64,000 bases of DNA. Source: Actinophytocola xanthii (GTDB lineage: Bacteria; Actinomycetota; Actinomycetes; Mycobacteriales; Pseudonocardiaceae). A program made the position numbers and the translations under genes. Shown in pieces: positions 1 through 64,000 of the stretch; position 1 is the first letter of the stretch, and every line of letters starts with the position of its first letter. The stretch is taken from positions 1 to 64,000 of the forward strand of contig NZ_MSIE01000019.1 in assembly GCF_001921205.1 (NCBI RefSeq), written 5' to 3'. The notes under the pieces are model-generated. The model made no database searches. It worked only from the letters and a program-made list of their open reading frames with translations, and was not told where the DNA came from.

Positions 1-3000
1 CGGGCCCGCGGCGGCTGGTCAGCACGAGGCGGGGGGCACCGGCGCGGGCGAGCCAGCGGGCCACCTCGGCGCCGAGCCCGCCGGTACCTCCGGTGACCAG
101 CACGGTGCCGGCCAGGCGCAGCTCGCCGGCCGGGGCGGCGGCGGGGTGGTGCACGAGCCGGCGGCCGAGCACCCCGGCCGGGCGGATGGCCACCTGGTCC
201 TCGCCGGTACCGGCCAGTACGGCCGCGAGCCGTGTCGCGGCCGACTGGTCGAGGTCGGCCGGCAGGTCGATCAGCCCACCCCAGCGGTTCGGGTACTCCA
301 GCGCCGCGGTCCGGCCCAGGCCCCACAGCGCGGCGCGCTCGGGGTCGGTGAGCAGGTCGTCTCCGCCGGTCGTCACCGCGCCCCGGGTGGTGACCCAGAG
401 CGGGGCGTCCGGACCGGCCCGCAGGAGCGCGAGGAGCGTCGCGGGGTCCGGGTCGCTCGCCACGACTCCGGCGACCTCGCCGGCACCGGCCAGGTCCTCG
501 GGACGGGCGGCGAGCACCTCGGCGCCGTGACCGCGCAGCGCCTCGGCCACCCCGTCCCCCGCGCCGACCAGCAGCCAGGTGCCGGCGAGCCGCGGTGCGG
601 CCGAGGTGGGCACGGGCGTCCAGTCGACGCGGTAGCGCCAGGCGTCGAGCCGGGACCGCTCCTGGCGGCCGCGGTGCCAGGAGGACAGCGCCGGCAGTAC
701 GCCACCCAGGTCGTCCTCGGTCACCCCGAGCAGGCCGGCGAGCTGACCGGCGTCACCCTGTTCGACAGCGGCCCACAGGCGCTGCTCGGCGGGGTCGGCG
801 GCGGTCCGGGCGGCGGGCTGCGGCCAGTAGTGCTCGTGCTCGAAGGGGTAGGTGGGCAGGTCCACGGTGCGCGCGCCCCGGCCGGCGAAGAACGCGGGCC
901 AGTCGACCGCCACCCCGCGCACGTGCAGCTGGGCCAGCGCGGTGACCAGCGCGGACTCCTCCGGGCGGTCGGCACGCAGCAGCGGGACGGTGAGCGCGTC
1001 GGCGAGGGTGTCCGCGGCCATCCCGGCGAGCACGCCGTCCGGGCCCAGCTCGACGAACACGCTGGCGCCGAGCGCGTCGAGCGCCCGGACGGCGTCGGCG
1101 AAGCGCACGGTCCTCCGGGCGTGCTCGACCCAGTACTCGGGCGAGCACAGCTCGGTCTCGGCGGCGAGCGCGCCGGTCAGCGCGGAGACCACCGGAACCG
1201 CGGGTGGGGAGTAGGTCAGGGTGGCGGCGACCGCGCGGAACTCGTCGAGCATCGGGTCCATGCGGGCGGAGTGGAAGGCGTGGCTGACCTGCAGCCGCCG
1301 GGTCCGCCGGCCCCGCTCGGCCAGCCGGGCCGCGGCGGCGAGCACGGGTTCCTCGTCCCCGGCGAGCACCACCGAGGTCGGGCCGTTTACCGCTGCCAGC
1401 GACACGTGCTCGTCGAGCAGGTCGGCGACCTCGTCCTCGGCCGCCTCCACGGCGACCATCGCCCCGCCGGCGGGCAGCGCCGCCATCAGCCGGGCCCGGG
1501 CGGCGACCAGCGTCGCGGCGTCGTCGAGCGAGAGGACACCGGCGACGTGCGCGGCGGCCAGCTCGCCGACGGAGTGGCCGGCCAGCTGGCTCGGCCGCAC
1601 GCCCCACGAGGTGACCAGCCGGTACAGGGCGACCTCGATCGCGAACAGCGCCGGCTGGGTCCAGCGGGTGTCCTCCAGCGGCTCCCCGTCGGCGATCACC
1701 TCGCGCAGCGGCCGGTCCAGGTGCGGCGCGAACGCCGCGGCCACCTCGTCCAGCGCCTCGGCGAACACCGGGAACCGCCGGTACAGCTCGCCGCCCATGC
1801 CGGCGCGCTGGCTGCCCTGCCCGGAGAAGAGCATGGCGAGCCGCTCCCCCGCGACCGCCTCCCCGGTCAGCAGCGCCGGGTCCGGTTCCCCGGCGGCGAG
1901 GGCGGCCAGCGCCCGGGCCGCGGTGTCCCGGTCGGCGGCGACCACGGCCGCCCGGTGTTCGAAGCTCGCCCGCGTCGTGGCCAGCGAGAACGCGGTATCG
2001 GGTACCGAACCCAGGGCGGACACCAGGGCCCGTGCCTGCTCGCGCAGTGCCGTTGCGCCGCGGGCCGACACGAGCAGCGGCAGGACGCCGGGTGCCGCCT
2101 GCTCGACCGGCTCGTCCACGGACGGTGCCTGCTCGAGGACCAGGTGCGCGTTGGTGCCGCTGAACCCGAACGAGGACACCGCGGCGCGGCGCGGCCGGTC
2201 CACCTCCGGCCAGCCGGTCTGCTCGGTGACCAGCTCGACGGCGCCCGCGGACCAGTCCACGTGCGGGGAGGGCGTGTCGGCGTGCAGCGTGCGGGGCACC
2301 TGACCGTGCCGCATCGCCAGCACCATCTTGATCACGCCGGCGACCCCGGCCGCGGCCTGGGTGTGCCCGAGGTTGGACTTCACCGAGCCCAGCAGCAGTG
2401 GCGCCGCGCGGTGCTGGCCGTAGGTGGCGAGCAGGGCCTGCGCCTCGATCGGGTCGCCGAGCGCGGTGCCGGTGCCATGGCCCTCGACCACGTCGACGTC
2501 CGAGGCGGACAGCCCGGCGGCGGCGAGCGCCTGGCGGATCACCCGCTGCTGCGAGCCGCCGTTGGGGGCGGTCAGCCCGTTGGACGCGCCGTCGGAGTTC
2601 ACCGCCGAACCCCGGACCACCGCCAGCACCCGGTGCCCGTTGCGGACCGCGTCCGAGAGCCGCTCCAGCACCAGCACGCCGACGCCCTCGGCCCAGCTGA
2701 CCCCGTCCGCGCCGGCGCCGAACGCCTTGCACCGGCCATCCGGGGCGAGCCCGCGCTGGCGGGAGAACTCGACGAACGGCGCCGGGGTCGACATCACGGT
2801 GACCCCGCCGGCCAGCGCCAGCCCGCACTCCCCCGCCCGCAGCGCCTGCATGGCCCAGTGCATGGCGACCAGCGAGGACGAGCAGGCGGTGTCGACGGTC
2901 ACCGCCGGACCCTCCAGGCCCAGCGCGTAGGCGACCCGGCCGGAGGCGACGCTCGCCGAGCTCCCGGTGCCCAGGTAGCCCTCGAACTCGCTGTCGGTGA

Positions 3001-6000
3001 GCACCGCGCCGTAGTCGCCGTACATCACGCCGGCGAACACGCCGGTCCGGCTGCCGCGCAGCGACGACGGATCGATGCCCGCGCGCTCGAGCGCCTCCCA
3101 GGAGGTCTCCAGCAGCAGCCGCTGCTGGGCGTCGGTCGCCACCGCCTCCCGCGGGGACATCCCGAAGAACGCCGGGTCGAACTCGCCCGCGTCGTGCAGG
3201 AAGCCGCCGGAGCGGGTGTAGGAGGTGCCGGCATGGTCGGGGTCGGGGTGGTACAGCGAGCCGAGGTCCCAGCCGCGGTTGGTGGGGAAGCCGGAGATCG
3301 CGTCCCGGCCCTCGCCCAGCAGCCGCCACAGCTCCTCCGGGGACCGGACCCCACCCGGGTAGCGGCAGGCCATCCCGACGATCACGATCGGGTCGGCGTC
3401 GGTCGCCGCCGGCGCCGGACCGGTCGTCTCGACGGTGCCGTCCCCGGCCTCGGCGAGCAGGTGCTCGGCCAGGGCGGCAACCGTCGGGTGGTCGAACACC
3501 AGCGTCGCGCTGAGCCGCAGCCCCGTGGCGGCGGCGAGCCGGTTGCGCAGCTCGACCGAGGTCAGCGAGTCGAACCCGAGGTCGGCCATGGCGCGGGTCG
3601 GGTCGATCGAGCGGGGGTCGTCGTGGCCGAGGACCTCGGCGATGCGCTCGCGGACCAGGTCGACCGCGGCGTCGCGCCGCGCCGGCCCGGCCAGCCTGGC
3701 GAGGCGCAGGGCGAACCCGCCGGTCGGGCCGGTGCCGGCGGCGCGGCGCGTGCCGGTGCGGACCAGGCCGGCCAGCACGAGCGGCACGGCGGGCGCGGAC
3801 CGCAGCGCCGCCAGGTCCAGCCGCACCGGGGCGAGGACCGGCTCAGGCCTGGTCAGCGCGGCGTCGAACAGCGCGAGCCCGTGGTCGAGCGACAGCGGTG
3901 GGGTGCCGAGGCGGCGCAGCCGTCCGGTGGTGTCCCCGCCGGACATCCCGGTCGTCTCGGCCCACGGCCCCCAGGCGAGCGAGACGGCCGGCAGGCCGGC
4001 CGCCCGCCGGTGCGCGGCGAGCGCGTCGAGGTAGGCGTTGGCGGCGGCGTAGTTGCCCTGCCCCGGCGCGCCGAGCAGCCCGGCGAGCGAGGAGAACAGG
4101 ACGAACGCGGACAGGTCGAGGTCGCGGGTCAGCTCGTGCAGGTAGTGCGCGGCCTCGGCCTTGGGGCGCAGCACGGTGGCCAGCGCGTCGGGGGTGAGCG
4201 AGGCGACGACGCCGTCGGCGAGCACCCCGGCCGCGTGGAGTACGGCCGTGATCGGGCGGGTGGCGCCGGCCAACGCGACCTCCAGCGCGCCGCGGTCGGC
4301 CACGTCGCAGGCCACGACGAGCGGCTCGGCGTCGAGCGCGGTCAGCTCCGCCACCAGTGCCGGCGCCCCGGGGGCAGCGGCGCCGCTGCGGCTGAGCAGC
4401 AGCAGGTGGCGAACGCCGTGCTCGGCTGCCAGGTGCCGCGCCAGCGCCGCGCCCAGCCCGCTCGTGCCGCCAGTGATCACGACGGTGCCGTCGGGGTCCC
4501 AGCTCTCGGCCCGCGTCGGCTCGGTCGGCTCGGTCGGCTCGACCCGAGCCAGCCGGGCGGCGAACGGCGCACCGGCGCGGACGGCCAGCTGGGGCTCGCC
4601 GGTCGACAGGGCCGCGCGCACCGCGTCGGCGTCGGCGGACTCGTCCAGGTCGAGCAGGACGAACCGGTCGGGGTGCTCGGCCTGGGCCGTGCGGACCAGG
4701 CCCCAGGCGGCGGCCGCGGCGAGGTCGCCGTCGAACGCGCCGCGGGTGGTGAGCACCAGCCGGGTCTCGGGGAACCGGTCCTCGGCGAGCCAGGACTGGA
4801 GCCGCGCCAGGACGGCGGTGAGCGTCGGGCCCGGGTCACCGGCGTCGGGGCCACCGGCGATCGGGCAGAGCACGGCTGCCGCCACGGCGCCGGCCGCGAG
4901 CGCGTCCAGGTCGGCCGGCTCGGTTCCGAGGAGATCGGCGAGGCCCAGCGGGTCCGGCCCCAGCACGGGTGGCGCAGCGCCCTGCGCGCCGGTCGGGACC
5001 GGCACCCAGTCCAGCCGGTACAGGTCGCGGTGCGGGGCGCCGTCGGCGACGGCGGGGCCGGGTGCGCGCAGGACCAGCTCACCGACGTCGGCCAGCGGCG
5101 CGCCCGTGCCGTCGGCCAGCTCGATCGAGACCCGGTCGCCGGCGGGGACCAGCCGGGCCAGAGCAGTGCGGGCACCGGTGGCGTGCAGCCGGACGTCGGT
5201 CCAGGAGAACGGCAGGCCGCCGCGATCGTCGTGCCCAGCGAGGGCGCTCGCGTGCAGGGTGGCGTCCAACAGCACCGGGTGCAAGCCGAACGCGGCCGCG
5301 TCCCCGGCCACCGACGCGGGCAGCGCCAGCTCGGCGTACACCTCCGACCCGTGTCGCCAGGCCGCGACCAGCCCGCGGAACTCCGGCCCGTACCGCAGGC
5401 CCTCCTCGGCGAGCCGGTCGTAGAACCCGGTCAGGTCGACCGGCTCGGCACCGGCGGGCGGCCAGTCGACCGGGGCCGGGACCGGGGTGGTGGCGGTGGC
5501 GAGAACACCGGTCGCGTGGCGTGTCCACGGCAGGTCCTCGCCCTGGTCGGGCCGGGAGTAGACGTCGAGCGTGCGGCGCCCGTCCTCGCCAGGGCCCCCG
5601 ATCCACAGCTGCACGACCACGCCGCCGTGCTCGGGCAGCGCCAGCGGTGCCGCCATCGTCAGCTCGGCGACGAGGTCGCAGCCGACCTCGTCTCCGGCCC
5701 GGATCGCCAGCTCCAGCAGCGCCGCTCCGGGCAGCAGAGTGGCGCCGGCGACGACGTGGCCGGCGAGCCAGGGCTGGTCGGCGACCGAGAGCCGCCCGGT
5801 GAGCAGCACGCCGTCGGAGCCGGCCAGTGCCACCGCGGCGGACAGCAGCGGGTGGTTCGTCGCACCGATGCCGGTAGGGCGTGCCTCGCCGGGGATGCCG
5901 AAGCCGTCCCTCGGCCAGAACCGGCGGCGCTGGAAGGGGTAGGTCGGCAGGTCCACCGTGGATGCGCCGGTCCCGGCGAAGTAGGCGTCCCAGCGCACCG

Positions 6001-8605
6001 GCACGCCCGCGACGGCCAGCGCGGCGGCCGCGGCGGTGACGGTCTCGACCTCGTCGCGCTCCGGCCGCAGCGCCGGGACCACGACCGACTCGGCGGGCAG
6101 GACGGCCTGGGCGAGCGCGGTGAGCGTGCCGTCCGGGCCGAGCTCGAGGTAGGCGGTCACGTCGTGGTCGCGCAGCCACGCGCAGCCGTCGGCGAACCGC
6201 ACCGTCGCCCTGAGGTGCTCGACCCAGTACTCGGCCGAGGTCAGCTGGTCGACCGTGGCGGGCTCGCCGGTCAGGTTCGACACCACCGGGACCAGCGGCT
6301 CGCGGGCGTCGAGCCCGGCGACCACCTCGCGGAACGGTGCCAGCGCCGGGTCCATCCTGGACGAGTGGAAGGCGTGCGACACGTGCAGGCGCCTGGTCCG
6401 CCTCCCGTCGGCGGCGAGCCGCTCGGCGAGCGCGGTGACCTCGGGCTCCTCGCCGGACAGCACGACCGACCGGGGGCCGTTCACCGCGGCGAGCGACACG
6501 CCGGCGGTGAGCAGCGGAGCCACCTCGTCCTCGGTGGCCTCGACCGCGACCATCGCCCCGCCGGCGGGCAGCGCCTGCATGAGCCTGCCCCGCGCGGCGA
6601 CCAGCGCCGCCGCGTCGGCGAGCGTGAACACGCCGGCCACGTGCGCCGCGGTGATCTCGCCGACCGAGTGTCCGATGAGGAAGTCGGGGGTGATGCCCCA
6701 CGACTCCACCAGCCGGTAGAGCGCGGTCTCCACGGCGAACAGCGCCGGCTGGGCGGCGCCGGTGGCCGCGAGCGCGCCCGCGTCGGCACCCCAGACGACC
6801 TCGCGCAGCGGATGGTCCAGGTGCCGGTCCACCTCGGCGAGCGCCGCGTCGAACGCCTCGGCGAACACCGGGAAACGCCCATGCAGCGCGCGCCCCATGG
6901 CCAGCCGCTGGGCGCCCTGCCCGGCGAACAGCGCGGCGAGCCGGGGCCGGCCGCGGCTCGCCGCGCCGGTCACGACACCGGCGGAGGGCCTGCCCTCGGC
7001 CAGCGCGGTGAGCCCGGCCCTGGCCGAGGCGGTGTCGGCGGCGACCACGACAGCGCGGTGCTCGAACAAGGACCGGCCGCCGGCGAGCGAGTAGGCGACG
7101 TCGGCGAGGTCAGCGGTCTCCACGGTGGACGCCAGCCGGGCGGCCTGCTCGCGCAGTGCCTCGCCGCCGCGCGCGGACACGACCAGCGGCACGGCACCCG
7201 CCGGGCGGGCCGCCTGCTCGGCAGGCGTCTCCACCGGCGGAGCCTGCTCGAGCACCGCGTGCGCGTTGGTGCCGCTCAGCCCGAACGAGGAGACCCCGGC
7301 CCGGCGCGGCTCACCGGTCTCGGGCCACGGGACGTTCTCGGTCAGCAGCCGGATGCCCCCGCTGGACCAGTCCACATGCGAGGTGGGCCGGTCGACGTGC
7401 AGGGTGCGCGGCAGCACCCCGTGCCGCATGGCCAGCACCATCTTGATCACGCCGGCAACGCCGGCGGCGGCCTGGGTGTGGCTGAGGTTCGACTTCACCG
7501 AGCCGAGCAGCAGCGGCCGCTCCGCCGGCCGGCCGCGGCCGTAGGTGGCGAGCAGCGCCTCGGCCTCCACCGGGTCCCCGAGCACCGTCCCGGTGCCGTG
7601 CGCCTCGACCACGTCGACCTGGTCCGCCGAGAGTCGCGCGTCGACCAGTGCCTGCTCGATGACCCGCTGCTGGGACGGGCCGTTCGGGGCGGTCAACCCG
7701 TTGGAGGCGCCGTCGGAGTTCACCGCGGAGCCGCGCAGCACGGCGAGGACGCGGTGCCCGTCGCGGACCGCGTCGGACAGCCGCTCCAGCACCAGCACGC
7801 CCACGCCCTCGGCCCAGCCGGTGCCGTTGGCCGAGTCGGCGAACGAGCGGCAGTAGCCGTCAGCGGCGAGCCCGCCCTGCTTGCTGAACTCGGCGATCGT
7901 CAGCGGCGAGGACATCACGGTCACCCCGCCGGCGAGCGCCAGCGAGCACTCCCCCGTGCGCAGCGCCCGCGCCGCGAGGTGCAGTGACACCAGCGAGGAC
8001 GAGCAGGCCGTGTCGACGGTCAGCGCCGGTCCGACCAGCCCGAGGACGTAGGCCAACCGTCCGGACAGGACACTGGAGGTCGAGCCGGTGAGCGCGAAGC
8101 CGTCCACGTTGTCGCCGGGGCCGACCCGGTAGTCCTGCGGGATCGCCCCGACGAACACGCCGGTGCCGCTGCCCTTGAGCGAGAGCGGGTCGAGCCCGGC
8201 GCGCTCGATCGCCTCCCAGGCCGACTCCAGCAGCACCCGCTGCTGCGGGTCCATCGCCAGCGCCTCGCGCGGCGAGATGCCGAAGAAGTCGGCGTCGAAG
8301 GTCGTCGCGTCGTGCAGGAAGCCACCGGACAGCGTCGAGGCCGAGTCGAGCGCGTCGAGGTACCAGCCGCGGTCGGTCGGCAGCCCGGTGACACCGTCCC
8401 GACCGGACTCGACGAGCCGCCAGAGGTCCTCGGGGCCGGTGACCCCGCCCGGGTAGCGACAGGCCATGCCGATGATCGCGACCGGCTCGTGCGCCGCGGC
8501 CTCGAGCTCGCCCAGCCGCCGCCGCGTCCGCTGCAGGTCCGCGCTCGCTCGCCGGAGGTAGTCCCGGAGGCGCTGCTCGGTGCTCGTGGAATCCGGGGAC
8601 GTCAT
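1..8605 (-). CDS. Modular type I polyketide synthase subunit (3' end outside window)
   Basis: The frame is open from ATG 8605 through the left edge, giving at least 2868 residues. A charged coiled-coil-like N-terminal docking segment (about 1-38) implies an upstream PKS partner. Module 1: KS (about 41-465, Cys201), AT (Ser647 in GHSVGE, HAFH near 743), DH (His950 in [10 protein letters not shown], Asp1114 in LLDATLH), KR (nucleotide motif near 1373, Tyr1519) and ACP (Ser1680). Module 2: KS (Cys1908), AT (Ser2345, HAFH near 2441), then directly a KR region (Rossmann motif near 2835), with no DH motifs between. Both AT domains carry malonyl-type motifs by family rule. KR1 keeps the LxD aspartate of B-type reductases, so module 1 should leave a double bond and module 2 a hydroxyl. 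Eight bases separate it from the P450 stop, so it is probably co-transcribed. The product is not identifiable from two modules. Confidence 0.97.
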
Positions 8606-8613
8606 CGCGGCCG

Positions 8614-9849
8614 CTACCAGGCGACCGGGAGGCGGTCGATGGTGCCGGACAGGCGGTGCTTGATGGTGTCCGGGTTCAACAGGTCGTCCAGGTCGGTCGC
8701 CAACCGCAGCGTGGGGATGCGCGACAGCAGCCGGCTGAAGATCACGTTCAGCTCGAGCCGCACCAGCGGCGCGCCGATGCAGTGCCAGGGGCCGTGGGCG
8801 AAGGTCAGGTGCTGGTTGGGCGAGCGGCGGAAGTCGACGGTGATCGGGTCGTCGAACTGGCGCGGATCGTGGTTGCCCATGGCGAAGTCGGGCAGCACGA
8901 GCTCACCGGCGCGGATGGTGATGCCCTGGATCTCGATGTCCTCGAGCGCGTAGTGCGGCTGCCAGCCACCGCCGACGTTGGCAGTACGCAGCATCTCCTC
9001 GACCGCCGTCTCCATCACCGCCGGGTCGGAGTCCACGGCGGAGCGCAGGTCGGACCGGGTGAGGATGCGGGTGATCCCGTTGGCGATGTGGGTCGACACG
9101 CCCTCGTAGCCGGCGAACAGCAGCAGGCACACCACGGACGCGACGATCCAGTCGTCCAGCCCCTCGGCGATGACCGTGATCAGGTCCTCCCCCGGGTGCT
9201 CGCGCTTGCGCGCGGCGAGCTTGGTCAGGTACCCGAGGATTTCCATCTTGTCCTCGGGCGAGGACCCTTCGCCGGTCTCGTGCATGCGGTCGAGCAGCTC
9301 GGCCATGTAGTCGCGCTCGTCCTCCGGCACGCCGACCAGCTCACCCAGCACGCGCAGCGGGACCGGCAGGGTGAACTCGGACCACAGGTCCACCGGGGGT
9401 GTCCTGGCGAGCATGTCGTCGATCGCGGCGTCCACGATGGACTCCACCCGCGGCCGCAGTGCCGCCATCCGCTTGCGCGAGAAGTACGGGACGAGCAACG
9501 CACGCATGCCGGCGTGCACCTCACGCGGGTCGCCACCGCCGGCACCGGACGCGATCATCTCGAAGATCGGGTTGTCGGCGAGCCGCGGCGCCTCCGCCGG
9601 GTTGGGGTGGGTCCGGCCCAGCCGCGGGTCGCGCAGCAGGTCCCGGATCTCCTTGTGGCCCAGGACCAGCCACGCCTCGTCGCCGGTGGCCGTGCGGACG
9701 CGCCAGATCGGCTTCTCCGCCAGCATCCCGCGCAGGCACGGGTTGTCGCCCAGCGGCGGGCGGCGCAGCGACTCCAGGGCAGGCAGCTCGTCGGACCCGG
9801 TGGTCTCGGTCGTCCCGGTCATCCCAGTCGTCCCGGTCATCTCGGTCAT
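8614..9849 (-). CDS. Cytochrome P450, macrolide-tailoring type
   Basis: 411 residues, the usual length for soluble bacterial P450s. The heme-binding segment is [10 protein letters not shown] with ligand Cys357, and the K-helix ExxR appears as EEMLR. The I-helix reads AGYEGVST: acidic Glu249 is present but the next position, usually Thr, is Gly250, which recalls EryF where that residue is Ala. The N-terminus is a low-complexity Met/Thr/Gly stretch with in-frame Met at 4 and 10, so the true start could be slightly internal. The position between an O-methyltransferase and the PKS in one operon argues for hydroxylation or epoxidation of the macrolactone. It keeps the heme Cys, so it is not a DesVIII-type helper. 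The substrate is unknown. Confidence 0.93.
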
Positions 9850-9853
9850 CCCT

Positions 9854-10744
9854 TCACCTCGGCTTCACCGCGACCGCGACGACGTAGTCGAGGAGGTCGA
9901 GCTCGCGCTTGATCTGCTCGGTGTCCCGCCACTCCCTGGCCACCGTCTCGAGAACCTCCGGCGGCAGCTCGGGGTGCGCCGACGGGTGGCGTGCGATACC
10001 GCTCCAGTAGCGGAACCAGGGCTCCCAGGTGTGCTCGCGGACCGAGGTCACCGAGGCCTGCGCGAACCCCGCCGCGCCGAGGCGGCGGGCGTAGCCGGCC
10101 CGGTCGTACCAGTTCTCGTCGGGAACGCTGAACCGGTAGAGGCTGAACCGGGTGGCGCGGAAGGTCCGGCGGGGCGTGGTCTCGTCCAGCGGGATCGTGT
10201 CGACCGTGCCGATCATCCCGCCGGGACGCAGCACCCGGAAGGCCTCCCGGAAGAACCGGGTGCGGGTGTTGAAGTGCTGCGCCGCGTCGAGCGCGACCAC
10301 CCGGTCGAACGTGCCGTCCTCGAACGGCAGCTCGGTGGCGGTTCCCACCTGGAAGCGGAGGCGGTCCGCGACGCCCTCCTCGGCCGCGCGCCGCCGGGCG
10401 CCGTCGATCTGGTGCGGCGTCACGTCGAGCGCGTGGATGACCCGCGGGCTCTTCTCCTTCAGCCAGAGGAAGTCCTGGTCGCCGTAACCGCAGCCGAGGT
10501 CGAGGATGTCCTGGCCCGGCTCGAACCGCGCGGCGTCGGCCAGCAGCGCGGCGACCGCCTCGCCGGCCCCGTCCACAGTGGTCCGCTCGTCGGCCCAGTA
10601 GCCGATGTTGATGTAGCGGGTGGACCGGTCGGCGAACTGCGTGCTCGGGTCGGGCAGCTGGTACAGCCGCCGCACCCGCTGGTCGGGATCTCGGGTGCTC
10701 ACCGCGCGCATCACCCGACCGAACTTCCTCACGGTGCTCAACAT
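9854..10744 (-). CDS. EryG-like SAM-dependent O-methyltransferase
   Basis: 296 residues from ATG 10744. That start has GAGGAAGAGG a few bases upstream and begins MLSTVRKFGR; the frame stays open 44 codons further, but that extension has no site. Class I methyltransferase fold with SAM motif ILDLGCGYGDQDF. It matches EryG (erythromycin 3''-O-methyltransferase) in layout from recalled sequence: YINIGYW, DVTPHQIDGA, ATELPFEDGTFDRV, FRVLRPGG and a C-terminal EPWFRYW. A likely role is methylating a hydroxyl on a deoxysugar after attachment, as EryG does; action on a free sugar nucleotide or on the aglycone cannot be excluded. Four bases separate its stop from the P450 start. The gene is divergent from the SnoaL-like gene across a candidate operator. 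Confidence 0.88.
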   Translation of the reverse strand: MLSTVRKFGRVMRAVSTRDPDQRVRRLYQLPDPSTQFADRSTRYINIGYWADERTTVDGAGEAVAALLADAARFEPGQDILDLGCGYGDQDFLWLKEKSPRVIHALDVTPHQIDGARRRAAEEGVADRLRFQVGTATELPFEDGTFDRVVALDAAQHFNTRTRFFREAFRVLRPGGMIGTVDTIPLDETTPRRTFRATRFSLYRFSVPDENWYDRAGYARRLGAAGFAQASVTSVREHTWEPWFRYWSGIARHPSAHPELPPEVLETVAREWRDTEQIKRELDLLDYVVAVAVKPR

Positions 10745-10828
10745 CCCGGTACCTCTTCCTCGACGGACGAACCGGCTCCCTGCACCGTATGGAGAGCGGG
10801 TCTCGGAAATCCTTAGTTGGCGGCGGCC

Positions 10829-10874
10829 TTGATTTATGCGACAACCTGTCGTAATCTTCACGACAGACCGTCGC
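10829..10874 (+). promoter_or_regulatory. Promoter overlapping a nested dyad, probable TetR operator
   Basis: A TTGATT hexamer (10829-10834) is followed after 17 bases by TAATCT (10852-10857). A perfectly symmetric nested dyad covers 10838-10874: GCGAC, four bases, TGTCGT, seven bases, ACGACA, four bases, GTCGC, centred on 10856 inside the -10 hexamer. It stands between the divergent O-methyltransferase and the SnoaL-like/TetR pair, so the natural reading is autorepression by the TetR protein encoded 0.5 kb downstream. The operator assignment is inference. Confidence 0.7.
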
Positions 10875-10911
10875 AAAAGGCGCGCGGTCGCACGACCGGA
10901 GAAGGACCCCC

Positions 10912-11385
10912 ATGAACGCGCTCGCTGACCGCGCCGACCTGATCGAACTGCTCGGCCGCTACGCCGACATCGCCGACCTGAAGGAGTTCACCGAGCTGCC
11001 CGGCCTCGTCTTCACCGACCCGCTCACGCTCGACTTCGAGTCCGTGGCCGGCATCCCGCCGATGACCCTGCCGCTCGCCGACTACCTCGAGAGCGTCCGA
11101 GCCGCCTTCGCCCCCTTCGTGGCCACCCACCACGCCATCACCGGACACGTGATCGACCTCGAGGGCGACACCGCGCGAATCCACGCGCACGTCCGGGCCG
11201 AACACTGGCTCCCCGAGGACCTCGCCGGTGCTGGTGCCAACCGCTGGCTGGTCGTCGGCTTCTACGACAACGAGGCGGTCCGCACGGCCGAGGGCTGGCG
11301 CCTGAGCCGTGTCCGGCTCACCTCGACCTACCAGGAGAATTCGCACCTGTCGAGCGCCGCCCTGGCCGCGCAGCAGGCCCGCTAG
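10912..11385 (+). CDS. SnoaL-like (NTF2-fold) protein
   Basis: 157 residues, a typical size for one NTF2-like alpha+beta barrel of the SnoaL_4 kind: an N-terminal helix with DLIELLGRYADIAD, a central FTDPLTLDF, HHAITGHVIDLEGD, and a C-terminal WRLSRVRLTSTYQ strand. Relatives include polyketide cyclases, epoxide hydrolases and hydroxylase-like proteins, and the sequence does not fix which. It is the first gene of a two-gene operon with the TetR regulator, 16 bases apart, and divergent from the tailoring genes. It could act on the polyketide or on the TetR ligand. Start ATG 10912 has GGAGAAGGA nine bases or so upstream. Confidence 0.8.
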   Translation: MNALADRADLIELLGRYADIADLKEFTELPGLVFTDPLTLDFESVAGIPPMTLPLADYLESVRAAFAPFVATHHAITGHVIDLEGDTARIHAHVRAEHWLPEDLAGAGANRWLVVGFYDNEAVRTAEGWRLSRVRLTSTYQENSHLSSAALAAQQAR

Positions 11386-11401
11386 GGAGGAGGATGCCTG
11401 G

Positions 11402-12013
11402 ATGCCGCGGATTCGGGGAGCCAGCATCGAGGAGCACCACGAACTGGTGTGGGCCGACCTCGCCGAGGCGATGCGGCAACTGCTGCTCGAACGCCACTAC
11501 GACTCGATCACCATGGGCCACATCGCGACCCGGGCCGGGCTCGCGCGCAACACGCTGTACAACTACGCCCCGGACAAGAGCGCGCTGGTCCTGGCGTTGG
11601 CCCGGCGGGCGAGCCGCCCGGCGGTCGAGCGGGTGGCCGCGATCGCGGCGCGGTCCCGGGAACCGGCGACGGAGCGGATGCGGGAGATCATCGAAGCGGT
11701 CCTGGACGCGTCCACCGACCAGGCCATGCAGCTGATGTTCCGGCCGGGCTCCGGCCCGCTCGTCGCCGAGGTGCCCAAGGGGCCGGACGGCCCGTTCCAC
11801 GCGATCGTGGTCGAGGTCGAGAACGTCGTCCGGGACGGTGTAGCCCGCGGCGAGTTCCGGGACGTCGGCGACGTGCACCTCGCGGTGGAGCTGCTCTCCG
11901 GCGTCATGCGCGCGGGCGCCGAACGCATCGGCCGGGCCCCGGAGGACTTCACGGCCACGGTCCGCGCGGCTCGCGAGATCATCCTCGGGTCGCTGGCCCG
12001 CGGCGGGGAGTAG
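11402..12013 (+). CDS. TetR-family regulator, cluster-situated
   Basis: 203 residues from ATG 11402, preceded by GGGAGGAGG at proper distance. An out-of-frame ATG at 11394 and an upstream in-frame extension lack support. The N-terminal helix-turn-helix contains SITMGHIATRAGLARNTLYNY followed by PDKSALVLAL, the TetR signature. The C-terminal part (about 70-203) is the ligand domain. It lies right behind the SnoaL-like gene, and the dyad at 10838-10874 is the best candidate operator. It probably represses its own operon and perhaps the divergent tailoring genes until a pathway product or intermediate binds. The target is inferred. Confidence 0.88.
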   Translation: MPRIRGASIEEHHELVWADLAEAMRQLLLERHYDSITMGHIATRAGLARNTLYNYAPDKSALVLALARRASRPAVERVAAIAARSREPATERMREIIEAVLDASTDQAMQLMFRPGSGPLVAEVPKGPDGPFHAIVVEVENVVRDGVARGEFRDVGDVHLAVELLSGVMRAGAERIGRAPEDFTATVRAAREIILGSLARGGE

Positions 12014-12025
12014 CCGGGACGCGTC

Positions 12026-12766
12026 CTATCCGTGGGCGGCGACGAACAGGCCCCGCCCGCTCGGCCCGCCCTCCCGGTACTCCGCACGCAGGCCGGCGTC
12101 GTCGAACGCCGTCAGGTACTGGTCGCGGGTGAACAGCGAGTGCACCTCGCACTCGGTGAAGTCCTCGATGCCCTCGGCGTCGGCCACCGTGTAGCGGATC
12201 GTCATCCGGCTGGTGTCACCGTCGCGCACCGAGTGGGACAGCCGGGTGATGGCCCTGCCGTCCTGGACCACCGCCGAAGCCGTCACGTAGCCGTGGCGAA
12301 ACCGCTCGGGGAACCACCAGGGCTCCACGACCACCACCCCGTCCGGGGCGGTGTGCGCGGCCAGGCAGCGCAGCGTCGCGCAGAGCTCGTCGGTGGAGGT
12401 CGCGTAGGCGATCGAGAAGCACATGCACAGCACCGCGTCGTAGACCCGGCCGAGGTCGAACCCGCGCATGTCGCCGGTGTGCACCCGCTCCCAGCCGACC
12501 TTGGCCCGGGCGATGTCGCCCATCGGCACCGACAGCTCCAGGCCGTCGGCCCGGTCGAACAGCTCGACGAGGCGGCGCAGGTGGTTGCCGGTGCCGCAGG
12601 CGACGTCGAGCACCGACGTGGCGTCGGGACAGCGCGAGCGGACCAGCGCGGCGACCGTGTCCGCCTCCGCCGACCAGTCCTTGCCGCGTGAGCCGTAGAC
12701 GGCGTCGTAGATGTCGGCCTGGCGCCGCCCGTACTGGGTGCCGGCCGGAGCGGGGATGGCGGTCAT
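12026..12766 (-). CDS. TDP-aminosugar N,N-dimethyltransferase (DesVI/TylM1/SpnS type)
   Basis: 246 residues, class I methyltransferase with SAM motif VLDVACGTGNHL. It agrees closely with recalled DesVI over YDAVYGSRGKDW, DGVVVVEPWWFPERF, RLSHSVRDGD and the C-terminal YREGGPSGRGLFV. Members add two methyl groups to the amino group of TDP-3- or 4-amino-deoxyhexoses. ATG 12766 is preferred because AAAGAGG precedes it by five bases; GTG 12772 would sit on that site. It follows the aminotransferase by a few bases, so the pair should make a dimethylamino sugar. The attached position (C4 rather than C3) follows from the partner's similarity to SpnR. Confidence 0.92.
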   Translation of the reverse strand: MTAIPAPAGTQYGRRQADIYDAVYGSRGKDWSAEADTVAALVRSRCPDATSVLDVACGTGNHLRRLVELFDRADGLELSVPMGDIARAKVGWERVHTGDMRGFDLGRVYDAVLCMCFSIAYATSTDELCATLRCLAAHTAPDGVVVVEPWWFPERFRHGYVTASAVVQDGRAITRLSHSVRDGDTSRMTIRYTVADAEGIEDFTECEVHSLFTRDQYLTAFDDAGLRAEYREGGPSGRGLFVAAHG

Positions 12767-12777
12767 CGTCACCTCTT

Positions 12778-13938
12778 TCAGACAGCGAGTGTTTCCGGCA
12801 CGGTCGCGGTCACCGACCGCATTACCGTGTCCACGACCAACCGGACGTCGTCGTCGGTGAGGGCCTGGTGCAGCGGCAGCAGCAGCGTCTCCTCGGCCGC
12901 CCGCTCGGTCCCGGGCAGCACCTGGTCGGTCGCGCCGTAGATCGGCACCTGGTGCAGGGCCGGGTACCGGAACGTCGTGTACACCCCCGCGGCCAGCAGG
13001 TCGGACGCCAACCGGTCACGCAGCGCCGGTGCCACCTGGACCCAGTAGAAGTAGCCGGAGCTGGTGTGCCCGTCGGGCAGCGGCGGCGGCGTATGCAGCC
13101 CATCGATCCCGGCCAACAGGCTGTCGTAGGTGGCGGCGATCTCCAGCCGCCGCTCGACGAACCCGGCCAACCGGCGAAGCTGCACGCTGCCCAGGGCGCC
13201 GGTGATGTCGTTGCCGATGATCCGCCGACCGGGTTCGGCGACGTTCAGGTCCCACCAGCGGGGCGTCTGTCCAGCCTGGACGAAGCCGCTGGACTTCACC
13301 ATGCCGAAGTAGGCGAGCCGGCGGGCCCGCTCGGACAGCTCGGGATCGCGCACGTAGAGCATGCCCCCGTCGCCGGTCACGAGGATCTTCATCGCGTCGA
13401 AGCTCCACACGGCGAGGTCGCCAAATGTGCCGCACGCCTGACCGTCCACCTGGGAGGCCACAGCGCAGGCGGCGTCCTCGATCAACGGCACGCCGCGGTC
13501 GCGGCAGAGCCGGGAGATCGACGCGATGTCGCCGGGACTGCCGCCGAAGTGCAGCACCAGCACGGCCTTGGTCCGCGGGGTGAGCGCGGCGGCGACGTCG
13601 GCCGCGGTCGGGTTGAGAGTGCGCGGCTCGACATCGCAGAACACCGGTCGCGCGCCGCTGGCGAGAACGGCGTTGCCGGCCGCGACGAAGCTGGGCGAGG
13701 GCAGCACGACCTCGTCACCCGGTCCGAGCCCGAGCAACTCGACGGCCAGGAACAGGCCGGCCGTCGCGCAGTTGATCAGCTGCACCCGCGACGCCGGAAC
13801 CCCGAGGTGCTCGGCGAACTCGGCCTCGAACGCCGTGGCCCGCGGGCCGTAGCCGAGCCAGTTGCTGGCGAAGACGTCCGCTACCGCGGCCGCCTCCTCC
13901 TCGCCCAACGTCGGCTGGAAGACATTGATTTTACCCAT
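12778..13938 (-). CDS. TDP-4-keto-deoxysugar 4-aminotransferase, SpnR-like (DegT/DnrJ/EryC1)
   Basis: 386 residues, PLP-dependent sugar aminotransferase. The Schiff-base lysine is Lys184 in WSFDAMK, followed by the GDGG segment; the cofactor Asp is in IEDAACAVAS. From memory the overall wording is much nearer SpnR, which aminates C4 in forosamine biosynthesis, than DesV or DesI, as in NWLGYGPRATAFEAEFAEHL. Neighbours supply the rest: 2,3-dehydratase, 3-ketoreductase and N-dimethyltransferase. Without a 3-deoxygenase (SpnQ type) the expected sugar would keep O3, giving a 4-dimethylamino-2,4,6-trideoxyhexose rather than forosamine. The regiochemistry is by homology only. Confidence 0.9.
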   Translation of the reverse strand: MGKINVFQPTLGEEEAAAVADVFASNWLGYGPRATAFEAEFAEHLGVPASRVQLINCATAGLFLAVELLGLGPGDEVVLPSPSFVAAGNAVLASGARPVFCDVEPRTLNPTAADVAAALTPRTKAVLVLHFGGSPGDIASISRLCRDRGVPLIEDAACAVASQVDGQACGTFGDLAVWSFDAMKILVTGDGGMLYVRDPELSERARRLAYFGMVKSSGFVQAGQTPRWWDLNVAEPGRRIIGNDITGALGSVQLRRLAGFVERRLEIAATYDSLLAGIDGLHTPPPLPDGHTSSGYFYWVQVAPALRDRLASDLLAAGVYTTFRYPALHQVPIYGATDQVLPGTERAAEETLLLPLHQALTDDDVRLVVDTVMRSVTATVPETLAV

Positions 13939-13957
13939 GGCGTGTGCACCTTTCGAG

Positions 13958-15202
13958 TCATCGCCGATGGCGTGCGGTGAGCTCCTCGAGCACCGGGACC
14001 ACCTCGTGGAGGCCGCGACGCCGGCGCAGCTCCTCGTGGAAGGCGACGGCGCTCTTGGCGAACTGGGGCTCCTCGAGCAACCTCGACAGCTGCTCCCGCA
14101 GGACCCCCGCGGTCAACCCGGCCGGGTTCACGACCAGACCGACGCCCTGGTCGGTGAGGTGGCGGCCGACGTTCTCCTCGGCCCAGAACGGCACCGAGGT
14201 CACCAACTGCGGGACCTCGAAGGTTCCGGCCGCGAGCGCCGTGCCGTCCCCGCCGTGGTGGATGATCGCCGAGCAGCTGGGCAGGAGCTGGTTGAGGGGG
14301 ACGTAGTCGACGATGCGGACGTTGTCCGGCACGTCGCCGTCGAAGGAGGACGCGGGCAGCGTGACGACCAGCTCGATGTCCAGGGTGGCCAGTTCGCGGA
14401 CCACGTCGGGCAGCGGGTGGCCGGCCTCGGAGAACAGCAGGCGGCCCCGGCCGCCGACACCGAGCGTCAGTACCACCCGGGGCCGCTCGGGCGGGGTGCT
14501 CACCCAGTCCTCGACGGCGCCGCCGCCGTTGTAGGGCACCCACCGCACCGGTACGTACTCGAGGTCGACGGGGACCCGCCAGCTGTCCGGCCGGGGGTCC
14601 ACCGTCCACTGGCCCAGCAGCAGCTCGGGTTCGAACTCCATGCCGTGGCGCTCGAGCATGGGCGCCATGAGCCAGTCCAGCGAGCCGTTCACCATCGGCG
14701 GGCAGGTGTCCGGTTCGCGCTCGGCGAACCGCTCCCACAGCCAGCCGACGTTGTCCTGCCCCCAGAGGAAACGCGCGTGGGCGGCGCCGCAGGTCCGGGC
14801 GGCGATCGACGCCGGGACGCAGAGCGGGTCCCACAGCACGAGGTCGGGCCGCCACTGCCGGCAGACCTCGACCAGCTCGTCGAGTGCGGGGGTGTACGAG
14901 GTGAACGCGCCGATCAGGGCCAGCCAGGCATCGTGCCACGGCTCGTCCGGCTCACACCGCAGGACCAGCCGGTCGTTGAGCGTGTCGAGCTTGTCCGGAT
15001 TGGAGTTGAACTCGACGATGTGCCGCACCATCTCGTTGTCCCCGAAGGGGATGGCGGTCAGGCCTGTCCGCGCGATCGCGTCCGCCATGGACGGGTGCGC
15101 GGCCACGCGGACCTCGTGGCCCTCGTTCTGCAGCGCCCAGGCCAGCGGCACGATCGGGTGTAGGTGGGCCGTCGCGGGGAAGATCGTGAAGAGGACTCGC
15201 AC
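13958..15202 (-). CDS. Macrolide glycosyltransferase (GT1, EryCIII/DesVII/SpnP type)
   Basis: 414 residues from GTG 15202, with GAAGGAG at good spacing. GT-B fold: N-terminal acceptor domain starting MRVLFTIFPATAHLHPIVPL with RPDLVLWDPLCVPAS, and a C-terminal nucleotide-sugar domain with VDYVPLNQLLPSCSAIIHHG and a variant GGDGTALAAGTFEVPQ in place of the common GGAGT. The neighbouring aminosugar genes suggest it transfers the dimethylaminosugar, and members of this group often use a P450-like helper protein. No such helper lacking the heme Cys is seen here. Confidence 0.92.
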   Translation of the reverse strand: MRVLFTIFPATAHLHPIVPLAWALQNEGHEVRVAAHPSMADAIARTGLTAIPFGDNEMVRHIVEFNSNPDKLDTLNDRLVLRCEPDEPWHDAWLALIGAFTSYTPALDELVEVCRQWRPDLVLWDPLCVPASIAARTCGAAHARFLWGQDNVGWLWERFAEREPDTCPPMVNGSLDWLMAPMLERHGMEFEPELLLGQWTVDPRPDSWRVPVDLEYVPVRWVPYNGGGAVEDWVSTPPERPRVVLTLGVGGRGRLLFSEAGHPLPDVVRELATLDIELVVTLPASSFDGDVPDNVRIVDYVPLNQLLPSCSAIIHHGGDGTALAAGTFEVPQLVTSVPFWAEENVGRHLTDQGVGLVVNPAGLTAGVLREQLSRLLEEPQFAKSAVAFHEELRRRRGLHEVVPVLEELTARHRR

Positions 15203-15234
15203 GGGCGCTCCTTCGGCGTGCTGGTGTGCGGCGG

Positions 15235-15843
15235 TCAGACGAACGCGGGTGCGCGGTCCAGCTCCAGGCAGGTCGCGTAGTCGGGCAGCATCCCGCGCTC
15301 GCGGGACTCGGCCAGGGTGAGCGCGGCGGCGTCCCGTTCGGACATCAGCGGCTCCAGGCCCGGCGGCAGCGGCAGCGCGAGCGCGGGGTCCAACGGGGAC
15401 ACGGCGAGCTCGTTGGCCGCGACGTAGACCTGGGAGAGCAGGTACACCACCATCGAGTCGGCCTCCAGCACGACCGACCCGTGCCCGACGCCGACCGGGC
15501 AGTAGACCGAGCGGCCCTCGGCCTCGTCCAGCACCACCGAGTCCGACATGCCGAAGGTCGGCGAGCCGACCCGCAGGTCGACCTGGAAGTCGATGACCTT
15601 GCCCCGTGGGCAGTAGACGTACTTCGCCCCGCCAGGAGGGGTCGCGGTGTAGTGGATGCCGCGCAGCACACCCGGTCGCCGGGAGAGGTTGTGGCTGGCC
15701 TGCCGGACCGGGAACAGCGGTCTGCCGACCGCGGCCGCGAACGCCTCCTCCTGGAACGGCGAGGTGAAGTAGCCGCGGCTGTCGGGGAACCGCTCCGGCG
15801 TGAACTCGAAGGCCCCCTCGATCCGCAGTGGCCGTACCCGCAT
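15235..15843 (-). CDS. dTDP-4-keto-6-deoxyhexose 3,5- or 5-epimerase (RmlC family)
   Basis: 202 residues from ATG 15843 with GAAGGGAG upstream, the normal size for RmlC-type cupins. Visible features are DSRGYFTSPF, the catalytic-His segment LRGIHYTATPPG, KVIDFQVDLRVGSPTFG and VGVGHGSVVLE. Such enzymes epimerize C5, or C3 and C5, of TDP-4-keto sugars, moving the route to the L series. Its presence next to a 4-ketoreductase argues that one sugar made here is an L-2,6-dideoxyhexose or that the aminosugar itself is L. Only C5 or both carbons may be affected; the sequence does not tell. Confidence 0.88.
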   Translation of the reverse strand: MRVRPLRIEGAFEFTPERFPDSRGYFTSPFQEEAFAAAVGRPLFPVRQASHNLSRRPGVLRGIHYTATPPGGAKYVYCPRGKVIDFQVDLRVGSPTFGMSDSVVLDEAEGRSVYCPVGVGHGSVVLEADSMVVYLLSQVYVAANELAVSPLDPALALPLPPGLEPLMSERDAAALTLAESRERGMLPDYATCLELDRAPAFV

Positions 15844-15856
15844 GGTCGCGCTCCCT

Positions 15857-16642
15857 TCAGTTCGCCGCCGGGACCCGCTCGACGCCGCGCACGGTCCGCG
15901 CGGTTCCGTCGAGGTAGCGGTCCAGCAGGTCGTCGACATATCCCGGCCCGAGGTCGAGGTCGCCGAACTCGGGGACCAGCCGGTGCAGCTTGGTCGTGCT
16001 GACCCGGGCCGGTTCGATGTCCTGGCCGACGTATGCCCGTCGCGGCACCACGCCCAGCCGGTCGACGAGCGCGTCGAGCAGGTTCTCGACGTCGCGGGGT
16101 TGTCCGGTCGCGACGTTCACCACCTCGTCGGTCACCCCGGCGGTGAGCAACCGGTCGAGCGCGAGCAGCAGGTGCCGGACGTCGACCAGGTCGCGCTGTG
16201 CGCCGCGGAAGACCGTGACGGCGCCGGCGAGGACCTGCCTCGTCAGCGCCGGCAGCAGCTGGTCGGGCGGTGCGCCGGCGCCGACGACGTAGCCGAGCCG
16301 CAGGACCAGCCAGCGGGCCCCGGACAGCGCGCACACCCGCTCCAGCCCCAGCTTGTGCCGGCCGTAGGGGGTGCGCGGGAAGACCGGCCCGTGCTCGGTG
16401 CCGGGGCAGTCGTGCCCGGCGTACATGCCGGTGGAGGCGGTGGAGAAGAACACGGCTGTCCGCCCTTCCGCGCGACAGCGCCGCAGCACGTCGTAGACCA
16501 GGGCGGACTCCCGGTCGAACGCGGCGCCCTCGGTGGAGCCAGCGCTGGAGACGCCGGCGGCGATCACCACCGCGTGCGGGTGGCGGGCGCCGAAGTGGGG
16601 TACGAGGTGTCGGGCGAGGAACCCGTGGCCGATGACCTCCAT
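15857..16642 (-). CDS. NDP-4-keto-deoxyhexose 4-ketoreductase (extended SDR)
   Basis: 261 residues from ATG 16642, which shares one base with the stop of the gene before it (TGATG). The nucleotide motif is GHGFLARHL at the very N-terminus; catalytic residues appear as STASTGMY and YGRHK (YxxxK). It matches the NAD-dependent epimerase/dehydratase group that reduces C4 of TDP-deoxysugars, the last step before transfer. With an aminotransferase that also consumes a 4-keto sugar, this enzyme implies a second, neutral sugar branch competing for the same intermediate. Stereochemistry is not predictable. Confidence 0.82.
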   Translation of the reverse strand: MEVIGHGFLARHLVPHFGARHPHAVVIAAGVSSAGSTEGAAFDRESALVYDVLRRCRAEGRTAVFFSTASTGMYAGHDCPGTEHGPVFPRTPYGRHKLGLERVCALSGARWLVLRLGYVVGAGAPPDQLLPALTRQVLAGAVTVFRGAQRDLVDVRHLLLALDRLLTAGVTDEVVNVATGQPRDVENLLDALVDRLGVVPRRAYVGQDIEPARVSTTKLHRLVPEFGDLDLGPGYVDDLLDRYLDGTARTVRGVERVPAAN

Positions 16643-17643
16643 CAGCGCGCACCGTCCGTGCCGGGCACCCGGACGGCGACCGAGCGGATCTCCTCGACCA
16701 GCCTGGCCGTCTCCTGCGCCCCGGCGAGCCACGGAGCCTCCGTCCGGTCCGTGCGCCCGCCCAGCGCGGCGTCGGCGAACGAGCCGAGCGAGCGCCGGAT
16801 CTGGTGCGCCGCGGAGAGGATGAAGGTCTCGGTGTGGTCCTGTTCCTCGATCCGCAGCGACGGCTGGTACTCCGGCGGGGTGATGAACGCCCGGTCCAGG
16901 AGCAGCGACGCCGCGCTCCCCCACAGCTGGTAGCGGCAGCGGTAGGTGTGCTGGAAGCCGAACTCGAGGTCGGCGAGGACCCCCTGCGGGGACACCAGCA
17001 GCGCGTGTCCGCTCACGTCGATGCCGAGCTGGTCGTCGACCCGCAGGACGGCGCCGGCGACCGTGAGCCCCTCGCCGAGCAGGAGCCAGGCCAGCCGGAG
17101 CGGGTAGACGCCGGTGTCGAGCAGCGCACCGCCGCCCAGGCCCGCGTCGTAGCGGATGTCGCTGGCGGGCAGCGGCGGGATGCCGAAGGAGGCGGAGAGC
17201 GTGCGCACCTCGCCGAACCGGCCCCGCGCCATGAGCTCTCGCACCCGCTCGTGCTGGGGATGGTGCAGGAAGGCGAAGTTCTCGCGGAGGACGAGGCCCC
17301 GCTCGGCGGCGAGGTCGACGACGTCCTTGGTCGTGGCCGGGTCGCCGGTGAGCGGCTTCTCGCAGAGCACGTGCTTGCCCGCCGCCAGCGCGCGTCGGGT
17401 CCACTCGTGGTGCAGGGCGTTGGGCAGGCCGATGTAGACGGCGCCGACGTCGTCGTTCTCGACCAGCTCGTCGTAACCGCACGGCGTGCCGCCGAACTCG
17501 GCGGCGAAGGCGACCGCCCGCTCGGGCGTGCGGCTGGCGACGGCGGCGATCCGGACCTGGTCCAGCGATGTCGCGGCCGGCAGTGTCCGGCGGCGGGCGA
17601 TCGAGGAGCACCCGAGCACCCCCAGTGACAGCGGAGGTGTCAT
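16642..17643 (-). CDS. TDP-3,4-diketo-2,6-dideoxyhexose 3-ketoreductase (Gfo/Idh/MocA)
   Basis: 333 residues. Rossmann segment LGVLGCSSIARR at the N-terminus, the family EKP motif in HVLCEKPLTGD, and the Gfo/Idh substrate domain after it. It starts within the stop codon of the 2,3-dehydratase (ATGA, 17640-17643), so the two are translationally coupled. That pairing is diagnostic: the dehydratase makes an unstable 3,4-diketo sugar and this enzyme (SpnN/TylC1-like group) reduces C3 at once. The result is a TDP-4-keto-2,6-dideoxyhexose. The configuration at C3 is not readable from the sequence. Confidence 0.92.
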   Translation of the reverse strand: MTPPLSLGVLGCSSIARRRTLPAATSLDQVRIAAVASRTPERAVAFAAEFGGTPCGYDELVENDDVGAVYIGLPNALHHEWTRRALAAGKHVLCEKPLTGDPATTKDVVDLAAERGLVLRENFAFLHHPQHERVRELMARGRFGEVRTLSASFGIPPLPASDIRYDAGLGGGALLDTGVYPLRLAWLLLGEGLTVAGAVLRVDDQLGIDVSGHALLVSPQGVLADLEFGFQHTYRCRYQLWGSAASLLLDRAFITPPEYQPSLRIEEQDHTETFILSAAHQIRRSLGSFADAALGGRTDRTEAPWLAGAQETARLVEEIRSVAVRVPGTDGAR

Positions 17644-19070
17644 CGGAGGCCTCGCAGGCAGGCGACGAGGGTCCGGGCCTGGACGTTGACGTAGTTGCTG
17701 TGCCGGAGCAGGCCGTTGAGCTGGTGGACGGTGAGCCAGCGGAAGTCCGGTCGTCCGCCGTCCGGGAAGTCGGCGTCGACCTCGATGATCTGGTAGCGGT
17801 TGCGGGCGTGGTAGAAGCGGCCGCCCTCCTCGGACAGCTCGGTGTCGAACAGCACCCGGTCCTGGTCGCGGCCGAGCACGAGGTCCAGGAACGGCGGGCG
17901 TTTCTCCGGTGCCACGTCCTCGTAGTTGTCCGGGGTGCACTGGACGGTGGGCGCGAGCTCGACCGTGCCGTGGTAGCCGGGTTCGGCCCTGGCGCTGACC
18001 AGCGCGTGCAGCACGCCGTCGACCCGCTTGACGAGCAACGCGATCGCGCCGGTCCCGCAGGGCATGAGCAGCGGCTGGGTCCAGCTGCCCACCTCACGGC
18101 TGTTGGCCAGCACGGCCACGGCGATCACGGTGAAGAACAGGCCGCGCTCGTGCTGGATCTCGTGGCTCGTGCGCTTCCACTGGCGCACCTCGTTGAGACC
18201 GATCAGCTCGGCCCGCACGGTGTGCTCGGACTCCCGGGAGGTGATCCAGCTCATCATCTCGACGGAGGTGCTCAGGCCGCCCTCGGCCGGGTCGCACGAG
18301 CGCAGCAGCGCCGAGGTGACCTCCCCACCGTCCTCCCCGCCGCCCTCGAACCCGCCGGGCATGCACGACAGCACGGTCCGGGCGTCCATGTTGACCACGT
18401 TGTCCTCGGCGAGGAGCCGGTGCACCTGGCCGAGGGTCAGCCAGCAGAAGTCCTCGAGCGGCTCGACCTCGTCGTCCACCTCGACGATCATGTTCCGGTT
18501 GCGCTTGCGGTAGAACCATGAACCCTGCTCGGACTGCAGGACGTCGGCGAGCACACGCCCACCGCTCAGGTCCCGGAACCGGTCGAGGTAGGGCACCGAA
18601 CCGCCCTCGTGCACCCGAAGATAGTTGCTCCTGGTCGCCTGGACGGTCGGGGAGACCTGGACTCCGCCCGGGTTTCCCGGCTCGGACTTGGCCTGCAGCA
18701 GGCAGTGCAGCACACCGTCGATCTCGCGGACGAGGATGCCGAGGATCCCGATCTCGGGCTGGTTGATGATCGGCTGGGTCCAGGCCGGCACCGGCCCGTA
18801 GTCGGACTCGACGCGCAAACCCTGGATCCGGAAGAACTTCCCGCTGTCGTGGTGCAGGTCGCCGCTGTCCTCGTCGAACCGCCAGCGACGCAGGTCCTCG
18901 AACGGGATCCGCTCGACCCGGTGCACCTGGTTCGCGCTCCGGTCCGCGAGCCAGGAACGCACCTCGTCCATCGAATGGAGTCCGTTGTCGACGGTACGGG
19001 CGGAGTACGCCAGGCGCTCGGCCAGCGTGTCGTCCGGCTTGCGCAGCAACGACCTTCCAGCCGTAGTCAT
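17640..19070 (-). CDS. NDP-hexose 2,3-dehydratase
   Basis: 476 residues, the usual length for this family (SpnO, TylX3, EryBVI). It is an internal duplication: two halves of about 215 residues, each with a sxW/hxV segment, FxV or FRI core strands, SWTQPLL or AWTQPII, LVK/LVR-xDGVLH and a C-terminal RWLT or CWLT with NxVNMxAR. It removes the C2 hydroxyl from TDP-4-keto-6-deoxyglucose and so commits the pathway to 2-deoxysugars. Start ATG 19070 has AAGGAGAG upstream. It is coupled to the 3-ketoreductase behind it. Confidence 0.95.
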   Translation of the reverse strand: MTTAGRSLLRKPDDTLAERLAYSARTVDNGLHSMDEVRSWLADRSANQVHRVERIPFEDLRRWRFDEDSGDLHHDSGKFFRIQGLRVESDYGPVPAWTQPIINQPEIGILGILVREIDGVLHCLLQAKSEPGNPGGVQVSPTVQATRSNYLRVHEGGSVPYLDRFRDLSGGRVLADVLQSEQGSWFYRKRNRNMIVEVDDEVEPLEDFCWLTLGQVHRLLAEDNVVNMDARTVLSCMPGGFEGGGEDGGEVTSALLRSCDPAEGGLSTSVEMMSWITSRESEHTVRAELIGLNEVRQWKRTSHEIQHERGLFFTVIAVAVLANSREVGSWTQPLLMPCGTGAIALLVKRVDGVLHALVSARAEPGYHGTVELAPTVQCTPDNYEDVAPEKRPPFLDLVLGRDQDRVLFDTELSEEGGRFYHARNRYQIIEVDADFPDGGRPDFRWLTVHQLNGLLRHSNYVNVQARTLVACLRGLR

Positions 19071-19119
19071 GGGCTCTCCTTACGTCGCTCCACAGCCATT
19101 GGTACCGGGAAATGTGTAG

Positions 19120-20202
19120 TCAGAACCCCAGTGTGGTCGGGGGAAGCAGGACCCGGCCGTGGTCGCCGATGACCAACGTATGTCGCAAAGGGACAATCGG
19201 TGCGGCGGTCACCTCGACATCCCGGCCGACGAGCGAGGACTCGACCCGCCGGACGCCGTCGAACACCGACCGGGCGAGGACGATCGAACCCTCGATACCG
19301 CTGTCCCTGATCGTGCAGTGCTCGGCTATCGAGGTCGCGGGGCCGACGTAGGAGCCGCTGACGACGCTGCCCGCACCGATGATCGCCGGACCGACCACGG
19401 TGGACCCGGTGACCCTCGCCCCGGCCTCGACGCGCACCCGCCCGACAATTCGGCTCTCGGCGTCGACCTCCCCGAGCACCGCCGGCTCGACCGCCTCGAG
19501 CATCCTCCGGTTGACCTCCAGGATGTCGGCCACGGTCCCGGTGTCCTTCCAGAACCCGGAAATCTCCAGCACCCGCACGTCCGCACCGGCGACGAGCAGC
19601 CACTGCACGGCATCGGTGATCTCCAGCTCGCCACGTTCCGACGGGGTGATCGCGCCGACCGCCGTGTGCACGGCCGGGGTGAACAGGTACACGCCGACCA
19701 TCGCGAGGTCGCTGCGCGGGTTCGCCGGCTTCTCCTCCAGCCGCAGCAGCCGGCCGTCGCCGTCGAGCTCGGCCACGCCGAACGCCGACGGGTCGGCGAC
19801 CTTGGTGACGAGGAGCTGCGCGTCCGGGCGGTGTTCGCGGAACCGCTCCACGGCCGGGCCGACGCCGCCGAACACCACGTTGTCCCCGAGGAACATCAGG
19901 AAGTCCTCGTCGCCGAGGTAGTCCCGGGCGATCACCACGGCGTGGGCCAGTCCCAGCGGCGCCGACTGGCGCAGGTAGGTCACGGCCAGGCCGAACCGCG
20001 AGCCGTCGCCCACCGCGGCGCGCACCTCGTCCTCGGTGTCCCCGACGACCATCCCGACCTCGACGATGCCCACCTCGGCTATCGACTCCAGGACGTGGAA
20101 CAGGATCGGCTTGTTGGCCACGGGAACCAGTTGCTTGGCCGAGGTGTGGGTGATCGGGCGCAGCCGCGTGCCGGCACCGCCGGCGAGGACGAGAGCTTTC
20201 AT
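19120..20202 (-). CDS. Glucose-1-phosphate thymidylyltransferase, long form
   Basis: 360 residues, longer than primary-metabolism RmlA (about 290) and typical of the secondary-metabolism form (StrD, MtmD, DesIII kind) with a C-terminal left-handed beta-helix. N-terminal signature GGAGTRLRPITHTSAKQLVP, then SAPLGLAHAV, MFLGDNV, RLEEKP and ITDAVQWL with FWKDTGT. It converts glucose-1-phosphate and dTTP to TDP-glucose, the first step of the deoxysugar route. The next enzyme, TDP-glucose 4,6-dehydratase, is not in this window. RBS GGAGG lies before ATG 20202. Confidence 0.94.
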   Translation of the reverse strand: MKALVLAGGAGTRLRPITHTSAKQLVPVANKPILFHVLESIAEVGIVEVGMVVGDTEDEVRAAVGDGSRFGLAVTYLRQSAPLGLAHAVVIARDYLGDEDFLMFLGDNVVFGGVGPAVERFREHRPDAQLLVTKVADPSAFGVAELDGDGRLLRLEEKPANPRSDLAMVGVYLFTPAVHTAVGAITPSERGELEITDAVQWLLVAGADVRVLEISGFWKDTGTVADILEVNRRMLEAVEPAVLGEVDAESRIVGRVRVEAGARVTGSTVVGPAIIGAGSVVSGSYVGPATSIAEHCTIRDSGIEGSIVLARSVFDGVRRVESSLVGRDVEVTAAPIVPLRHTLVIGDHGRVLLPPTTLGF

Positions 20203-20214
20203 GGCGCCTCCGTT

Positions 20215-22101
20215 TCACGGGGTCGGGGCGTGGCTGGCGTACAGCCGGGCATAGGCGCCGTCCAGGGCGACCAGCTGCTCGTGCGACCCGCGCTCGACGA
20301 TCCGTCCCCCGTCGAGCAGCAGGATGAGGTCGGCATGCCGGATCGTGGACAGCCGGTGGGCGATCACGAAGCAGGTTCGTCCGGCGCGCAGCGACCGCAT
20401 CGCCCGTTGCAGAAGCACCTCGCTGCGCGAGTCGACCGAGCTGGTCGCCTCGTCGAGGACGAGGATCGCGGGATCGGCGACGAACGCCCGCGCCACGGTG
20501 ACCAGCTGCCGCTCCCCTGCGCTGATCCCGGCGGACTCGCCCAGCACCGTGTCGTAGCCCTCCGGCAACGCCCGGACGAACTGGTCCACCCGCGCCGCCC
20601 GCGCCGCCGCGACGACGTCGGCCCTGGTCGCGTCGGCCTGTCCGTAGGCGATGTTGTCCGCGATGGTCCCGGCGAACAGCCAGCTGTCCTGCAGCACGAG
20701 CCCGGTCGCCCGGCGCACCTCGGCCCTGGGCAGCGTCGCGATGTCGGTGTCGTCGAGCAGGATCCGCCCGCTCTCCGGCTCGTGGAAGCGCAGCAGCAGG
20801 TTCGCCAGGGTGGTCTTGCCGGCCCCGGTCGGCCCCACGACGGCGACCGTCTGTCCCGGTTCGACGGTGAACGAGACGTCGGTCAGCACCGGGACCCCCG
20901 GCGTGTAGGCGAAGGACACCCGGTCGAACACGACCCGCCCGCGCACCGGGGCCAGCCGCTCGGCCGCCGGCCGGTCGGGCTCCTCCTCCTCGGCGTCGAG
21001 CAGCTCGTAGACCCGCCGGGCGGAGGCGATCCCGGACTGCAGCTCGCCGACCACCGCGGCGAGCATGCCGGCGTTGTTGCCGAAGTGCCCCGCGTACTGG
21101 GCGAAGGCCTGGACGGCACCGATCGAGAGCGAGCCGCTCACCACCCGCAGCGCGCCGACGACCGCGATCAGGATGTAGGTGAGGTTGCCGACCAGCAGCA
21201 TCGCCGGCTCCATCGCCCCGGAGCTGACCTGCCCGCGCAACCCGGAGTCGAACGTCCGCTCGTTGCACTCGTCGAAGGTCTCGACCACCTGCCGGCGCCG
21301 GCCGAGCACCGTGACCAGCTGATGGCCCGCGTAGGTCTCCTCGACGTGGCCGGCCAGCTCGCCGGTCGCCGCCCACTGGTCGGCGTAGCGCCGCTCCGCC
21401 CGGCGCGCGATCACCGCGCCGACCACTCCGGACAGCGGCAGGGTCGCCAGCACGACCACGGCGAGCAGCGGCGAGATCACGAACATCATGACCAGCACGC
21501 CGACGATCACGAACACCTTCGTGAACACCACGCCGACCGACTTCTGCAGCGCCTGCTGCACGTTGTCGACGTCGTTGGTGAGCCTGCTCTGCAGCTCGCC
21601 CCGGGGATAGCTGTCGAAGTACGCGACCGGGAGCCTGGTCAGCTTGGCGGCGATGGCCTCGCGCAGGTCGAACACGACCCGCCGCACGACGAGCGCCGCC
21701 ATTCGTTCCTGGACCGTCGACAGCACGAAAGCCACCGCGTACAGGGCGAGCAGGACCGCCGCCAGCCTGCCGAGCGCGGCGAGGTCGACGCCCCGGCCCG
21801 GCACCAGGTCGACGGTGCCGAGGACCTCGGCGACGCCGTGGTTCCCGGCCGCGTGCTCCCGCTCGACCACCTCCTCGGCGGTGAGGCCGGGGGGATAGCC
21901 GGCACCGACCGCACCGGCGAAGATCACGTCGGTCGCCCGCCCGAGCACGGCCGGCGCCGCCACCGTGCCCGCGAGCACGCCGACCAGGCCGGTGAGCGCC
22001 ACGGCGACCAGGTGCACGCGGTAGGGCGCCAGCTGGGCGAGCAGACGCCGACCCGCGCGCACCCGAACCGCCGGGCGGTCCTCGGTGGTCGGCGCGGTCA
22101 C
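20215..22101 (-). CDS. ABC exporter half-transporter, catalytic-site subunit
   Basis: 628 residues from GTG 22101, which overlaps the partner's stop (GTGA). An N-terminal six-helix membrane domain (about 20-350) is followed by an ATPase domain with Walker A GPTGAGKTT, Walker B ILVLDEATSS with catalytic Glu, and an H-loop His in IAHRLST. The signature is degenerate: GISAGERQ where LSGGQ is expected. The partner shows the opposite pattern, so the pair forms one working and one degenerate ATP site, as in TM287/288-type heterodimers. The position among glycosylation genes suggests product export and self-resistance. Confidence 0.93.
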   Translation of the reverse strand: MTAPTTEDRPAVRVRAGRRLLAQLAPYRVHLVAVALTGLVGVLAGTVAAPAVLGRATDVIFAGAVGAGYPPGLTAEEVVEREHAAGNHGVAEVLGTVDLVPGRGVDLAALGRLAAVLLALYAVAFVLSTVQERMAALVVRRVVFDLREAIAAKLTRLPVAYFDSYPRGELQSRLTNDVDNVQQALQKSVGVVFTKVFVIVGVLVMMFVISPLLAVVVLATLPLSGVVGAVIARRAERRYADQWAATGELAGHVEETYAGHQLVTVLGRRRQVVETFDECNERTFDSGLRGQVSSGAMEPAMLLVGNLTYILIAVVGALRVVSGSLSIGAVQAFAQYAGHFGNNAGMLAAVVGELQSGIASARRVYELLDAEEEEPDRPAAERLAPVRGRVVFDRVSFAYTPGVPVLTDVSFTVEPGQTVAVVGPTGAGKTTLANLLLRFHEPESGRILLDDTDIATLPRAEVRRATGLVLQDSWLFAGTIADNIAYGQADATRADVVAAARAARVDQFVRALPEGYDTVLGESAGISAGERQLVTVARAFVADPAILVLDEATSSVDSRSEVLLQRAMRSLRAGRTCFVIAHRLSTIRHADLILLLDGGRIVERGSHEQLVALDGAYARLYASHAPTP

Positions 22102-23840
22102 GGCGCCACCAGCCGCACCGGCTGCGAGCTGACGATCTCGCGGTAGGCCTCGTTTCCGGCCAGCAGCTCCTCGTGCCGCCCGGAGCCAACGACCCGGCCC
22201 TCGTCGAGCACCACGATCCGGTCGGCGTCCCGGACGGTGTCGACGCGTTGGGCGACGACCAGGACCGCGGCCGCGGCGGTCTCGACGGCCAGGGCGGCAC
22301 GCAGGTCGGCCTCGGTGGTCGCGTCGAGTGCGGAGAAGCAGTCGTCGAACAGGTACACGGCGGGGCGGCGCAGCAGGGTCCTGGCGATCGTGAGCCGCTG
22401 GCGCTGCCCACCCGAGAGGGTCGCGCCGCCCTGGGCGACGGGTGCGTCGAGGCCGCCCTCGAGCCGGGCAACGAACTCGGCGGCCTGGGCGACCTCCAGC
22501 GCGTGCCACAGCTCGGCCTCGGTGGCGCGCGGCCGGCCGTGCCGCAGGTTGTCCGCGACGGTGCCGGAGAACAGCAGGGCCCGCTGCGGCACGAGCCCGA
22601 CGGTCCTGGTCAGGTCGCCGGGGTCTAGGTCGCGCACGTCCGTGCCGTCGACGAGGACGCTGCCGGCGGTCGTGTCGGCCAGCCTGAGCACGAGGTTGAG
22701 CAGGGTGGTCTTGCCGCTGCCGGTGCTGCCGACGATCGCGACGGTCTCACCCGGGCCGGCGGACAGGTCGACCGCCGACAGCGCCGGCCGCGCGGCACCC
22801 GGGTAGCGGAACTCGACACCGCGCAGCTCGACCGCGACCCCCCGCCCGGCGCCCGGGGGCGGTGCCGCGGGTGCGGAGGGTGCGGTCACCTCGGGTTCGG
22901 TGTCGAGGACCTCCCGGATCCGGCGGGCGGAGACGGCCGCACGCGGGATGGTGATGAACACGAAGGTGGTCAGCATGATCGACCAGACGATGTAGACCAG
23001 GTACTCGACGAACGCGTTCACCGTGCCGATCCGCACCGCACCGGCGCCCACCCGCAGGCCGCCGAACCAGACGATCGCGACCGTGGCGAGGTTCGACACG
23101 AGCATGACCGCGGGGAACAGCGTCGCCATCAGCCGGCCGGTGCCGAGCGACAGCCGGAACAGCTCGGCGTCGGTCCGGCGGAACCGCGCCAGCTCGTAGT
23201 CGTCGCGGACGAACGCGCGCACGGTGCGGACACCGGAGATCTGCTCGCCGAGGATGCGGTTGAGCAGCTCCACCCTCGGCTGGATCCGCGCGTATAGCCG
23301 GCCCATGCGGATGAGCACCACCCAGGTCAGTACCGCCATGACCGGGATCAGCGCGACCGGGACCGCCGAGAGTGGCACGTCCTGGTTCACCGCGAGAACG
23401 ACGCTGCCGAGGCAGGTCAGCGGGGCGGCGGCCAGCGTAGTGAACCCGGCGAGCACCAGCCGCTCGATCTGCTGGACGTCGTTGATCGTGCGCGTGACCA
23501 GCGAGGAGCCGCCGAAGCGGCCGACCTGGTGGTCGGACAGCTCCAGTACCCGGCGGAAGACCGCCGAGCGCAGGTCGCGGCTGAGCCCGAGCGCGGCCCT
23601 TGCCCCGTAGGAGACCGAGGCGATCCCGGCCACCACCGCGACCACGGCCACGAGCAGCATCAGCGCACCCAGCGAGGCGATCACGCCCGGGTCGCCGGAG
23701 ACCACCCCGTCGTTGATCACGGCGGCGTTGGTCGTCGGCAGCAGCAGCAACGCCACGACCTCCACGACCTGCAGCACCGAGGCCACGGCGACGGTACGTC
23801 GGTACGGCCGCAGGTGGGCTCGCAGCAGGCCGGTCAGCAC
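22098..23840 (-). CDS. ABC exporter half-transporter, degenerate-site subunit
   Basis: 580 residues from GTG 23840, preceded by GGGAGG; the frame stays open 18 codons upstream but without a site. Six membrane helices (about 15-310), then Walker A GSTGSGKTT and a canonical signature LSGGQRQ. The Walker B run ends in Asp-Asp (VYLFDDCFS), so the catalytic Glu is Asp, and the H-loop His is Gln (VVAQRVDTV). Those two losses match the family pattern for the non-hydrolysing site of a heterodimer. It is coupled to the next gene by a four-base overlap. Confidence 0.92.
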   Translation of the reverse strand: MLTGLLRAHLRPYRRTVAVASVLQVVEVVALLLLPTTNAAVINDGVVSGDPGVIASLGALMLLVAVVAVVAGIASVSYGARAALGLSRDLRSAVFRRVLELSDHQVGRFGGSSLVTRTINDVQQIERLVLAGFTTLAAAPLTCLGSVVLAVNQDVPLSAVPVALIPVMAVLTWVVLIRMGRLYARIQPRVELLNRILGEQISGVRTVRAFVRDDYELARFRRTDAELFRLSLGTGRLMATLFPAVMLVSNLATVAIVWFGGLRVGAGAVRIGTVNAFVEYLVYIVWSIMLTTFVFITIPRAAVSARRIREVLDTEPEVTAPSAPAAPPPGAGRGVAVELRGVEFRYPGAARPALSAVDLSAGPGETVAIVGSTGSGKTTLLNLVLRLADTTAGSVLVDGTDVRDLDPGDLTRTVGLVPQRALLFSGTVADNLRHGRPRATEAELWHALEVAQAAEFVARLEGGLDAPVAQGGATLSGGQRQRLTIARTLLRRPAVYLFDDCFSALDATTEADLRAALAVETAAAAVLVVAQRVDTVRDADRIVVLDEGRVVGSGRHEELLAGNEAYREIVSSQPVRLVAP

Positions 23841-23868
23841 CGGGCCTCCCCGTCGACGTCCACGCCGC

Positions 23869-25143
23869 TCAGGCGGAGACCGGCTGGGCCGCACGCATGC
23901 CGGCGAGCTCGACGAGCTCGGCCACCACCTCCGCCGGCGAGGGCATGGTCTCGGCCTCCCCGGCGAGGGCGCGGGCGGCGGTGGTGAACGCCGGCTCGGT
24001 CAGCAGCCGCGACAGGGCACCGGTCAACGACTCGACGTCGGCCTCGTAGTTCGGCACGGTCAACCCGGCGCCGTACCGGTCGAACCGCCGGCTCAGCACG
24101 GCCGCGTTGACCGCGATCGGCAGGGACAGCTGCGGCGTTCCGCAGCTGAGCGACGTCATCGTGACGCCCCCACCTCCCGAGTGGACGACCGCGTCGCACT
24201 CGGGCAGCACGAGGTGCAGCGGCACCTCCACCATGGGCCGGACGGAGTCGGGCAGGGGGCCGACCGCCGCCACGTCCTGGCCGGTCGCCAGCAGCAGCAC
24301 CTCGGCGCCCACCGCCTCGGCGGCGGCGATGATCTGTGGCAGCCTGTTGCTGGCCGGTCCGAACGAGACGGTGCTCGAGCGGCCCCAGACCACGCACAAC
24401 CGGGGGCGCCCGGTGCGCTCTGGCAGGTCGGTCGGCACCGAACCCGGCCCGTTGTAGGGGATGTAGCGGATCGGCAGCCGGTCGAGGGCGAGCTTCGGCG
24501 CCACCGCCTCCGGGCAGGGGTCGATCACCGTCCTGGCGCGACCGAACATGCGCGCGCCCAGCTCGGGTCCGATGAGGCCGGTCATCGTGGACTCCGCGGT
24601 GGCCGAGGAGAACTGCTCGCTGCCGCCGTCGCCGCCGAGGGTGTCCAGCGCGTCGCTCGGGCCGGTCGGTCCCCACAGGTGCAGCACGTTCGGCACGTCC
24701 ACCGCCTCGGCGGCGAGCGGCGCCTCGTAGCAGACCATGTCGTGGACGACGAGGTCCGGCCGCCACGCCCGCGCGTACCGCTGTGCCCCCTCGATGCTGC
24801 GGCCCAGCTGCGCCGTGGTCGCCTCCGCCGTCTCCGCCCACCGGGCCGCGGCGTCGAAGGTCGCGAAGTCGAGCGGCTCACCGTCGTCCGGCCGGGGTGG
24901 TGGCTCCGGGTACGGCCAGTCCCCGCTCGCGAAGTTCGCCACGTTGAACCACCGGGTGAACATCATCATGTCGACGCTGTCGAGCACCGGCACGGGAACG
25001 AGCCCTGCGCGGCTCACCGCGTCGACATCGGACGGGGAGCACAGCATCCGCACGTCGTGCCCGGCCGCCCGCAGCGCCCACGCCAGCGGGACCATCGGGA
25101 AGTAGTGGCCGGGCCACGACGACGCTCCGAACAGCACTCGCAT
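23869..25143 (-). CDS. Macrolide-type glycosyltransferase (GT1)
   Basis: 424 residues from ATG 25143 with GAGAGG upstream. GT-B fold: N-terminal acceptor domain MRVLFGASSWPGHYFPMVPL, RPDLVVHDMVCYEAPLAAE, and C-terminal donor domain with VEVPLHLVLPECDAVVHSGG and GTPQLSLPI. It is the same broad family as the glycosyltransferase at 13958-15202 but clearly divergent. The relic at 27689-27859 resembles its first 42 residues. Donor and acceptor are unknown; the several sugar pathways nearby give it either the neutral deoxysugar or the aminosugar. Confidence 0.9.
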   Translation of the reverse strand: MRVLFGASSWPGHYFPMVPLAWALRAAGHDVRMLCSPSDVDAVSRAGLVPVPVLDSVDMMMFTRWFNVANFASGDWPYPEPPPRPDDGEPLDFATFDAAARWAETAEATTAQLGRSIEGAQRYARAWRPDLVVHDMVCYEAPLAAEAVDVPNVLHLWGPTGPSDALDTLGGDGGSEQFSSATAESTMTGLIGPELGARMFGRARTVIDPCPEAVAPKLALDRLPIRYIPYNGPGSVPTDLPERTGRPRLCVVWGRSSTVSFGPASNRLPQIIAAAEAVGAEVLLLATGQDVAAVGPLPDSVRPMVEVPLHLVLPECDAVVHSGGGGVTMTSLSCGTPQLSLPIAVNAAVLSRRFDRYGAGLTVPNYEADVESLTGALSRLLTEPAFTTAARALAGEAETMPSPAEVVAELVELAGMRAAQPVSA

Positions 25144-25154
25144 GCTCGTTCCTC

Positions 25155-26543
25155 TCACTGGCGCTGGTTCAGGCGGTCCAGGACGAGGTCCGCGGCGGCA
25201 TCCCGGCCACCGGCGGCCCGCTGGGACATCGCGACCCGTTCCGCGGCGGCGCGGAACGAGCCCTCGTCGGCGACTCGGGTGATCTTGTGCACGAGGTCGT
25301 CGGGGTCCATGACGTAGGGGTCGTCGACCGTGAGGCTCACCCCGAGGTCCTGGCCGCGTGCGGCCACGTCGTGACAGTCCGCCCAGAGTGGACGGATGAC
25401 CATGGGCGTGCCGAAGTAGAGGCACTCGTGGAACCCGTTGCTGCCGCCGTGGGTGAGGAAGACCTTGACGCTGGGGTGGGCCAACACGTCGTGCTGCGAG
25501 GGCAGCCACGTCTCGATCCGCAGGTTGTCCGGCAGCTCGGCCTGCGGCGGTAGCAGCTCCTGCTGCGCCTTGGGCAGCTTCCACAGCACGTGGTGGCGCC
25601 CGCCGAGCCGCCGGGCGACCTCGACGATCCCGCGCAGGTCCGGCTCGGACAGGCGGGTGATCGTGCCGAGCCCGATGTAGACGACCGAGGGGTGCGCGTC
25701 GAGCCAGTCGGTTACCGCGGTGTCGTCCGGTGCCTCGGGCAGCGGAGGCAGCATGGCGCCCACCATCCGCATGTTCGGCAACGTCGAGAGTGGGTAGTCG
25801 ACCTCGCGCACCGTGTAGTTCAGCACCAGTTCGGCGCGGTCGAGGGCGTTGGCCGCCCGCCGGGCGGGCCCCGGGATGTCCAGCTCGGCGCACAGCGCGA
25901 CGTCGGCGCGGAGCCGGGACCGCATGGCGGGGCCGAGGAACATCCCGAGCGTGTTGAGCTTGAACACCTGGTTGTAAACCTGCTGGCGCAGCGTCATCCG
26001 CAGCGGCAGGCCGGAGTGCGGCACCGGGAACGGCCAGGGCAGGTGGGACTTCGTGAGCAGCGGCACGTGCCCGGTCATGACGTGGCTGACGAGGAACGGG
26101 TTGCTGAGCACGAACGGGATACCCCGGCTGATCGCGAGCGCGACGGCCAGGACGCTCACCCCGTCGATCACCATCAGCGCGGGGCGGTTCCGGTCGACGA
26201 CGTCGCGCAGCTCCCGCAGCTTCGCTGCCTGCCCGGCGGGGTCGTAGACCAGCTGGAACCCGGAACGGCGGGACCGCAGCCGGGACCGGTGGGCGAAGTT
26301 CTCGTAGTCGCGCTGGTCCATCGTCGCCGAGGAGCGCTCCCGCTCCGGGGTGCCGAAGGCCACGAACCGCACCAGGCTCGCCGCGGAGAGCCGTTCGACG
26401 TCGGCCCGACGGCTCTCGTCGGTGGCGAACCACAGGTCGGGCACCCCGCGCCGGGCGAGCTCGCCCGCCAGGACCAGCAGGGGGTTGAGCAGACCGCTCT
26501 CGGCCGAGCTGACGAACAGGACCGGCCGCTGGTTGGTCTCCAT
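25155..26543 (-). CDS. UGT-like glycosyltransferase, resembling polyene mycosaminyltransferases
   Basis: 462 residues from ATG 26543 with GAGAGG at eight bases. A GT-B fold distinct from the other two: it has [30 protein letters not shown] and a donor motif [17 protein letters not shown] followed by RPLWADCHD, wording shared with UDP-glycosyltransferases and, from recall, with the polyene group of AmphDI/NysDI. Those enzymes use GDP-sugars derived from mannose, and here two GDP-mannose 4,6-dehydratases are encoded divergently next door. It is therefore the best candidate to attach a 6-deoxymannose-type sugar. No mycosamine aminotransferase is visible. The donor assignment is inference. Confidence 0.85.
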
Positions 26544-26627
26544 GCCGAGCACCTCTCGCGGGGACGTGGACGTCGTCTTTGTCCCATGGCCGACGCCGAG
26601 AAATCCCCAGTCCGGTCTCCCTATGCT

Positions 26628-26642
26628 TGGCACGACGTGCCA
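26628..26642. promoter_or_regulatory. 15-bp perfect palindrome in divergent promoter region
   Basis: TGGCACGACGTGCCA is a perfect palindrome around one central base. It lies about 40 bases before the GTG of the first GDP-mannose dehydratase and 85 bases before the divergent glycosyltransferase. Its place fits an operator for one or both genes. No protein can be assigned to it. Confidence 0.4.
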
Positions 26643-26683
26643 CCCGGACCGACCGTGCACCGTGGCACGCCGGAAGGGGCGAC

Positions 26684-27673
26684 GTGGCCAAGCGCGCGAT
26701 GATCACCGGCATCTCCGGCCAGGACGGCTCCTACCTCGCCGAGCACCTGCTCGGGCTCGGCTACGAGGTATGGGGACTGGTCCGCGACCCGGACCGGCCG
26801 GTCGGGGCGCGCATCGCACACCTCGCCGACGAGATCCCGTTGGTGCGCGGCGATCTGCTCGACGGGGAGAGCCTGGTCGCCGCCGTGGAGCGGGTGCGCC
26901 CGGACGAGCTCTACAACCTGGCCGCGATCTCCTTCGTGCCGACGCCGTGGCGCGACGTCGAGCTGATGAACGACGTCAACGGCGCGGGGGTGCTCCGGCT
27001 GCTCGAGGCCGTGCGGGTCGTCTGTGGTCTCGAGCCCGGCACCGCCCCGGCTCCCGGGGGAATCCGGTTCTACCAGGCGTCGTCCTCGGAGATGTTCGGC
27101 GCGGCGACGCAGACCCCACAGCACGAGGCGACGCCGTTCCATCCGCGCAGCCCCTACGGCGTGACCAAGGTTTACGGGCACCTGCTGACCCGCAACTACC
27201 GCGAGTCCCTCGGCCTGTACGGGGTCTCCGGCATCCTGTTCAACCACGAGTCGCCCCGCCGGGGCACCGAGTTCGTCACCCGCAAGATCACCCTCGCGGC
27301 CGCCGAGATCAAGCTCGGCCGCCGGGACAGGCTGCGCCTTGGCAGCCTGGACGCCCGCCGGGACTGGGGCTTCGCCGGCGACTACGTTCGGGCGATGCAC
27401 CTCATGCTCCAGCAGGACCGCCCGGACGACTACGTCGTCGGGACCGGTCGGACGCACACCGTCGAGGACGTGGTGCGGATCGCGTTCGAGACCGTGGGGC
27501 TGCACTGGCACGACCACGTCGCCGTCGACCCCGGCCTGGTCCGTCCGACCGAGACCCTGCCGCTGTGCGCGGACCCGACCCGGGCCAGGACCGAGCTGGG
27601 CTGGCGACCGTCGGTGGAGTTCGCCGACCTGATCCGGATGATGGTCGAGGCAGACCTGCGCCGTCTTCGCTGA
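26684..27673 (+). CDS. GDP-mannose 4,6-dehydratase, copy 1
   Basis: 329 residues from GTG 26684, four bases after GGAAGGGG. Extended SDR of the GMD group: [19 protein letters not shown] for nucleotide binding, [19 protein letters not shown] (YxxxK) and the substrate segment [16 protein letters not shown]. It converts GDP-mannose to GDP-4-keto-6-deoxymannose, precursor of GDP-rhamnose, 6-deoxymannose-type sugars and mycosamine. By eye it is about three quarters identical to the copy at 27931; it lacks part of a loop after VWGLVR and the C-terminal 14 or so residues. The reductase or aminotransferase for the next step is not visible here. Confidence 0.93.
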
Positions 27674-27688
27674 GCGCCCGTGGGACCG

Positions 27689-27859
27689 TCAGGTCGGGAC
27701 GCGGCCCGGCTCGGCGGCGCCGGACGGCCGCGGGTCGCACAGCGCCCGCACGTCGTGACCGGCCGCGCCGAGCGCCCAGCCCAGCAGTACCAGCGGGGCG
27801 TGGTGACCCGGCCAGGACGACAGGGCCGACCGCACCCGCACGTACACGCGTCCCACCAT
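27689..27859 (-). pseudogene. Glycosyltransferase N-terminal relic
   Basis: A 56-codon frame starts at ATG 27859 and stops with TGA at 27689. Residues about 11-42 read [20 protein letters not shown] and [11 protein letters not shown], which line up with SSWPGHYFPMVPLAWAL and AAGHDVRMLC at the start of the glycosyltransferase at 23869-25143. The other 370 residues are missing. It sits divergently just before the second GDP-mannose dehydratase, the same arrangement as the intact glycosyltransferase before the first. This looks like the remains of a duplicated divergent pair. Confidence 0.8.
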
Positions 27860-27930
27860 CGCGACCACCCGGCCAGGATGACCCGGGCGCCCTGGAGGAT
27901 TCCCTAGTCTTCATCACGTTGAATGCGACC

Positions 27931-28968
27931 ATGCCCAAGCGTGCGTTGATCACTGGCATCACCGGCCAGGACGGCTCCTACCTCGCCGAGCACCTGCTCG
28001 GGCTCGGCTACCAGGTATGGGGGCTGATCCGCGGCCAGGCGAACCCGCGCAAGTCCCGGATCAGCCGCATGTGCGCCGACCTGTCCTTCGTGGACGGCGA
28101 CATGATGGACGAGGGCAGCCTGGTGTCCGCTGTGGACAAGGTGCAGCCGGACGAGGTCTACAACCTGGCCGCGATCTCGTTCGTGCCGTTGTCGTGGAGC
28201 CAGGCCGAGTTGGTGACCGAGATCAACGGGATGGGCGTGCTGCGCATGCTCGAGGCGATCCGGATCGTCAGCGGACTGGACAAGTCGCGTACCGCCACCA
28301 CCGGTCAGATCCGCTTCTACCAGGCGTCCTCCTCGGAGATGTTCGGGGCGGTCGAGGAGACCCCGCAGCACGAGACGACGCTGTTCCACCCGCGCAGCCC
28401 CTACGGTGTCGCGAAGGTCTACGGCCACTTCATCACGCGCAACTACCGCGAGTCGTTCGGCATGTACGGCGTCTCCGGCATCCTGTTCAACCACGAGTCG
28501 CCCCGGCGCGGCACCGAGTTCGTCACCCGCAAGATCACCCTCGCCGCCGCGAACATCAAGCTCGGCCGCCAGGACAAGCTGCACCTGGGCAACCTCGACG
28601 CCCAGCGGGACTGGGGCTACGCCGGGGACTACGTCAAGGCCATGCACCTGATGCTCCAGCAGGACGAACCGACCGACTACGTCGTCGGCACCGGACACAT
28701 GCACTCGGTGCGTGACGCCGTCCGTATCGCCTTCGAGGCGGTCGACCTGGACTGGCGCGAGCACGTGGTCGTCGACCCCGAGCTGGTCCGGCCGGCCGAG
28801 GTGGAGACCCTGTGCGCGAACCCGGCCCGGGCGCACGCGGAGCTGGGCTGGCGGCCGTCGGTCGACTTCGTGGAGCTGATCAGGATGATGGTCGAGGCCG
28901 ACCTGCGACAGGCGACCCGCGAGCAGGAGTACGACCACCTGGACCTGGCACTCGCCACCTCCTGGTAG
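27931..28968 (+). CDS. GDP-mannose 4,6-dehydratase, copy 2
   Basis: 345 residues from ATG 27931. Same motifs as copy 1: [38 protein letters not shown] and [16 protein letters not shown], with the full [15 protein letters not shown] loop and a longer C-terminus. The wording is close to recalled NysDIII/AmphDIII proteins of polyene clusters. No strong ribosome site precedes the ATG (weak GAATGCGACC), so it may be poorly initiated or leaderless. A strong hairpin follows at 28984. With copy 1 it gives gene dosage or two slightly different specificities for GDP-4-keto-6-deoxymannose. Confidence 0.94.
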
Positions 28969-28983
28969 GACCTCCCCCAGCCC

Positions 28984-29021
28984 GGCGAGGGCGGCCCGCG
29001 ACATCGCGGGCCGCCCTCGCC
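28984..29021 (+). terminator. Long GC hairpin after GDP-mannose dehydratase 2
   Basis: Two perfectly complementary 18-base arms (28984-29001 and 29004-29021) form a hairpin 16 bases after the stop. There is no long T run, as is common for actinomycete intrinsic terminators. It marks the likely right edge of the polyketide cluster. Confidence 0.85.
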
Positions 29022-29030
29022 GTTCCATTT

Positions 29031-29173
29031 CCGAAATCATTTCGGTAGGTATTTCGAAAGTCGATCTCCATCCGCTCAGCACAGCCCGCTGAGTGATCAG
29101 AACTAACGCTGCGTGTTGACCCCGTTCGCGTTCTCTGCTTAGAATATTTCCGGCAGTTTTCCGAAATTTTCGG
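29031..29173 (+). promoter_or_regulatory. Promoter of CE15 esterase with two CCGAAAT palindromes
   Basis: TTGACC (29116-29121) and TAGAAT (29140-29145) are 18 bases apart, a good housekeeping-type promoter. Two related palindromes flank it: CCGAAATCATTTCGG at 29031-29045 and CCGAAATTTTCGG at 29161-29173. The second falls just after the expected transcription start, a classic repressor position, and the first lies upstream, so looping is possible. The region is unusually AT-rich for this window. The binding protein is unknown. Confidence 0.6.
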
Positions 29174-29234
29174 TATTCCTGCCGTTTCTCCCCGGTGGAC
29201 GACGATGTCCTCCCCTACCCGGAAGGAGAGCCCG

Positions 29235-30506
29235 ATGGTCCTCAGCTCGAGCGGTCCTCGGCTCCGTTCGGCGGTCGTCATGCTGGCGGTGGCGGCGCTC
29301 GCACTCCTCTCGACGGTGACGGCGGTGCCGAGAACCGCGTCAGCGCAGGCGTTCCCGGGCGGTGCCGCGGCGGCCTCCCCGGTGGAGGACGAAGGCGCCG
29401 ACTGCCCGGTGACCCTGCCCGGTTCCCTGACCGCCAACTCCCGGCTTCCCGACCCGTTCCGCAAGATCGACGGCTCCCGGATCTCCGCCAGGTCGGAGTG
29501 GCGCTGCCGACGCGCGGAGATCAAGAAGCTCTCGGAGAGGTACGTCTACGGCGAGAAGCCGGCAAAGCCCAGCAGCGTCACCGGATCCGTCTCGAGCAGC
29601 AACATCACCGTGAACGTGTCGCACAACGGCAGGAGCTCGAGCTTCTCCGCGAGCGTGCAGCTGCCCAACGGCTCCGGCCCCTTCCCGGCTGTCATCGTCC
29701 TGGGCGGGTTCGGCGCGGACACGGCGACGATCAGGGCCACCGGCGCCGCGGTCATCAACTACGACCCGTTGGCCGTCGGGCGGGAGGGAACGCCGAGGAA
29801 CAACAAGCAGGGCGCCTTCTACACCATCTACGGGTCCACCAGCAGCACTGGCCTGCTGGCGGCGTGGGCCTGGGGCGCGAGCCGGATCATCGACGTGATC
29901 GAGCAGTCCGGCGGCACGGTCCTCAAGGCGGACGCCGTGGGCGTGACGGGCTGCTCCCGGTACGGCAAGGGCGCGTTCGCGGCCGGGGCGTTCGACCAGC
30001 GGATCGCGCTGACCATGCCGATCGAGTCCGGCGCGGGCGGTGTCCCGATCTTCCGTGGGCTCGCGAGCGAGTCCGGCGCGCAGCCCCCGAGCAGCGCCTA
30101 CGGCGAGCAGCCGTGGCTGGGTGACGCGTTCAGCGCGTTCACCGGCAGTCCCAACACGCTGCCGGTCGACCAGCACGAGACGGTCGCGATGATCGCGCCG
30201 CGCGGGCTGTTCATCATGGACAACCCGCACGTCGACTGGCTCGGTGCCCGGTCGGGAGCCGTGTCGGCGCTGGGCGGCGCGGAGGTCTACAAGGCACTAG
30301 GCGCCGGAGACAACATCACCTACTGGTCCGACGTCCAGGACGGCAACCACTGCGCGAGCAGGTCTGAGTGGCGGACCCCGTTGCAGCAGAACATCCAGGA
30401 GTTCCTGCTCAGGAACGGCAACGCCACCGGCGTGTTCCGGATCTCGGGCAGGAAGCCCGGGAACCTGTCCGAGTGGCGCGACTGGCAGACCCCCACGCTC
30501 TCCTGA
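29235..30506 (+). CDS. Secreted CE15-type 4-O-methyl-glucuronoyl methylesterase
   Basis: 423 residues from ATG 29235, seven bases after GGAAGGAG. A signal peptide (about 1-38) has a basic start, a VVMLAVAALALLSTV core and ends near ASA. The alpha/beta-hydrolase catalytic serine is Ser241 in GCSRYGKGAF, the CE15 signature, and a late GNHCA holds the likely His. CE15 enzymes cut the ester between glucuronic acid on xylan and lignin alcohols. It faces the LPMO gene and shares a terminator with it, a small extracellular plant-wall unit. It could also act on other uronate esters. Confidence 0.88.
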   Translation: MVLSSSGPRLRSAVVMLAVAALALLSTVTAVPRTASAQAFPGGAAAASPVEDEGADCPVTLPGSLTANSRLPDPFRKIDGSRISARSEWRCRRAEIKKLSERYVYGEKPAKPSSVTGSVSSSNITVNVSHNGRSSSFSASVQLPNGSGPFPAVIVLGGFGADTATIRATGAAVINYDPLAVGREGTPRNNKQGAFYTIYGSTSSTGLLAAWAWGASRIIDVIEQSGGTVLKADAVGVTGCSRYGKGAFAAGAFDQRIALTMPIESGAGGVPIFRGLASESGAQPPSSAYGEQPWLGDAFSAFTGSPNTLPVDQHETVAMIAPRGLFIMDNPHVDWLGARSGAVSALGGAEVYKALGAGDNITYWSDVQDGNHCASRSEWRTPLQQNIQEFLLRNGNATGVFRISGRKPGNLSEWRDWQTPTLS

Positions 30507-30518
30507 CAGGGGTGCCAC

Positions 30519-30556
30519 GGGCCCGGCACACGGAAGGAGGTCCGCGTGCCGGGCCC
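30519..30556. terminator. Shared hairpin between convergent esterase and LPMO genes
   Basis: Arms GGGCCCGGCAC (30519-30529) and GTGCCGGGCCC (30546-30556) are perfectly complementary and extend inward by CGG/CCG after one mismatch. It lies between two convergent stops, so it can serve both transcripts. Confidence 0.8.
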
Positions 30557-30579
30557 GCTGGGGTCGGAGCGAGGAGGGA

Positions 30580-31272
30580 TCAGCCGGGGAAGATGACGTC
30601 GCTACAGGAGTAGAAGGACTGGTCGAGATGGCTGGCCTGCCAGATCATGAAGACGACGTGGCGACCGGTGCGACCGGGAGCATTGACGTCGATCGAGACC
30701 GTGACACCGTTCAGTGAGGGGCTGCTCTCCGGTGTTCCCGCCCCCGGCGCGATCCGTCCGGTGTCGGCGACGAGCTCGAGGTTGCCCCAGCCGAGCCGTT
30801 GGGTCAGCGGGTTGAACCCCTGGCGGGTGACGTAGATCCGGTAGTAGTCGGCCCCGTGCCGCGCCTGGTCGTGGGTGCGGAAGGTGAAGCGGTTGCTCAC
30901 CTGCTGGGCGGTCCACGCCCCGGGGTTGTCCAGCGCCGCGTAGCGGTTGCCACCGGTTCGCCCGCCGCTGCAGAGCTGCCCGTCCGGGATGACGCCCTGG
31001 TGGTTGCCGGCGACACCCTCGCGGTACAGGCCGTTCCAGTTCCACATCGCGGTGGTGTCGGCCTGCCAGGCCTGCCAGCACATCGGGTCCTGAGTGGCCA
31101 TGTTCGGGTTCTGGAAGTCGTTGCCCCACCGCTGCCAGCAGCCGTAGTGCCGGGACGCCGGGCCGATCGCCGACCCGTGCCCGACCGCGACACCGGCCGG
31201 CAGCAACGGAAGGATGAGCACTGTCGCGGCCGCGACAAGGCATACTCGAATAACTGTACGCAGGGATTTCAT
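30580..31272 (-). CDS. Secreted AA10 lytic polysaccharide monooxygenase
   Basis: 230 residues with a signal peptide ending after VAVG. The mature protein would begin with His32 (HGSAIGPASRHYGCW), as required for the copper histidine brace. Other typical segments are a Trp/Cys-rich core, YRIYVTRQGFNPLTQRLGW and a C-terminal HVVFMIWQASHLDQSFYSCSDVIF. It is the AA10 catalytic domain alone, with no attached carbohydrate-binding module. These enzymes cleave chitin or cellulose oxidatively outside the cell; the substrate is not fixed by the sequence, although the CE15 neighbour favours plant cell wall. GGAGG stands six bases before the ATG. Confidence 0.93.
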   Translation of the reverse strand: MKSLRTVIRVCLVAAATVLILPLLPAGVAVGHGSAIGPASRHYGCWQRWGNDFQNPNMATQDPMCWQAWQADTTAMWNWNGLYREGVAGNHQGVIPDGQLCSGGRTGGNRYAALDNPGAWTAQQVSNRFTFRTHDQARHGADYYRIYVTRQGFNPLTQRLGWGNLELVADTGRIAPGAGTPESSPSLNGVTVSIDVNAPGRTGRHVVFMIWQASHLDQSFYSCSDVIFPG

Positions 31273-31360
31273 CTAATGCCTCCACGTCTCTGTGGAAACC
31301 GCACCCACGTACAGTGATAGTCTAATATCATACTGCATGCAATGGTTTGAGCGATGATCG

Positions 31361-31374
31361 TCGAAGCGCTTCGA
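31361..31374. promoter_or_regulatory. 14-bp palindrome upstream of LPMO gene
   Basis: TCGAAGCGCTTCGA is a perfect palindrome with a central CG, the shape favoured by LacI-family sugar repressors. It lies about 90 bases before the LPMO start, in a 144-base gap to the stop of the next gene. An operator role is inference. Confidence 0.4.
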
Positions 31375-31416
31375 ATTATGGGTAAATGATCCGCACGGAG
31401 GCCCTCCGCGGCAGAG

Positions 31417-32133
31417 CTAGCCGTTCAGCCACCCGTCGAAGAGACCGAGCCGGAGGGCCGCATCTCCGGCCACCAGGAAGCCGACGATCGCGAGGATCCA
31501 GCCCGTCGCGCCGCTGGCGTGTTTCTCGAACCAGTTGACGAGCTTGGTGAACGTCCGCGTCACTCGTTCGGACAGCGCGACCCGCGCCGCCAGCAACAGC
31601 GTCGCGGGGAGGATCATCACCGCGCAGTAGGCGGCGAGCACCGCCACGGTGGCCGCCGTGTCGAACCCGGAGCCGGCGATGAGCGCGATGGCACCCAGGT
31701 ACGGAAACATCGTCGCCACCTCGAGCAGGCCCGCGGTGAGCGCGAGAGCGATGAGGGCGCCGGGTGACTCCGTCGATCGCCGCGCTCTCACGGCCCAGTT
31801 GCTCGTCGGTGGCTTCCCCGCGGCGGCACGGCGTTTCGGGGCGAAACGGAAGCTCACCAGGAACACGCCGACGCCGAGGGCCAGTTGTACCCAGTACGCG
31901 GGTCGACTGTCCAGCGCCTCCCCGAACCGCTCGAACAGCGCCCCGGCGCCGAGCATGAGGAGCACGCCGATCGCCAGGTAGAAGACCGCGATCGTGGCCA
32001 GGTAGCTGAGGATCCGCCAGGCCCGTGGCCGGCCGGGAACCAGCATCAGCACGATCGGCACGAACAGCGTGCCGATGCTGGTGCTGTCCAGCAGCGCCAA
32101 CCCGACCAACGATCCGGCGAGCACGGCACTCAT
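31417..32133 (-). CDS. Sap/GAP-like polytopic membrane protein
   Basis: 238 residues with about six hydrophobic helices: LAGSLVGLALLDSTSIGTLF, ILSYLATIAVFYLAIGVLLM, VQLALGVGVFLVSF, ALIALALTAGLLEVA, TVAVLAAYCAVMILPATLLL and a C-terminal ILAIVGFLVAGDAALRLG. The order resembles the LysE-like Sap (sulfolipid-addressing) family of actinobacteria. Its ATG overlaps the stop of the TetR gene (ATGA), so it is likely the regulated member of a two-gene operon. The transported molecule is unknown. Confidence 0.75.
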   Translation of the reverse strand: MSAVLAGSLVGLALLDSTSIGTLFVPIVLMLVPGRPRAWRILSYLATIAVFYLAIGVLLMLGAGALFERFGEALDSRPAYWVQLALGVGVFLVSFRFAPKRRAAAGKPPTSNWAVRARRSTESPGALIALALTAGLLEVATMFPYLGAIALIAGSGFDTAATVAVLAAYCAVMILPATLLLAARVALSERVTRTFTKLVNWFEKHASGATGWILAIVGFLVAGDAALRLGLFDGWLNG

Positions 32134-32690
32134 GTCTGCCCCCCGAATGCCTGGTCCACCGCACGCCGCAGGCACGCCCTGGCGAGTTCCGGGGTGACCA
32201 GCTCGGGACTCGCCACCATGTCGAGAATCAGCCCGTCCAGGACGGAGGTCAGCATCACGGCTTCCACAGTGGACATCCCGGCCGAGACGAGCGCCCGATG
32301 CATCCGGAGCATGGCCGAGACGTGCGGTTTCCGCGCCGTCGGGCTGGGCAGGGTGTCGGCGAGGAACGCGACCCATACCACCGCCTCCGTGAACCGCTCC
32401 TCGTCCAGCGGAAGCAGCGCCTCGAGCATCAGATAGGTGGTCTCGGTCGTGTCGTCGACCGGTCGGACCGCCAGCAGGCGCTCGTAGGTGCGGTCGAGCA
32501 GGTGGTTGAAGGCGAAATTGAGCAACTCCGCCTTCGTCGTGAAGTACCGCTGGATCAGCCCGACGGAGACGCCCGCCTCCTCGGCGACGGCCGAGAGGCT
32601 CGCCTCCGCCAGACCGCCGCGCACGATCACGCGTAGCAGGGCGTCCGCCACCTGTCGGCGCCGTGCGTCATGGTCGGCGGTGCGCGGCAC
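32130..32690 (-). CDS. TetR-family regulator, apparently leaderless
   Basis: 186 residues from GTG 32690. The HTH is SLSAVAEEAGVSVGLIQRYF followed by TTKAELL, and the C-terminal domain resembles the BetI-like group. On the minus strand TTGACG (32725-32720), 17 bases and TACTTT (32702-32697) form a promoter whose start point would fall on or next to the GTG, with no ribosome site between, so translation is probably leaderless. It is coupled to the membrane protein behind it and is likely an autoregulated exporter control. Confidence 0.85.
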   Translation of the reverse strand: MPRTADHDARRRQVADALLRVIVRGGLAEASLSAVAEEAGVSVGLIQRYFTTKAELLNFAFNHLLDRTYERLLAVRPVDDTTETTYLMLEALLPLDEERFTEAVVWVAFLADTLPSPTARKPHVSAMLRMHRALVSAGMSTVEAVMLTSVLDGLILDMVASPELVTPELARACLRRAVDQAFGGQT

Positions 32691-32742
32691 CCAATAAAAG
32701 TATGCTCGTATTTCCTACCCGTCAAGGTTCGCCCGAGGGCAG

Positions 32743-33579
32743 CTACGGGGTGCGCCAACCGTGGTCGGAGAGCAGCGAGCCCGCCTGGGGACCCATCAGC
32801 AGCATCCCGCCGTCCACGACGTAGGACGCGCCCGTGACGTAGGCGGCGGCGGGGGTGGCGAGGAAGGCCACGACGGCGGCGACCTCGGCGGCGTGGCCGG
32901 TCCGGCCCAGCGGCAGGCCGGGCCGCTGCTGCTCGCGTGGGTCGGCGTCCTCCTGGCCGGTCATCGGGGTGGAGATCTCGCCCGGCGCCACCGAGTTGAC
33001 GGTGATGCCGTGCTCGGCCAGCTCCATGGCCAGCACCTTGGTCAGCATGCCCGCCCCCGCCTTGGCCGCGCAGTACGGCGCGGCACCCACCCGCGGGGCG
33101 TGTTCGTGCACGCTCGTGATCGTGATGATGCGGCCGCCGGTCCCGGCCTCGATCATGCGGCGAGCCGCGCGCTGGCTGCACAGGAACACCCCGTCGAGGT
33201 CGACCGAGAGCACGTGGCGCCAGCGGTCGAAGTCCATCTCGAGTGCGGGTTCGGCGGTGCCGGTGCCGGCGCAGTTCACCAGCACGTCCAGGCCGCCCAA
33301 CTCGTCGGCGAGCTCGTCCACCGCGTCGACCGAGGTGGGCAGGTCGCCGAGGTCGAGGTGGCGGACAGCGGTACGCACGCCCAGGTCGGCGGCCTCGGCG
33401 GCGGTGTCCCGGGCACCCTGCTCGTCGGCGTGGTAGGTGACGCCGACATCGAGCCCATCGCCGGCCAGGGCGACGGCGATCGCTCTCCCGATCCCGGAGT
33501 CGGAGCCGGTGACGACAGCGTGGCGGGGGCGCCGGGCGTCCTCCGAGAGGGGCGCGGGCAGGTGCGAGGTCGACATCAT
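32743..33579 (-). CDS. Short-chain dehydrogenase/reductase
   Basis: 278 residues. Classical SDR: TGSDSGIGRAIAVAL for NAD(P), NCAGTGTAEPA, ITITSVHEHAP (catalytic Ser) and YCAAKAG (YxxxK), ending with VTGASYVVDGG. It resembles glucose-1-dehydrogenase/3-oxoacyl reductase-like proteins. Adjacent in-frame ATG codons at 33579 and 33576 are both possible starts, and no strong ribosome site decides. The substrate is unknown. Confidence 0.85.
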   Translation of the reverse strand: MMSTSHLPAPLSEDARRPRHAVVTGSDSGIGRAIAVALAGDGLDVGVTYHADEQGARDTAAEAADLGVRTAVRHLDLGDLPTSVDAVDELADELGGLDVLVNCAGTGTAEPALEMDFDRWRHVLSVDLDGVFLCSQRAARRMIEAGTGGRIITITSVHEHAPRVGAAPYCAAKAGAGMLTKVLAMELAEHGITVNSVAPGEISTPMTGQEDADPREQQRPGLPLGRTGHAAEVAAVVAFLATPAAAYVTGASYVVDGGMLLMGPQAGSLLSDHGWRTP

Positions 33580-33738
33580 CCGGCGGTACCCGCCCCCGGC
33601 CCGGTTACACCTGTGCGCCACGGCCCGCTCACGATCGGCTGCGCGCCTCGGCCACTGGTGGTCGTGGTCGCCCTGCCCCGCGTGCGGGCGCGGCGGCCTC
33701 CGGGCGGCGGTGGGCCACCCGGAGGCCGCGCGCTGCGG

Positions 33739-34134
33739 TCAGCCGGCGACGCCGGGGGTTCGCTGGGTGGCGGCCATCGAGCCGCCGGCCTCGTCCGAGG
33801 CCTGGCCCCGGCCCTCGGCCTCGGTGAGGACCTCGGCGTCGGTGGGGTTGCCTCCGCTGCCGCCGGGGGCGTTGCCCTCGGTCACGTCCGGCTCCTCCTC
33901 GGCGAGCCGGTCCTCCAGCGGCCTGGCGTGGGCCTGCTCGTAGGGCGTCATCCCGTACTTGTCCGCCCCGCTCCACCGCTCGGGCGGGTCCATCCCGGCC
34001 TCCAGCGGGTCGACCCGGAGGCGGTCCTCGTCCAGGTCCTCCGCGCTGTTCAGCGCCGCCGGATCGCTCTCGACGGCGTCGGGCGTACCGGTGTCCTGCG
34101 GCGCCGCGTACGACTGGAAATCATCTGTGGACAT
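33739..34134 (-). CDS. Small acidic actinobacterial protein (DUF5709-like)
   Basis: 131 residues, very acidic and without hydrophobic segments. The central LDEDRLRVDPLEAGMDPPERW, a Glu-rich LEDRLAEEEPDV and the Gly/Thr-rich tail match what I recall of DUF5709. The function is unknown; members are soluble and probably disordered. Start ATG 34134 is monocistronic, divergent from the hydrolase gene. Confidence 0.7.
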   Translation of the reverse strand: MSTDDFQSYAAPQDTGTPDAVESDPAALNSAEDLDEDRLRVDPLEAGMDPPERWSGADKYGMTPYEQAHARPLEDRLAEEEPDVTEGNAPGGSGGNPTDAEVLTEAEGRGQASDEAGGSMAATQRTPGVAG

Positions 34135-34262
34135 CCCCGCGTGTACCCCCCGGACGCGGCGGTGAACCACCCGCCCGGTGGGGAACCCGCCGCCCGGGCC
34201 GGCGGAGTGGTCCGGCCGCGGCGGGGTATCCGGGACACCGGCCTCGAGCGGAAGGAGCCTCG

Positions 34263-35021
34263 GTGACCGAGGTGCGGTGGGACGGTGGGGTGCGCAGCCT
34301 GACGGCTGGACAGGAGCGGGAGACCTGTCCGCTCGTCGTGCTGCTGCCCGGCCTCGGCGCGATGGGCTACCTCGTGGACACGCTCGCCGCCTGCGGGCGG
34401 TGGACGTCCTCGTTCCTGCTCGACGTGCCCGGCTTCGGGCGCCGGCCGCCGCGGCCCTGCCCGCCGGAGGTCCCCGCCATCGCCGCCACCGTGGCGGGCT
34501 GGCTCGACCTCGTCGCCGGCGACCGTCCCGTCGTGCTGGTCGGGCACTCCACGGCGGCCCAGGCCGCGCTGCACGTCGCCGTCGACCGGCCCGGGCGGGT
34601 GCGGGCACTGGTGTTGATGGGCCCGACCTTCCCACCCGAACAGCGGCGGTTCCCTCCGCTGGCCCGCGCCTGCCTGCGGGACCTGCCTCGGGAGAACATC
34701 GGCCTGGTGCCGGCGGTCCTGCCGTACTACCTGCGCGGCGGCGTCGACCTGGCGCGGATGGTGCGCTCGGCCCAGCGAGACCGCCCCGAGGACGTGATCC
34801 CCGCGGTGCGCTGCCCGACGCTGCTCGTGCGCGGCGTGCACGACACGTTCGCCCACCAGGAATGGCTCGACCGGCTCACCGCCGCCGCACGGGACGGCTG
34901 GTCGGTCACCGCACCGGGCGCGCACACCTTCCCGTTCCGCCGCGGAGAGTTGACCGGCGAGCTCATCGCCCGCGCCGCCCACCGGGCGGGCCTGACCGTC
35001 CACCCCGACCGCTCGTGGTGA
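34263..35021 (+). CDS. Alpha/beta-fold hydrolase
   Basis: 252 residues from GTG 34263 with GGAAGGAG upstream. The fold is clear from LVVLLPGLGAMGY (oxyanion region), the nucleophile elbow VGHSTAAQ, the acid in VRGVHDTF and the late His in GAHTFPF. It resembles esterases and haloperoxidase-like hydrolases, with no substrate clue. It is convergent with the broken MFS gene, the two stops adjoining. Confidence 0.85.
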   Translation: MTEVRWDGGVRSLTAGQERETCPLVVLLPGLGAMGYLVDTLAACGRWTSSFLLDVPGFGRRPPRPCPPEVPAIAATVAGWLDLVAGDRPVVLVGHSTAAQAALHVAVDRPGRVRALVLMGPTFPPEQRRFPPLARACLRDLPRENIGLVPAVLPYYLRGGVDLARMVRSAQRDRPEDVIPAVRCPTLLVRGVHDTFAHQEWLDRLTAAARDGWSVTAPGAHTFPFRRGELTGELIARAAHRAGLTVHPDRSW

Positions 35022-36419
35022 TCAGCGGGTGATCCGCCGGACGGCCCCGCTGGACAGCCCGGCGGCCGCGCAGGCCAGCAGCACGGCCGCGCAGCCGTAC
35101 ACCGCGACCTCGGGCCGGAAGGCCTGGGCGACCGAGCCGATGACGTTGTTGGTGACCAGCAGCGTCACGCTCTGCACCAGTGCCAGCAGCGCCTGCACCC
35201 GAGCCAGGTACTCCGGCGGCGCCGCCTTGAGCAGCACCGGGGTGAGGTGCGTGACGAACAGTCCCCCGGCCAGCCCCGTCAGCAGCGCGCCGCCGACCGC
35301 GACGGGCAGCGCGCCGGCGAGGCCGACGACCATCTGCCCGACGCCGACCGCGGCGAGACCGCCGACCGCGATCACGCCCGCCCGCGAGCCGGCGCCGCGG
35401 CGGCTGACCACGAGCGTCGTGGCGACGGTGCCGGCGGCCTGCACACCCACGAGCAGGCCGGCGCCGGACGCGCCCCACCCGTGCTCCTGGGCCATGAGCG
35501 GGATCAGGATCGAGCTGAACGGCAGGATGGCCCCGGCCGCGCCGGCGACGAGCAGCAGCGCGGGGCCCAGCCCTTCGGTGGTGAAGGCGACGCGAATGCC
35601 GTCGCCCGCCTCCCGCAGGAGGTTCTTGCGCCGCGCGGGCGGCGGCGGGGCGAAACGCGGGCGCACCCGCAGCAGCACCACCAGGACGATCGCGAACGTC
35701 ACCGCGTCCAGCCACGCCGCGGCCGGCACCCCCGCGAACGCGACGAGCACACCGCCGAGGGGCGCACCGACCACGCCGACGAGCTGGCTGCCGCTGTGCC
35801 GCAGGGCCACCGCCCGCGCCACCGCGTCGTCCTCGACGAGCTGCCGGGGCATCGACCCCGAGGACGGTAGGTAGAACGCGTCGTTGGTGCCCACGACCAG
35901 CGCGGCGACCACCAGCAGGGGCACCGGGGCCCCGACCCACGTCGTCGTCACGGCGAGCACCAACGCGACGCCGATCATCACCGCGTCACCGATGATCATC
36001 ACGCGGCGCGGGCCGACACGGTCCCCCACCGCGCCGCCGAGCAACAGCAGGAGGGTGCGGGGCAGCGCGACCGCGGAGAGCACGAGCCCCGCGGCTAGGG
36101 CGCGTCCTCAAAGTCCCGGTCGATGGGCTTCGTGATCCAGGTCGTCGCTGGCAAGGCGGAGGGCAGGCCTCGTACCGGGTCGTACTTGGCCTGTCCCGAC
36201 AACGCGGCCAGCGGCGGGCTGGGCGCGAAGACCGCGATCGAGGGCTGTGCGGACGTGCCCTAGGCCGCCGTGCGCCGAGGCCGCCCAGCCGAGCGCGAAG
36301 TAGAGCACCGCGTCGCCCAGTTGGGAGGTCAGGGCACCGCCGAGCCACACGAGGTAGGCGCGGGGCAGGCGCGTTCGCTCGGTGGCCGCGGGAGAGATCA
36401 TCGGCAGCACGCTACTCAT
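35022..36419 (-). pseudogene. MFS transporter gene interrupted by a 165-bp insertion
   Basis: Residues 1-53 (start ATG 36419, ending ASAHGGL) and the rest from 36094 down (AAGLVLSAVALPRTLLLLLGGAVGDR...) join perfectly in frame if the insertion is removed with one CTAG copy. The intact protein would have about 410 residues and 12 helices, with the MFS loop GDRVGPRR. The insert is a multiple of three and introduces one in-frame TGA at 36110-36108. Translation could restart at GTG 36083, but without the first helix and a half. The family includes drug exporters; the original substrate is unknown. Confidence 0.85.
36095..36263. mobile_element. MITE-like insertion with CTAG target duplication
   Basis: The left end CTAGGGCGCGTCC (36095-36107) and right end GGACGTGCCCTAG (36251-36263) are inverted copies with one mismatch. 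CTAG at both ends is the duplicated target, since removing 165 bases restores the transporter frame through a single CTAG. About 140 bases of non-repeated interior carry no transposase. Elements inserting at CTAG-type sites with such ends occur in the IS5 superfamily, which is the likely mobilising partner. The family name is inference. Confidence 0.8.
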
Positions 36420-36441
36420 CCCGTGTGACCAGCGGACGCGG

Positions 36442-36454
36442 GGACGTGCCCTAG
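36442..36454. repeat. Third copy of the insertion's terminal repeat
   Basis: GGACGTGCCCTAG is identical to the right end at 36251-36263. It overlaps the stop codon of the APC permease gene: TAG on the minus strand is part of the CTAG. No matching left end is found at the expected distance. It may be the scar of an older element, or an alternative end. Confidence 0.65.
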
Positions 36455-38433
36455 TTTCCGACGTGGACCCGGGGGCGCTTGGTGGGGTCGGGCTCGTGTT
36501 GGCGGATGATCTCGCGGACGACCGGCGGGGTGTCGCCCTGGCCGAGGATCAGGTAGCGGAACAGGTGACCGAGCGGGTTGCCTTCGGACCACTCGAAGTG
36601 GCAGCGGGGTCGGATGCCGGTGGCGTCGCGGAGGGCGAGGAGGATGGCCGCGATGGCGTTGGGCGCCGCCGGTGCCTCGGCGCGCAGGATGCGGTGCCCG
36701 TCGATCTCGAGGCCGCGGACGCGGAGCACGTCGCTGAACTCGGACGGGTCGATCACGTCGATCTCGAGGAACAGCACGTCGGCGGCGCCGGGTAGCGGGT
36801 TGAGGCCCCGCTGTTCAAGTTCCTTGGCGCGGTACTCGTCGTCGTCGCCGGACTGGCGTTTGTTGGCGAGGAGGTCGATCCTGCCGTCGTGGTCGATGCT
36901 GTCGGTGACGAACCGCCGGGCGGTCTCGTCGAACTCGAGGCGCTCCACCCGCAGCTCGGTGGTGCGGGTGACCCGGGAAACCAGCGACACGAGGACGATG
37001 CCGCCGATGAACGCCGCCGAGATGGCGATGCCGTCCGGCTTCTCGACCACGTTGGCGCCGAGCGCGTACAGCAGGATCAGCGTGAGCACTGTGAACCCGG
37101 CGCCGACGCGCTTCTGACGTTTGCGGAACGCCGAGATCGTCACCGCCGTCGCGCCGGAGACCATCATCGCGAGGATGCCGGTGGCGTACGCGCCCGCCTG
37201 GGCGTTCACGTCCGCGCCGAAGGCGATGGTGATACCGATGCTGATCGCCGTGTAGACCAGCACCACCGGCCGGACCGCGCGGCCCCACTCCGGCGCCATG
37301 CCGTAGGCGGGCAGGTAGCGGGGCACGATGTTGATCAGCCCGGCCATGGCGGACGCCCCAGCGAACCACAGGATGAGAATGCTGGAGATGTCGTAGACGG
37401 TGCCGAACACCTGCCCGAGGTGTTCGTGAGCCAGATAGGCCAGCGCCCGGCCGTTGGCCTCGCCGCCCGGCTCGAACTCCTCGGCCGGGATGAGCACCGT
37501 CGTGATGAAGCTCGTCGCGATCAGGTAGACCGACATGATCAGCGCGGCGGTGGTGAGCAGCTTGCCGGTGTTGAGCACCTTCGCCCGCATCCGCACCGCT
37601 GCTGTCTCGCCGTCCCCCTTGATCAGCGGCATCATCGACACGCCGGTCTCGAACCCGGACAGGCCCAGCACCAGCAGCGGGAACGCGATCACGGCCGGTC
37701 CCACGACGTCGAGGAAGCCGCCGCCGTTCTCGGTGAGCCGTTCGACCCAGCGGGAGACGGCGTCCGGCTCGCCGACCAGGTCGACGGCGCCGACGACCAC
37801 GATCGCCGCGTTGAGCGCGAGGAACACCGCGACCAGGGGGATCGCGACGCCGATCGCCTCGGAGAAGCCGAGCAGGAACACCCCGCCCAGGATCAGCAGC
37901 AGCGCGACGGTGATCAGCACCTCCTGGCCGTGCAGGAAGCCCGGGAAGGTGGGGTTCTCGACCATGTGCACCGAGGCGTCGGCCGCCGACAGGGTGATCG
38001 TGATGATCCACGAGGTGGCGACGAATCCGAGCAGTACCAGGACGAAGAGTTTCCCGCGCCAGAAGGGAAGCAGCTTCTCCAGCATCGCCACCGAGCCCTG
38101 CCCGTGCGGTGACTCGCGGGCCACCCGCCGGTACATGGGCAGCATCCCGAGCAGGGTGAGCGCGACGATCAGCAACGTCGCCAGCGGCGAGAGCGCGCCG
38201 GCCGCCAGCGCCGCGATGGCGGGCAGGTAGGACAGGGTGGAGAAGTAGTCGACGCCGGTGAGGCACATCACCTTCCACCACGGCTGCGGCGTGCCGTGCC
38301 CCTCCTGCGCCGCGCGTCCGGGCGGCGCCGCCTGGTGACGCAGCAACCACCGGCTGAGAGCGTGTTTCGGCGCGGCGGGCTTCGCCGGGCTGTCCACGCT
38401 CGCCGGCAGAGCAAGCCGGGATGCCACGTCCAT
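36451..38433 (-). CDS. APC-superfamily permease with large cytoplasmic C-terminal domain
   Basis: 660 residues from ATG 38433, preceded by GGGGAGGAA. About 12 hydrophobic helices (55-510) begin [20 protein letters not shown]. The last 150 residues are soluble and charged ([18 protein letters not shown] ... [14 protein letters not shown]). The closest picture is amino-acid permease-like or KUP/KimA-like transporters; a potassium role would suit the TrkA-N and kdp genes nearby but is inference. The stop codon lies inside a copy of the insertion terminal repeat, so the native C-terminus might have been altered. Confidence 0.75.
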
Positions 38434-38644
38434 GCGGTTCCTCCCCTGACGCACTGATCGCGCACAGGATGACGCAAGCAAAGCCGGGCATGCACGGACA
38501 CGCGTGCCCGAACTGTCCGGAACAGACCGGTTTCGCCCCCCTGGTCGAGGCGTGAGCAGGGGATATCAATATTTCGTCAATAGACCGGTCGGCGTGGTGC
38601 GGCTGCCCTACTGTTCACGGTCCAGGACAAGGAAAGCGGGGAGA

Positions 38645-39070
38645 ATGCGGCCGCGGACAGTCGTGGTGGGGTGCGGCGTGACCGGCCTCAGCGCCGCACG
38701 CCAGCTGCTGCGGTGCGGACTGTCCACCAGCGACCTGGTGACGGTGGAGGTACGACCGGACGTCGTGGCCGAGGCTGCTCACCTGGAGCTGCGGGTGATC
38801 TGTGGGGACGGGACCCAGCACGCGACCCTGGGCAGGGTAGTGACACCCCACACCCGGCGGGTGATCGTGACCGCCGGTCCGGACGAGACCGCGGTGATGA
38901 TCACGATGCTGGCCCGGGCGATGAGCCCGACGGCCACGGTGGTGACGGCCGTGCGGGACGTCGACCTCGTCCCGTTCGCCCGACGCGCGGGCGCCGACCA
39001 CGTCCTCGCGACCTCCGACTGGGCCGGGCGTGCCCTCGCCCTCATGCTCGACGGCCAGGGGCGAACCTGA
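38645..39070 (+). CDS. Single-domain TrkA-N (RCK N-terminal) NAD-binding protein
   Basis: 141 residues from ATG 38645 with GGGGAGA upstream. A Rossmann domain begins VVVGCGVTGLSAARQLL, with acidic residue after the second strand (VEVRPD), ICGDGTQHATLG and VVTAVRDVDLVPFARRAGADHVL, the layout of TrkA_N. It lacks the C-terminal TrkA_C half and any channel part, so it would have to act on a separate transporter. Lying between a large permease and the kdp operon, a regulatory role in K+ transport is plausible. Confidence 0.8.
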   Translation: MRPRTVVVGCGVTGLSAARQLLRCGLSTSDLVTVEVRPDVVAEAAHLELRVICGDGTQHATLGRVVTPHTRRVIVTAGPDETAVMITMLARAMSPTATVVTAVRDVDLVPFARRAGADHVLATSDWAGRALALMLDGQGRT

Positions 39071-39301
39071 GTCAGGACGGGTCCGCGACCGTGTGTCGCA
39101 CCCACCTAGCTGTCCACAGCAGACGCGCTGAGCTTCGCGGTTGGCGGCGCGCATCCGGCGTCTTCGTCCCGTCAGGATGGCGTAAGTGTTGGCGCAGCCG
39201 CGTTAAGGGATCGTCAGGGTTACTACCGGGACCCGGTTTCAGGGAGCACTGTGGCGGTCGGCCACCAGCTGGGGTGGCCCTGATGGAGGGAGCGTGCGCG
39301 G

Positions 39302-39385
39302 ATGGCCGATCTGGCCTTCGCCGTGCTGCTGATCGCCGGCTTCGTGGTTCTCGCGTTGGCGTTGCGTGGACTGGTGAAGCTGTGA
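39302..39385 (+). CDS. 27-residue membrane peptide at head of kdp operon
   Basis: ATG 39302, nine bases after GGAGGGAG, encodes one hydrophobic helix (MADLAFAVLLIAGFVVLALA) followed by LRGLVKL. Its TGA overlaps the GTG of kdpF, so the two are translationally coupled. It is of KdpF size but a different sequence. Similar small proteins before kdpF are, as I recall, found in other actinobacteria without a known function. A second small Kdp subunit or regulator is possible. Confidence 0.75.
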   Translation: MADLAFAVLLIAGFVVLALALRGLVKL

Positions 39386-39483
39386 GCGGGGGCGGTGTGC
39401 TGGCAAACGTCGTCGCTGGTGTGCTCGCACTGTTGCTGATCGGCTACCTGTTCGTGGCGCTGATCCGGCCGGAGAAGTTCTGA
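39382..39483 (+). CDS. kdpF: K+-transporting ATPase small subunit KdpF
   Basis: 33 residues from GTG 39382: one helix (VVAGVLALLLIGYLFVALI) ending RPEKF, the hallmark KdpF tail. Its TGA overlaps the ATG of kdpA (TGATG). KdpF stabilises the KdpABC complex in the membrane. Confidence 0.92.
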   Translation: MSGGGVLANVVAGVLALLLIGYLFVALIRPEKF

Positions 39484-41144
39484 TGTCGTCCACAGTGGCC
39501 GGTCTGGTGCAGGTCGGTCTCCTTGTCCTCGCGCTGGCGGCCGTGTACGTGCCGCTGGGTGACTACATGGCGCGGGTGTTCACCAGCACCAGACATCTCG
39601 CCGTGGAGCGCGCGATCTACCGGACGGTGCGGGTGAACCCGGACGCCGAACAGCGGTGGCCGACCTATGCGGCCGGCGTGCTCGGCTTCTCGTTCGTCTC
39701 GATCGTGCTGCTGTACCTCCTGCAGCGGCTGCAGCCGTCGCTGCCGTGGGACTTCGGTCGCGGTGCGGTCGAACCGGGCATCGCGTTCAACACGTCGGTG
39801 AGTTTCGTGACGAACACGAACTGGCAGTCCTACGTGCCGGAAGCGGTCATGGGACACAGCGTGCAGATGTTCGGCCTGACGGTGCAGAACTTCCTGTCCG
39901 CGGGTGTCGGGCTGGCGGTGGCGATCGCTCTGGTCCGCGGGTTCGTCCGCTCCGGAAGCGACCGGCTTGGCAACTTCTGGGTCGACCTGACCCGCGCGGT
40001 GGTGCGGATCCTGCTGCCGATGGCGTTCGTGTTCGCGATCGTGTTGGTCGCGCTCGGCGTGGTGCAGAGCCTGTCCTCCGGCGTCGCGGTGACCAACCCT
40101 GACGGCTCGTCCGGCACCATCGCGCTCGCGCCTGCCGCGTCACAGGAGGCGATCAAGGAACTGGGTACCAACGGCGGCGGCATCTTCAACGCCAACTCCG
40201 CTCACCCGTTCGAGAACCCCAACTCCTGGACGAACCTGATCGAGATCTTCCTGATGCTGGTGGTTCCGGTCTGTCTCACCCGGACGTTCGGCACGCTCGT
40301 CGGCAACCGCGGGCAGGGGCACGCGCTGCTGTCGGTGATGGCCTTGCTGTGGGCGGCGATGCTCACCGTGATCTGGTGGGCGGAGGCGCACCCCAACGGC
40401 CCCGCCGCGCTTCTCGCCGGCTCCGGGACCGAGGGCAAGGAGGTCCGGTTCGGCATCCCCGGTTCGGCACTGTTCGCCAACAGCACCACCGGAACCTCCA
40501 CCGGGGCGGTGAACTCGATGCACGACAGTTTCTCCGGTCTCGGCGGCGGCGGGACGATCCTGAACATGCTGTTCGGCGAGATGACACCGGGTGGGGTCGG
40601 CACCGGCCTGTACAGCATCCTGGTGATGGCCATCATCGCGGTGTTCCTCGCCGGACTGATGGTCGGCCGCACCCCGGAGTACCTGGGCAAGAAGCTGGGC
40701 CGGCGCGAGGTGACGGCGTCCGCGATCGCGATCCTGGCCATGCCGACCGTCCTGCTGGTCGGCGCCGGCATCGCGATCATGCTGCCCGGCACGTCCGCCG
40801 CGATGGCCAACTCGGGCGCGCACGGCTGGTCGGAGGTGCTCTACGCCTACACCTCGGCGTCGAACAACAACGGCAGTGCCTTCGCCGGCATCACGGTGAC
40901 CAACGGCTGGTTCCAGTCGACCCTGGGGCTGTGCATGCTGCTCGGCCGCCTGCTCCCGATCCTGGCCGTGCTGTGCCTGGCCGGGTCCCTGGCCGCGCAG
41001 CGGAAGGTACCGGCCACCGCTGGCACACTGCCGACCACCGGTCCGCTGTTCGCCGCGCTGCTCGCCGGCACCGTCGTGCTCGTCGCGGCACTCACCTTCA
41101 TCCCCGCTCTCGCACTCGGTCCCATCGCGGAGGCACTCGCGTGA
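39483..41144 (+). CDS. kdpA: K+-transporting ATPase channel-like subunit KdpA
   Basis: 553 residues, normal for KdpA. The pore-loop signatures are present: [29 protein letters not shown], and later repeats including [13 protein letters not shown]. KdpA binds and selects K+ in the KdpFABC complex. It overlaps the next gene by GTGA. Expression should be controlled by the KdpDE system encoded three genes downstream. Confidence 0.98.
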
Positions 41145-43243
41145 CCACGACAACCGACAGACCCCGGCGCGATCCCTCGGCTGGGCCACACCACCACGCC
41201 GTGAGGACCGGCCGGATCGGCGCGGGGCTGTTCAACCCGCGCCAGCTGGTCACGTCGTTCCCGGACGCGGTGCGCAAGCTCCACCCGCGCCACCAGCTCC
41301 GCAACCCGGTCATGTTCGTCGTCTGGGTGGGCTCGGTGCTCACCACGGTGTTCGCGATCGGCGACCCCAGCGTGTTCACGGTCAGCGTCGCGTTGTGGCT
41401 GTGGTTCACCGTCCTGTTCGCCAACCTCGCCGAAGCCGTGGCCGAGGGGCGCGGCAAGGCACAGGCGGAGACGCTGCGCCGCGCCAGGAAGGAGATCATC
41501 GCCCGGCGGCTCACCGAGGACGGCGACGAGGAGCGCGTTCCGGGCGTGGAGCTGCGGGTCGACGATCTCGTCGTGGTCGAGGCCGGAGAGGTCATCCCCG
41601 GCGACGGGGTGGTGGTGGAGGGCATAGCCAGTGTCGACGAGTCTGCCATCACGGGCGAGTCGGCACCGGTGATCCGCGAGTCGGGTGGGGACTTCTCCTC
41701 GGTCACCGGAGGCACGACGGTGCTGTCCGACCGGCTCGTGGTGCGGATCTCGACCAAACCCGGCGAGTCCTTCGTGGACCGAATGATCGCGTTGGTGGAG
41801 GGCGCCTCGCGGCAGAAGACCCCCAACGAGATCGCGCTGACGATCCTGCTGTCCACACTGACGATCATCTTCCTGCTCGCCGTCGTGTCGCTGCAGCCGG
41901 TCGCCCGCTACGCCGGCTCCCCCCAGTCCGTGGTCGTGCTGACCGCGCTGTTGGTCTGCCTGATCCCCACCACCATCGGGGCCCTCCTGTCCGCCATCGG
42001 GATCGCCGGCATGGACCGGCTGGTCCAACGCAACGTCCTGGCCACGTCGGGCCGCGCGGTCGAGGCGGCCGGCGACGTGTCCACGTTGCTGCTCGACAAG
42101 ACGGGCACGATCACGTTCGGCAACCGGCGCGCCACCGAGCTGGTCGCGGTCGGCGGGTCCGCAGTAGACGACCTGGCGGCGGTGGCACGGCTGTCCAGCC
42201 TGGCCGACGAGACCCCGGAAGGCCGCAGCATCGTCGAGTTGTGCGCCGACCGCCACGGTCTACCCACCACGGCGACGGCGGAGGAACAGGCCGGGGAGTT
42301 CGTGCCGTTCACGGCGCAGACCCGCATGTCGGGCGTCGACCTGGCCGGCCGGGCGGTGCGCAAGGGCGCCGCGAGCGCGGTCCGGGCCTGGGTGAGCGAA
42401 CGTGGTGGCAGGGTGCCGGACGAGGTCGACGCGGTGGTGAGCCGGATCAGCGCCGACGGCGGCACTCCGCTGGTGGTCGCGGAACAGGCGGGCGGAACGG
42501 TCGCCGTGCGCGGCGTCGTCCGGCTCTCCGACGTGGTGAAGCCCGCGATGAAGGCGCGGTTCGCCGAGCTGCGCGCCATGGGCATCCGCACGGTCATGAT
42601 CACGGGTGACAACCCGTTGACGGCCAGGGCGGTCGCCGAGGAGTCCGGGGTGGACGACTACCTCGCGGAGGCCAGGCCCGAGGAGAAGATGGCGTTGATC
42701 CGCCGGGAGCAGGAGGGGGGTCGGCTGGTCGCGATGACCGGCGACGGCACCAACGACGCTCCGGCGCTCGCCCAGTCCGACGTGGGTGTCGCGATGAACT
42801 CCGGGACCATGGCGGCCAAGGAGGCCGGCAACATGGTCGACCTGGACTCCGACCCGACCAAGCTGATCGAGATCGTGGCGATCGGCAAGCAGCTGTTGAT
42901 CACCCGTGGTGCCCTCACCACGTTCAGCGTCGCCAACGACCTCGCGAAGTACTTCGCGATCCTGCCGGCCATGTTCGCGGGCATCTTCCCGCAGCTGGAC
43001 AGGCTGAACATCATGCGCCTGGCCACCCCGCAGTCGGCCATCGTGTCCGCGGTGATCTTCAACGCGCTGGTCATCGTCGCGCTCATCCCGCTCGCGCTAC
43101 GCGGCGTGCGCTACCGGCCGTCGACGGCGTCGGCGCTGCTGCGGCGCAACCTGTTCGTCTACGGCGTCGGCGGGATCGTCACGCCGTTCGTCGGCATCTG
43201 GCTGGTCGACCTCGTCGTCCGCCTCGTCCCCGGAATCGGATGA
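41141..43243 (+). CDS. kdpB: K+-transporting ATPase catalytic subunit KdpB
   Basis: 700 residues from GTG 41141. P-type ATPase with the phosphorylated Asp319 in [11 protein letters not shown], the TGES loop as ITGESAPV, and the hinge [17 protein letters not shown]. It hydrolyses ATP to drive K+ through KdpA. It is coupled to kdpA by a four-base overlap; kdpC follows after four bases. Confidence 0.98.
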
Positions 43244-43247
43244 TCAC

Positions 43248-43874
43248 GTGCGCACCTTCGTCACCCAGTCGCTCGCCGGCCTGCGTCTGCTGCTCGTGCT
43301 GACCGTGCTGACCGGCGTCCTCTACCCGCTCGGGGTCTGGGCCCTCAGCCGCCTGCCCGGTCTCCAGGCCAACGCCGAGGGCTCGGTCGTCACGGTCGAC
43401 GGCCGGGCGGTCGGCTCGGACCTTGTCGGCATCGATCCCGTCGCGGCCGACGCCGACCACGACCCGTGGTTCCACACCCGGCCCTCCGCGACCGCCCAGG
43501 ACCTCGACGGCGACGGCGCGCCCGACCCGGCCGACCCGTCGGTCTCCGGCGGCTCGAACAAGGGCGCGTTCGACGCCGACCTCCTCGCCGTGGTCCGGGA
43601 GCGCAGGGACCGGGTCGCGCGGCGGGAAGGGGTGGACCCGTCGCGGGTCCCGGCCGACGCGGTGACCGCGTCGGCGTCCGGGCTGGACCCACACGTCAGC
43701 GTGGCCTACGCCGAGCTGCAGGCGCCGCGGGTGGCCAGGGAGAACGGGCTGACCGAGGACCGGGTCCACCAGCTGATCGCCGACAACACGACCGGTCGCG
43801 GCCTCGGCGTGCTCGGCGACCCGGGCGTGCGCGTGCTCACGCTCAACCTCGCGGTGCGGGCCGAGCGGCGATGA
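43248..43874 (+). CDS. kdpC: K+-transporting ATPase subunit KdpC
   Basis: 208 residues from GTG 43248. One N-terminal helix (LLLVLTVLTGVLYPLGVWAL) anchors a periplasm-side domain with GSNKGAFD, SASGLDPHVSVAYAELQAPRVA and DPGVRVLTLNLA, the KdpC signatures. An acidic Asp-rich insert (residues about 60-90) is typical of actinobacterial forms. It stabilises ATP binding by KdpB. Confidence 0.97.
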   Translation: MRTFVTQSLAGLRLLLVLTVLTGVLYPLGVWALSRLPGLQANAEGSVVTVDGRAVGSDLVGIDPVAADADHDPWFHTRPSATAQDLDGDGAPDPADPSVSGGSNKGAFDADLLAVVRERRDRVARREGVDPSRVPADAVTASASGLDPHVSVAYAELQAPRVARENGLTEDRVHQLIADNTTGRGLGVLGDPGVRVLTLNLAVRAERR

Positions 43875-43890
43875 GGAGCACACTGTCCCC

Positions 43891-46446
43891 GTGAGCAGCG
43901 ACAACGCACCCGAGAGCGAACCGGCGCCGGACGCGGCCAAACGAGGAGAGCTACGCATCTACCTCGGCGCCGCGCCCGGCGTCGGCAAGACCTACGCCAT
44001 GCTCGGCGAGGCGCACCGCAGGCTCGAACGGGGCACGGACGTCGTGGTCGGCCTGGTCGAGACGCACGGCAGGGTGAAGACGGCGCACCTGCTCGAGGGT
44101 CTGGAGGTCGTGCCGCGCAGACACGTGGTCCACCGTGGCCACGAGTTCACCGAGATGGACCTGGGCGCCGTCCTCGCCCGTCGGCCCGAGGTCGCGGTGG
44201 TCGACGAGCTCGCGCACAGCAACGTGCCCGGCTCGCCCAACCCGAAACGGTGGCAGGACGTCGAGGAGCTCCTCGCCGCCGGTATCGACGTCCTGTCCAC
44301 GGTCAACGTCCAGCACCTGGAAAGCCTCAACGACGTCGTCGAACGCATCACCGGCGTCCAGCAGCACGAGACCGTGCCCGACCATGTCGTCCGCCGGGCC
44401 GAGCAGCTCGAGCTGGTCGACATCACGCCCGAGGCGCTGCGGCGACGCCTCGCCCACGGCAACGTCTACGCGGCGCACCGGGTCGACGCCGCGCTCGCGA
44501 ACTACTTCCGGCCGGGCAACCTCACCGCCCTGCGCGAGCTCGCGCTGCTGTGGGTCGCCGACCAGGTCGACGTCGCGCTGCGCCGTTATCGGTCCGAGCA
44601 GAACATCACCGACACCTGGGAAGCCCGCGAGCGGGTGGTCGTGGCGATCACCGGTGGCCAGGAGAGCGAGACGCTGATCCGGCGGGCCACCCGGATCGCG
44701 GTCCGGGCCGGCGCCGAACTGCTCGTGCTCGCGGTGCTGCGCGGCGACGGCCTGGCCGGAATGCCGGCCCACGCCGTCGTTCGGTTCCGCAAGCTCGCCG
44801 AGGACCTGGGTGCGACCTTCCACACGGTGGTCGGCGACGACGTGCCCGGCGCGCTGCTCGACTTCGCCCGCGGCGTCAACGCCACCCAGCTCGTACTCGG
44901 CACCTCCCGCCGGTCTCGGCTGGCCCGGCTGTTCGACGAGGGCATCGGTGCCGCCGTGGTACAGCGGTCCGGCCCGATCGACGTGCACATGGTCACCCAT
45001 GACGAGGCCAACCGCGGCTGGCGGCTTCGCCTGGACCGCAGCCCGCTCACCCCGTCGCGCCGGCTGGTCGGCTGGGCCCTCGCCGTCCTGCTGCCGACAC
45101 TGATGACGGCGGGCGGGGTAGCCCTGCGTGGCCACCTCAGCGTCTCCACGGACGTGGTCGGCTTCTTCCTCGTCACCGTGGTCGTCGGGCTGTTCGGCCT
45201 CGGCCCGGCGCTGCTCGCCGCGGCCCTGGGCGCCGGCCTGCTCAACTACTTCTTCACCCCGCCCTACAACACGTTTCTCGTCGCCGATGCCGAGGACATG
45301 ATCACTCTGGCGGCGATGGTGATCGTCGCGGTGATCGTGGCCGTGGTGGTAGACCGCAGTGCACGACGTGCCGTCCAGGCCGCGCAGGCCAGCACGGAGG
45401 CAGCTCTGCTCGCCTCCTACGCCCGTACCGTGCTCACCCATCCCGACCCGCTGGACCGGCTGCTCGAGAAGGTCAGGGAGAACTTCGGTCTCGCCTCGGT
45501 CGCCCTGCTGGAGAGGCAGGCGGCCGGCTGGCGCCAGGTCGCCTGCGCGGGTGCGCCGGGTTGCACCGAACCTGACGAAGCCGACGCGGACGTCCCGGTC
45601 ACCCCCGACGTCCACCTCGCGGTGCGGGGCAGGGCGTTGCCCGCCGCCGACCGACGGGTCCTGGAGACCGCGGCCGGGCAGGCCGTGTTGGCCCTGCGAC
45701 AGCGCCGGATGGCGGCGCAGACCGCCGCCGCGACCAGACAGGCCGAGGCCGTCCAGCTGCGCACCGCGCTGCTCTCCGCGGTAGGACACGACCTGCGCAC
45801 CCCGCTGACGTCGATCAAGGCCGCCGTCGGCAGCCTGCGCGCACCCGACCTCACGCTGTCCCAGGAGGACGAGGACGAATTGCTCGCCACCGTCGAGGAG
45901 TCCGCCGACCGGCTCACCGGCCTGGTGGACAACCTGCTCGACTCCTCCCGCCTCGCCACCGGCGCGGTACGCCCACAACTCCGGCCGGTCGGCTACGACG
46001 AGGTCGTGGCCAGGGCGCTCACCGGGATCGACCGTCGGGAGGCGGTCACCGTCGAGGTGTCCGAACACCTCCCCGCGGTCATCGCCGACGTGGGTCTGCT
46101 CGAGCGCGTGGTGGCCAACGTCGTCGACAACGCGCTGCGGCACGGGGGCGTGGACACACCGGCGGTCACCGTCCGGGCCAGCAGCCACGCCGACCGCGTC
46201 GAGCTCAGGATCGTCGATCACGGCAAGGGGCTGCCCAAGGGCACCAGCGACTCCATCTTCGCTCCGTTCCAGCGCCTCGGCGACCGGGCCTCCACCAACG
46301 GCCTCGGTCTCGGCCTGTCCGTCGCGAGAGGCTTCGTCGACGCGATGGACGGCACCATCCGGGCCGAGGACACCCCGGGCGGCGGACTCACCATGGTGAT
46401 CTCCCTGCCGGCCGACAGCCGCACCGCGGTGGGCGCCACGCCATGA
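43891..46446 (+). CDS. kdpD: Sensor histidine kinase KdpD
   Basis: 851 residues from GTG 43891. Domain order: KdpD N-terminal domain with Walker-like GAAPGVGKTYAML, a Usp domain (about 245-370), four membrane helices (about 385-490), a GAF-like region, then dimerisation His633 in GHDLRTPLTSIK and the ATPase domain (NVVDNAL, GLGLGLSVARGF). It senses low K+ or osmotic change and phosphorylates KdpE. Full length, no missing residues noted. It overlaps kdpE by four bases. Confidence 0.97.
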   Translation: MSSDNAPESEPAPDAAKRGELRIYLGAAPGVGKTYAMLGEAHRRLERGTDVVVGLVETHGRVKTAHLLEGLEVVPRRHVVHRGHEFTEMDLGAVLARRPEVAVVDELAHSNVPGSPNPKRWQDVEELLAAGIDVLSTVNVQHLESLNDVVERITGVQQHETVPDHVVRRAEQLELVDITPEALRRRLAHGNVYAAHRVDAALANYFRPGNLTALRELALLWVADQVDVALRRYRSEQNITDTWEARERVVVAITGGQESETLIRRATRIAVRAGAELLVLAVLRGDGLAGMPAHAVVRFRKLAEDLGATFHTVVGDDVPGALLDFARGVNATQLVLGTSRRSRLARLFDEGIGAAVVQRSGPIDVHMVTHDEANRGWRLRLDRSPLTPSRRLVGWALAVLLPTLMTAGGVALRGHLSVSTDVVGFFLVTVVVGLFGLGPALLAAALGAGLLNYFFTPPYNTFLVADAEDMITLAAMVIVAVIVAVVVDRSARRAVQAAQASTEAALLASYARTVLTHPDPLDRLLEKVRENFGLASVALLERQAAGWRQVACAGAPGCTEPDEADADVPVTPDVHLAVRGRALPAADRRVLETAAGQAVLALRQRRMAAQTAAATRQAEAVQLRTALLSAVGHDLRTPLTSIKAAVGSLRAPDLTLSQEDEDELLATVEESADRLTGLVDNLLDSSRLATGAVRPQLRPVGYDEVVARALTGIDRREAVTVEVSEHLPAVIADVGLLERVVANVVDNALRHGGVDTPAVTVRASSHADRVELRIVDHGKGLPKGTSDSIFAPFQRLGDRASTNGLGLGLSVARGFVDAMDGTIRAEDTPGGGLTMVISLPADSRTAVGATP

Positions 46447-47126
46447 CCACCGTCCTCGTCGTCGACGACGAGCCCCAGATCGTCCGCACGCTCCGGATCA
46501 GCCTCACCGCACGTGGTTACGACGTGGTCACCGCGTCCGGTGGCGCCGCCGCCCTGCGCGCGGCCAGCGAGCGGAAACCCGACGTCGTCGTGCTCGACCT
46601 CGGCCTTCCCGACCTCCACGGCACGACGGTGATCGAACGACTCCGGCGCTGGACCAGCGTTCCGATCATCGTGCTCTCCGCGCGCAGCGACTCCGAGGAC
46701 AAGGTGTCGGCGCTCGACGCCGGGGCCGACGACTACGTCACCAAGCCCTTCGGCATCGACGAGCTGCTCGCCCGGCTCCGGGCGGCCGTGCGCCGATCCA
46801 CCGTCCCCGCTCTCGCCGACGAGGACGCCGTCATCGAGACCGAGGCGTTCACCGTCGACCTCGCCGCCAAGAAGGTGCACCGCAACGGCACCGAGGTGCA
46901 TCTCACCCCCACCGAGTGGGGAGTACTGGAGGTTCTCACCCGCAACAGGGGCAAGCTCGTCAGCCAGAAGCAGCTGCTGCGCGACGTGTGGGGACCGGAG
47001 TACGAGAAGGAGACGCACTACCTCCGGGTGTACCTCGCCCAGCTCCGCCGCAAGCTCGAGCCGAGACCCTCCCAACCCCGCCACCTCGTCACCGAGGCAG
47101 GACTCGGCTACCGCTTCGAGACGTGA
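46443..47126 (+). CDS. kdpE: Response regulator KdpE
   Basis: 227 residues, OmpR/PhoB type. Receiver with Asp52 in VVVLDLGLPD and the Lys in DYVTKPFG; a C-terminal winged helix (about 130-227) with HLTPTEWGVLEVL and HYLRVYLAQLRRKLE. Partner of KdpD, expected to activate the kdp genes upstream. Its operator cannot be recognised in the 231-base gap before the operon. Confidence 0.97.
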   Translation: MTTVLVVDDEPQIVRTLRISLTARGYDVVTASGGAAALRAASERKPDVVVLDLGLPDLHGTTVIERLRRWTSVPIIVLSARSDSEDKVSALDAGADDYVTKPFGIDELLARLRAAVRRSTVPALADEDAVIETEAFTVDLAAKKVHRNGTEVHLTPTEWGVLEVLTRNRGKLVSQKQLLRDVWGPEYEKETHYLRVYLAQLRRKLEPRPSQPRHLVTEAGLGYRFET

Positions 47127-47142
47127 GCCAGCCGCCCCTCGC

Positions 47143-48138
47143 TCAGCGGACCACGATCGTCCGGTCGTCGCGGCGGGGGACGAGCTCGCCGATGACCGGG
47201 GCGCCCGGGATCTCGCCGGCCAGCAGGAGGCCGCCGGAGGTCTGGGCGTCGGCCAGCAGCAGGGCCGTCTCCTCCCCCACCGCGGACAGGTCGGCATGCG
47301 GGCGCACCCAGTCGAGGTTGCGGCGGCTGCCGCCGGGGACGAAGCCGTCGCGGAAGGCTTCCCTGGCGCCGTCGACGAACGGGACGGCGTCCGAGTCGAG
47401 GACGGCGGTCACCCCGCTCGCCCTGGCCAGCTTGTGCAGGTGGCCGAGCAGGCCGAAACCGGTCACGTCGGTGGCGCAGGTGATGCCGGCCGCCAGCGCC
47501 GCCTCGGCAGCCGCCTCGTTGAGCGTCGTCATCACCTCGACCGCCTGCTCGAAGCGTTCGCCGGTGGCCTTGTGGCGCGCGTTGAGCACCCCGAGACCGA
47601 GCGGCTTGGTCAGCGACAGCGGCATGCCCGCCCGGCCGGAGTCGTTGCGCAGCAACCGGCCGGGGTGGGCGAGGCCGGTGACCGCCAGGCCGTACTTGGG
47701 TTCCGGGTCGTCCACGCTGTGGCCGCCGGCCAGGTGGCAACCCGCCTTGGCGCACACCTCCAACCCGCCCCGCAGCGTCTCGGCGGCCAGCTCGAAGGGC
47801 AGGGTCTCCCGGGGCCAGGCCAGCAGGTTCAGCGCGACGACCGGCCGCCCACCCATGGCATAGACGTCGGACAGGGCGTTGGCGGCGGCGATCCGGCCCC
47901 AGTCGTAGGCGTCGTCGACGACCGGGGTGAAGAAGTCGGTCGTGGCGATCAGCGCGCGGTCGCCGTCGAGGCGCACCACCGCGGCGTCGTCCCCGTCGTC
48001 CAGACCGACGAGCAGCTCGTGGGCCGTGCCGGCGGGTGCGGTGCCGGTGAGCCCGCGCACCACGTCCTCCAGCTCACCCGGCGGGATCTTGCAGGCACAT
48101 CCGCCGCCGTGGGCGAACTGGGTCAGGCGGTAGGTCAT
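47143..48138 (-). CDS. selD: Selenophosphate synthetase SelD
   Basis: 331 residues. The catalytic Cys14 and Lys17 are in GGGCACKIPPG, matching Cys17 and Lys20 of the E. coli enzyme. Further signatures are DDAAVV, DVYAMGGRPV, GHSVDDPEPKYGLAVTG and ATDVTGFGLLGHL. It makes selenophosphate from selenide and ATP, the selenium donor for SelA. It is convergent with kdpE (16-base gap) and divergent from the tRNA-Sec. Confidence 0.96.
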   Translation of the reverse strand: MTYRLTQFAHGGGCACKIPPGELEDVVRGLTGTAPAGTAHELLVGLDDGDDAAVVRLDGDRALIATTDFFTPVVDDAYDWGRIAAANALSDVYAMGGRPVVALNLLAWPRETLPFELAAETLRGGLEVCAKAGCHLAGGHSVDDPEPKYGLAVTGLAHPGRLLRNDSGRAGMPLSLTKPLGLGVLNARHKATGERFEQAVEVMTTLNEAAAEAALAAGITCATDVTGFGLLGHLHKLARASGVTAVLDSDAVPFVDGAREAFRDGFVPGGSRRNLDWVRPHADLSAVGEETALLLADAQTSGGLLLAGEIPGAPVIGELVPRRDDRTIVVR

Positions 48139-48198
48139 GGCTCGATTCTCACGGTGCGTCGCCCGCCACGCCCTGCGAGGATGAGCGGCATGATCCAG

Positions 48199-48290
48199 GG
48201 AGGCGCTTCCGGCCTGGTGACCGGCGCGGTCTTCAAAACCGTTGAACGGCAGGCTCTGCCGCTGGCGGGTTCGATTCCCGTTCGCCTCCG
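48199..48290 (+). tRNA. selC: Selenocysteine tRNA (anticodon UCA)
   Basis: A 92-base tRNA: acceptor arm GGAGGCG pairs with CGCCTCC, the anticodon loop CTTCAAA has TCA at 48233-48235, a long variable arm follows (about 48241-48265), and the T arm contains GGGTTCGATTCCC. The UCA anticodon with a long extra arm identifies tRNA-Sec. CCA is not encoded. It stands between selD and selA. Confidence 0.95.
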
Positions 48291-48313
48291 CGTGCGCGCC
48301 GGGACGCGCCGGC

Positions 48314-49609
48314 ATGGGTGACCCCCGCCGGCGCATCCCGCGTACCGATCTCCTGCTGGCCGACCCGCGGCTGGCCAAGGCGGCCCACGACCTCGGCCCG
48401 GCACTGGTCAAGGCGACCGTCGTCGACGCGCAGAACCGCGCCCGGGCCGGCGAGATCGACGTCGACGGGATCGTCGAGCACGCCGTCGCCGCGCTGCCGG
48501 TCGTGGCGTCCACGCTGCGCCCCGTGCTCAACGCCACCGGCGTCGTCGTACACACGAACCTGGGGCGCGCCCCGCTCTCCGCCGCCGCGCTCGACGCGGT
48601 GCGCGCGGCCGGCGGCAGCACCGACGTGGAGTTCGACCTGGCGAGCGGGCAGCGTGCGCGGCGTGGCCGCGGGGCGCTCGCGGCGCTCGCCGAGGCGGTG
48701 CCGGCGGCCGAGGGCGTGCACGTGGTCAACAACAACGCCGCCGCGCTGCTGCTCTGCGCGCTCGCGCTGGCCCCCGCGGGCGGGGAGATCGTGCTCAGCC
48801 GGGGCGAGCTGGTCGAGATCGGCGACGGGTTCCGCATCCCGGAGCTGCTGGAGTCCACCGGCGCGCGGATCCGGGAGGTCGGTACGACCAACCGCACCAC
48901 GGTCGACGACTACGCCGCCGCGATCGGTCCGGCGACCGGGTTCGTGCTGAAGGTCCACCCGTCGAACTTCCGGGTCACCGGCTTCACCGCCCAGGCGCGG
49001 GTGGAGGAGCTGGCGGCGCTGGACGTGCCGGTCGTCGTCGACGTCGGCTCCGGCCTGCTGCGGCCGGACCCCGCGCTGCCCGACGAGCCGGACGCGACGA
49101 CCGCCCTGCGCGAGGGCGCCGCGTTGGTCACGGCGAGCGGGGACAAGCTGCTCGGCGGCCCCCAGGCCGGTCTGCTGCTCGGCCGGGCCAACCTCGTCCA
49201 GCGCCTGCGCCGGCACCCCGCCGCCCGCGCACTGCGGGTGGACAAGCTGACGCTCGCCGCGCTCGAGGCGACGCTGCGCGGACCGGCACCGCCGGTGCGG
49301 CTCGCCCTCGACGCCGACCCGGCGGCGTTGCGCGAGCGGGCCACCCGGCTCGCCGCCGACCTCGCCGGGCGCGGCGTCGAGGTGGCCGTGGTCGACTCGG
49401 TGGCCGTGGTCGGTGGCGGCGGCGCCCCCGGGGTCGAGCTGCCGAGCGCCGCGTTGAGCCTGCCCGCCGAGCTGGCCGAGCGCCTGCGGGCCGGCGAGCC
49501 CCCGGTCGTCGGCCGCGTCGAGCGGGGCCGGTGCCTGCTGGACCTGCGCACGGTGCCGGCCGACGCCGACCAGCGCCTGCTCGACGCGGTACTGCGGTGC
49601 ACGTCCTAG
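48314..49609 (+). CDS. selA: L-seryl-tRNA(Sec) selenium transferase SelA
   Basis: 431 residues from ATG 48314, just after tRNA-Sec; the frame runs back into the tRNA, so this start is chosen. PLP enzyme with Lys278 in SGDKLLGGPQAG, NATGVVVHTNLGRAPLS, VNNNAAAL and KVHPSNFRVTGF. It converts Ser-tRNA-Sec to Sec-tRNA-Sec with selenophosphate. The stop lies 13 bases inside selB. Confidence 0.97.
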   Translation: MGDPRRRIPRTDLLLADPRLAKAAHDLGPALVKATVVDAQNRARAGEIDVDGIVEHAVAALPVVASTLRPVLNATGVVVHTNLGRAPLSAAALDAVRAAGGSTDVEFDLASGQRARRGRGALAALAEAVPAAEGVHVVNNNAAALLLCALALAPAGGEIVLSRGELVEIGDGFRIPELLESTGARIREVGTTNRTTVDDYAAAIGPATGFVLKVHPSNFRVTGFTAQARVEELAALDVPVVVDVGSGLLRPDPALPDEPDATTALREGAALVTASGDKLLGGPQAGLLLGRANLVQRLRRHPAARALRVDKLTLAALEATLRGPAPPVRLALDADPAALRERATRLAADLAGRGVEVAVVDSVAVVGGGGAPGVELPSAALSLPAELAERLRAGEPPVVGRVERGRCLLDLRTVPADADQRLLDAVLRCTS

Positions 49610-51342
49610 CGACCGCGGGGCACGTCGACCACGGCAAGTCGACGCTGGTGCGGGCGCTGACCGCGATGGAGCCCGACCGGCTGGCCGAGGAGCGGCGGCG
49701 CGGGCTGACCATCGACCTCGGCTTCACCTGGACCGAGCTGGACGGCGAGGTGCTGGCCTTCGTCGACGTACCCGGTCACGAGCGGTTCGTGCCGACGATG
49801 CTGGCGGGAACGGGGCCGGTGCCGGCGGCGCTGTTCGTCGTGGCCGCCGACGAGGGCTGGCAGGCCCAGTCCACCGAGCACCTCGCCGCCCTCGACGCGT
49901 TCGGCGTGCGGCACGGGCTGCTCGTCGTGACCAAGTCCGACCGCGCCGACCCGAGCCCCGCGCTGGCGCTTGCACGCGAGCGTCTCGCGGCCACCGGCCT
50001 CGGCGAGGTCCGGGCCGTCGCGGTCAGCGCGCGGACCGGCGATGGCCTGCCGGCGCTGCGCCGCGAGCTGCTGGCGCTCGTGGCGCGGCTGCCGCGACCG
50101 GATTCCGGCGCCGACGTGCGGCTGTGGGTGGACCGGGCGTTCACCATCCGCGGCGCGGGAACCGTGGTCACCGGGACCCTCGGCGGGGGCACGCTGCGGG
50201 TCGGGGACGAGCTGGTGGTGGCCGGCGAGGACCGGCGGGTGGTCGTGCGCGGGCTCCAGTCGCTGGAACGGGCGCGTGAGGAGGTGCGGCCGGTCGCCAG
50301 GGTGGCGGTGAACCTGCGCGGGGTGGACCGCGAGCGGGTGGGGCGCGGCGACGCGCTGCTGACCCCCGGCGCGTGGCGGACGACCAGCGAGATCGACGTG
50401 CGGTTGCGCGGCGACGAGGCGGCCGAGCTGCACCGCGAGCTGGTGCTGCACGTCGGCGCGGCCGCCGTGCCCTGCCGGGTCCGTCCACTGGGGACGAACA
50501 CGGCGCGGCTCGCGCTGGCCGCTCCCCTGCCGCTGCGGGCCGGCGACACCGGGCTGCTGCGCGATCCCGGCGAGCACCGTATCCCCGCCGGCGTCGAGGT
50601 GCTCGACGCCGTACCGCCGTCGCTGCGCAGGCGGGGCGCGGCCCGGGCGAGGGCCGCGGAGCTCGACACCGGGGCGGCGGCCGCGGCCCACCTCCGGCGC
50701 CGGGGGGCGGTGCCCGCCGACGAGCCACGGGTGCTCGGCTGGGCGCGCAGCGGCGTGCGGGTGGCGGACTGGCTGGTCGACCCCGAGCTGCACCGGGAGC
50801 TGCCGCGCCGGGCCACCGAGCGGTTCGCCGCCTGGTCGGCCGCGCATCCGGTCGCGGCGGGCATGCCGGTGGAGGCGCTGCGGCGGGAGCTCGACGTACC
50901 GGAGCCGGTTCTGGCGGCGGCGCTGGTCGAGTCCGGTCTGGCGGTGCGCGCCGGGCTGGTGTGCACCGCCGGCGCCACGCGGTCCCTGCCGGACCGGGTC
51001 GACCGGGCGGTGAGCGAGATCGAGAACCGGCTCGCCCGCGAGCCGTTCGCCGCTCCCGAGGCGGCCGACCTGGCGGCGCTCGGGCTGGGAGCGCGGGAGC
51101 TGGCGGCGGCCGAACGCGCCGGCCGGCTGGTGCGGCTGACCGAGTCCGTCGTCCTCGCCGCGGACGCGCCGGCCCGCGCCGCCCGGGTCCTGGCGGAGTT
51201 ACCGCCGCCGTTCACGGTGAGCGAGGCGCGGCGCGCGCTCGGCACCACGCGCCGGGTCGCCGTGCCCCTGCTGGAACGCCTGGACGCCGACGGCATCACC
51301 CGGCGCGACGCTGACGGAAACCGGCGGTTGCGCCCCGGTTGA
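49597..51342 (+). CDS. selB: Selenocysteine-specific elongation factor SelB
   Basis: 581 residues from GTG 49597, overlapping selA by 13 bases. GTPase domain with GHVDHGKSTLV, DVPGHERFVPTML and TKSD; elongation-factor beta domains follow (about 175-340), and the C-terminus (about 350-581) has the winged-helix repeats that bind the SECIS hairpin. It brings Sec-tRNA to the UGA codon of fdhA. The gene meets fdhC tail to tail with seven bases between. Confidence 0.97.
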   Translation: MHVLATAGHVDHGKSTLVRALTAMEPDRLAEERRRGLTIDLGFTWTELDGEVLAFVDVPGHERFVPTMLAGTGPVPAALFVVAADEGWQAQSTEHLAALDAFGVRHGLLVVTKSDRADPSPALALARERLAATGLGEVRAVAVSARTGDGLPALRRELLALVARLPRPDSGADVRLWVDRAFTIRGAGTVVTGTLGGGTLRVGDELVVAGEDRRVVVRGLQSLERAREEVRPVARVAVNLRGVDRERVGRGDALLTPGAWRTTSEIDVRLRGDEAAELHRELVLHVGAAAVPCRVRPLGTNTARLALAAPLPLRAGDTGLLRDPGEHRIPAGVEVLDAVPPSLRRRGAARARAAELDTGAAAAAHLRRRGAVPADEPRVLGWARSGVRVADWLVDPELHRELPRRATERFAAWSAAHPVAAGMPVEALRRELDVPEPVLAAALVESGLAVRAGLVCTAGATRSLPDRVDRAVSEIENRLAREPFAAPEAADLAALGLGARELAAAERAGRLVRLTESVVLAADAPARAARVLAELPPPFTVSEARRALGTTRRVAVPLLERLDADGITRRDADGNRRLRPG

Positions 51343-51349
51343 GGCGCGC

Positions 51350-52390
51350 TCAGGCCTGTCGGGAGCCGCGGCCGGTCTGCTCGAGCCGCTCCCGCTGCGG
51401 CACCACGACATAACGGGGGTCCTTAGTGGACTCCACGCCGGCCTCGAACACGCCGAACCGCTGCAACGCGCTCCCCGCGAGCAGCGCCAGCCCGGACGCC
51501 GCGGCACCGACCCGGCTGCGCCGCGCGATTGAGGCGGCACCGACGGCACCTGCGAGCGTGAGGTACTCCGACAGCCGGCGCAGCCGGTGTGCGCGGCCGG
51601 TCGTGTAGGCCTGGCCGGCGTAGCCCAGCCGCCGGTCGACCAGCCGCGAGGCCACCAGCTCGGCGGTCGCGCCGACCACGCCCAGCCGCCGCGCCGGACC
51701 GGCCTGCGCGACCGGGGCGAACACCATGCCGAACCCGCCGCCGCTGGCCGAGGCCGAGCCGGTGAACACGAACGGGAGCTGCCGGTGCGCCTCGTGCCAG
51801 GCCGGTACCGCGGTGTGGGAGAGCAGGACCGCGGTGTAGGAGGCGACACCGGGCGCGAAGGCCGCCGCCGAGAGACCCGCCGGCCGGGCCGCCCAGCGCA
51901 GCAACCGGCCGGGCCGGGTCGCCCGCAGCCGCGGCGGCACCAGCTCGGCCGCACCGGCGAGCGCGGCACCGGGCCCGTAGGCGACCAGGATCCAGGTGCC
52001 CACGCTCATCGGCGAGCTCGGTTTGGCCACCCGCAGCATGTGCAGGAACCGCTCGGGCCGGCCGAGGTCGGCCACCAGCAGGTACATGCTGGCCACCAGC
52101 GAGCCCAGCGCGCCGACCCGCGCCGCGCGGCGCAGGCCCGGCCGACCGGTGAGGTCGGCGCCAGCCCCCAGCATGGCCGAGCCCGCGGACAGGCCGCCGG
52201 TGAACAGGTAGGCGGGGATCTTCCACTCCCAGACCGGCGGCTTGAGCACCGGCCGGTCGTAGTAGGAGCGGAACTCCGCCCGCGGCACCACCGGGCGCTC
52301 GCTGCCCCCGTCGTCGCCCCGGCGGGAGAAGACCCGTGCCCTGGTGTCGGCCGCGCCGGTGTCGCTGCGCGGCTCCTCGCGCCGGTTCAT
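51350..52390 (-). CDS. NrfD-type membrane subunit of formate dehydrogenase
   Basis: 346 residues from ATG 52390, overlapping fdhB by ATGA. After a soluble 60-residue N-terminus come about eight hydrophobic helices, starting AYLFTGGLSAGSAMLGAGAD, the NrfD/PsrC opening. It replaces the cytochrome b subunit of FdnGHI-type enzymes and should pass electrons from the iron-sulfur subunit to quinone. The RPERFLHMLRVAKPSSPMSVG loop is typical for the family. Confidence 0.88.
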   Translation of the reverse strand: MNRREEPRSDTGAADTRARVFSRRGDDGGSERPVVPRAEFRSYYDRPVLKPPVWEWKIPAYLFTGGLSAGSAMLGAGADLTGRPGLRRAARVGALGSLVASMYLLVADLGRPERFLHMLRVAKPSSPMSVGTWILVAYGPGAALAGAAELVPPRLRATRPGRLLRWAARPAGLSAAAFAPGVASYTAVLLSHTAVPAWHEAHRQLPFVFTGSASASGGGFGMVFAPVAQAGPARRLGVVGATAELVASRLVDRRLGYAGQAYTTGRAHRLRRLSEYLTLAGAVGAASIARRSRVGAAASGLALLAGSALQRFGVFEAGVESTKDPRYVVVPQRERLEQTGRGSRQA

Positions 52391-53406
52391 GGCCTCGCCC
52401 GTCCCAGGAAGGCCGACAACGCGGCGACCACGAACGCCGAGGCCGCGACGGCGGCGGAGCGCCACATCGCACCCGCGTCGCGGGTGGGCACCACCGGGTC
52501 CGGCGGCAACCCGTACACCTCGGGCTCGTCGAGCAGCAGGAACACCGCGCCGTGCCCACCGACCCCGTCGTCCGGGCTCTCGCCGTAGAGCCGGGCCTCG
52601 GACACCCCGTCCGCGTGCAGCTGCTCGAGCCGCTCCTGCGCGCGCTCGCGGAGCTCCGCCAGCGGTCCGAACTGGATGGAGTCGGTCGGACAGGCTTTGG
52701 CGCAGGCCGGCTCGAGGCCGTCCCGGAGCCGGTCGTAGCACAGCGTGCACTTCCAGGCCCGGCCGTCGCCCTCGCGCCGGTCGATCACCCCGTACGGGCA
52801 GCCGGACACGCAGTAGCCGCACCCGTTGCAGATGTCCTCCTGGACCACGACGGTGCCGAACTCGGTGCGGAACAGCGCCCCGGTCGGGCAGACGTCCAGG
52901 CACCCGGCGTGCGTGCAGTGCTTGCACACGTCGGAGGCCATCAGCCAGCGGAAGTCCGTCCGCGCCTCGGCACCGTTCCCGGCGCCGGGCAGCTCGAACG
53001 ACGGGAAGCCCAGGTCGACCGACTCGGTGCCCAGCTCTCCCCCGCCGCGCTCGGTCTCCCGCAGCGCGGCGGACACCACCTCGGTGGTCTCCTCGATCCG
53101 GGACGGCCCGGTGGGCAGCCCCGCGACCCCGGCGTCCTGCCCGCCGAGCCGGCGGGGCTGCTCGATGAACGCCACGTGCCGCCAGGAGTCCGCGCCGAGC
53201 ATCCCGGTGTTGTCGAAGGACATGCCGAGCAGGTTGAACCCGTCCTCGGGGACGAGGTTCCACTCCTTGCACGCCACCTCGCAGGCCTTGCAGCCGATGC
53301 ACACCGACGTGTCGGTGAAGAACCCGACCCGCTCGGGGTGGTCGAGGTGCCCGGCGTCGGCGGCGGGGTCCTCGAGCGGACCGTAGAAGCTGTTCTCGCG
53401 CGTCAT
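52387..53406 (-). CDS. fdhB: Formate dehydrogenase iron-sulfur subunit (four 4Fe-4S)
   Basis: 339 residues. Four cysteine clusters: CIGCKACEVAC, CKHCTHAGCLDVC, CNGCGYCVSGC and CTLC...CAKAC, the set in FdnH-like subunits. A C-terminal helix (AAVAASAFVVAALSAFLG) anchors it. An insertion of about 60 residues follows the first cluster (RRLGGQDAGVAGLP onward). It is joined by ATGA overlaps to fdhA before it and the NrfD subunit after it, so the three form one operon. Confidence 0.94.
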   Translation of the reverse strand: MTRENSFYGPLEDPAADAGHLDHPERVGFFTDTSVCIGCKACEVACKEWNLVPEDGFNLLGMSFDNTGMLGADSWRHVAFIEQPRRLGGQDAGVAGLPTGPSRIEETTEVVSAALRETERGGGELGTESVDLGFPSFELPGAGNGAEARTDFRWLMASDVCKHCTHAGCLDVCPTGALFRTEFGTVVVQEDICNGCGYCVSGCPYGVIDRREGDGRAWKCTLCYDRLRDGLEPACAKACPTDSIQFGPLAELRERAQERLEQLHADGVSEARLYGESPDDGVGGHGAVFLLLDEPEVYGLPPDPVVPTRDAGAMWRSAAVAASAFVVAALSAFLGRARP

Positions 53407-56400
53407 GTCCGCTCCGTGTGCGCTGGCGGGTCGAGCCGGCCCGCGGTCGCGATCCGGGTCCCGGTCTCCTCGGTGACGCCCGCCCGGCGGCGGTAGCCCT
53501 CGAGGTACTCGAGCAGGGCGCGGCCGCGGGGGCGACGGCCCGGCTGGACGTCGCAGGTGAGCACCTTGCTCTCCTGGATGAAGACGTTCGGGTCGACGAC
53601 CACGCCGATCAGGTCGTTGACCACGTCGCCGCGGACCACCCCGGACTGTCCGAAGTGGTAGGGCATCCAGACCTGGTGCAGGACCCGGTCGGGCAGCCGC
53701 AGCGGCGTCATCCGGTCGGTCACGACGACCCGGGCGTCCACCGCGCCGCGGCTGGTGACCACGTGCGCCCAGCCCAGGTGGGCGAGCCCGCGCTCGGTCG
53801 CGAGCTCCGGGGATACCTCCACGAACAGCGCCGGCTGGAGCTCGGCCAGATAGGGCACCTGCCGGCTCATCCCGCCCGCCGTGTGGTGCTCGGTGAGCCG
53901 CGACGCGGTGAACACGAACGGGAACACGTCCAGGTTGGGTTCGGGCGGCGCCGGGTTGGACGGGTTGTCCGGCCGGCCGTACACCTTCCGCGCCGGGCTG
54001 CCCTGCTGGCCGTAGAGCAGGTTGCGCACCGGCGACTCGTGCGGCTCGTAGTGCGTCGGGAGCGGGCCGTCCACCAGGCCGCTCGGCGCGAACAGCCATG
54101 CCTTGCCGTCGGCCTGCATGATGAACGGGTCGTCCCCGCGCAGGGCCTCGGGTCCGACCGCTCCGGCGGGCGGGCGGTAGTCCGGCGGCTTGGCGCGCTC
54201 GAAGTCGGGGACGTCGTGCCCGGTCCACTCCCCCTTCTCGGCGTCCCACCAGACCAGCGCCTTGCGTTCGCTCCACGGGCGGCCTTCCGGGTCCGCGGAG
54301 GCACGGTTGTAGAGCACGCGCCGGTTGAGCGGCCAGGTCCAGCCCCACTCGAGGTCGTAGGCCTCCTGCTCCAGATGGGAGCGACGGCGGGCCGCCTGGT
54401 TCACCCCGTCGGCGAACACGCCGCTGTAGAGCCAGCAGCCGGAGGAGGTGGTGCCGTCCGCGCGCAACTCGGGATAGCCGTTCACCGGCTTGCCCGTGCG
54501 CAGGTCGATGCCGTTGATGCGGCGCAGCACGTCCTCCGCGGAGGGTTCGTCGCCCTCCATCGCGTAGTCCCAGGCGAGGTCGAGGAGCGGCCGGTCCCGC
54601 TCGTCGGTCGACCCGGCCAGCCGCTCCCGGAGGAGCACGCCCAGCCGGTGGAAGAACCAGAGCTCCGAGCGCTGGTCGCCGCGCGGCTCGACGGCCTGGT
54701 CCCGCCACTGCACCATCCGCTGTGTCTGGGTGAACGTGCCGGACTTCTCAACGTGCGAGGCGGCCGGGAAGAAGAACACCTCGGTACGGCACTTCTCGGG
54801 CACGATCTCGCCGGTCTCGATCTCCGGCGAGTCCTTCCAGAACGTCGCGCTCTCGATCATCGCGAGGTCCCGGACGACGACCCAGTCGAGGTTGGCCATC
54901 GCCATCCGCTGCAGGTGGCCGTGGGCCGAGCCCACAGCGGGGTTCTGCCCGAGCAGGAAGTAGCCGAAGACCCTGCCCTCGACCATGTCCATGACCGTGC
55001 GGTAGGTGGCGTGGTCGCCGTTGATCCGCGGCAGGTAGTCGAAGCAGAAGTCGTTCTCCGGCGTGGCCTTCTCGCCCCAGTACTCCTTGAGCAGCGAGAC
55101 CGTGTAGGCGTCGGCGTTGTACCAGAACCCCTTCTGGTCCTTGCCGCGGATGTTCTCCAGGTAGGCGGCCAGGTTCTCGTGGGAGGTGTCGGGCATCGGC
55201 AGGTAGCCGGGCAGCAGGTTGAACAGCGTCGGGATGTCGGTGGAGCCCTGGATGTTGGCGTGGCCGCGCAGGGCGTAGACCCCGCCGCCTGGGCGCCCGA
55301 TGTTGCCGAGCAGCAGCTGGATGATGGAACCGGCGCGGACGTTCTGCGGGCCGGTGGTGTGCTGGGTCCAGCCGACGCTGTAGACCAGCGCCGTCGTGCG
55401 CTCGCGGCCGGAGTTCTCCGTCCAGGCCCGGCAGACGCGCAGGAACCGGTCGACCGGCACGCCGCAGATCGTCGAGACCACCTCGGGCGTGTAGCGCGCG
55501 AAGTGGCGCCGGAGGATCTGGAAGACGCAGCGCGGGTGCTCCAGCGTCGGGTCCGACGCGACGCCCTCGCCGACGCCCTCCAGCGGCGCGCCACCGGCCC
55601 CGGCCTCGTAGGAGGAGGACTGCTCCTTGGCCCGCACGCCGTCCGCGCCCTCGGCGTCGACGCCCTCGTACTGCCAGCTGGACCGGTCGTAGGAGCCGGT
55701 CTCCGGGTCGTACCCGCTGAACAGCCCGTCGAGGTCCTCGGTGTCGACGTAGCGCTCGTCGACCAGGAACGAGGCGTTCGTGTACGCGGTCACGTACTCC
55801 CGGAAGTCGAGGTCGTTGTCCAGGATGTACTTGATCACGCCGCCGAGGAACGCGACGTCGGTGCCCGCCCGCAGCGGGACGTGCAGGTCGGCCAGGGCGC
55901 TGGTCCGGGTGAACCGCGGGTCGACGTGGATCACCTCGGCCCCGCGGGCCTTGGCCTCCATCACCCACTGGAAGCCGACCGGGTGGGCCTCGGCCATGTT
56001 GGAACCCATGATCACGATGCAGTCCGCGTTCACGAGGTCCTGCTGGTAGTCCGTCGCGCCGCCGCGACCGAAGGAGGATCCCAGACCGGGAACCGTGGCG
56101 GAGTGTCAAATACGGGCCTGGTTCTCGATCTGGACCGCGCCCAACGCCGTGAACAGCTTCTTGACGAGGTGGTTCTCCTCGTTGTCCAGCGTCGCGCCGC
56201 CCAGACCGGCCAGGCCCATCGTCCGGCGGAGCGTCCTGCCCTGCTCGTCGCGGTCCTGCCAGCCCCTGCGCCGCGCGTCGAGCACCCGCTCGGCGACCAT
56301 GTCCATGGCGGTGTCGAGGTCCAGCCGCTGCCACTCGCTCGCGTAGGGAGCGCGGTAGAGCACGTGCTCCTGCCGCTGCGGACCGGTGACCAGCTGCTTG

Positions 56401-56675
56401 CTCGCCGAGCCCTTCGGGCAGAGCCGCCCCCGCGAGATCGGCGAGTCGGGGTTGCCCTCGATCTGGATGACCCGCTCGTCCTTGACGTACACCTTCTGGG
56501 CGCAGCCGACAGCACAGAACGGGCAGACCGAGCCGACGACGCGGTCCGCGCTCGCGGTCCGCGGGGTGAGCTCGGCGGAGCGGCGCGAACGCGCGGCCGC
56601 TCCCCGGCCGAGGCGGTCGGTCCCGGTCAGCTGCCGGTACACCGGCCACGACCGGACCCAGTCACCGACTCCCAT
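53403..56675 (-). CDS. fdhA: Formate dehydrogenase alpha subunit, selenoprotein (UGA-Sec at residue 190)
   Basis: 1090 residues if TGA 56108-56106 is read as selenocysteine. The residues around it, ENQARI-U-HSATVPGLGSSFGRGGATD, match recalled FdnG (QARV-U-HGPTVA...FGRGAMTN), and the frame continues without break for 900 more residues. N-terminal 4Fe-4S ligands are in CPFCAVGC and GRLCPKG; molybdopterin domains follow, with VIMGSNMAEAHP and the C-terminal dinucleotide-binding domain. No clear twin-arginine signal is visible at the N-terminus (only SRRSAEL at about 30), so a cytoplasmic-side location is possible. Start ATG 56675 has GAGGAG. It oxidises formate to CO2, feeding FdhB and the NrfD subunit. 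Confidence 0.95.
56076..56094 (-). promoter_or_regulatory. Bacterial SECIS hairpin in fdhA
   Basis: On the coding strand GGTTCCCGGTCTGGGATCC starts 11 bases after the UGA. Arms GGUUCCC and GGGAUCC pair with one U-U mismatch and display the loop GGUCU, the same loop as in the E. coli fdhF SECIS. It is the SelB-binding signal inside the coding region. Confidence 0.9.
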
Positions 56676-56789
56676 CCGGGCTCCTCACTCGCTCGTCGCC
56701 GACAGCGGCGGCTACCCCGTCCGAGGCCGGTCAAACCCGCGCGGGAACCATGTCAGGGGTTGGCAGGGTTTGCGGTGAGGATCGCCGCC

Positions 56790-57719
56790 ATGAACGGGAA
56801 CACCAACAGGGACCTCAACGGCAAGGTGGCGCTCGTCGCGGGTGGGACGCGGGGAGCGAGCAGGGCGATCGCGGTCGAGCTCGGCCGGGCCGGCGCGTTC
56901 GTGTACGTCACGGGGCGCTCCTCGGGTGGGCAGCGGTCGGACCTGGACCGGCCGGAGACCATCGAGGAGACGGTCGGTCTGGTCGAGCGGGCCGGGGGCA
57001 AGGGTGTCGCGGTCCGGGTCGACCACCTCGACCCGGAGCAGGTGCGTGGGCTGGCCGAGCGCGTCGAGCGGGAGCACGGCGGGCTGGACATCCTCGTCGA
57101 CGGCGTCTGGGGCGGCGACCACCACCTCGAGTGGGGCAAGCCGGTCTGGGAGCACTCGCTCGAGGCGAGCCTGCGCATGATCCGCCTCGGCATCGACGCC
57201 CACCTGATCACCAGCCACTTCCTGCTGCCGCTGGTGATCCGGCGGCCGGGCGGTCTGGTCGTCGAGCTGACCGACGGAACCGCGGAGCACAACGCGAAGT
57301 ACCGCGACGGCACCTCGCTCGCCTTCTACGTCGCCAAGTCCGCGGCCCACACGCTCGCGATCGGCGAGGCCGCCGAGACCAGCGGGTACGACTGCACGGT
57401 GGTGGCGATGACGCCGGGCTGGCTGCGCTCGGAGGCCATGCTGGACATCTTCGGCGTCACCGAGGAGAACTGGCGGGACGCGCTGGCCCAGCAGCCGTAC
57501 TTCGCGATCTCGGAGACCCCGACGTTCACCGGGCGCACCGTCGCCGCGCTGGCCGCCGACCCGGACCGGCACCGGTTCACCGGGCAGACGGTCAACAGCG
57601 GGCAGCTCGCGAAGCTCTACGAGATCGACGACGTGGACGGCAGCCGGCCCGACGGGTGGCGGTACGTGGCCGAGGTGCAGGAACAGGGCAAGGACCCCGA
57701 CCCCACCGGCTACCGGTGA
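56790..57719 (+). CDS. Short-chain dehydrogenase/reductase
   Basis: 309 residues from ATG 56790. SDR start VALVAGGTRGASRAIAVEL, then VYVTGRSS. The usual NNAG is replaced by VDGVWGGDHH, and the active-site region reads FYVAKSAAH (YxxxK). It resembles a subgroup of larger, poorly characterised actinobacterial SDRs. Divergent from fdhA across 114 bases and convergent with the WYL regulator, overlapping by ten bases. The substrate is unknown. Confidence 0.85.
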   Translation: MNGNTNRDLNGKVALVAGGTRGASRAIAVELGRAGAFVYVTGRSSGGQRSDLDRPETIEETVGLVERAGGKGVAVRVDHLDPEQVRGLAERVEREHGGLDILVDGVWGGDHHLEWGKPVWEHSLEASLRMIRLGIDAHLITSHFLLPLVIRRPGGLVVELTDGTAEHNAKYRDGTSLAFYVAKSAAHTLAIGEAAETSGYDCTVVAMTPGWLRSEAMLDIFGVTEENWRDALAQQPYFAISETPTFTGRTVAALAADPDRHRFTGQTVNSGQLAKLYEIDDVDGSRPDGWRYVAEVQEQGKDPDPTGYR

Positions 57720-58675
57720 CGGTCGACCATCCGCTGGGCGGCCGCGACGAACAGGGCGCGCACCTCGGCCGGCTCGACGACCTCGACCTCGGGGCCGAGC
57801 GCGAGCAGCTGCCCGGCGGCGATGTCCGGCCGCTCGAGCGGCAGCACGACCTCGGTCCACCCGTCCGGGTCGGGCGTGCCGGTCCGTTCGAGCACGTCGG
57901 CCACGAGGTCGGCGTCCAGGACCGCCGGTAGCGCACGCAACCCGACCGGGCTGAGCCGGACGCGGACCCGCACCTGGAGCAGCGACCGCTCGAACTGCGC
58001 CGAGGACCGGTCCCACCAGCTCGCGAGGTCGAAGTCCACGGGGCGCTCGAAGCGCGTCCCGAGGTCCTCGACCTCGACCACCCGCCCCACGCGGTAGGTG
58101 CGGACCGTGTCCTCGGCACGGGCGACGAGGTACCAGACGCCCGCCTTGAGCACGAGCCCCAGCGGGTCCAGCACGCGGTCGACCACGTCGCTCGAGCGGC
58201 GGTAGCGCACCCGGGACCGGCGCTGCTCCCAGACCGCCGCGGCGATCTCGGCCAGGTGCTCGACCTCGTCGGCACGCTTGAACCAGGCGGGGGCGTCGAG
58301 GTGGAACCGCTGGGCGACGTGCTGGGCCTGCTCCCGCAGCTCGGGCGGGAGCGTGGCCGACACCTTCGCGTGTGCCGCGCTGACCGCGGTGCCCAGCCCC
58401 AGCTCGGTCAGCGCCCGAGGCACCCCCATCGCGAAGATCGCGACGGCCTCCCGGGAGGTGAGGCCGTCCAACCGGGTCCGCCACCCGTCGACCAGGCGGA
58501 CACCGCCACCCCGCCCGGGCTCGGTCCAGATCGGCACGCCGGTGGCCTGCAACGCGGCGATGTCGCGGTGCATGGTCCGCTCGGAGACGCCGAGCGCCGC
58601 GGCCAGCTCGGCGATCGTCGCACTCCGCCTGCTCTGCAAGGTGAACAACAGCGCCACCAGCCGTTCCGACCGCAT
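57710..58675 (-). CDS. WYL-domain transcriptional regulator (YafY type)
   Basis: 321 residues. N-terminal DeoR-like HTH (RSATIAELAAALGVSERTMHRDI), then a WYL domain (about 140-220) with VLDPLGLVLKAGVWYLVARA and a WCX C-terminal part. These are ligand- or nucleotide-sensing repressors; the neighbouring SDR is a common type of target for the family. Confidence 0.87.
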   Translation of the reverse strand: MRSERLVALLFTLQSRRSATIAELAAALGVSERTMHRDIAALQATGVPIWTEPGRGGGVRLVDGWRTRLDGLTSREAVAIFAMGVPRALTELGLGTAVSAAHAKVSATLPPELREQAQHVAQRFHLDAPAWFKRADEVEHLAEIAAAVWEQRRSRVRYRRSSDVVDRVLDPLGLVLKAGVWYLVARAEDTVRTYRVGRVVEVEDLGTRFERPVDFDLASWWDRSSAQFERSLLQVRVRVRLSPVGLRALPAVLDADLVADVLERTGTPDPDGWTEVVLPLERPDIAAGQLLALGPEVEVVEPAEVRALFVAAAQRMVDRHR

Positions 58676-58752
58676 GGACCGATCATTCCCCGCGGCCGGT
58701 GGCCATGCGAAAGGTGGTGGGGACGTTGACAAGCGCCGGCCCTGGCCGCCAG

Positions 58753-58770
58753 TCTGGGAGCGCTCCCAGA
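58753..58770 (+). promoter_or_regulatory. CebR operator before secreted glycoside hydrolase
   Basis: TCTGGGAGCGCTCCCAGA is a perfect 18-bp palindrome whose core TGGGAGCGCTCCCA (58755-58768) is the known CebR box of Streptomyces. CebR is the LacI-family cellobiose-responsive repressor. It lies 23 bases before the ATG of the hydrolase, so induction by cellobiose is expected. No cebR gene is in this window. Confidence 0.88.
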
Positions 58771-58792
58771 CACTGTCGTCGGTGAGGTGACC

Positions 58793-60826
58793 ATGAGGCG
58801 TGCGCACGCTGCCGTGTTGTTGTCGGTGTCCGCGCTGGCGTTGGCGGTGCCGGCGGCCGCACCCCTGGCGGTCGCCGAGGAGCGGGCCGCTCCGGTGGAG
58901 GTCGTGGTCGACGTGCGGGCGGGGTTGGAGAAGGTCGACGAGCTGGCGATCGGGGTCAACCACGCCATCTGGGACGCGCAGCTCGGCACGCCCGAGGTCG
59001 CCGACCTCATGCGGGACGCCGGCGTCGGGGCCATGCGCTACCCGGGCGGCTCGTACTCGGACATCTACCACTGGCGCACCCACACCGCCCCCGGCGGCTA
59101 CGTCGCGCCCAACACCGACTTCGACCACTTCATGGCCGGCGTTCGGCGGGCCGGGGCGGCGCCGATCGTGACGGCGAACTACGGCACCGGCACGCCGGAG
59201 GAGGCGGCCGACTGGGTCCGTTACGCCAACATTGAGAAGGGCTACGGGGTCCGCTACTGGGAGATCGGCAACGAGATCTACGGCAACGGCCACTACGGCT
59301 CGCAGTGGGAGGCCGACGACCATCCGGACAAGAGCCCGGCCCAGTACGCGACGCTGGTCCGGGACTACGCCAGGGCGATGAAGGCCGTCGACCCGACGAT
59401 CAGGGTCGGCGCCGTGCTGACCACGCCCGGCGAGTGGCCGGACGGCATCACCGCGACCGGGGACGCCGGCAGCTGGAACCAGGTCGTGCTGTCGACCGCC
59501 GGGCCGGAGGTCGACTTCGGGATCGTCCACTGGTACCCGACCGGCGAGTCCGGGCCGGAGGTGCTGCCGAAGACCGACCGGCTCTCCGACGCCGTGCGGA
59601 TGGTGCGTGAACAGGCGCGCCGGTACGCGGGCAAGGACATCGGCGTCGCGATGACCGAGCTGAACACCTCCTACGGCCGCAACACCCAGCCGGGCGCGCT
59701 GTTCGCCGCCGACGCCTACGCGACGCTGACCGCCAACGGGGTGTTCACCACCGACTGGTGGAACGTCCACAACGGAATCGACCGGGTGTCGACGATCGCC
59801 GGGCAGACCGACTACCACGACTACGGCCTGCTCTCCAGCGGCACCTGTACCGAGGACGGCTCGGCCTGCGAGCCCGCGCTCAACACCCCGTTCGCGCCCT
59901 ACCACGCGCTCGCGATGCTCTCCCGCTTCGCGCGCCCGGGCGACCAGCTGGTCGCGGCGAGCACCTCCGACCCGCTGGTGCGCGCGCACGCCGCGCGGCG
60001 CGGCGACGGCAGCCTCGCGGTCATGCTGGTCAACCAGGATCCCGACGCCGCGAGGGAGGTGGCGCTGGAGTACGCGGGATACCGCCCGGGCGGGGCCGCG
60101 GTGGTGCTGACGTTCGGCAACGGCGACACCGGAATCACGGCCACCTCCGGCACGTCCGGGCGGGCGACCCTCCCGCCGTACTCGCTGACCACGCTGCTGC
60201 TGCGACCCGCGACCCAGGAGACCCTTCCCGCGGCGCCGGGGCGGCCGCGCGCGGGCACGGTCACCGACCGCGCCGCCACCCTCAGCTGGCCGCCGGCCGC
60301 GGCCGGGGTCAAGTACGAGATCCGCGGCCAGGTGGGCGAGGACAGCCAGCAGTGGGGTGAGACCACCGGCACCTCGTTCACCGTCACCAACCTCGCCCCC
60401 GGCACGCGGTACACGGTCAACGTCCTCGCCCGCGACAACGCCGGGCGGGTCTCCCCGGCCTCACCGCCGCTGACCTTCCAGACCACCGCTCCCAGCGCGT
60501 CGAGCTGCGCGGTCCGGTTCACCGAGACCACCAACTGGGGCAACGGCTTCGTCGCCGACATCGCTGTCACCAACACCGGCACCGCCCCGGTCGACGCCTG
60601 GACGCTGACCTTCACCTGGCCCACCACCTGGCAGCGGCTCGACAGCGGGTGGAACGCGACCTGGTCCCAGGAGGGCAGGACCGTGCGGGCGGTCGACGCC
60701 GAGGGGGACGCCCTCGCCCCCGGGGCCACGACCACCATCGGCTTCGTCGGTTCCTACCAGGGCCCGAACGTCCCGCCGGTACTGTTCGCCCTGGGCGGCA
60801 CCCTCTGCTCGGGCGCTCCACAGTAG
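58793..60826 (+). CDS. Secreted clan GH-A glycoside hydrolase with Fn3 and CBM2
   Basis: 677 residues from ATG 58793 with GGTGAG upstream; GTG 58787 is less likely. Signal peptide (1-30, ending AVAEE). A TIM-barrel catalytic domain (about 35-470) resembles GH51/GH44-like enzymes, with acid/base Glu161 in WEIGNEIYGN and nucleophile Glu289 in MTELNTSYGR. A fibronectin type III domain (about 480-570) and a cellulose-binding CBM2 (about 572-677, Cys at both ends and NWGNGFVADIAVTN) follow. The CebR box places it in cellulose use. Arabinofuranosidase or endoglucanase action are both possible. Confidence 0.85.
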   Translation: MRRAHAAVLLSVSALALAVPAAAPLAVAEERAAPVEVVVDVRAGLEKVDELAIGVNHAIWDAQLGTPEVADLMRDAGVGAMRYPGGSYSDIYHWRTHTAPGGYVAPNTDFDHFMAGVRRAGAAPIVTANYGTGTPEEAADWVRYANIEKGYGVRYWEIGNEIYGNGHYGSQWEADDHPDKSPAQYATLVRDYARAMKAVDPTIRVGAVLTTPGEWPDGITATGDAGSWNQVVLSTAGPEVDFGIVHWYPTGESGPEVLPKTDRLSDAVRMVREQARRYAGKDIGVAMTELNTSYGRNTQPGALFAADAYATLTANGVFTTDWWNVHNGIDRVSTIAGQTDYHDYGLLSSGTCTEDGSACEPALNTPFAPYHALAMLSRFARPGDQLVAASTSDPLVRAHAARRGDGSLAVMLVNQDPDAAREVALEYAGYRPGGAAVVLTFGNGDTGITATSGTSGRATLPPYSLTTLLLRPATQETLPAAPGRPRAGTVTDRAATLSWPPAAAGVKYEIRGQVGEDSQQWGETTGTSFTVTNLAPGTRYTVNVLARDNAGRVSPASPPLTFQTTAPSASSCAVRFTETTNWGNGFVADIAVTNTGTAPVDAWTLTFTWPTTWQRLDSGWNATWSQEGRTVRAVDAEGDALAPGATTTIGFVGSYQGPNVPPVLFALGGTLCSGAPQ

Positions 60827-60865
60827 AGGCGTTTTTCGCGACCGGCCGCTGGGTAACCGGCACTG

Positions 60866-61426
60866 GTGGACGAGAAGAGCCTGCTGCACACGCTGACCAA
60901 GGTGGTGAACACCCTCGCCGCCTCCGGTATCGACTTCGCCGTGGCGGGTGGGTGCGCGGTGTACGCCCGCGGCGGTCCACCGTCCGACCACGACGTCGAC
61001 GTGTTCGTCCGTGAGGACCAGGTGCGGGCCGCCCAGCAGGCGCTCGTCGACGCCGGCATGCGCCCGGTGGAGCCGCCGGAGGACTGGCTCACCAAGGTCT
61101 ACGACGACGACGTGCTGGTCGACCTGATCTTCCGCCCGAACTACCGCTCGAACATGCCCGAGCTGCTGGCCCGGGCCGAGGAGATGCGGATCGGACCGGC
61201 GCTCGCGCCCGTCGTGACCGCGACCGACCTGATGGTCGACAAGCTGCTCGTACTCGGCCCCCACCGGTGCGACTTCACCCCGCTGCTGCCGATCGCCCGC
61301 GACCTGCGCGAGCAGATCGACTGGGGCCGGGTGATGGCGGAGACCGAGGAGTCGCCCTACGCCCGGTCGTTCCTCGGCCTGGTGGAGGCGCTGTCCGTGG
61401 CAGAGGTCGAAAGGAGCGGGGCATGA
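60866..61426 (+). CDS. Nucleotidyltransferase-fold protein
   Basis: 186 residues from GTG 60866. The minimal nucleotidyltransferase core shows as FAVAGGCAVYARGGPPSDHDVDVFV, with the paired acidic residues in DHDVD, and a third Asp in VLVDLIF. It resembles the AbiEii/MNT-like group of small transferases. No toxin-antitoxin partner is beside it: it starts a three-gene overlapping operon with a BON protein and a phosphoesterase. The function is unknown. Confidence 0.75.
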   Translation: MDEKSLLHTLTKVVNTLAASGIDFAVAGGCAVYARGGPPSDHDVDVFVREDQVRAAQQALVDAGMRPVEPPEDWLTKVYDDDVLVDLIFRPNYRSNMPELLARAEEMRIGPALAPVVTATDLMVDKLLVLGPHRCDFTPLLPIARDLREQIDWGRVMAETEESPYARSFLGLVEALSVAEVERSGA

Positions 61427-61677
61427 ACGAGGAGAGCCCGCAGTACCGCGTCGCACACGTGCGCCGGGCGCTGGCGGAGGATCCGCGCACCGCGGAGATG
61501 GGCGTGCGGGTCAACGTCCGGGGTGAGCACCTCCACCTCTCCGGCGAGGTCGCGACCGAGCAGCGGCGCGACGAGCTGGAGCAGGTCATCGTCGAGCTGC
61601 TGCCCGACGTGGAGGTGCACAACGACGTCCGGGTGGCCGACACCCGGGAACCAGCACGACTGGAGGAGCTGCGGTGA
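61423..61677 (+). CDS. BON-domain protein
   Basis: 84 residues with ATG overlapping the previous stop (ATGA) and AAGGAG before it. A single BON domain: VRRALAEDPRTAEMGVRVNV then HLHLSGEVATEQRRDELEQV and VEVHNDVRV. There is no signal peptide or membrane helix, so it is probably cytosolic. BON domains are thought to bind phospholipids or ligands. Coupled to both neighbours. Confidence 0.82.
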   Translation: MNEESPQYRVAHVRRALAEDPRTAEMGVRVNVRGEHLHLSGEVATEQRRDELEQVIVELLPDVEVHNDVRVADTREPARLEELR

Positions 61678-62387
61678 TCAGGATCGCTGCCGTCGGCGAC
61701 GTTCACCTCGGCGAGGACGCGCGGGGGCGGCTGCGCCCGGCCCTGGACCACCTGGCCGACCACGCGGACGTGCTGCTGCTCGCGGGTGACCTGACCCGGC
61801 ACGGCACCGTCGAGGAGGCCCACGTCGTCGCCGACGAGTTCGCCGAGCTGCCGGTGCCGGTGGTGGCCGTCCTCGGCAACCACGACCACCACAGTGACCA
61901 GGCCGACGACGTCACCAAGGTGTTGGAGGACCACGGCATCCGCGTCCTCGAGGGCGAGGGCGTGACGCTGGAGATCGGCGGCCGGCGCGTCGGCGTCGCC
62001 GGGGTGAAGGGCTTCGGCGGGGGCTTCGCCGGCAAGTGCGCGAGCAACTTCGGCGAACCCGAGATGAAGGCGTTCGTCGGACACACGATCGAGATCGCCG
62101 AGCGGCTGCGCTCCGCCCTGGAGAGCCTGGACACCGATCTCCGCATCGCGCTCACCCACTACTCGCCGATCCCGGAGACGCTGCGGGGCGAGCCCCCGGA
62201 GATCTATCCTTTCCTGGGCTGCTACCAGCTCGGTGAGGTGATCGACGACTGCGGCGTCGACCTGGCGCTCCACGGCCACGCGCACTTCGGCTGCGAACAG
62301 GGCGTGACGCCAGGGGGGACCCGTGTCCGCAACGTCGCCCAGCCGGTGATACGCAGCGCGTTCGCGACCTACGGACTGGAGTCCTGA
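61674..62387 (+). CDS. Calcineurin-like metallophosphoesterase
   Basis: 237 residues from GTG 61674, overlapping the BON gene's stop (GTGA). All metal-binding motifs are present in order: GDVHLG, LAGDLTRHG, LGNHDHH, LTHYSP and HGHAHFG. Such enzymes hydrolyse phosphodiesters or phosphomonoesters. The link to a nucleotidyltransferase and BON protein suggests one small pathway, substrate unknown. Confidence 0.88.
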   Translation: MIRIAAVGDVHLGEDARGRLRPALDHLADHADVLLLAGDLTRHGTVEEAHVVADEFAELPVPVVAVLGNHDHHSDQADDVTKVLEDHGIRVLEGEGVTLEIGGRRVGVAGVKGFGGGFAGKCASNFGEPEMKAFVGHTIEIAERLRSALESLDTDLRIALTHYSPIPETLRGEPPEIYPFLGCYQLGEVIDDCGVDLALHGHAHFGCEQGVTPGGTRVRNVAQPVIRSAFATYGLES

Positions 62388-62410
62388 CACACCGTGCGAA
62401 GAGGGGACGC

Positions 62411-63109
62411 GTGCCTGCCGAGAACGACGGGGACCTGGCCAACCGGATGCTCCACCTCGCTCAGGAGCTCCAACGACAACCCGACCGCGAGACGACACTG
62501 CAGGCGATCGTCAAGGCCGTGGTCAACACCGTCCCCGGAGCGGAGTGGGCCGGCGTGTCCCTCGTCCGGGGACGGAAGGTCACCGCCGAGGTCCCCACCG
62601 ACGAGATCGTGCGGCTGCTCGACGAATGCCAGAGCGAGCTGAACGAGGGACCGTGCCTGAGCGCGATCCGGGAGCACCGGAGCGTCAACGTCCCCGACCT
62701 CGCCGCCCCGGACGTGGACTGGCCGCGGTTCGCGGCCGAGGCCGTGCGGCTCGGCGTGCGCAGCCTGCTCAGCTTCCAGCTGTTCGTCCAGCGGGAGACG
62801 CTGGGCGCGCTGAACCTGTACGGCCCGGAGCCGCACGCGTTCGTCGAGGACTCGGTCGTGATCGGCGACCTGTTCGCCCAGCACGCCGCGGTGGCCCTGG
62901 CCGGCGCGACCCAGGAGATGCGCCTGGGCGAGGCACTGCGCACCCGGGACCTCATCGGTCAGGCCAAGGGAATCCTCATGCTGCGTGACGGCCTGGACGA
63001 GCACCAGGCCTTCGCCCGGCTCGTCCAGGCCTCCCAGCACGCCAACCTGAAGCTGGTCGACGCCGCCCAGTGGCTGATCGCCGAGGTCTCCCCGGAGAAG
63101 GCGCGGTAA
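62411..63109 (+). CDS. GAF-ANTAR RNA-binding antitermination regulator
   Basis: 232 residues from GTG 62411. An N-terminal GAF sensor (about 20-160, LNEGPCLSAIREHRSVNVPD and FQLFVQRETLGALNLYG) precedes a C-terminal ANTAR domain (about 170-228: LIGQAKGILMLRDGLDEHQAFARL). ANTAR proteins bind paired RNA hairpins to prevent termination. This class is abundant in actinobacteria; the target is unknown. Confidence 0.9.
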   Translation: MPAENDGDLANRMLHLAQELQRQPDRETTLQAIVKAVVNTVPGAEWAGVSLVRGRKVTAEVPTDEIVRLLDECQSELNEGPCLSAIREHRSVNVPDLAAPDVDWPRFAAEAVRLGVRSLLSFQLFVQRETLGALNLYGPEPHAFVEDSVVIGDLFAQHAAVALAGATQEMRLGEALRTRDLIGQAKGILMLRDGLDEHQAFARLVQASQHANLKLVDAAQWLIAEVSPEKAR

Positions 63110-63156
63110 CCACGCGGCACCCGACGAAACCCGGTCCATCCGACAAAGGAGTCCGC

Positions 63157-64000
63157 ATGGCCAACGTGATCAGTCGTCGAAGTGTTCTGGTCGCCGGTGC
63201 GGGTGGGGCCGCGGGGCTGGCGTTGCCCGCCGCCCCCGCCCACGCGGAAGGCGGCCAGGCGACCAGCGTGGGCTTCGTCCTCGACGCGACGACCCTCGAC
63301 GGGGGTGAGCAGGTCACCTCGGTCACCCTGGACACCTCCCGGCTCGGGCGGATCGATCCGGCGAGCCTGACGACCAGCACGTTCAGCGTCCACGCCACGG
63401 CCACCAGCCCGATCCCCACCGGCGGTCAGGCCGTGGGCTACGACCTCGACCGCCCGGTGACCGACATCCGGCTCGACCGCCGCGGGGACGTCGTCCTCAC
63501 GCTGAGCCACGGCGAGGGCCAGGTCGGTGGCGGCACCCTCGGGTACCTGGTGAGCAGGGGCCGCAACGTCCGGCTCGACCTCGTCTACACGATCACGCAG
63601 AACTCCCCGATCCTCCTGCGCGGCGGGCGGCCGGTCACGATCTCGCGCTTCGTCCAGGGCCGGCTGGTCAACCCCGAGGTCGACGCCTTCGGTTACCACG
63701 TCTCCGCCTCGGGCATGAAGTACCGGCTCTACTCCCCCACCCGCTCGCCCCGGCACGGCCGGCGTCCGCTGGTCGTCTGGCTGCACGGCGGAGGTGAGGG
63801 TGCCTCGCTGCCGGACGGCTACTACGACAACGAGACCACGCTGCGCGCCAACCGCGGCGCGCTCGGCTTCGCCACCCGGGCGGCACAACGGATCTTCGGC
63901 GGCGCCCACGTCGTCGTCCCGCAGAGCACCTCCGCCTGGATGCAGGACGGGCCCGGCTTCGCCCCGCTCATCGCCGAGATCATCAACGAGGTCGTCCGCA
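63157..64000 (+). CDS. Secreted esterase with N-terminal Ig-like domain (3' end outside window)
   Basis: 281 residues are visible and the frame is open at the right edge. ATG 63157 follows AAAGGAG. A twin-arginine-like start (SRRSVLVAGAGGAAGLALP) ends at AHAEGG. The first 170 residues look like the Ig-like domain of EstA-type esterases; then comes a hydrolase start YHVSASGMKYRLYSPTR and the oxyanion strand LVVWLHGGGEGAS. The catalytic serine lies beyond the edge. Probably a carbohydrate or polyester esterase. Confidence 0.8.
   Translation, partial: MANVISRRSVLVAGAGGAAGLALPAAPAHAEGGQATSVGFVLDATTLDGGEQVTSVTLDTSRLGRIDPASLTTSTFSVHATATSPIPTGGQAVGYDLDRPVTDIRLDRRGDVVLTLSHGEGQVGGGTLGYLVSRGRNVRLDLVYTITQNSPILLRGGRPVTISRFVQGRLVNPEVDAFGYHVSASGMKYRLYSPTRSPRHGRRPLVVWLHGGGEGASLPDGYYDNETTLRANRGALGFATRAAQRIFGGAHVVVPQSTSAWMQDGPGFAPLIAEIINEVVR

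Follow-up and report, generated by a model that had tools for sequence, protein, structure and literature searches.

Gene content of the locus

How many sugars, drawn from which nucleotide pools and attached by which transferases, would the product of this polyketide cluster carry? The question is raised by positions 12026-28968 of the window, that is, of the whole 64,000-nucleotide stretch of Actinophytocola xanthii DNA analysed here (contig C101), the start of which is a contig edge. This segment encodes RmlA, a 2,3-dehydratase, a 3- and a 4-ketoreductase, an epimerase, a 4-aminotransferase, an N-methyltransferase, three glycosyltransferases (GT1, GT2 and GT3) and two GDP-mannose 4,6-dehydratases (Table 1). 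Every gene named in the original prediction was recovered by curated profiles at its position and in its family. PF03559 gave 540 bits, the RmlA profile scored above its cut-off, and PF01041, PF00908, GFO_IDH_MocA, Epimerase, methyltransferase, EryCIII-like and UDPGT domains were also matched. The presence of GDP-mannose dehydratases beside TDP-2-deoxysugar genes supports the claim of two nucleotide-sugar pools.

Table 1. Features of the left part of the window, with their assignment.
Feature	Position	Strand	Evidence
Modular type I PKS, cut by contig edge: docking-KS-AT(HAFH)-DH-KR-ACP-KS-AT(HAFH)	2..8605	-	Pfam domains
Cytochrome P450, polyene hydroxylase/epoxidase type	8614..9849	-	PF00067; best PDB matches PimD, AmphL, NysL
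SAM-dependent methyltransferase, start codon uncertain	9854..10876	-	PDB MitM 78 bits; 70% to G040
SnoaL-like protein	10912..11385	+	PF13577
TetR-type regulator	11309..12013	+	PF00440
TDP-aminosugar N-methyltransferase, SpnS/DesVI type	12026..12772	-	52.7% to SpnS; PDB N,N-dimethyltransferase 3bxo, E 1e-71
TDP-4-keto-2,6-dideoxyhexose 4-aminotransferase, SpnR/TlmJ type	12778..13938	-	TlmJ 5uid, E 3e-160; 61.7% to SpnR
GT1, EryCIII-like glycosyltransferase, probable aminosugar transferase	13958..15202	-	TIGR04516 411 bits (cut-off 440); co-occurrence
RmlC-like 5- or 3,5-epimerase	15235..15843	-	PF00908; 1ofn, E 7e-72
Short-form NDP-hexose 4-ketoreductase	15938..16642	-	Epimerase fold; relatives adjoin SelSV-like GTs
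NDP-hexose 3-ketoreductase, GFO/IDH/MocA	16642..17643	-	58.5% to selvamicin-plasmid 3-ketoreductase; "Sugar 3-ketoreductase" 3rbv
NDP-hexose 2,3-dehydratase, sole copy found in genome	17640..19070	-	62.7% to selvamicin-plasmid 2,3-dehydratase
Glucose-1-phosphate thymidylyltransferase (RmlA), long form	19120..20202	-	TIGR01208 rmlA_long 415.5 bits, above cut-off
ABC exporter subunit, 5' limit approximate	20215..22100	-	Domain profiles
ABC exporter subunit	22098..23894	-	Domain profiles; 67% to G040
GT2, SelSV-like glycosyltransferase, probable neutral-sugar transferase	23869..25143	-	51.4% to SelSV-like plasmid protein
GT3, second AmphDI-type UGT, clade separate from mycosaminyltransferases	25155..26543	-	Domain profiles, tree
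GMD1, second GDP-mannose 4,6-dehydratase, divergent from GT3, GTG start	26684..27673	+	TIGR01472 369 bits (cut-off 415)
GMD2, AmphDIII-type GDP-mannose 4,6-dehydratase	27931..28968	+	TIGR01472 398 bits (cut-off 415)

PF16363 covers both GDP-mannose and TDP-glucose dehydratases. Nevertheless GMD1 and GMD2, whose gmd scores fall just below the cut-off, gave only 90 and 100 bits as TDP-glucose dehydratases, and therefore are not misread RmlB genes. All other gmd-profile matches in the genome scored 59 bits or less.

The remainder of the cluster and the mycosamine locus

What the truncated PKS gene shows is the beginning of one resembling the AmphI-like gene, of five modules, in G040, a genome of the same genus; identity per tile is 54-84%. 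The remainder of the polyene PKS and a mycosamine locus were found on contigs C26, C19, C25, C36, C22/C21 and C184, which are largely collinear with G040. Judged by their domain strings, these contigs, like G040, encode a large modular PKS in which DH-KR modules follow one another in runs, together with an AmphI-like protein. The assignment to C101 is based on this collinearity and not on assembly overlap, since among the ends of the PKS contigs only C21 and C22 overlap (168 bp) and the left end of C101 overlaps none. PKS tiles of C41, C172 and C151, as well as the short PKS gene C184:13169-17305, did not align with G040 and are not counted as part of the cluster. A cluster of this kind would be expected to have an AmphN-type P450 that forms the exocyclic carboxyl; C25 has two P450s, 75% and 59% identical to G040 proteins, and the P450 of the window is PimD/AmphL/NysL-like.

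The mycosamine locus on C25 contains a fourth glycosyltransferase, of AmphDI type. The AmphDI-, AmphDII- and AmphDIII-type set is present: the DegT protein and the UGT of C25 are 76-80% and 59-61% identical to relatives, and GMD2 is 74-85% identical to the copies in six related clusters and 65.9% to that of genome G094. Judging from orthology, GMD2 would form GDP-4-keto-6-deoxymannose, the mycosamine synthase on C25 would aminate it, and the AmphDI-type transferase on C25 would attach the resulting mycosamine. The aminotransferase of the window, 28% identical to the C25 enzyme and TlmJ/SpnR-like, was rejected as mycosamine synthase. The polyene-like UGT of the original prediction does lie in the window (GT3), but the copy adjoining the mycosamine synthase is the other one, on C25. 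The segment at 12026-28968 is very probably the right end of a biosynthetic cluster for a polyene macrolide, one that combines mycosamine with a branched TDP-sugar pathway.

The published Actinophytocola cluster

This cluster is almost certainly one published in 2022 with a two-sugar prediction. Section 10.8, the legend of Fig. 31 and Table 1 of PMC8944477 deal with polyene clusters of A. xanthii and A. algeriensis and describe the gene order of the window in A. xanthii, all four transferases included: methylase, 4-aminotransferase, LndGT4-like transferase, epimerase, 4-ketoreductase, 3-ketoreductase, 2,3-dehydratase, SelSV-like transferase, second AmphDI homologue and a separate AmphDI homologue (OLF06429.1). 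The published genome likewise comprises 204 contigs. The same branched-pathway reading is given, with l-digitoxose and an epimer of d-vicenisamine as the proposed sugars. The printed identities for A. xanthii (62, 52, 59 and 52% for the 4-aminotransferase, N-methyltransferase, 3-ketoreductase and SelSV-like transferase) agree with 61.7, 52.7, 58.5 and 51.4% here. Those for A. algeriensis (61, 50, 54, 51 and 51%, with 61% for the 2,3-dehydratase) agree with our 60.8, 49.8, 55.7, 51.0 and 51.3%, with 60.8%, in the same order.

PMC8944477 already reports the cluster together with its transferases and likely sugars. A near-identical characterised cluster, which the original prediction regarded as refuting, exists in the sense of a described cluster, but described by prediction only, and we found no published report of its product. 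The sections and passages of PMC8944477 on these clusters make no mention of the tandem GDP-mannose dehydratases, of the contigs of the remaining PKS or of pairing by co-occurrence. What is added here is the contig assignment, co-occurrence evidence for the pairing of transferases and sugars, and a second AmphDI-like clade containing GT3. Extra sugars, especially basic ones, are proposed as a route to more soluble and less toxic polyene antifungals (PMC8944477). Knowing which transferase sets which sugar would aid the choice and engineering of clusters, and the present one, with four transferases, is a further test case.

GT3 and the second GDP-mannose dehydratase

GT3 is 53.8% identical to the mycosaminyltransferase of C25 and falls in its own clade of seven rows (support 100/99), in a tree built without PegA and NppY. 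It is an extra UGT, possibly fed by a GDP-6-deoxyhexose. An alternative, possible although rather doubtful, is that GT3 belongs with the extending transferases PegA and NppY and adds mannose or GlcNAc to mycosamine. Its identity to the C25 copy suits such enzymes, which are about 50% identical to mycosaminyltransferases (PMC8944477). On the other hand, the GT3 clade is apart from G156_C9_6312, which we take, solely because it stands beside a second AmphDI homologue, as the A. suaedae homologue of PegA. Moreover, the hexose donors of such extending enzymes need no GDP-mannose dehydratase, yet one lies divergent from GT3 in three of the seven clade members (the window, G156 and G371). The tree gives no support for treating these extra dehydratases as orthologues: GMD1, a long branch whose position is unsure, is placed away from the G156 and G371 copies, a pattern that would be in keeping with dehydratases having been gained beside a GT3-type transferase more than once. 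That GT3 and GMD1 form a cassette adding a second GDP-derived 6-deoxyhexose we consider unlikely. If true, the two nucleotide pools would supply the polyene with four sugars: mycosamine and this second GDP-6-deoxyhexose, together with a neutral dideoxyhexose and a 4-amino-trideoxyhexose.

The proposed branched TDP-sugar pathway

In the proposed route, RmlA of the window and an RmlB encoded on another contig would provide TDP-4-keto-6-deoxyglucose. The original prediction had called for a TDP-glucose 4,6-dehydratase to be sought beyond the window, and the sole match in the genome above cut-off lies on C201, none being found on the cluster contigs. The 2,3-dehydratase and 3-ketoreductase would then form TDP-4-keto-2,6-dideoxyglucose, the intermediate at which 4-amination and 4-ketoreduction diverge; the gene content supports a branch point common to both, as had been claimed. 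Along one branch, the 4-aminotransferase and N-methyltransferase would yield a TDP-4-(di)methylamino-2,4,6-trideoxyhexose, probably D-configured (a vicenisamine epimer) and moved by GT1. Along the other, the epimerase and 4-ketoreductase would yield a neutral 2,6-dideoxyhexose, probably L and digitoxose-like, which GT2 would place at the position used by SelSV.

The set of 2,3-dehydratase, 3-ketoreductase, 4-aminotransferase and N-methyltransferase expected for a vicenisamine/kedarosamine-type TDP-4-amino-2,4,6-trideoxyhexose is complete. With a 3-deoxygenase the sugar would be of the forosamine/ossamine type instead. Spinosyn, whose forosamine genes spnR and spnS (locus L111) are the relatives given in Table 1, has the 3-deoxygenase SpnQ, whereas no SpnQ orthologue was found in the draft genome of the window, inside or outside the cluster. 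The best-scoring match was 33% identical over 374 residues (C119), with shorter stretches of up to 40% elsewhere, and the same query gave 67-69% in five clusters having one (G085, G126, G088, G371 and G156). The comparison with SpnQ took in the DegT proteins of C90, C119 and C203. As the genome is a draft of 204 contigs (97.7% completeness), an apparently missing gene could sit in a gap. With no 3-deoxygenase orthologue found and RmlB on C201 only, the reading of mycosamine plus a branched TDP pathway holds, and gene content supports predicted branches to a 4-amino-2,4,6-trideoxyhexose and a neutral dideoxyhexose.

Probable pairing of GT1 and GT2 with sugars

GT1-type transferases occur in 7 of 390 family genomes and adjoin a 4-aminosugar gene set in all seven (an SpnR-type aminotransferase in six, SpnQ and another DegT protein in G088); several of the genomes counted here and below are close relatives, so that the counts are not independent. 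The NDP-forosamyltransferase 4ldp is among the PDB matches of GT1. The score of GT1 lies below the cut-off of the activator-dependent profile TIGR04516, and the window P450, which has the heme Cys motif and polyene P450 relatives, was rejected as an EryCII-type activator.

SelSV-type GT2 proteins occur in 17 of the 390 genomes, ten of them with no aminotransferase within about 10 kb; since the aminotransferase search finds the SpnR type only, the neighbourhoods of the remaining GT2 genomes were read. A 4-ketoreductase is nearby in ten of the 17 (three also with an aminotransferase) and an RmlC-type epimerase in three of the 17 (G277, G294 and G296). In seven of the 17 an aminotransferase lies within about 10 kb, and four of these (G084, G094, G371 and G156) lack GT1, so GT2 can accompany aminosugars. 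The likeness to the selvamicin cluster (Pseudonocardia plasmid NZ_CP013855, identified as such by gene content and identities) covers the 2,3-dehydratase, the 3-ketoreductase and GT2/SelSV (Table 1). That cluster differs in having no aminotransferase annotated in two stretches (50 kb of the region), a TylF/MycF-family methyltransferase, and rhamnose in place of mycosamine (PMC8944477).

It might be argued that the cluster makes a single extra TDP sugar, with the 4-ketoreductase or epimerase a relic or active on another substrate, and with both EryCIII-like transferases using the same sugar or serving two sites. Clusters of the Crossiella cryophila type do carry the amino branch alone, and G094 and G084 combine two GT2 copies and an aminotransferase with no 4-ketoreductase or epimerase match in 20 kb. 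We nevertheless regard this as improbable, because the window and G040 share open frames for the epimerase, the 4-ketoreductase, the aminotransferase and the methyltransferase at 74-79% identity, and both genomes retain the GT1 and GT2 types. Two TDP sugars, one for GT1 and one for GT2, are the preferred reading.

Configuration of the aminosugar

The original prediction called the aminosugar kedarosamine-like. Kedarosamine has the L configuration and a specific C3/C4 stereochemistry. The constitution stands, whereas for the configuration the D series (vicenisamine-like) is favoured. An L-configured aminosugar, with the aminotransferase acting after the epimerase, would be in keeping with the epimerase lying in the same gene string and having as closest PDB match 1ofn (EvaD, a C5 epimerase of an L-aminosugar pathway). 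We consider it improbable in view of the Crossiella-type genomes (G188, G184, G186 and G187). These have orthologues of the aminotransferase (73-75%), methyltransferase (57-62%) and GT1 (53%), GT3-clade proteins (54-56%) and, in G184 and G188, one GDP-mannose dehydratase each (80%) as compared to two in the window. No epimerase, 4-ketoreductase, window-type 3-ketoreductase or GT2 orthologue was matched in the stretches searched (160, 120, 20 and 20 kb). What favours a D-configured aminosugar is that GT1, the aminotransferase and the methyltransferase occur together there in stretches that gave no epimerase match. The 4-ketoreductase need not use an L sugar either, since G088, G085, G126, G367-G370 and G373 all have 4-ketoreductases of this family and gave no epimerase match within 16-20 kb. 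To call such an aminosugar unusual on a macrolide or polyene is fair, but there is precedent, as 4-amino sugars are predicted on polyenes of other strains in the same paper (PMC8944477).

Gene content of the cluster and its published description

Genes were called from codon-position GC and then by family scans, with start codons verified, and all the genes that the original prediction had named within 12026-28968 are present. The window spans the leading 64 kb of C101, a 125.8-kb contig of an 8.34-Mb draft genome in 204 contigs, the number also given in PMC8944477; the polyketide synthase (PKS) gene at its left edge therefore runs off the contig end.

Features discussed in the text (G000, the A. 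xanthii draft genome; G088, a family genome)
Feature	Sequence	Position	Strand
PKS gene	C101	2-8605	
Methyltransferase	C101	9854-10876	
GT1, EryCIII-like transferase	C101	13958-15202	-
GT2, SelSV-like transferase	C101	23869-25143	-
GT3, second AmphDI-type UGT	C101	25155-26543	-
GMD1, GDP-mannose 4,6-dehydratase	C101	26684-27673	+
GMD2, AmphDIII-type copy	C101	27931-28968	+
Esterase/monooxygenase pair	C101	29205-31272	
Collinear PKS part	C184	26169-43493	
Possible second aminosugar locus (L067)	G000:C90	70000-76500	
KS-associated domain	G000:C90	54904	
Branch-point variant (L248)	G088:C34	390001-410000	

The A. xanthii polyene cluster is treated by Caffrey, Hogan and Song (2022; PMC8944477). The paper lists WP_075125779-785 and 789-790 as methylase, 4-aminotransferase, LndGT4-like transferase, epimerase, 4-ketoreductase, 3-ketoreductase, 2,3-dehydratase, SelSV-like transferase and second AmphDI homologue, which is the gene order of the window, and four of our computed identities agree with the printed figures. 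A further AmphDI homologue is given as OLF06429.1 (59%). For G040, a genome of the same genus, six identities agree with those printed for A. algeriensis (at most 2 points apart), and its gene content fits the A. algeriensis table row (two SelSV homologues, one LndGT4 homologue, no second AmphDI). According to the same account, the 4-ketoreductase and the 4-aminotransferase imply a branched pathway, and l-digitoxose and a d-vicenisamine epimer are suggested as the sugars besides mycosamine. The cluster and its two-sugar reading have thus been in the literature since 2022 and are not new; no other account of the cluster, or of a product, was found in the literature covered, which included PMC10974182 and a minority of the subscription papers.

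Searched as gmd, the two dehydratases gave 369 and 398 bits, both slightly below the cut-off of 415, and the third-ranking match genome-wide reached 59 bits. Both retain the catalytic SSSE and YGVxK motifs. The 2,3-dehydratase is the sole copy found in the genome. The methyltransferase left of the sugar genes, which may act on a sugar or on the macrolactone, has a close relative in G040 (70%) but lacks one in the stretches from G184 and G188. Immediately right of the cluster, a glucuronyl esterase of a fungal-type family adjoins a lytic polysaccharide monooxygenase, forming a small biomass-degrading pair.

The remaining PKS and the mycosamine locus

PKS protein tiles from the A. xanthii contigs were compared with G040, where the cluster lies on a single contig, and the PKS expected left of the window was located in this way on other contigs. 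Tiles of C101, C26, C19, C25, C36, C22/C21 and part of C184 follow one another on G040:C10 in decreasing coordinates, between 133.6 and 42.5 kb, and most of them are 55-85% identical. For C19, C21, C22, C36 and C184, some tiles match other G040 modules instead, a few at 36-49%. Comparison of contig ends found no overlap joining C101 to the PKS contigs, so that the assignment rests on collinearity. C41, C172 and C151 were rejected, their tiles not being collinear with G040. The right end of C21 and the left end of C22 share an exact 168-bp overlap, and these contigs are probably neighbours; the last 45 bases are common to the left ends of C21 and C19, and likewise to the left end of C25 and the right end of C184.

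Between two PKS pieces, C25 carries a DegT aminotransferase (76-80% identical to the G184, G188 and G040 copies), a UGT (59-61% to relatives) and two P450s (75% and 59% to G040). This group is the mycosamine locus, holding a fourth glycosyltransferase, which is already in print (PMC8944477). Together with the window P450, whose closest relatives are PimD, AmphL and NysL, it identifies the predicted product as a polyene macrolide. When 15 deoxysugar queries were run against C26, C19, C25, C36, C22, C21, C184 and the following 20 kb of C101, only the mycosamine locus matched.

End point and configuration of the sugars

The 3-deoxygenase query, SpnQ, came from the L111 locus of Saccharopolyspora spinosa, where it neighbours SpnR and SpnS (names from position and identities). 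No orthologue was found in the whole draft genome, the top-scoring match being 33% over 374 residues on C119, with shorter matches (at most 40%) in other DegT proteins. The search is able to detect the enzyme, since the query scores 67-69% in five family clusters holding a 3-deoxygenase (G085, G126, G088, G371, G156). The original prediction that the 3-deoxygenase is lacking is thus borne out in the draft genome, and its branched pathway with two TDP sugars is well supported. The TDP-glucose 4,6-dehydratase, also sought left of the window, scored above the cut-off genome-wide only on C201, not within the cluster contigs searched. Given the SpnQ result, the amino branch would most likely end at a 4-amino-2,4,6-trideoxyhexose. 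Elsewhere, on C90, a DegT aminotransferase adjoins an N-methyltransferase, 46% identical to that of the window; a PKS KS-associated domain lies about 15 kb away, and the locus may represent a further aminosugar cluster of the genome.

A D-configured aminosugar is favoured, because four Crossiella-type genomes combine the aminotransferase, the methyltransferase and GT1 without an epimerase match. For the neutral sugar, an L configuration is less certain, since eight genomes (G088, G085, G126, G367-G370, G373) keep the 4-ketoreductase, again without an epimerase match.

Assignment of the transferases

Among 390 family genomes, GT1-type proteins were found in 7 (E limit 1e-110), GT2-type in 17 (1e-95), 4-ketoreductases in 59 (1e-40), GT3-type UGTs, mycosaminyltransferases included, in 64 (1e-90) and SpnR-type aminotransferases in 145 (1e-60). 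A 4-aminosugar gene set adjoins GT1 in all 7, with an SpnR-type aminotransferase in 6 and SpnQ plus another DegT protein in G088. GT2 neighbourhoods of about 10 kb were covered in 17/17 genomes (16-20-kb stretches for 15; the window and G040 directly). An aminotransferase match is absent from 10, of which seven have the 4-ketoreductase (G085, G126, G367-G370, G373; SpnQ also in G085 and G126) and three an RmlC-type epimerase with no listed 4-ketoreductase (G277, G294, G296). In 10/17, GT2 has a 4-ketoreductase no more than 10 kb away. These figures are counts and not a test, the genomes being partly close relatives; in clusters with both types they favour assigning the aminosugar to GT1 and the neutral sugar to GT2. 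The latter agrees with SelSV, which transfers methyl-l-digitoxose. GT2 accompanies an aminotransferase in the other seven (window, G040, G088, G084, G094, G156, G371), and GT1 is absent from G084, G094, G156 and G371; lone GT2-type enzymes would have to serve aminosugars in some clusters. G088 holds GT1 and GT2 types, a 3-deoxygenase and a 4-ketoreductase with no epimerase match, a natural branch-point variant.

GT3 and its divergent dehydratase

A 38-UGT tree places GT3 apart from the mycosaminyltransferases, in a seven-member clade (100/99) with the second UGTs of the four Crossiella-type genomes, G156 and G371. Within 1.5-kb flanks of the 30 best-scoring UGT loci, mycosamine synthase occurs in 22 and in none of the 7 GT3-clade loci; at the remaining locus (G146) no match to any of the eight target genes was found. 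All seven GT3-clade clusters have a 2,3-dehydratase no further than 10 kb from the transferase.

A GDP-mannose dehydratase is divergent from the GT3-type gene in the window, G156:C9 and G371:C70, with a gap of about 150 bp by hit edges, and of about 140 bp between GT3 and GMD1 in the window; none was found in the 1.5-kb flanks in the four Crossiella-type genomes. This pair, of putative function and not mentioned in the accessible text of PMC8944477, may be the only new part of the cluster, and is a small lead. GMD1 forms a long branch of uncertain placement, and by the tree is not orthologous to its counterparts beside the GT3-type genes of G156 and G371. Since each of these clusters with the other dehydratase of its own lineage, the pairing may have originated on two occasions; alternatively, its history may be blurred by gene conversion.
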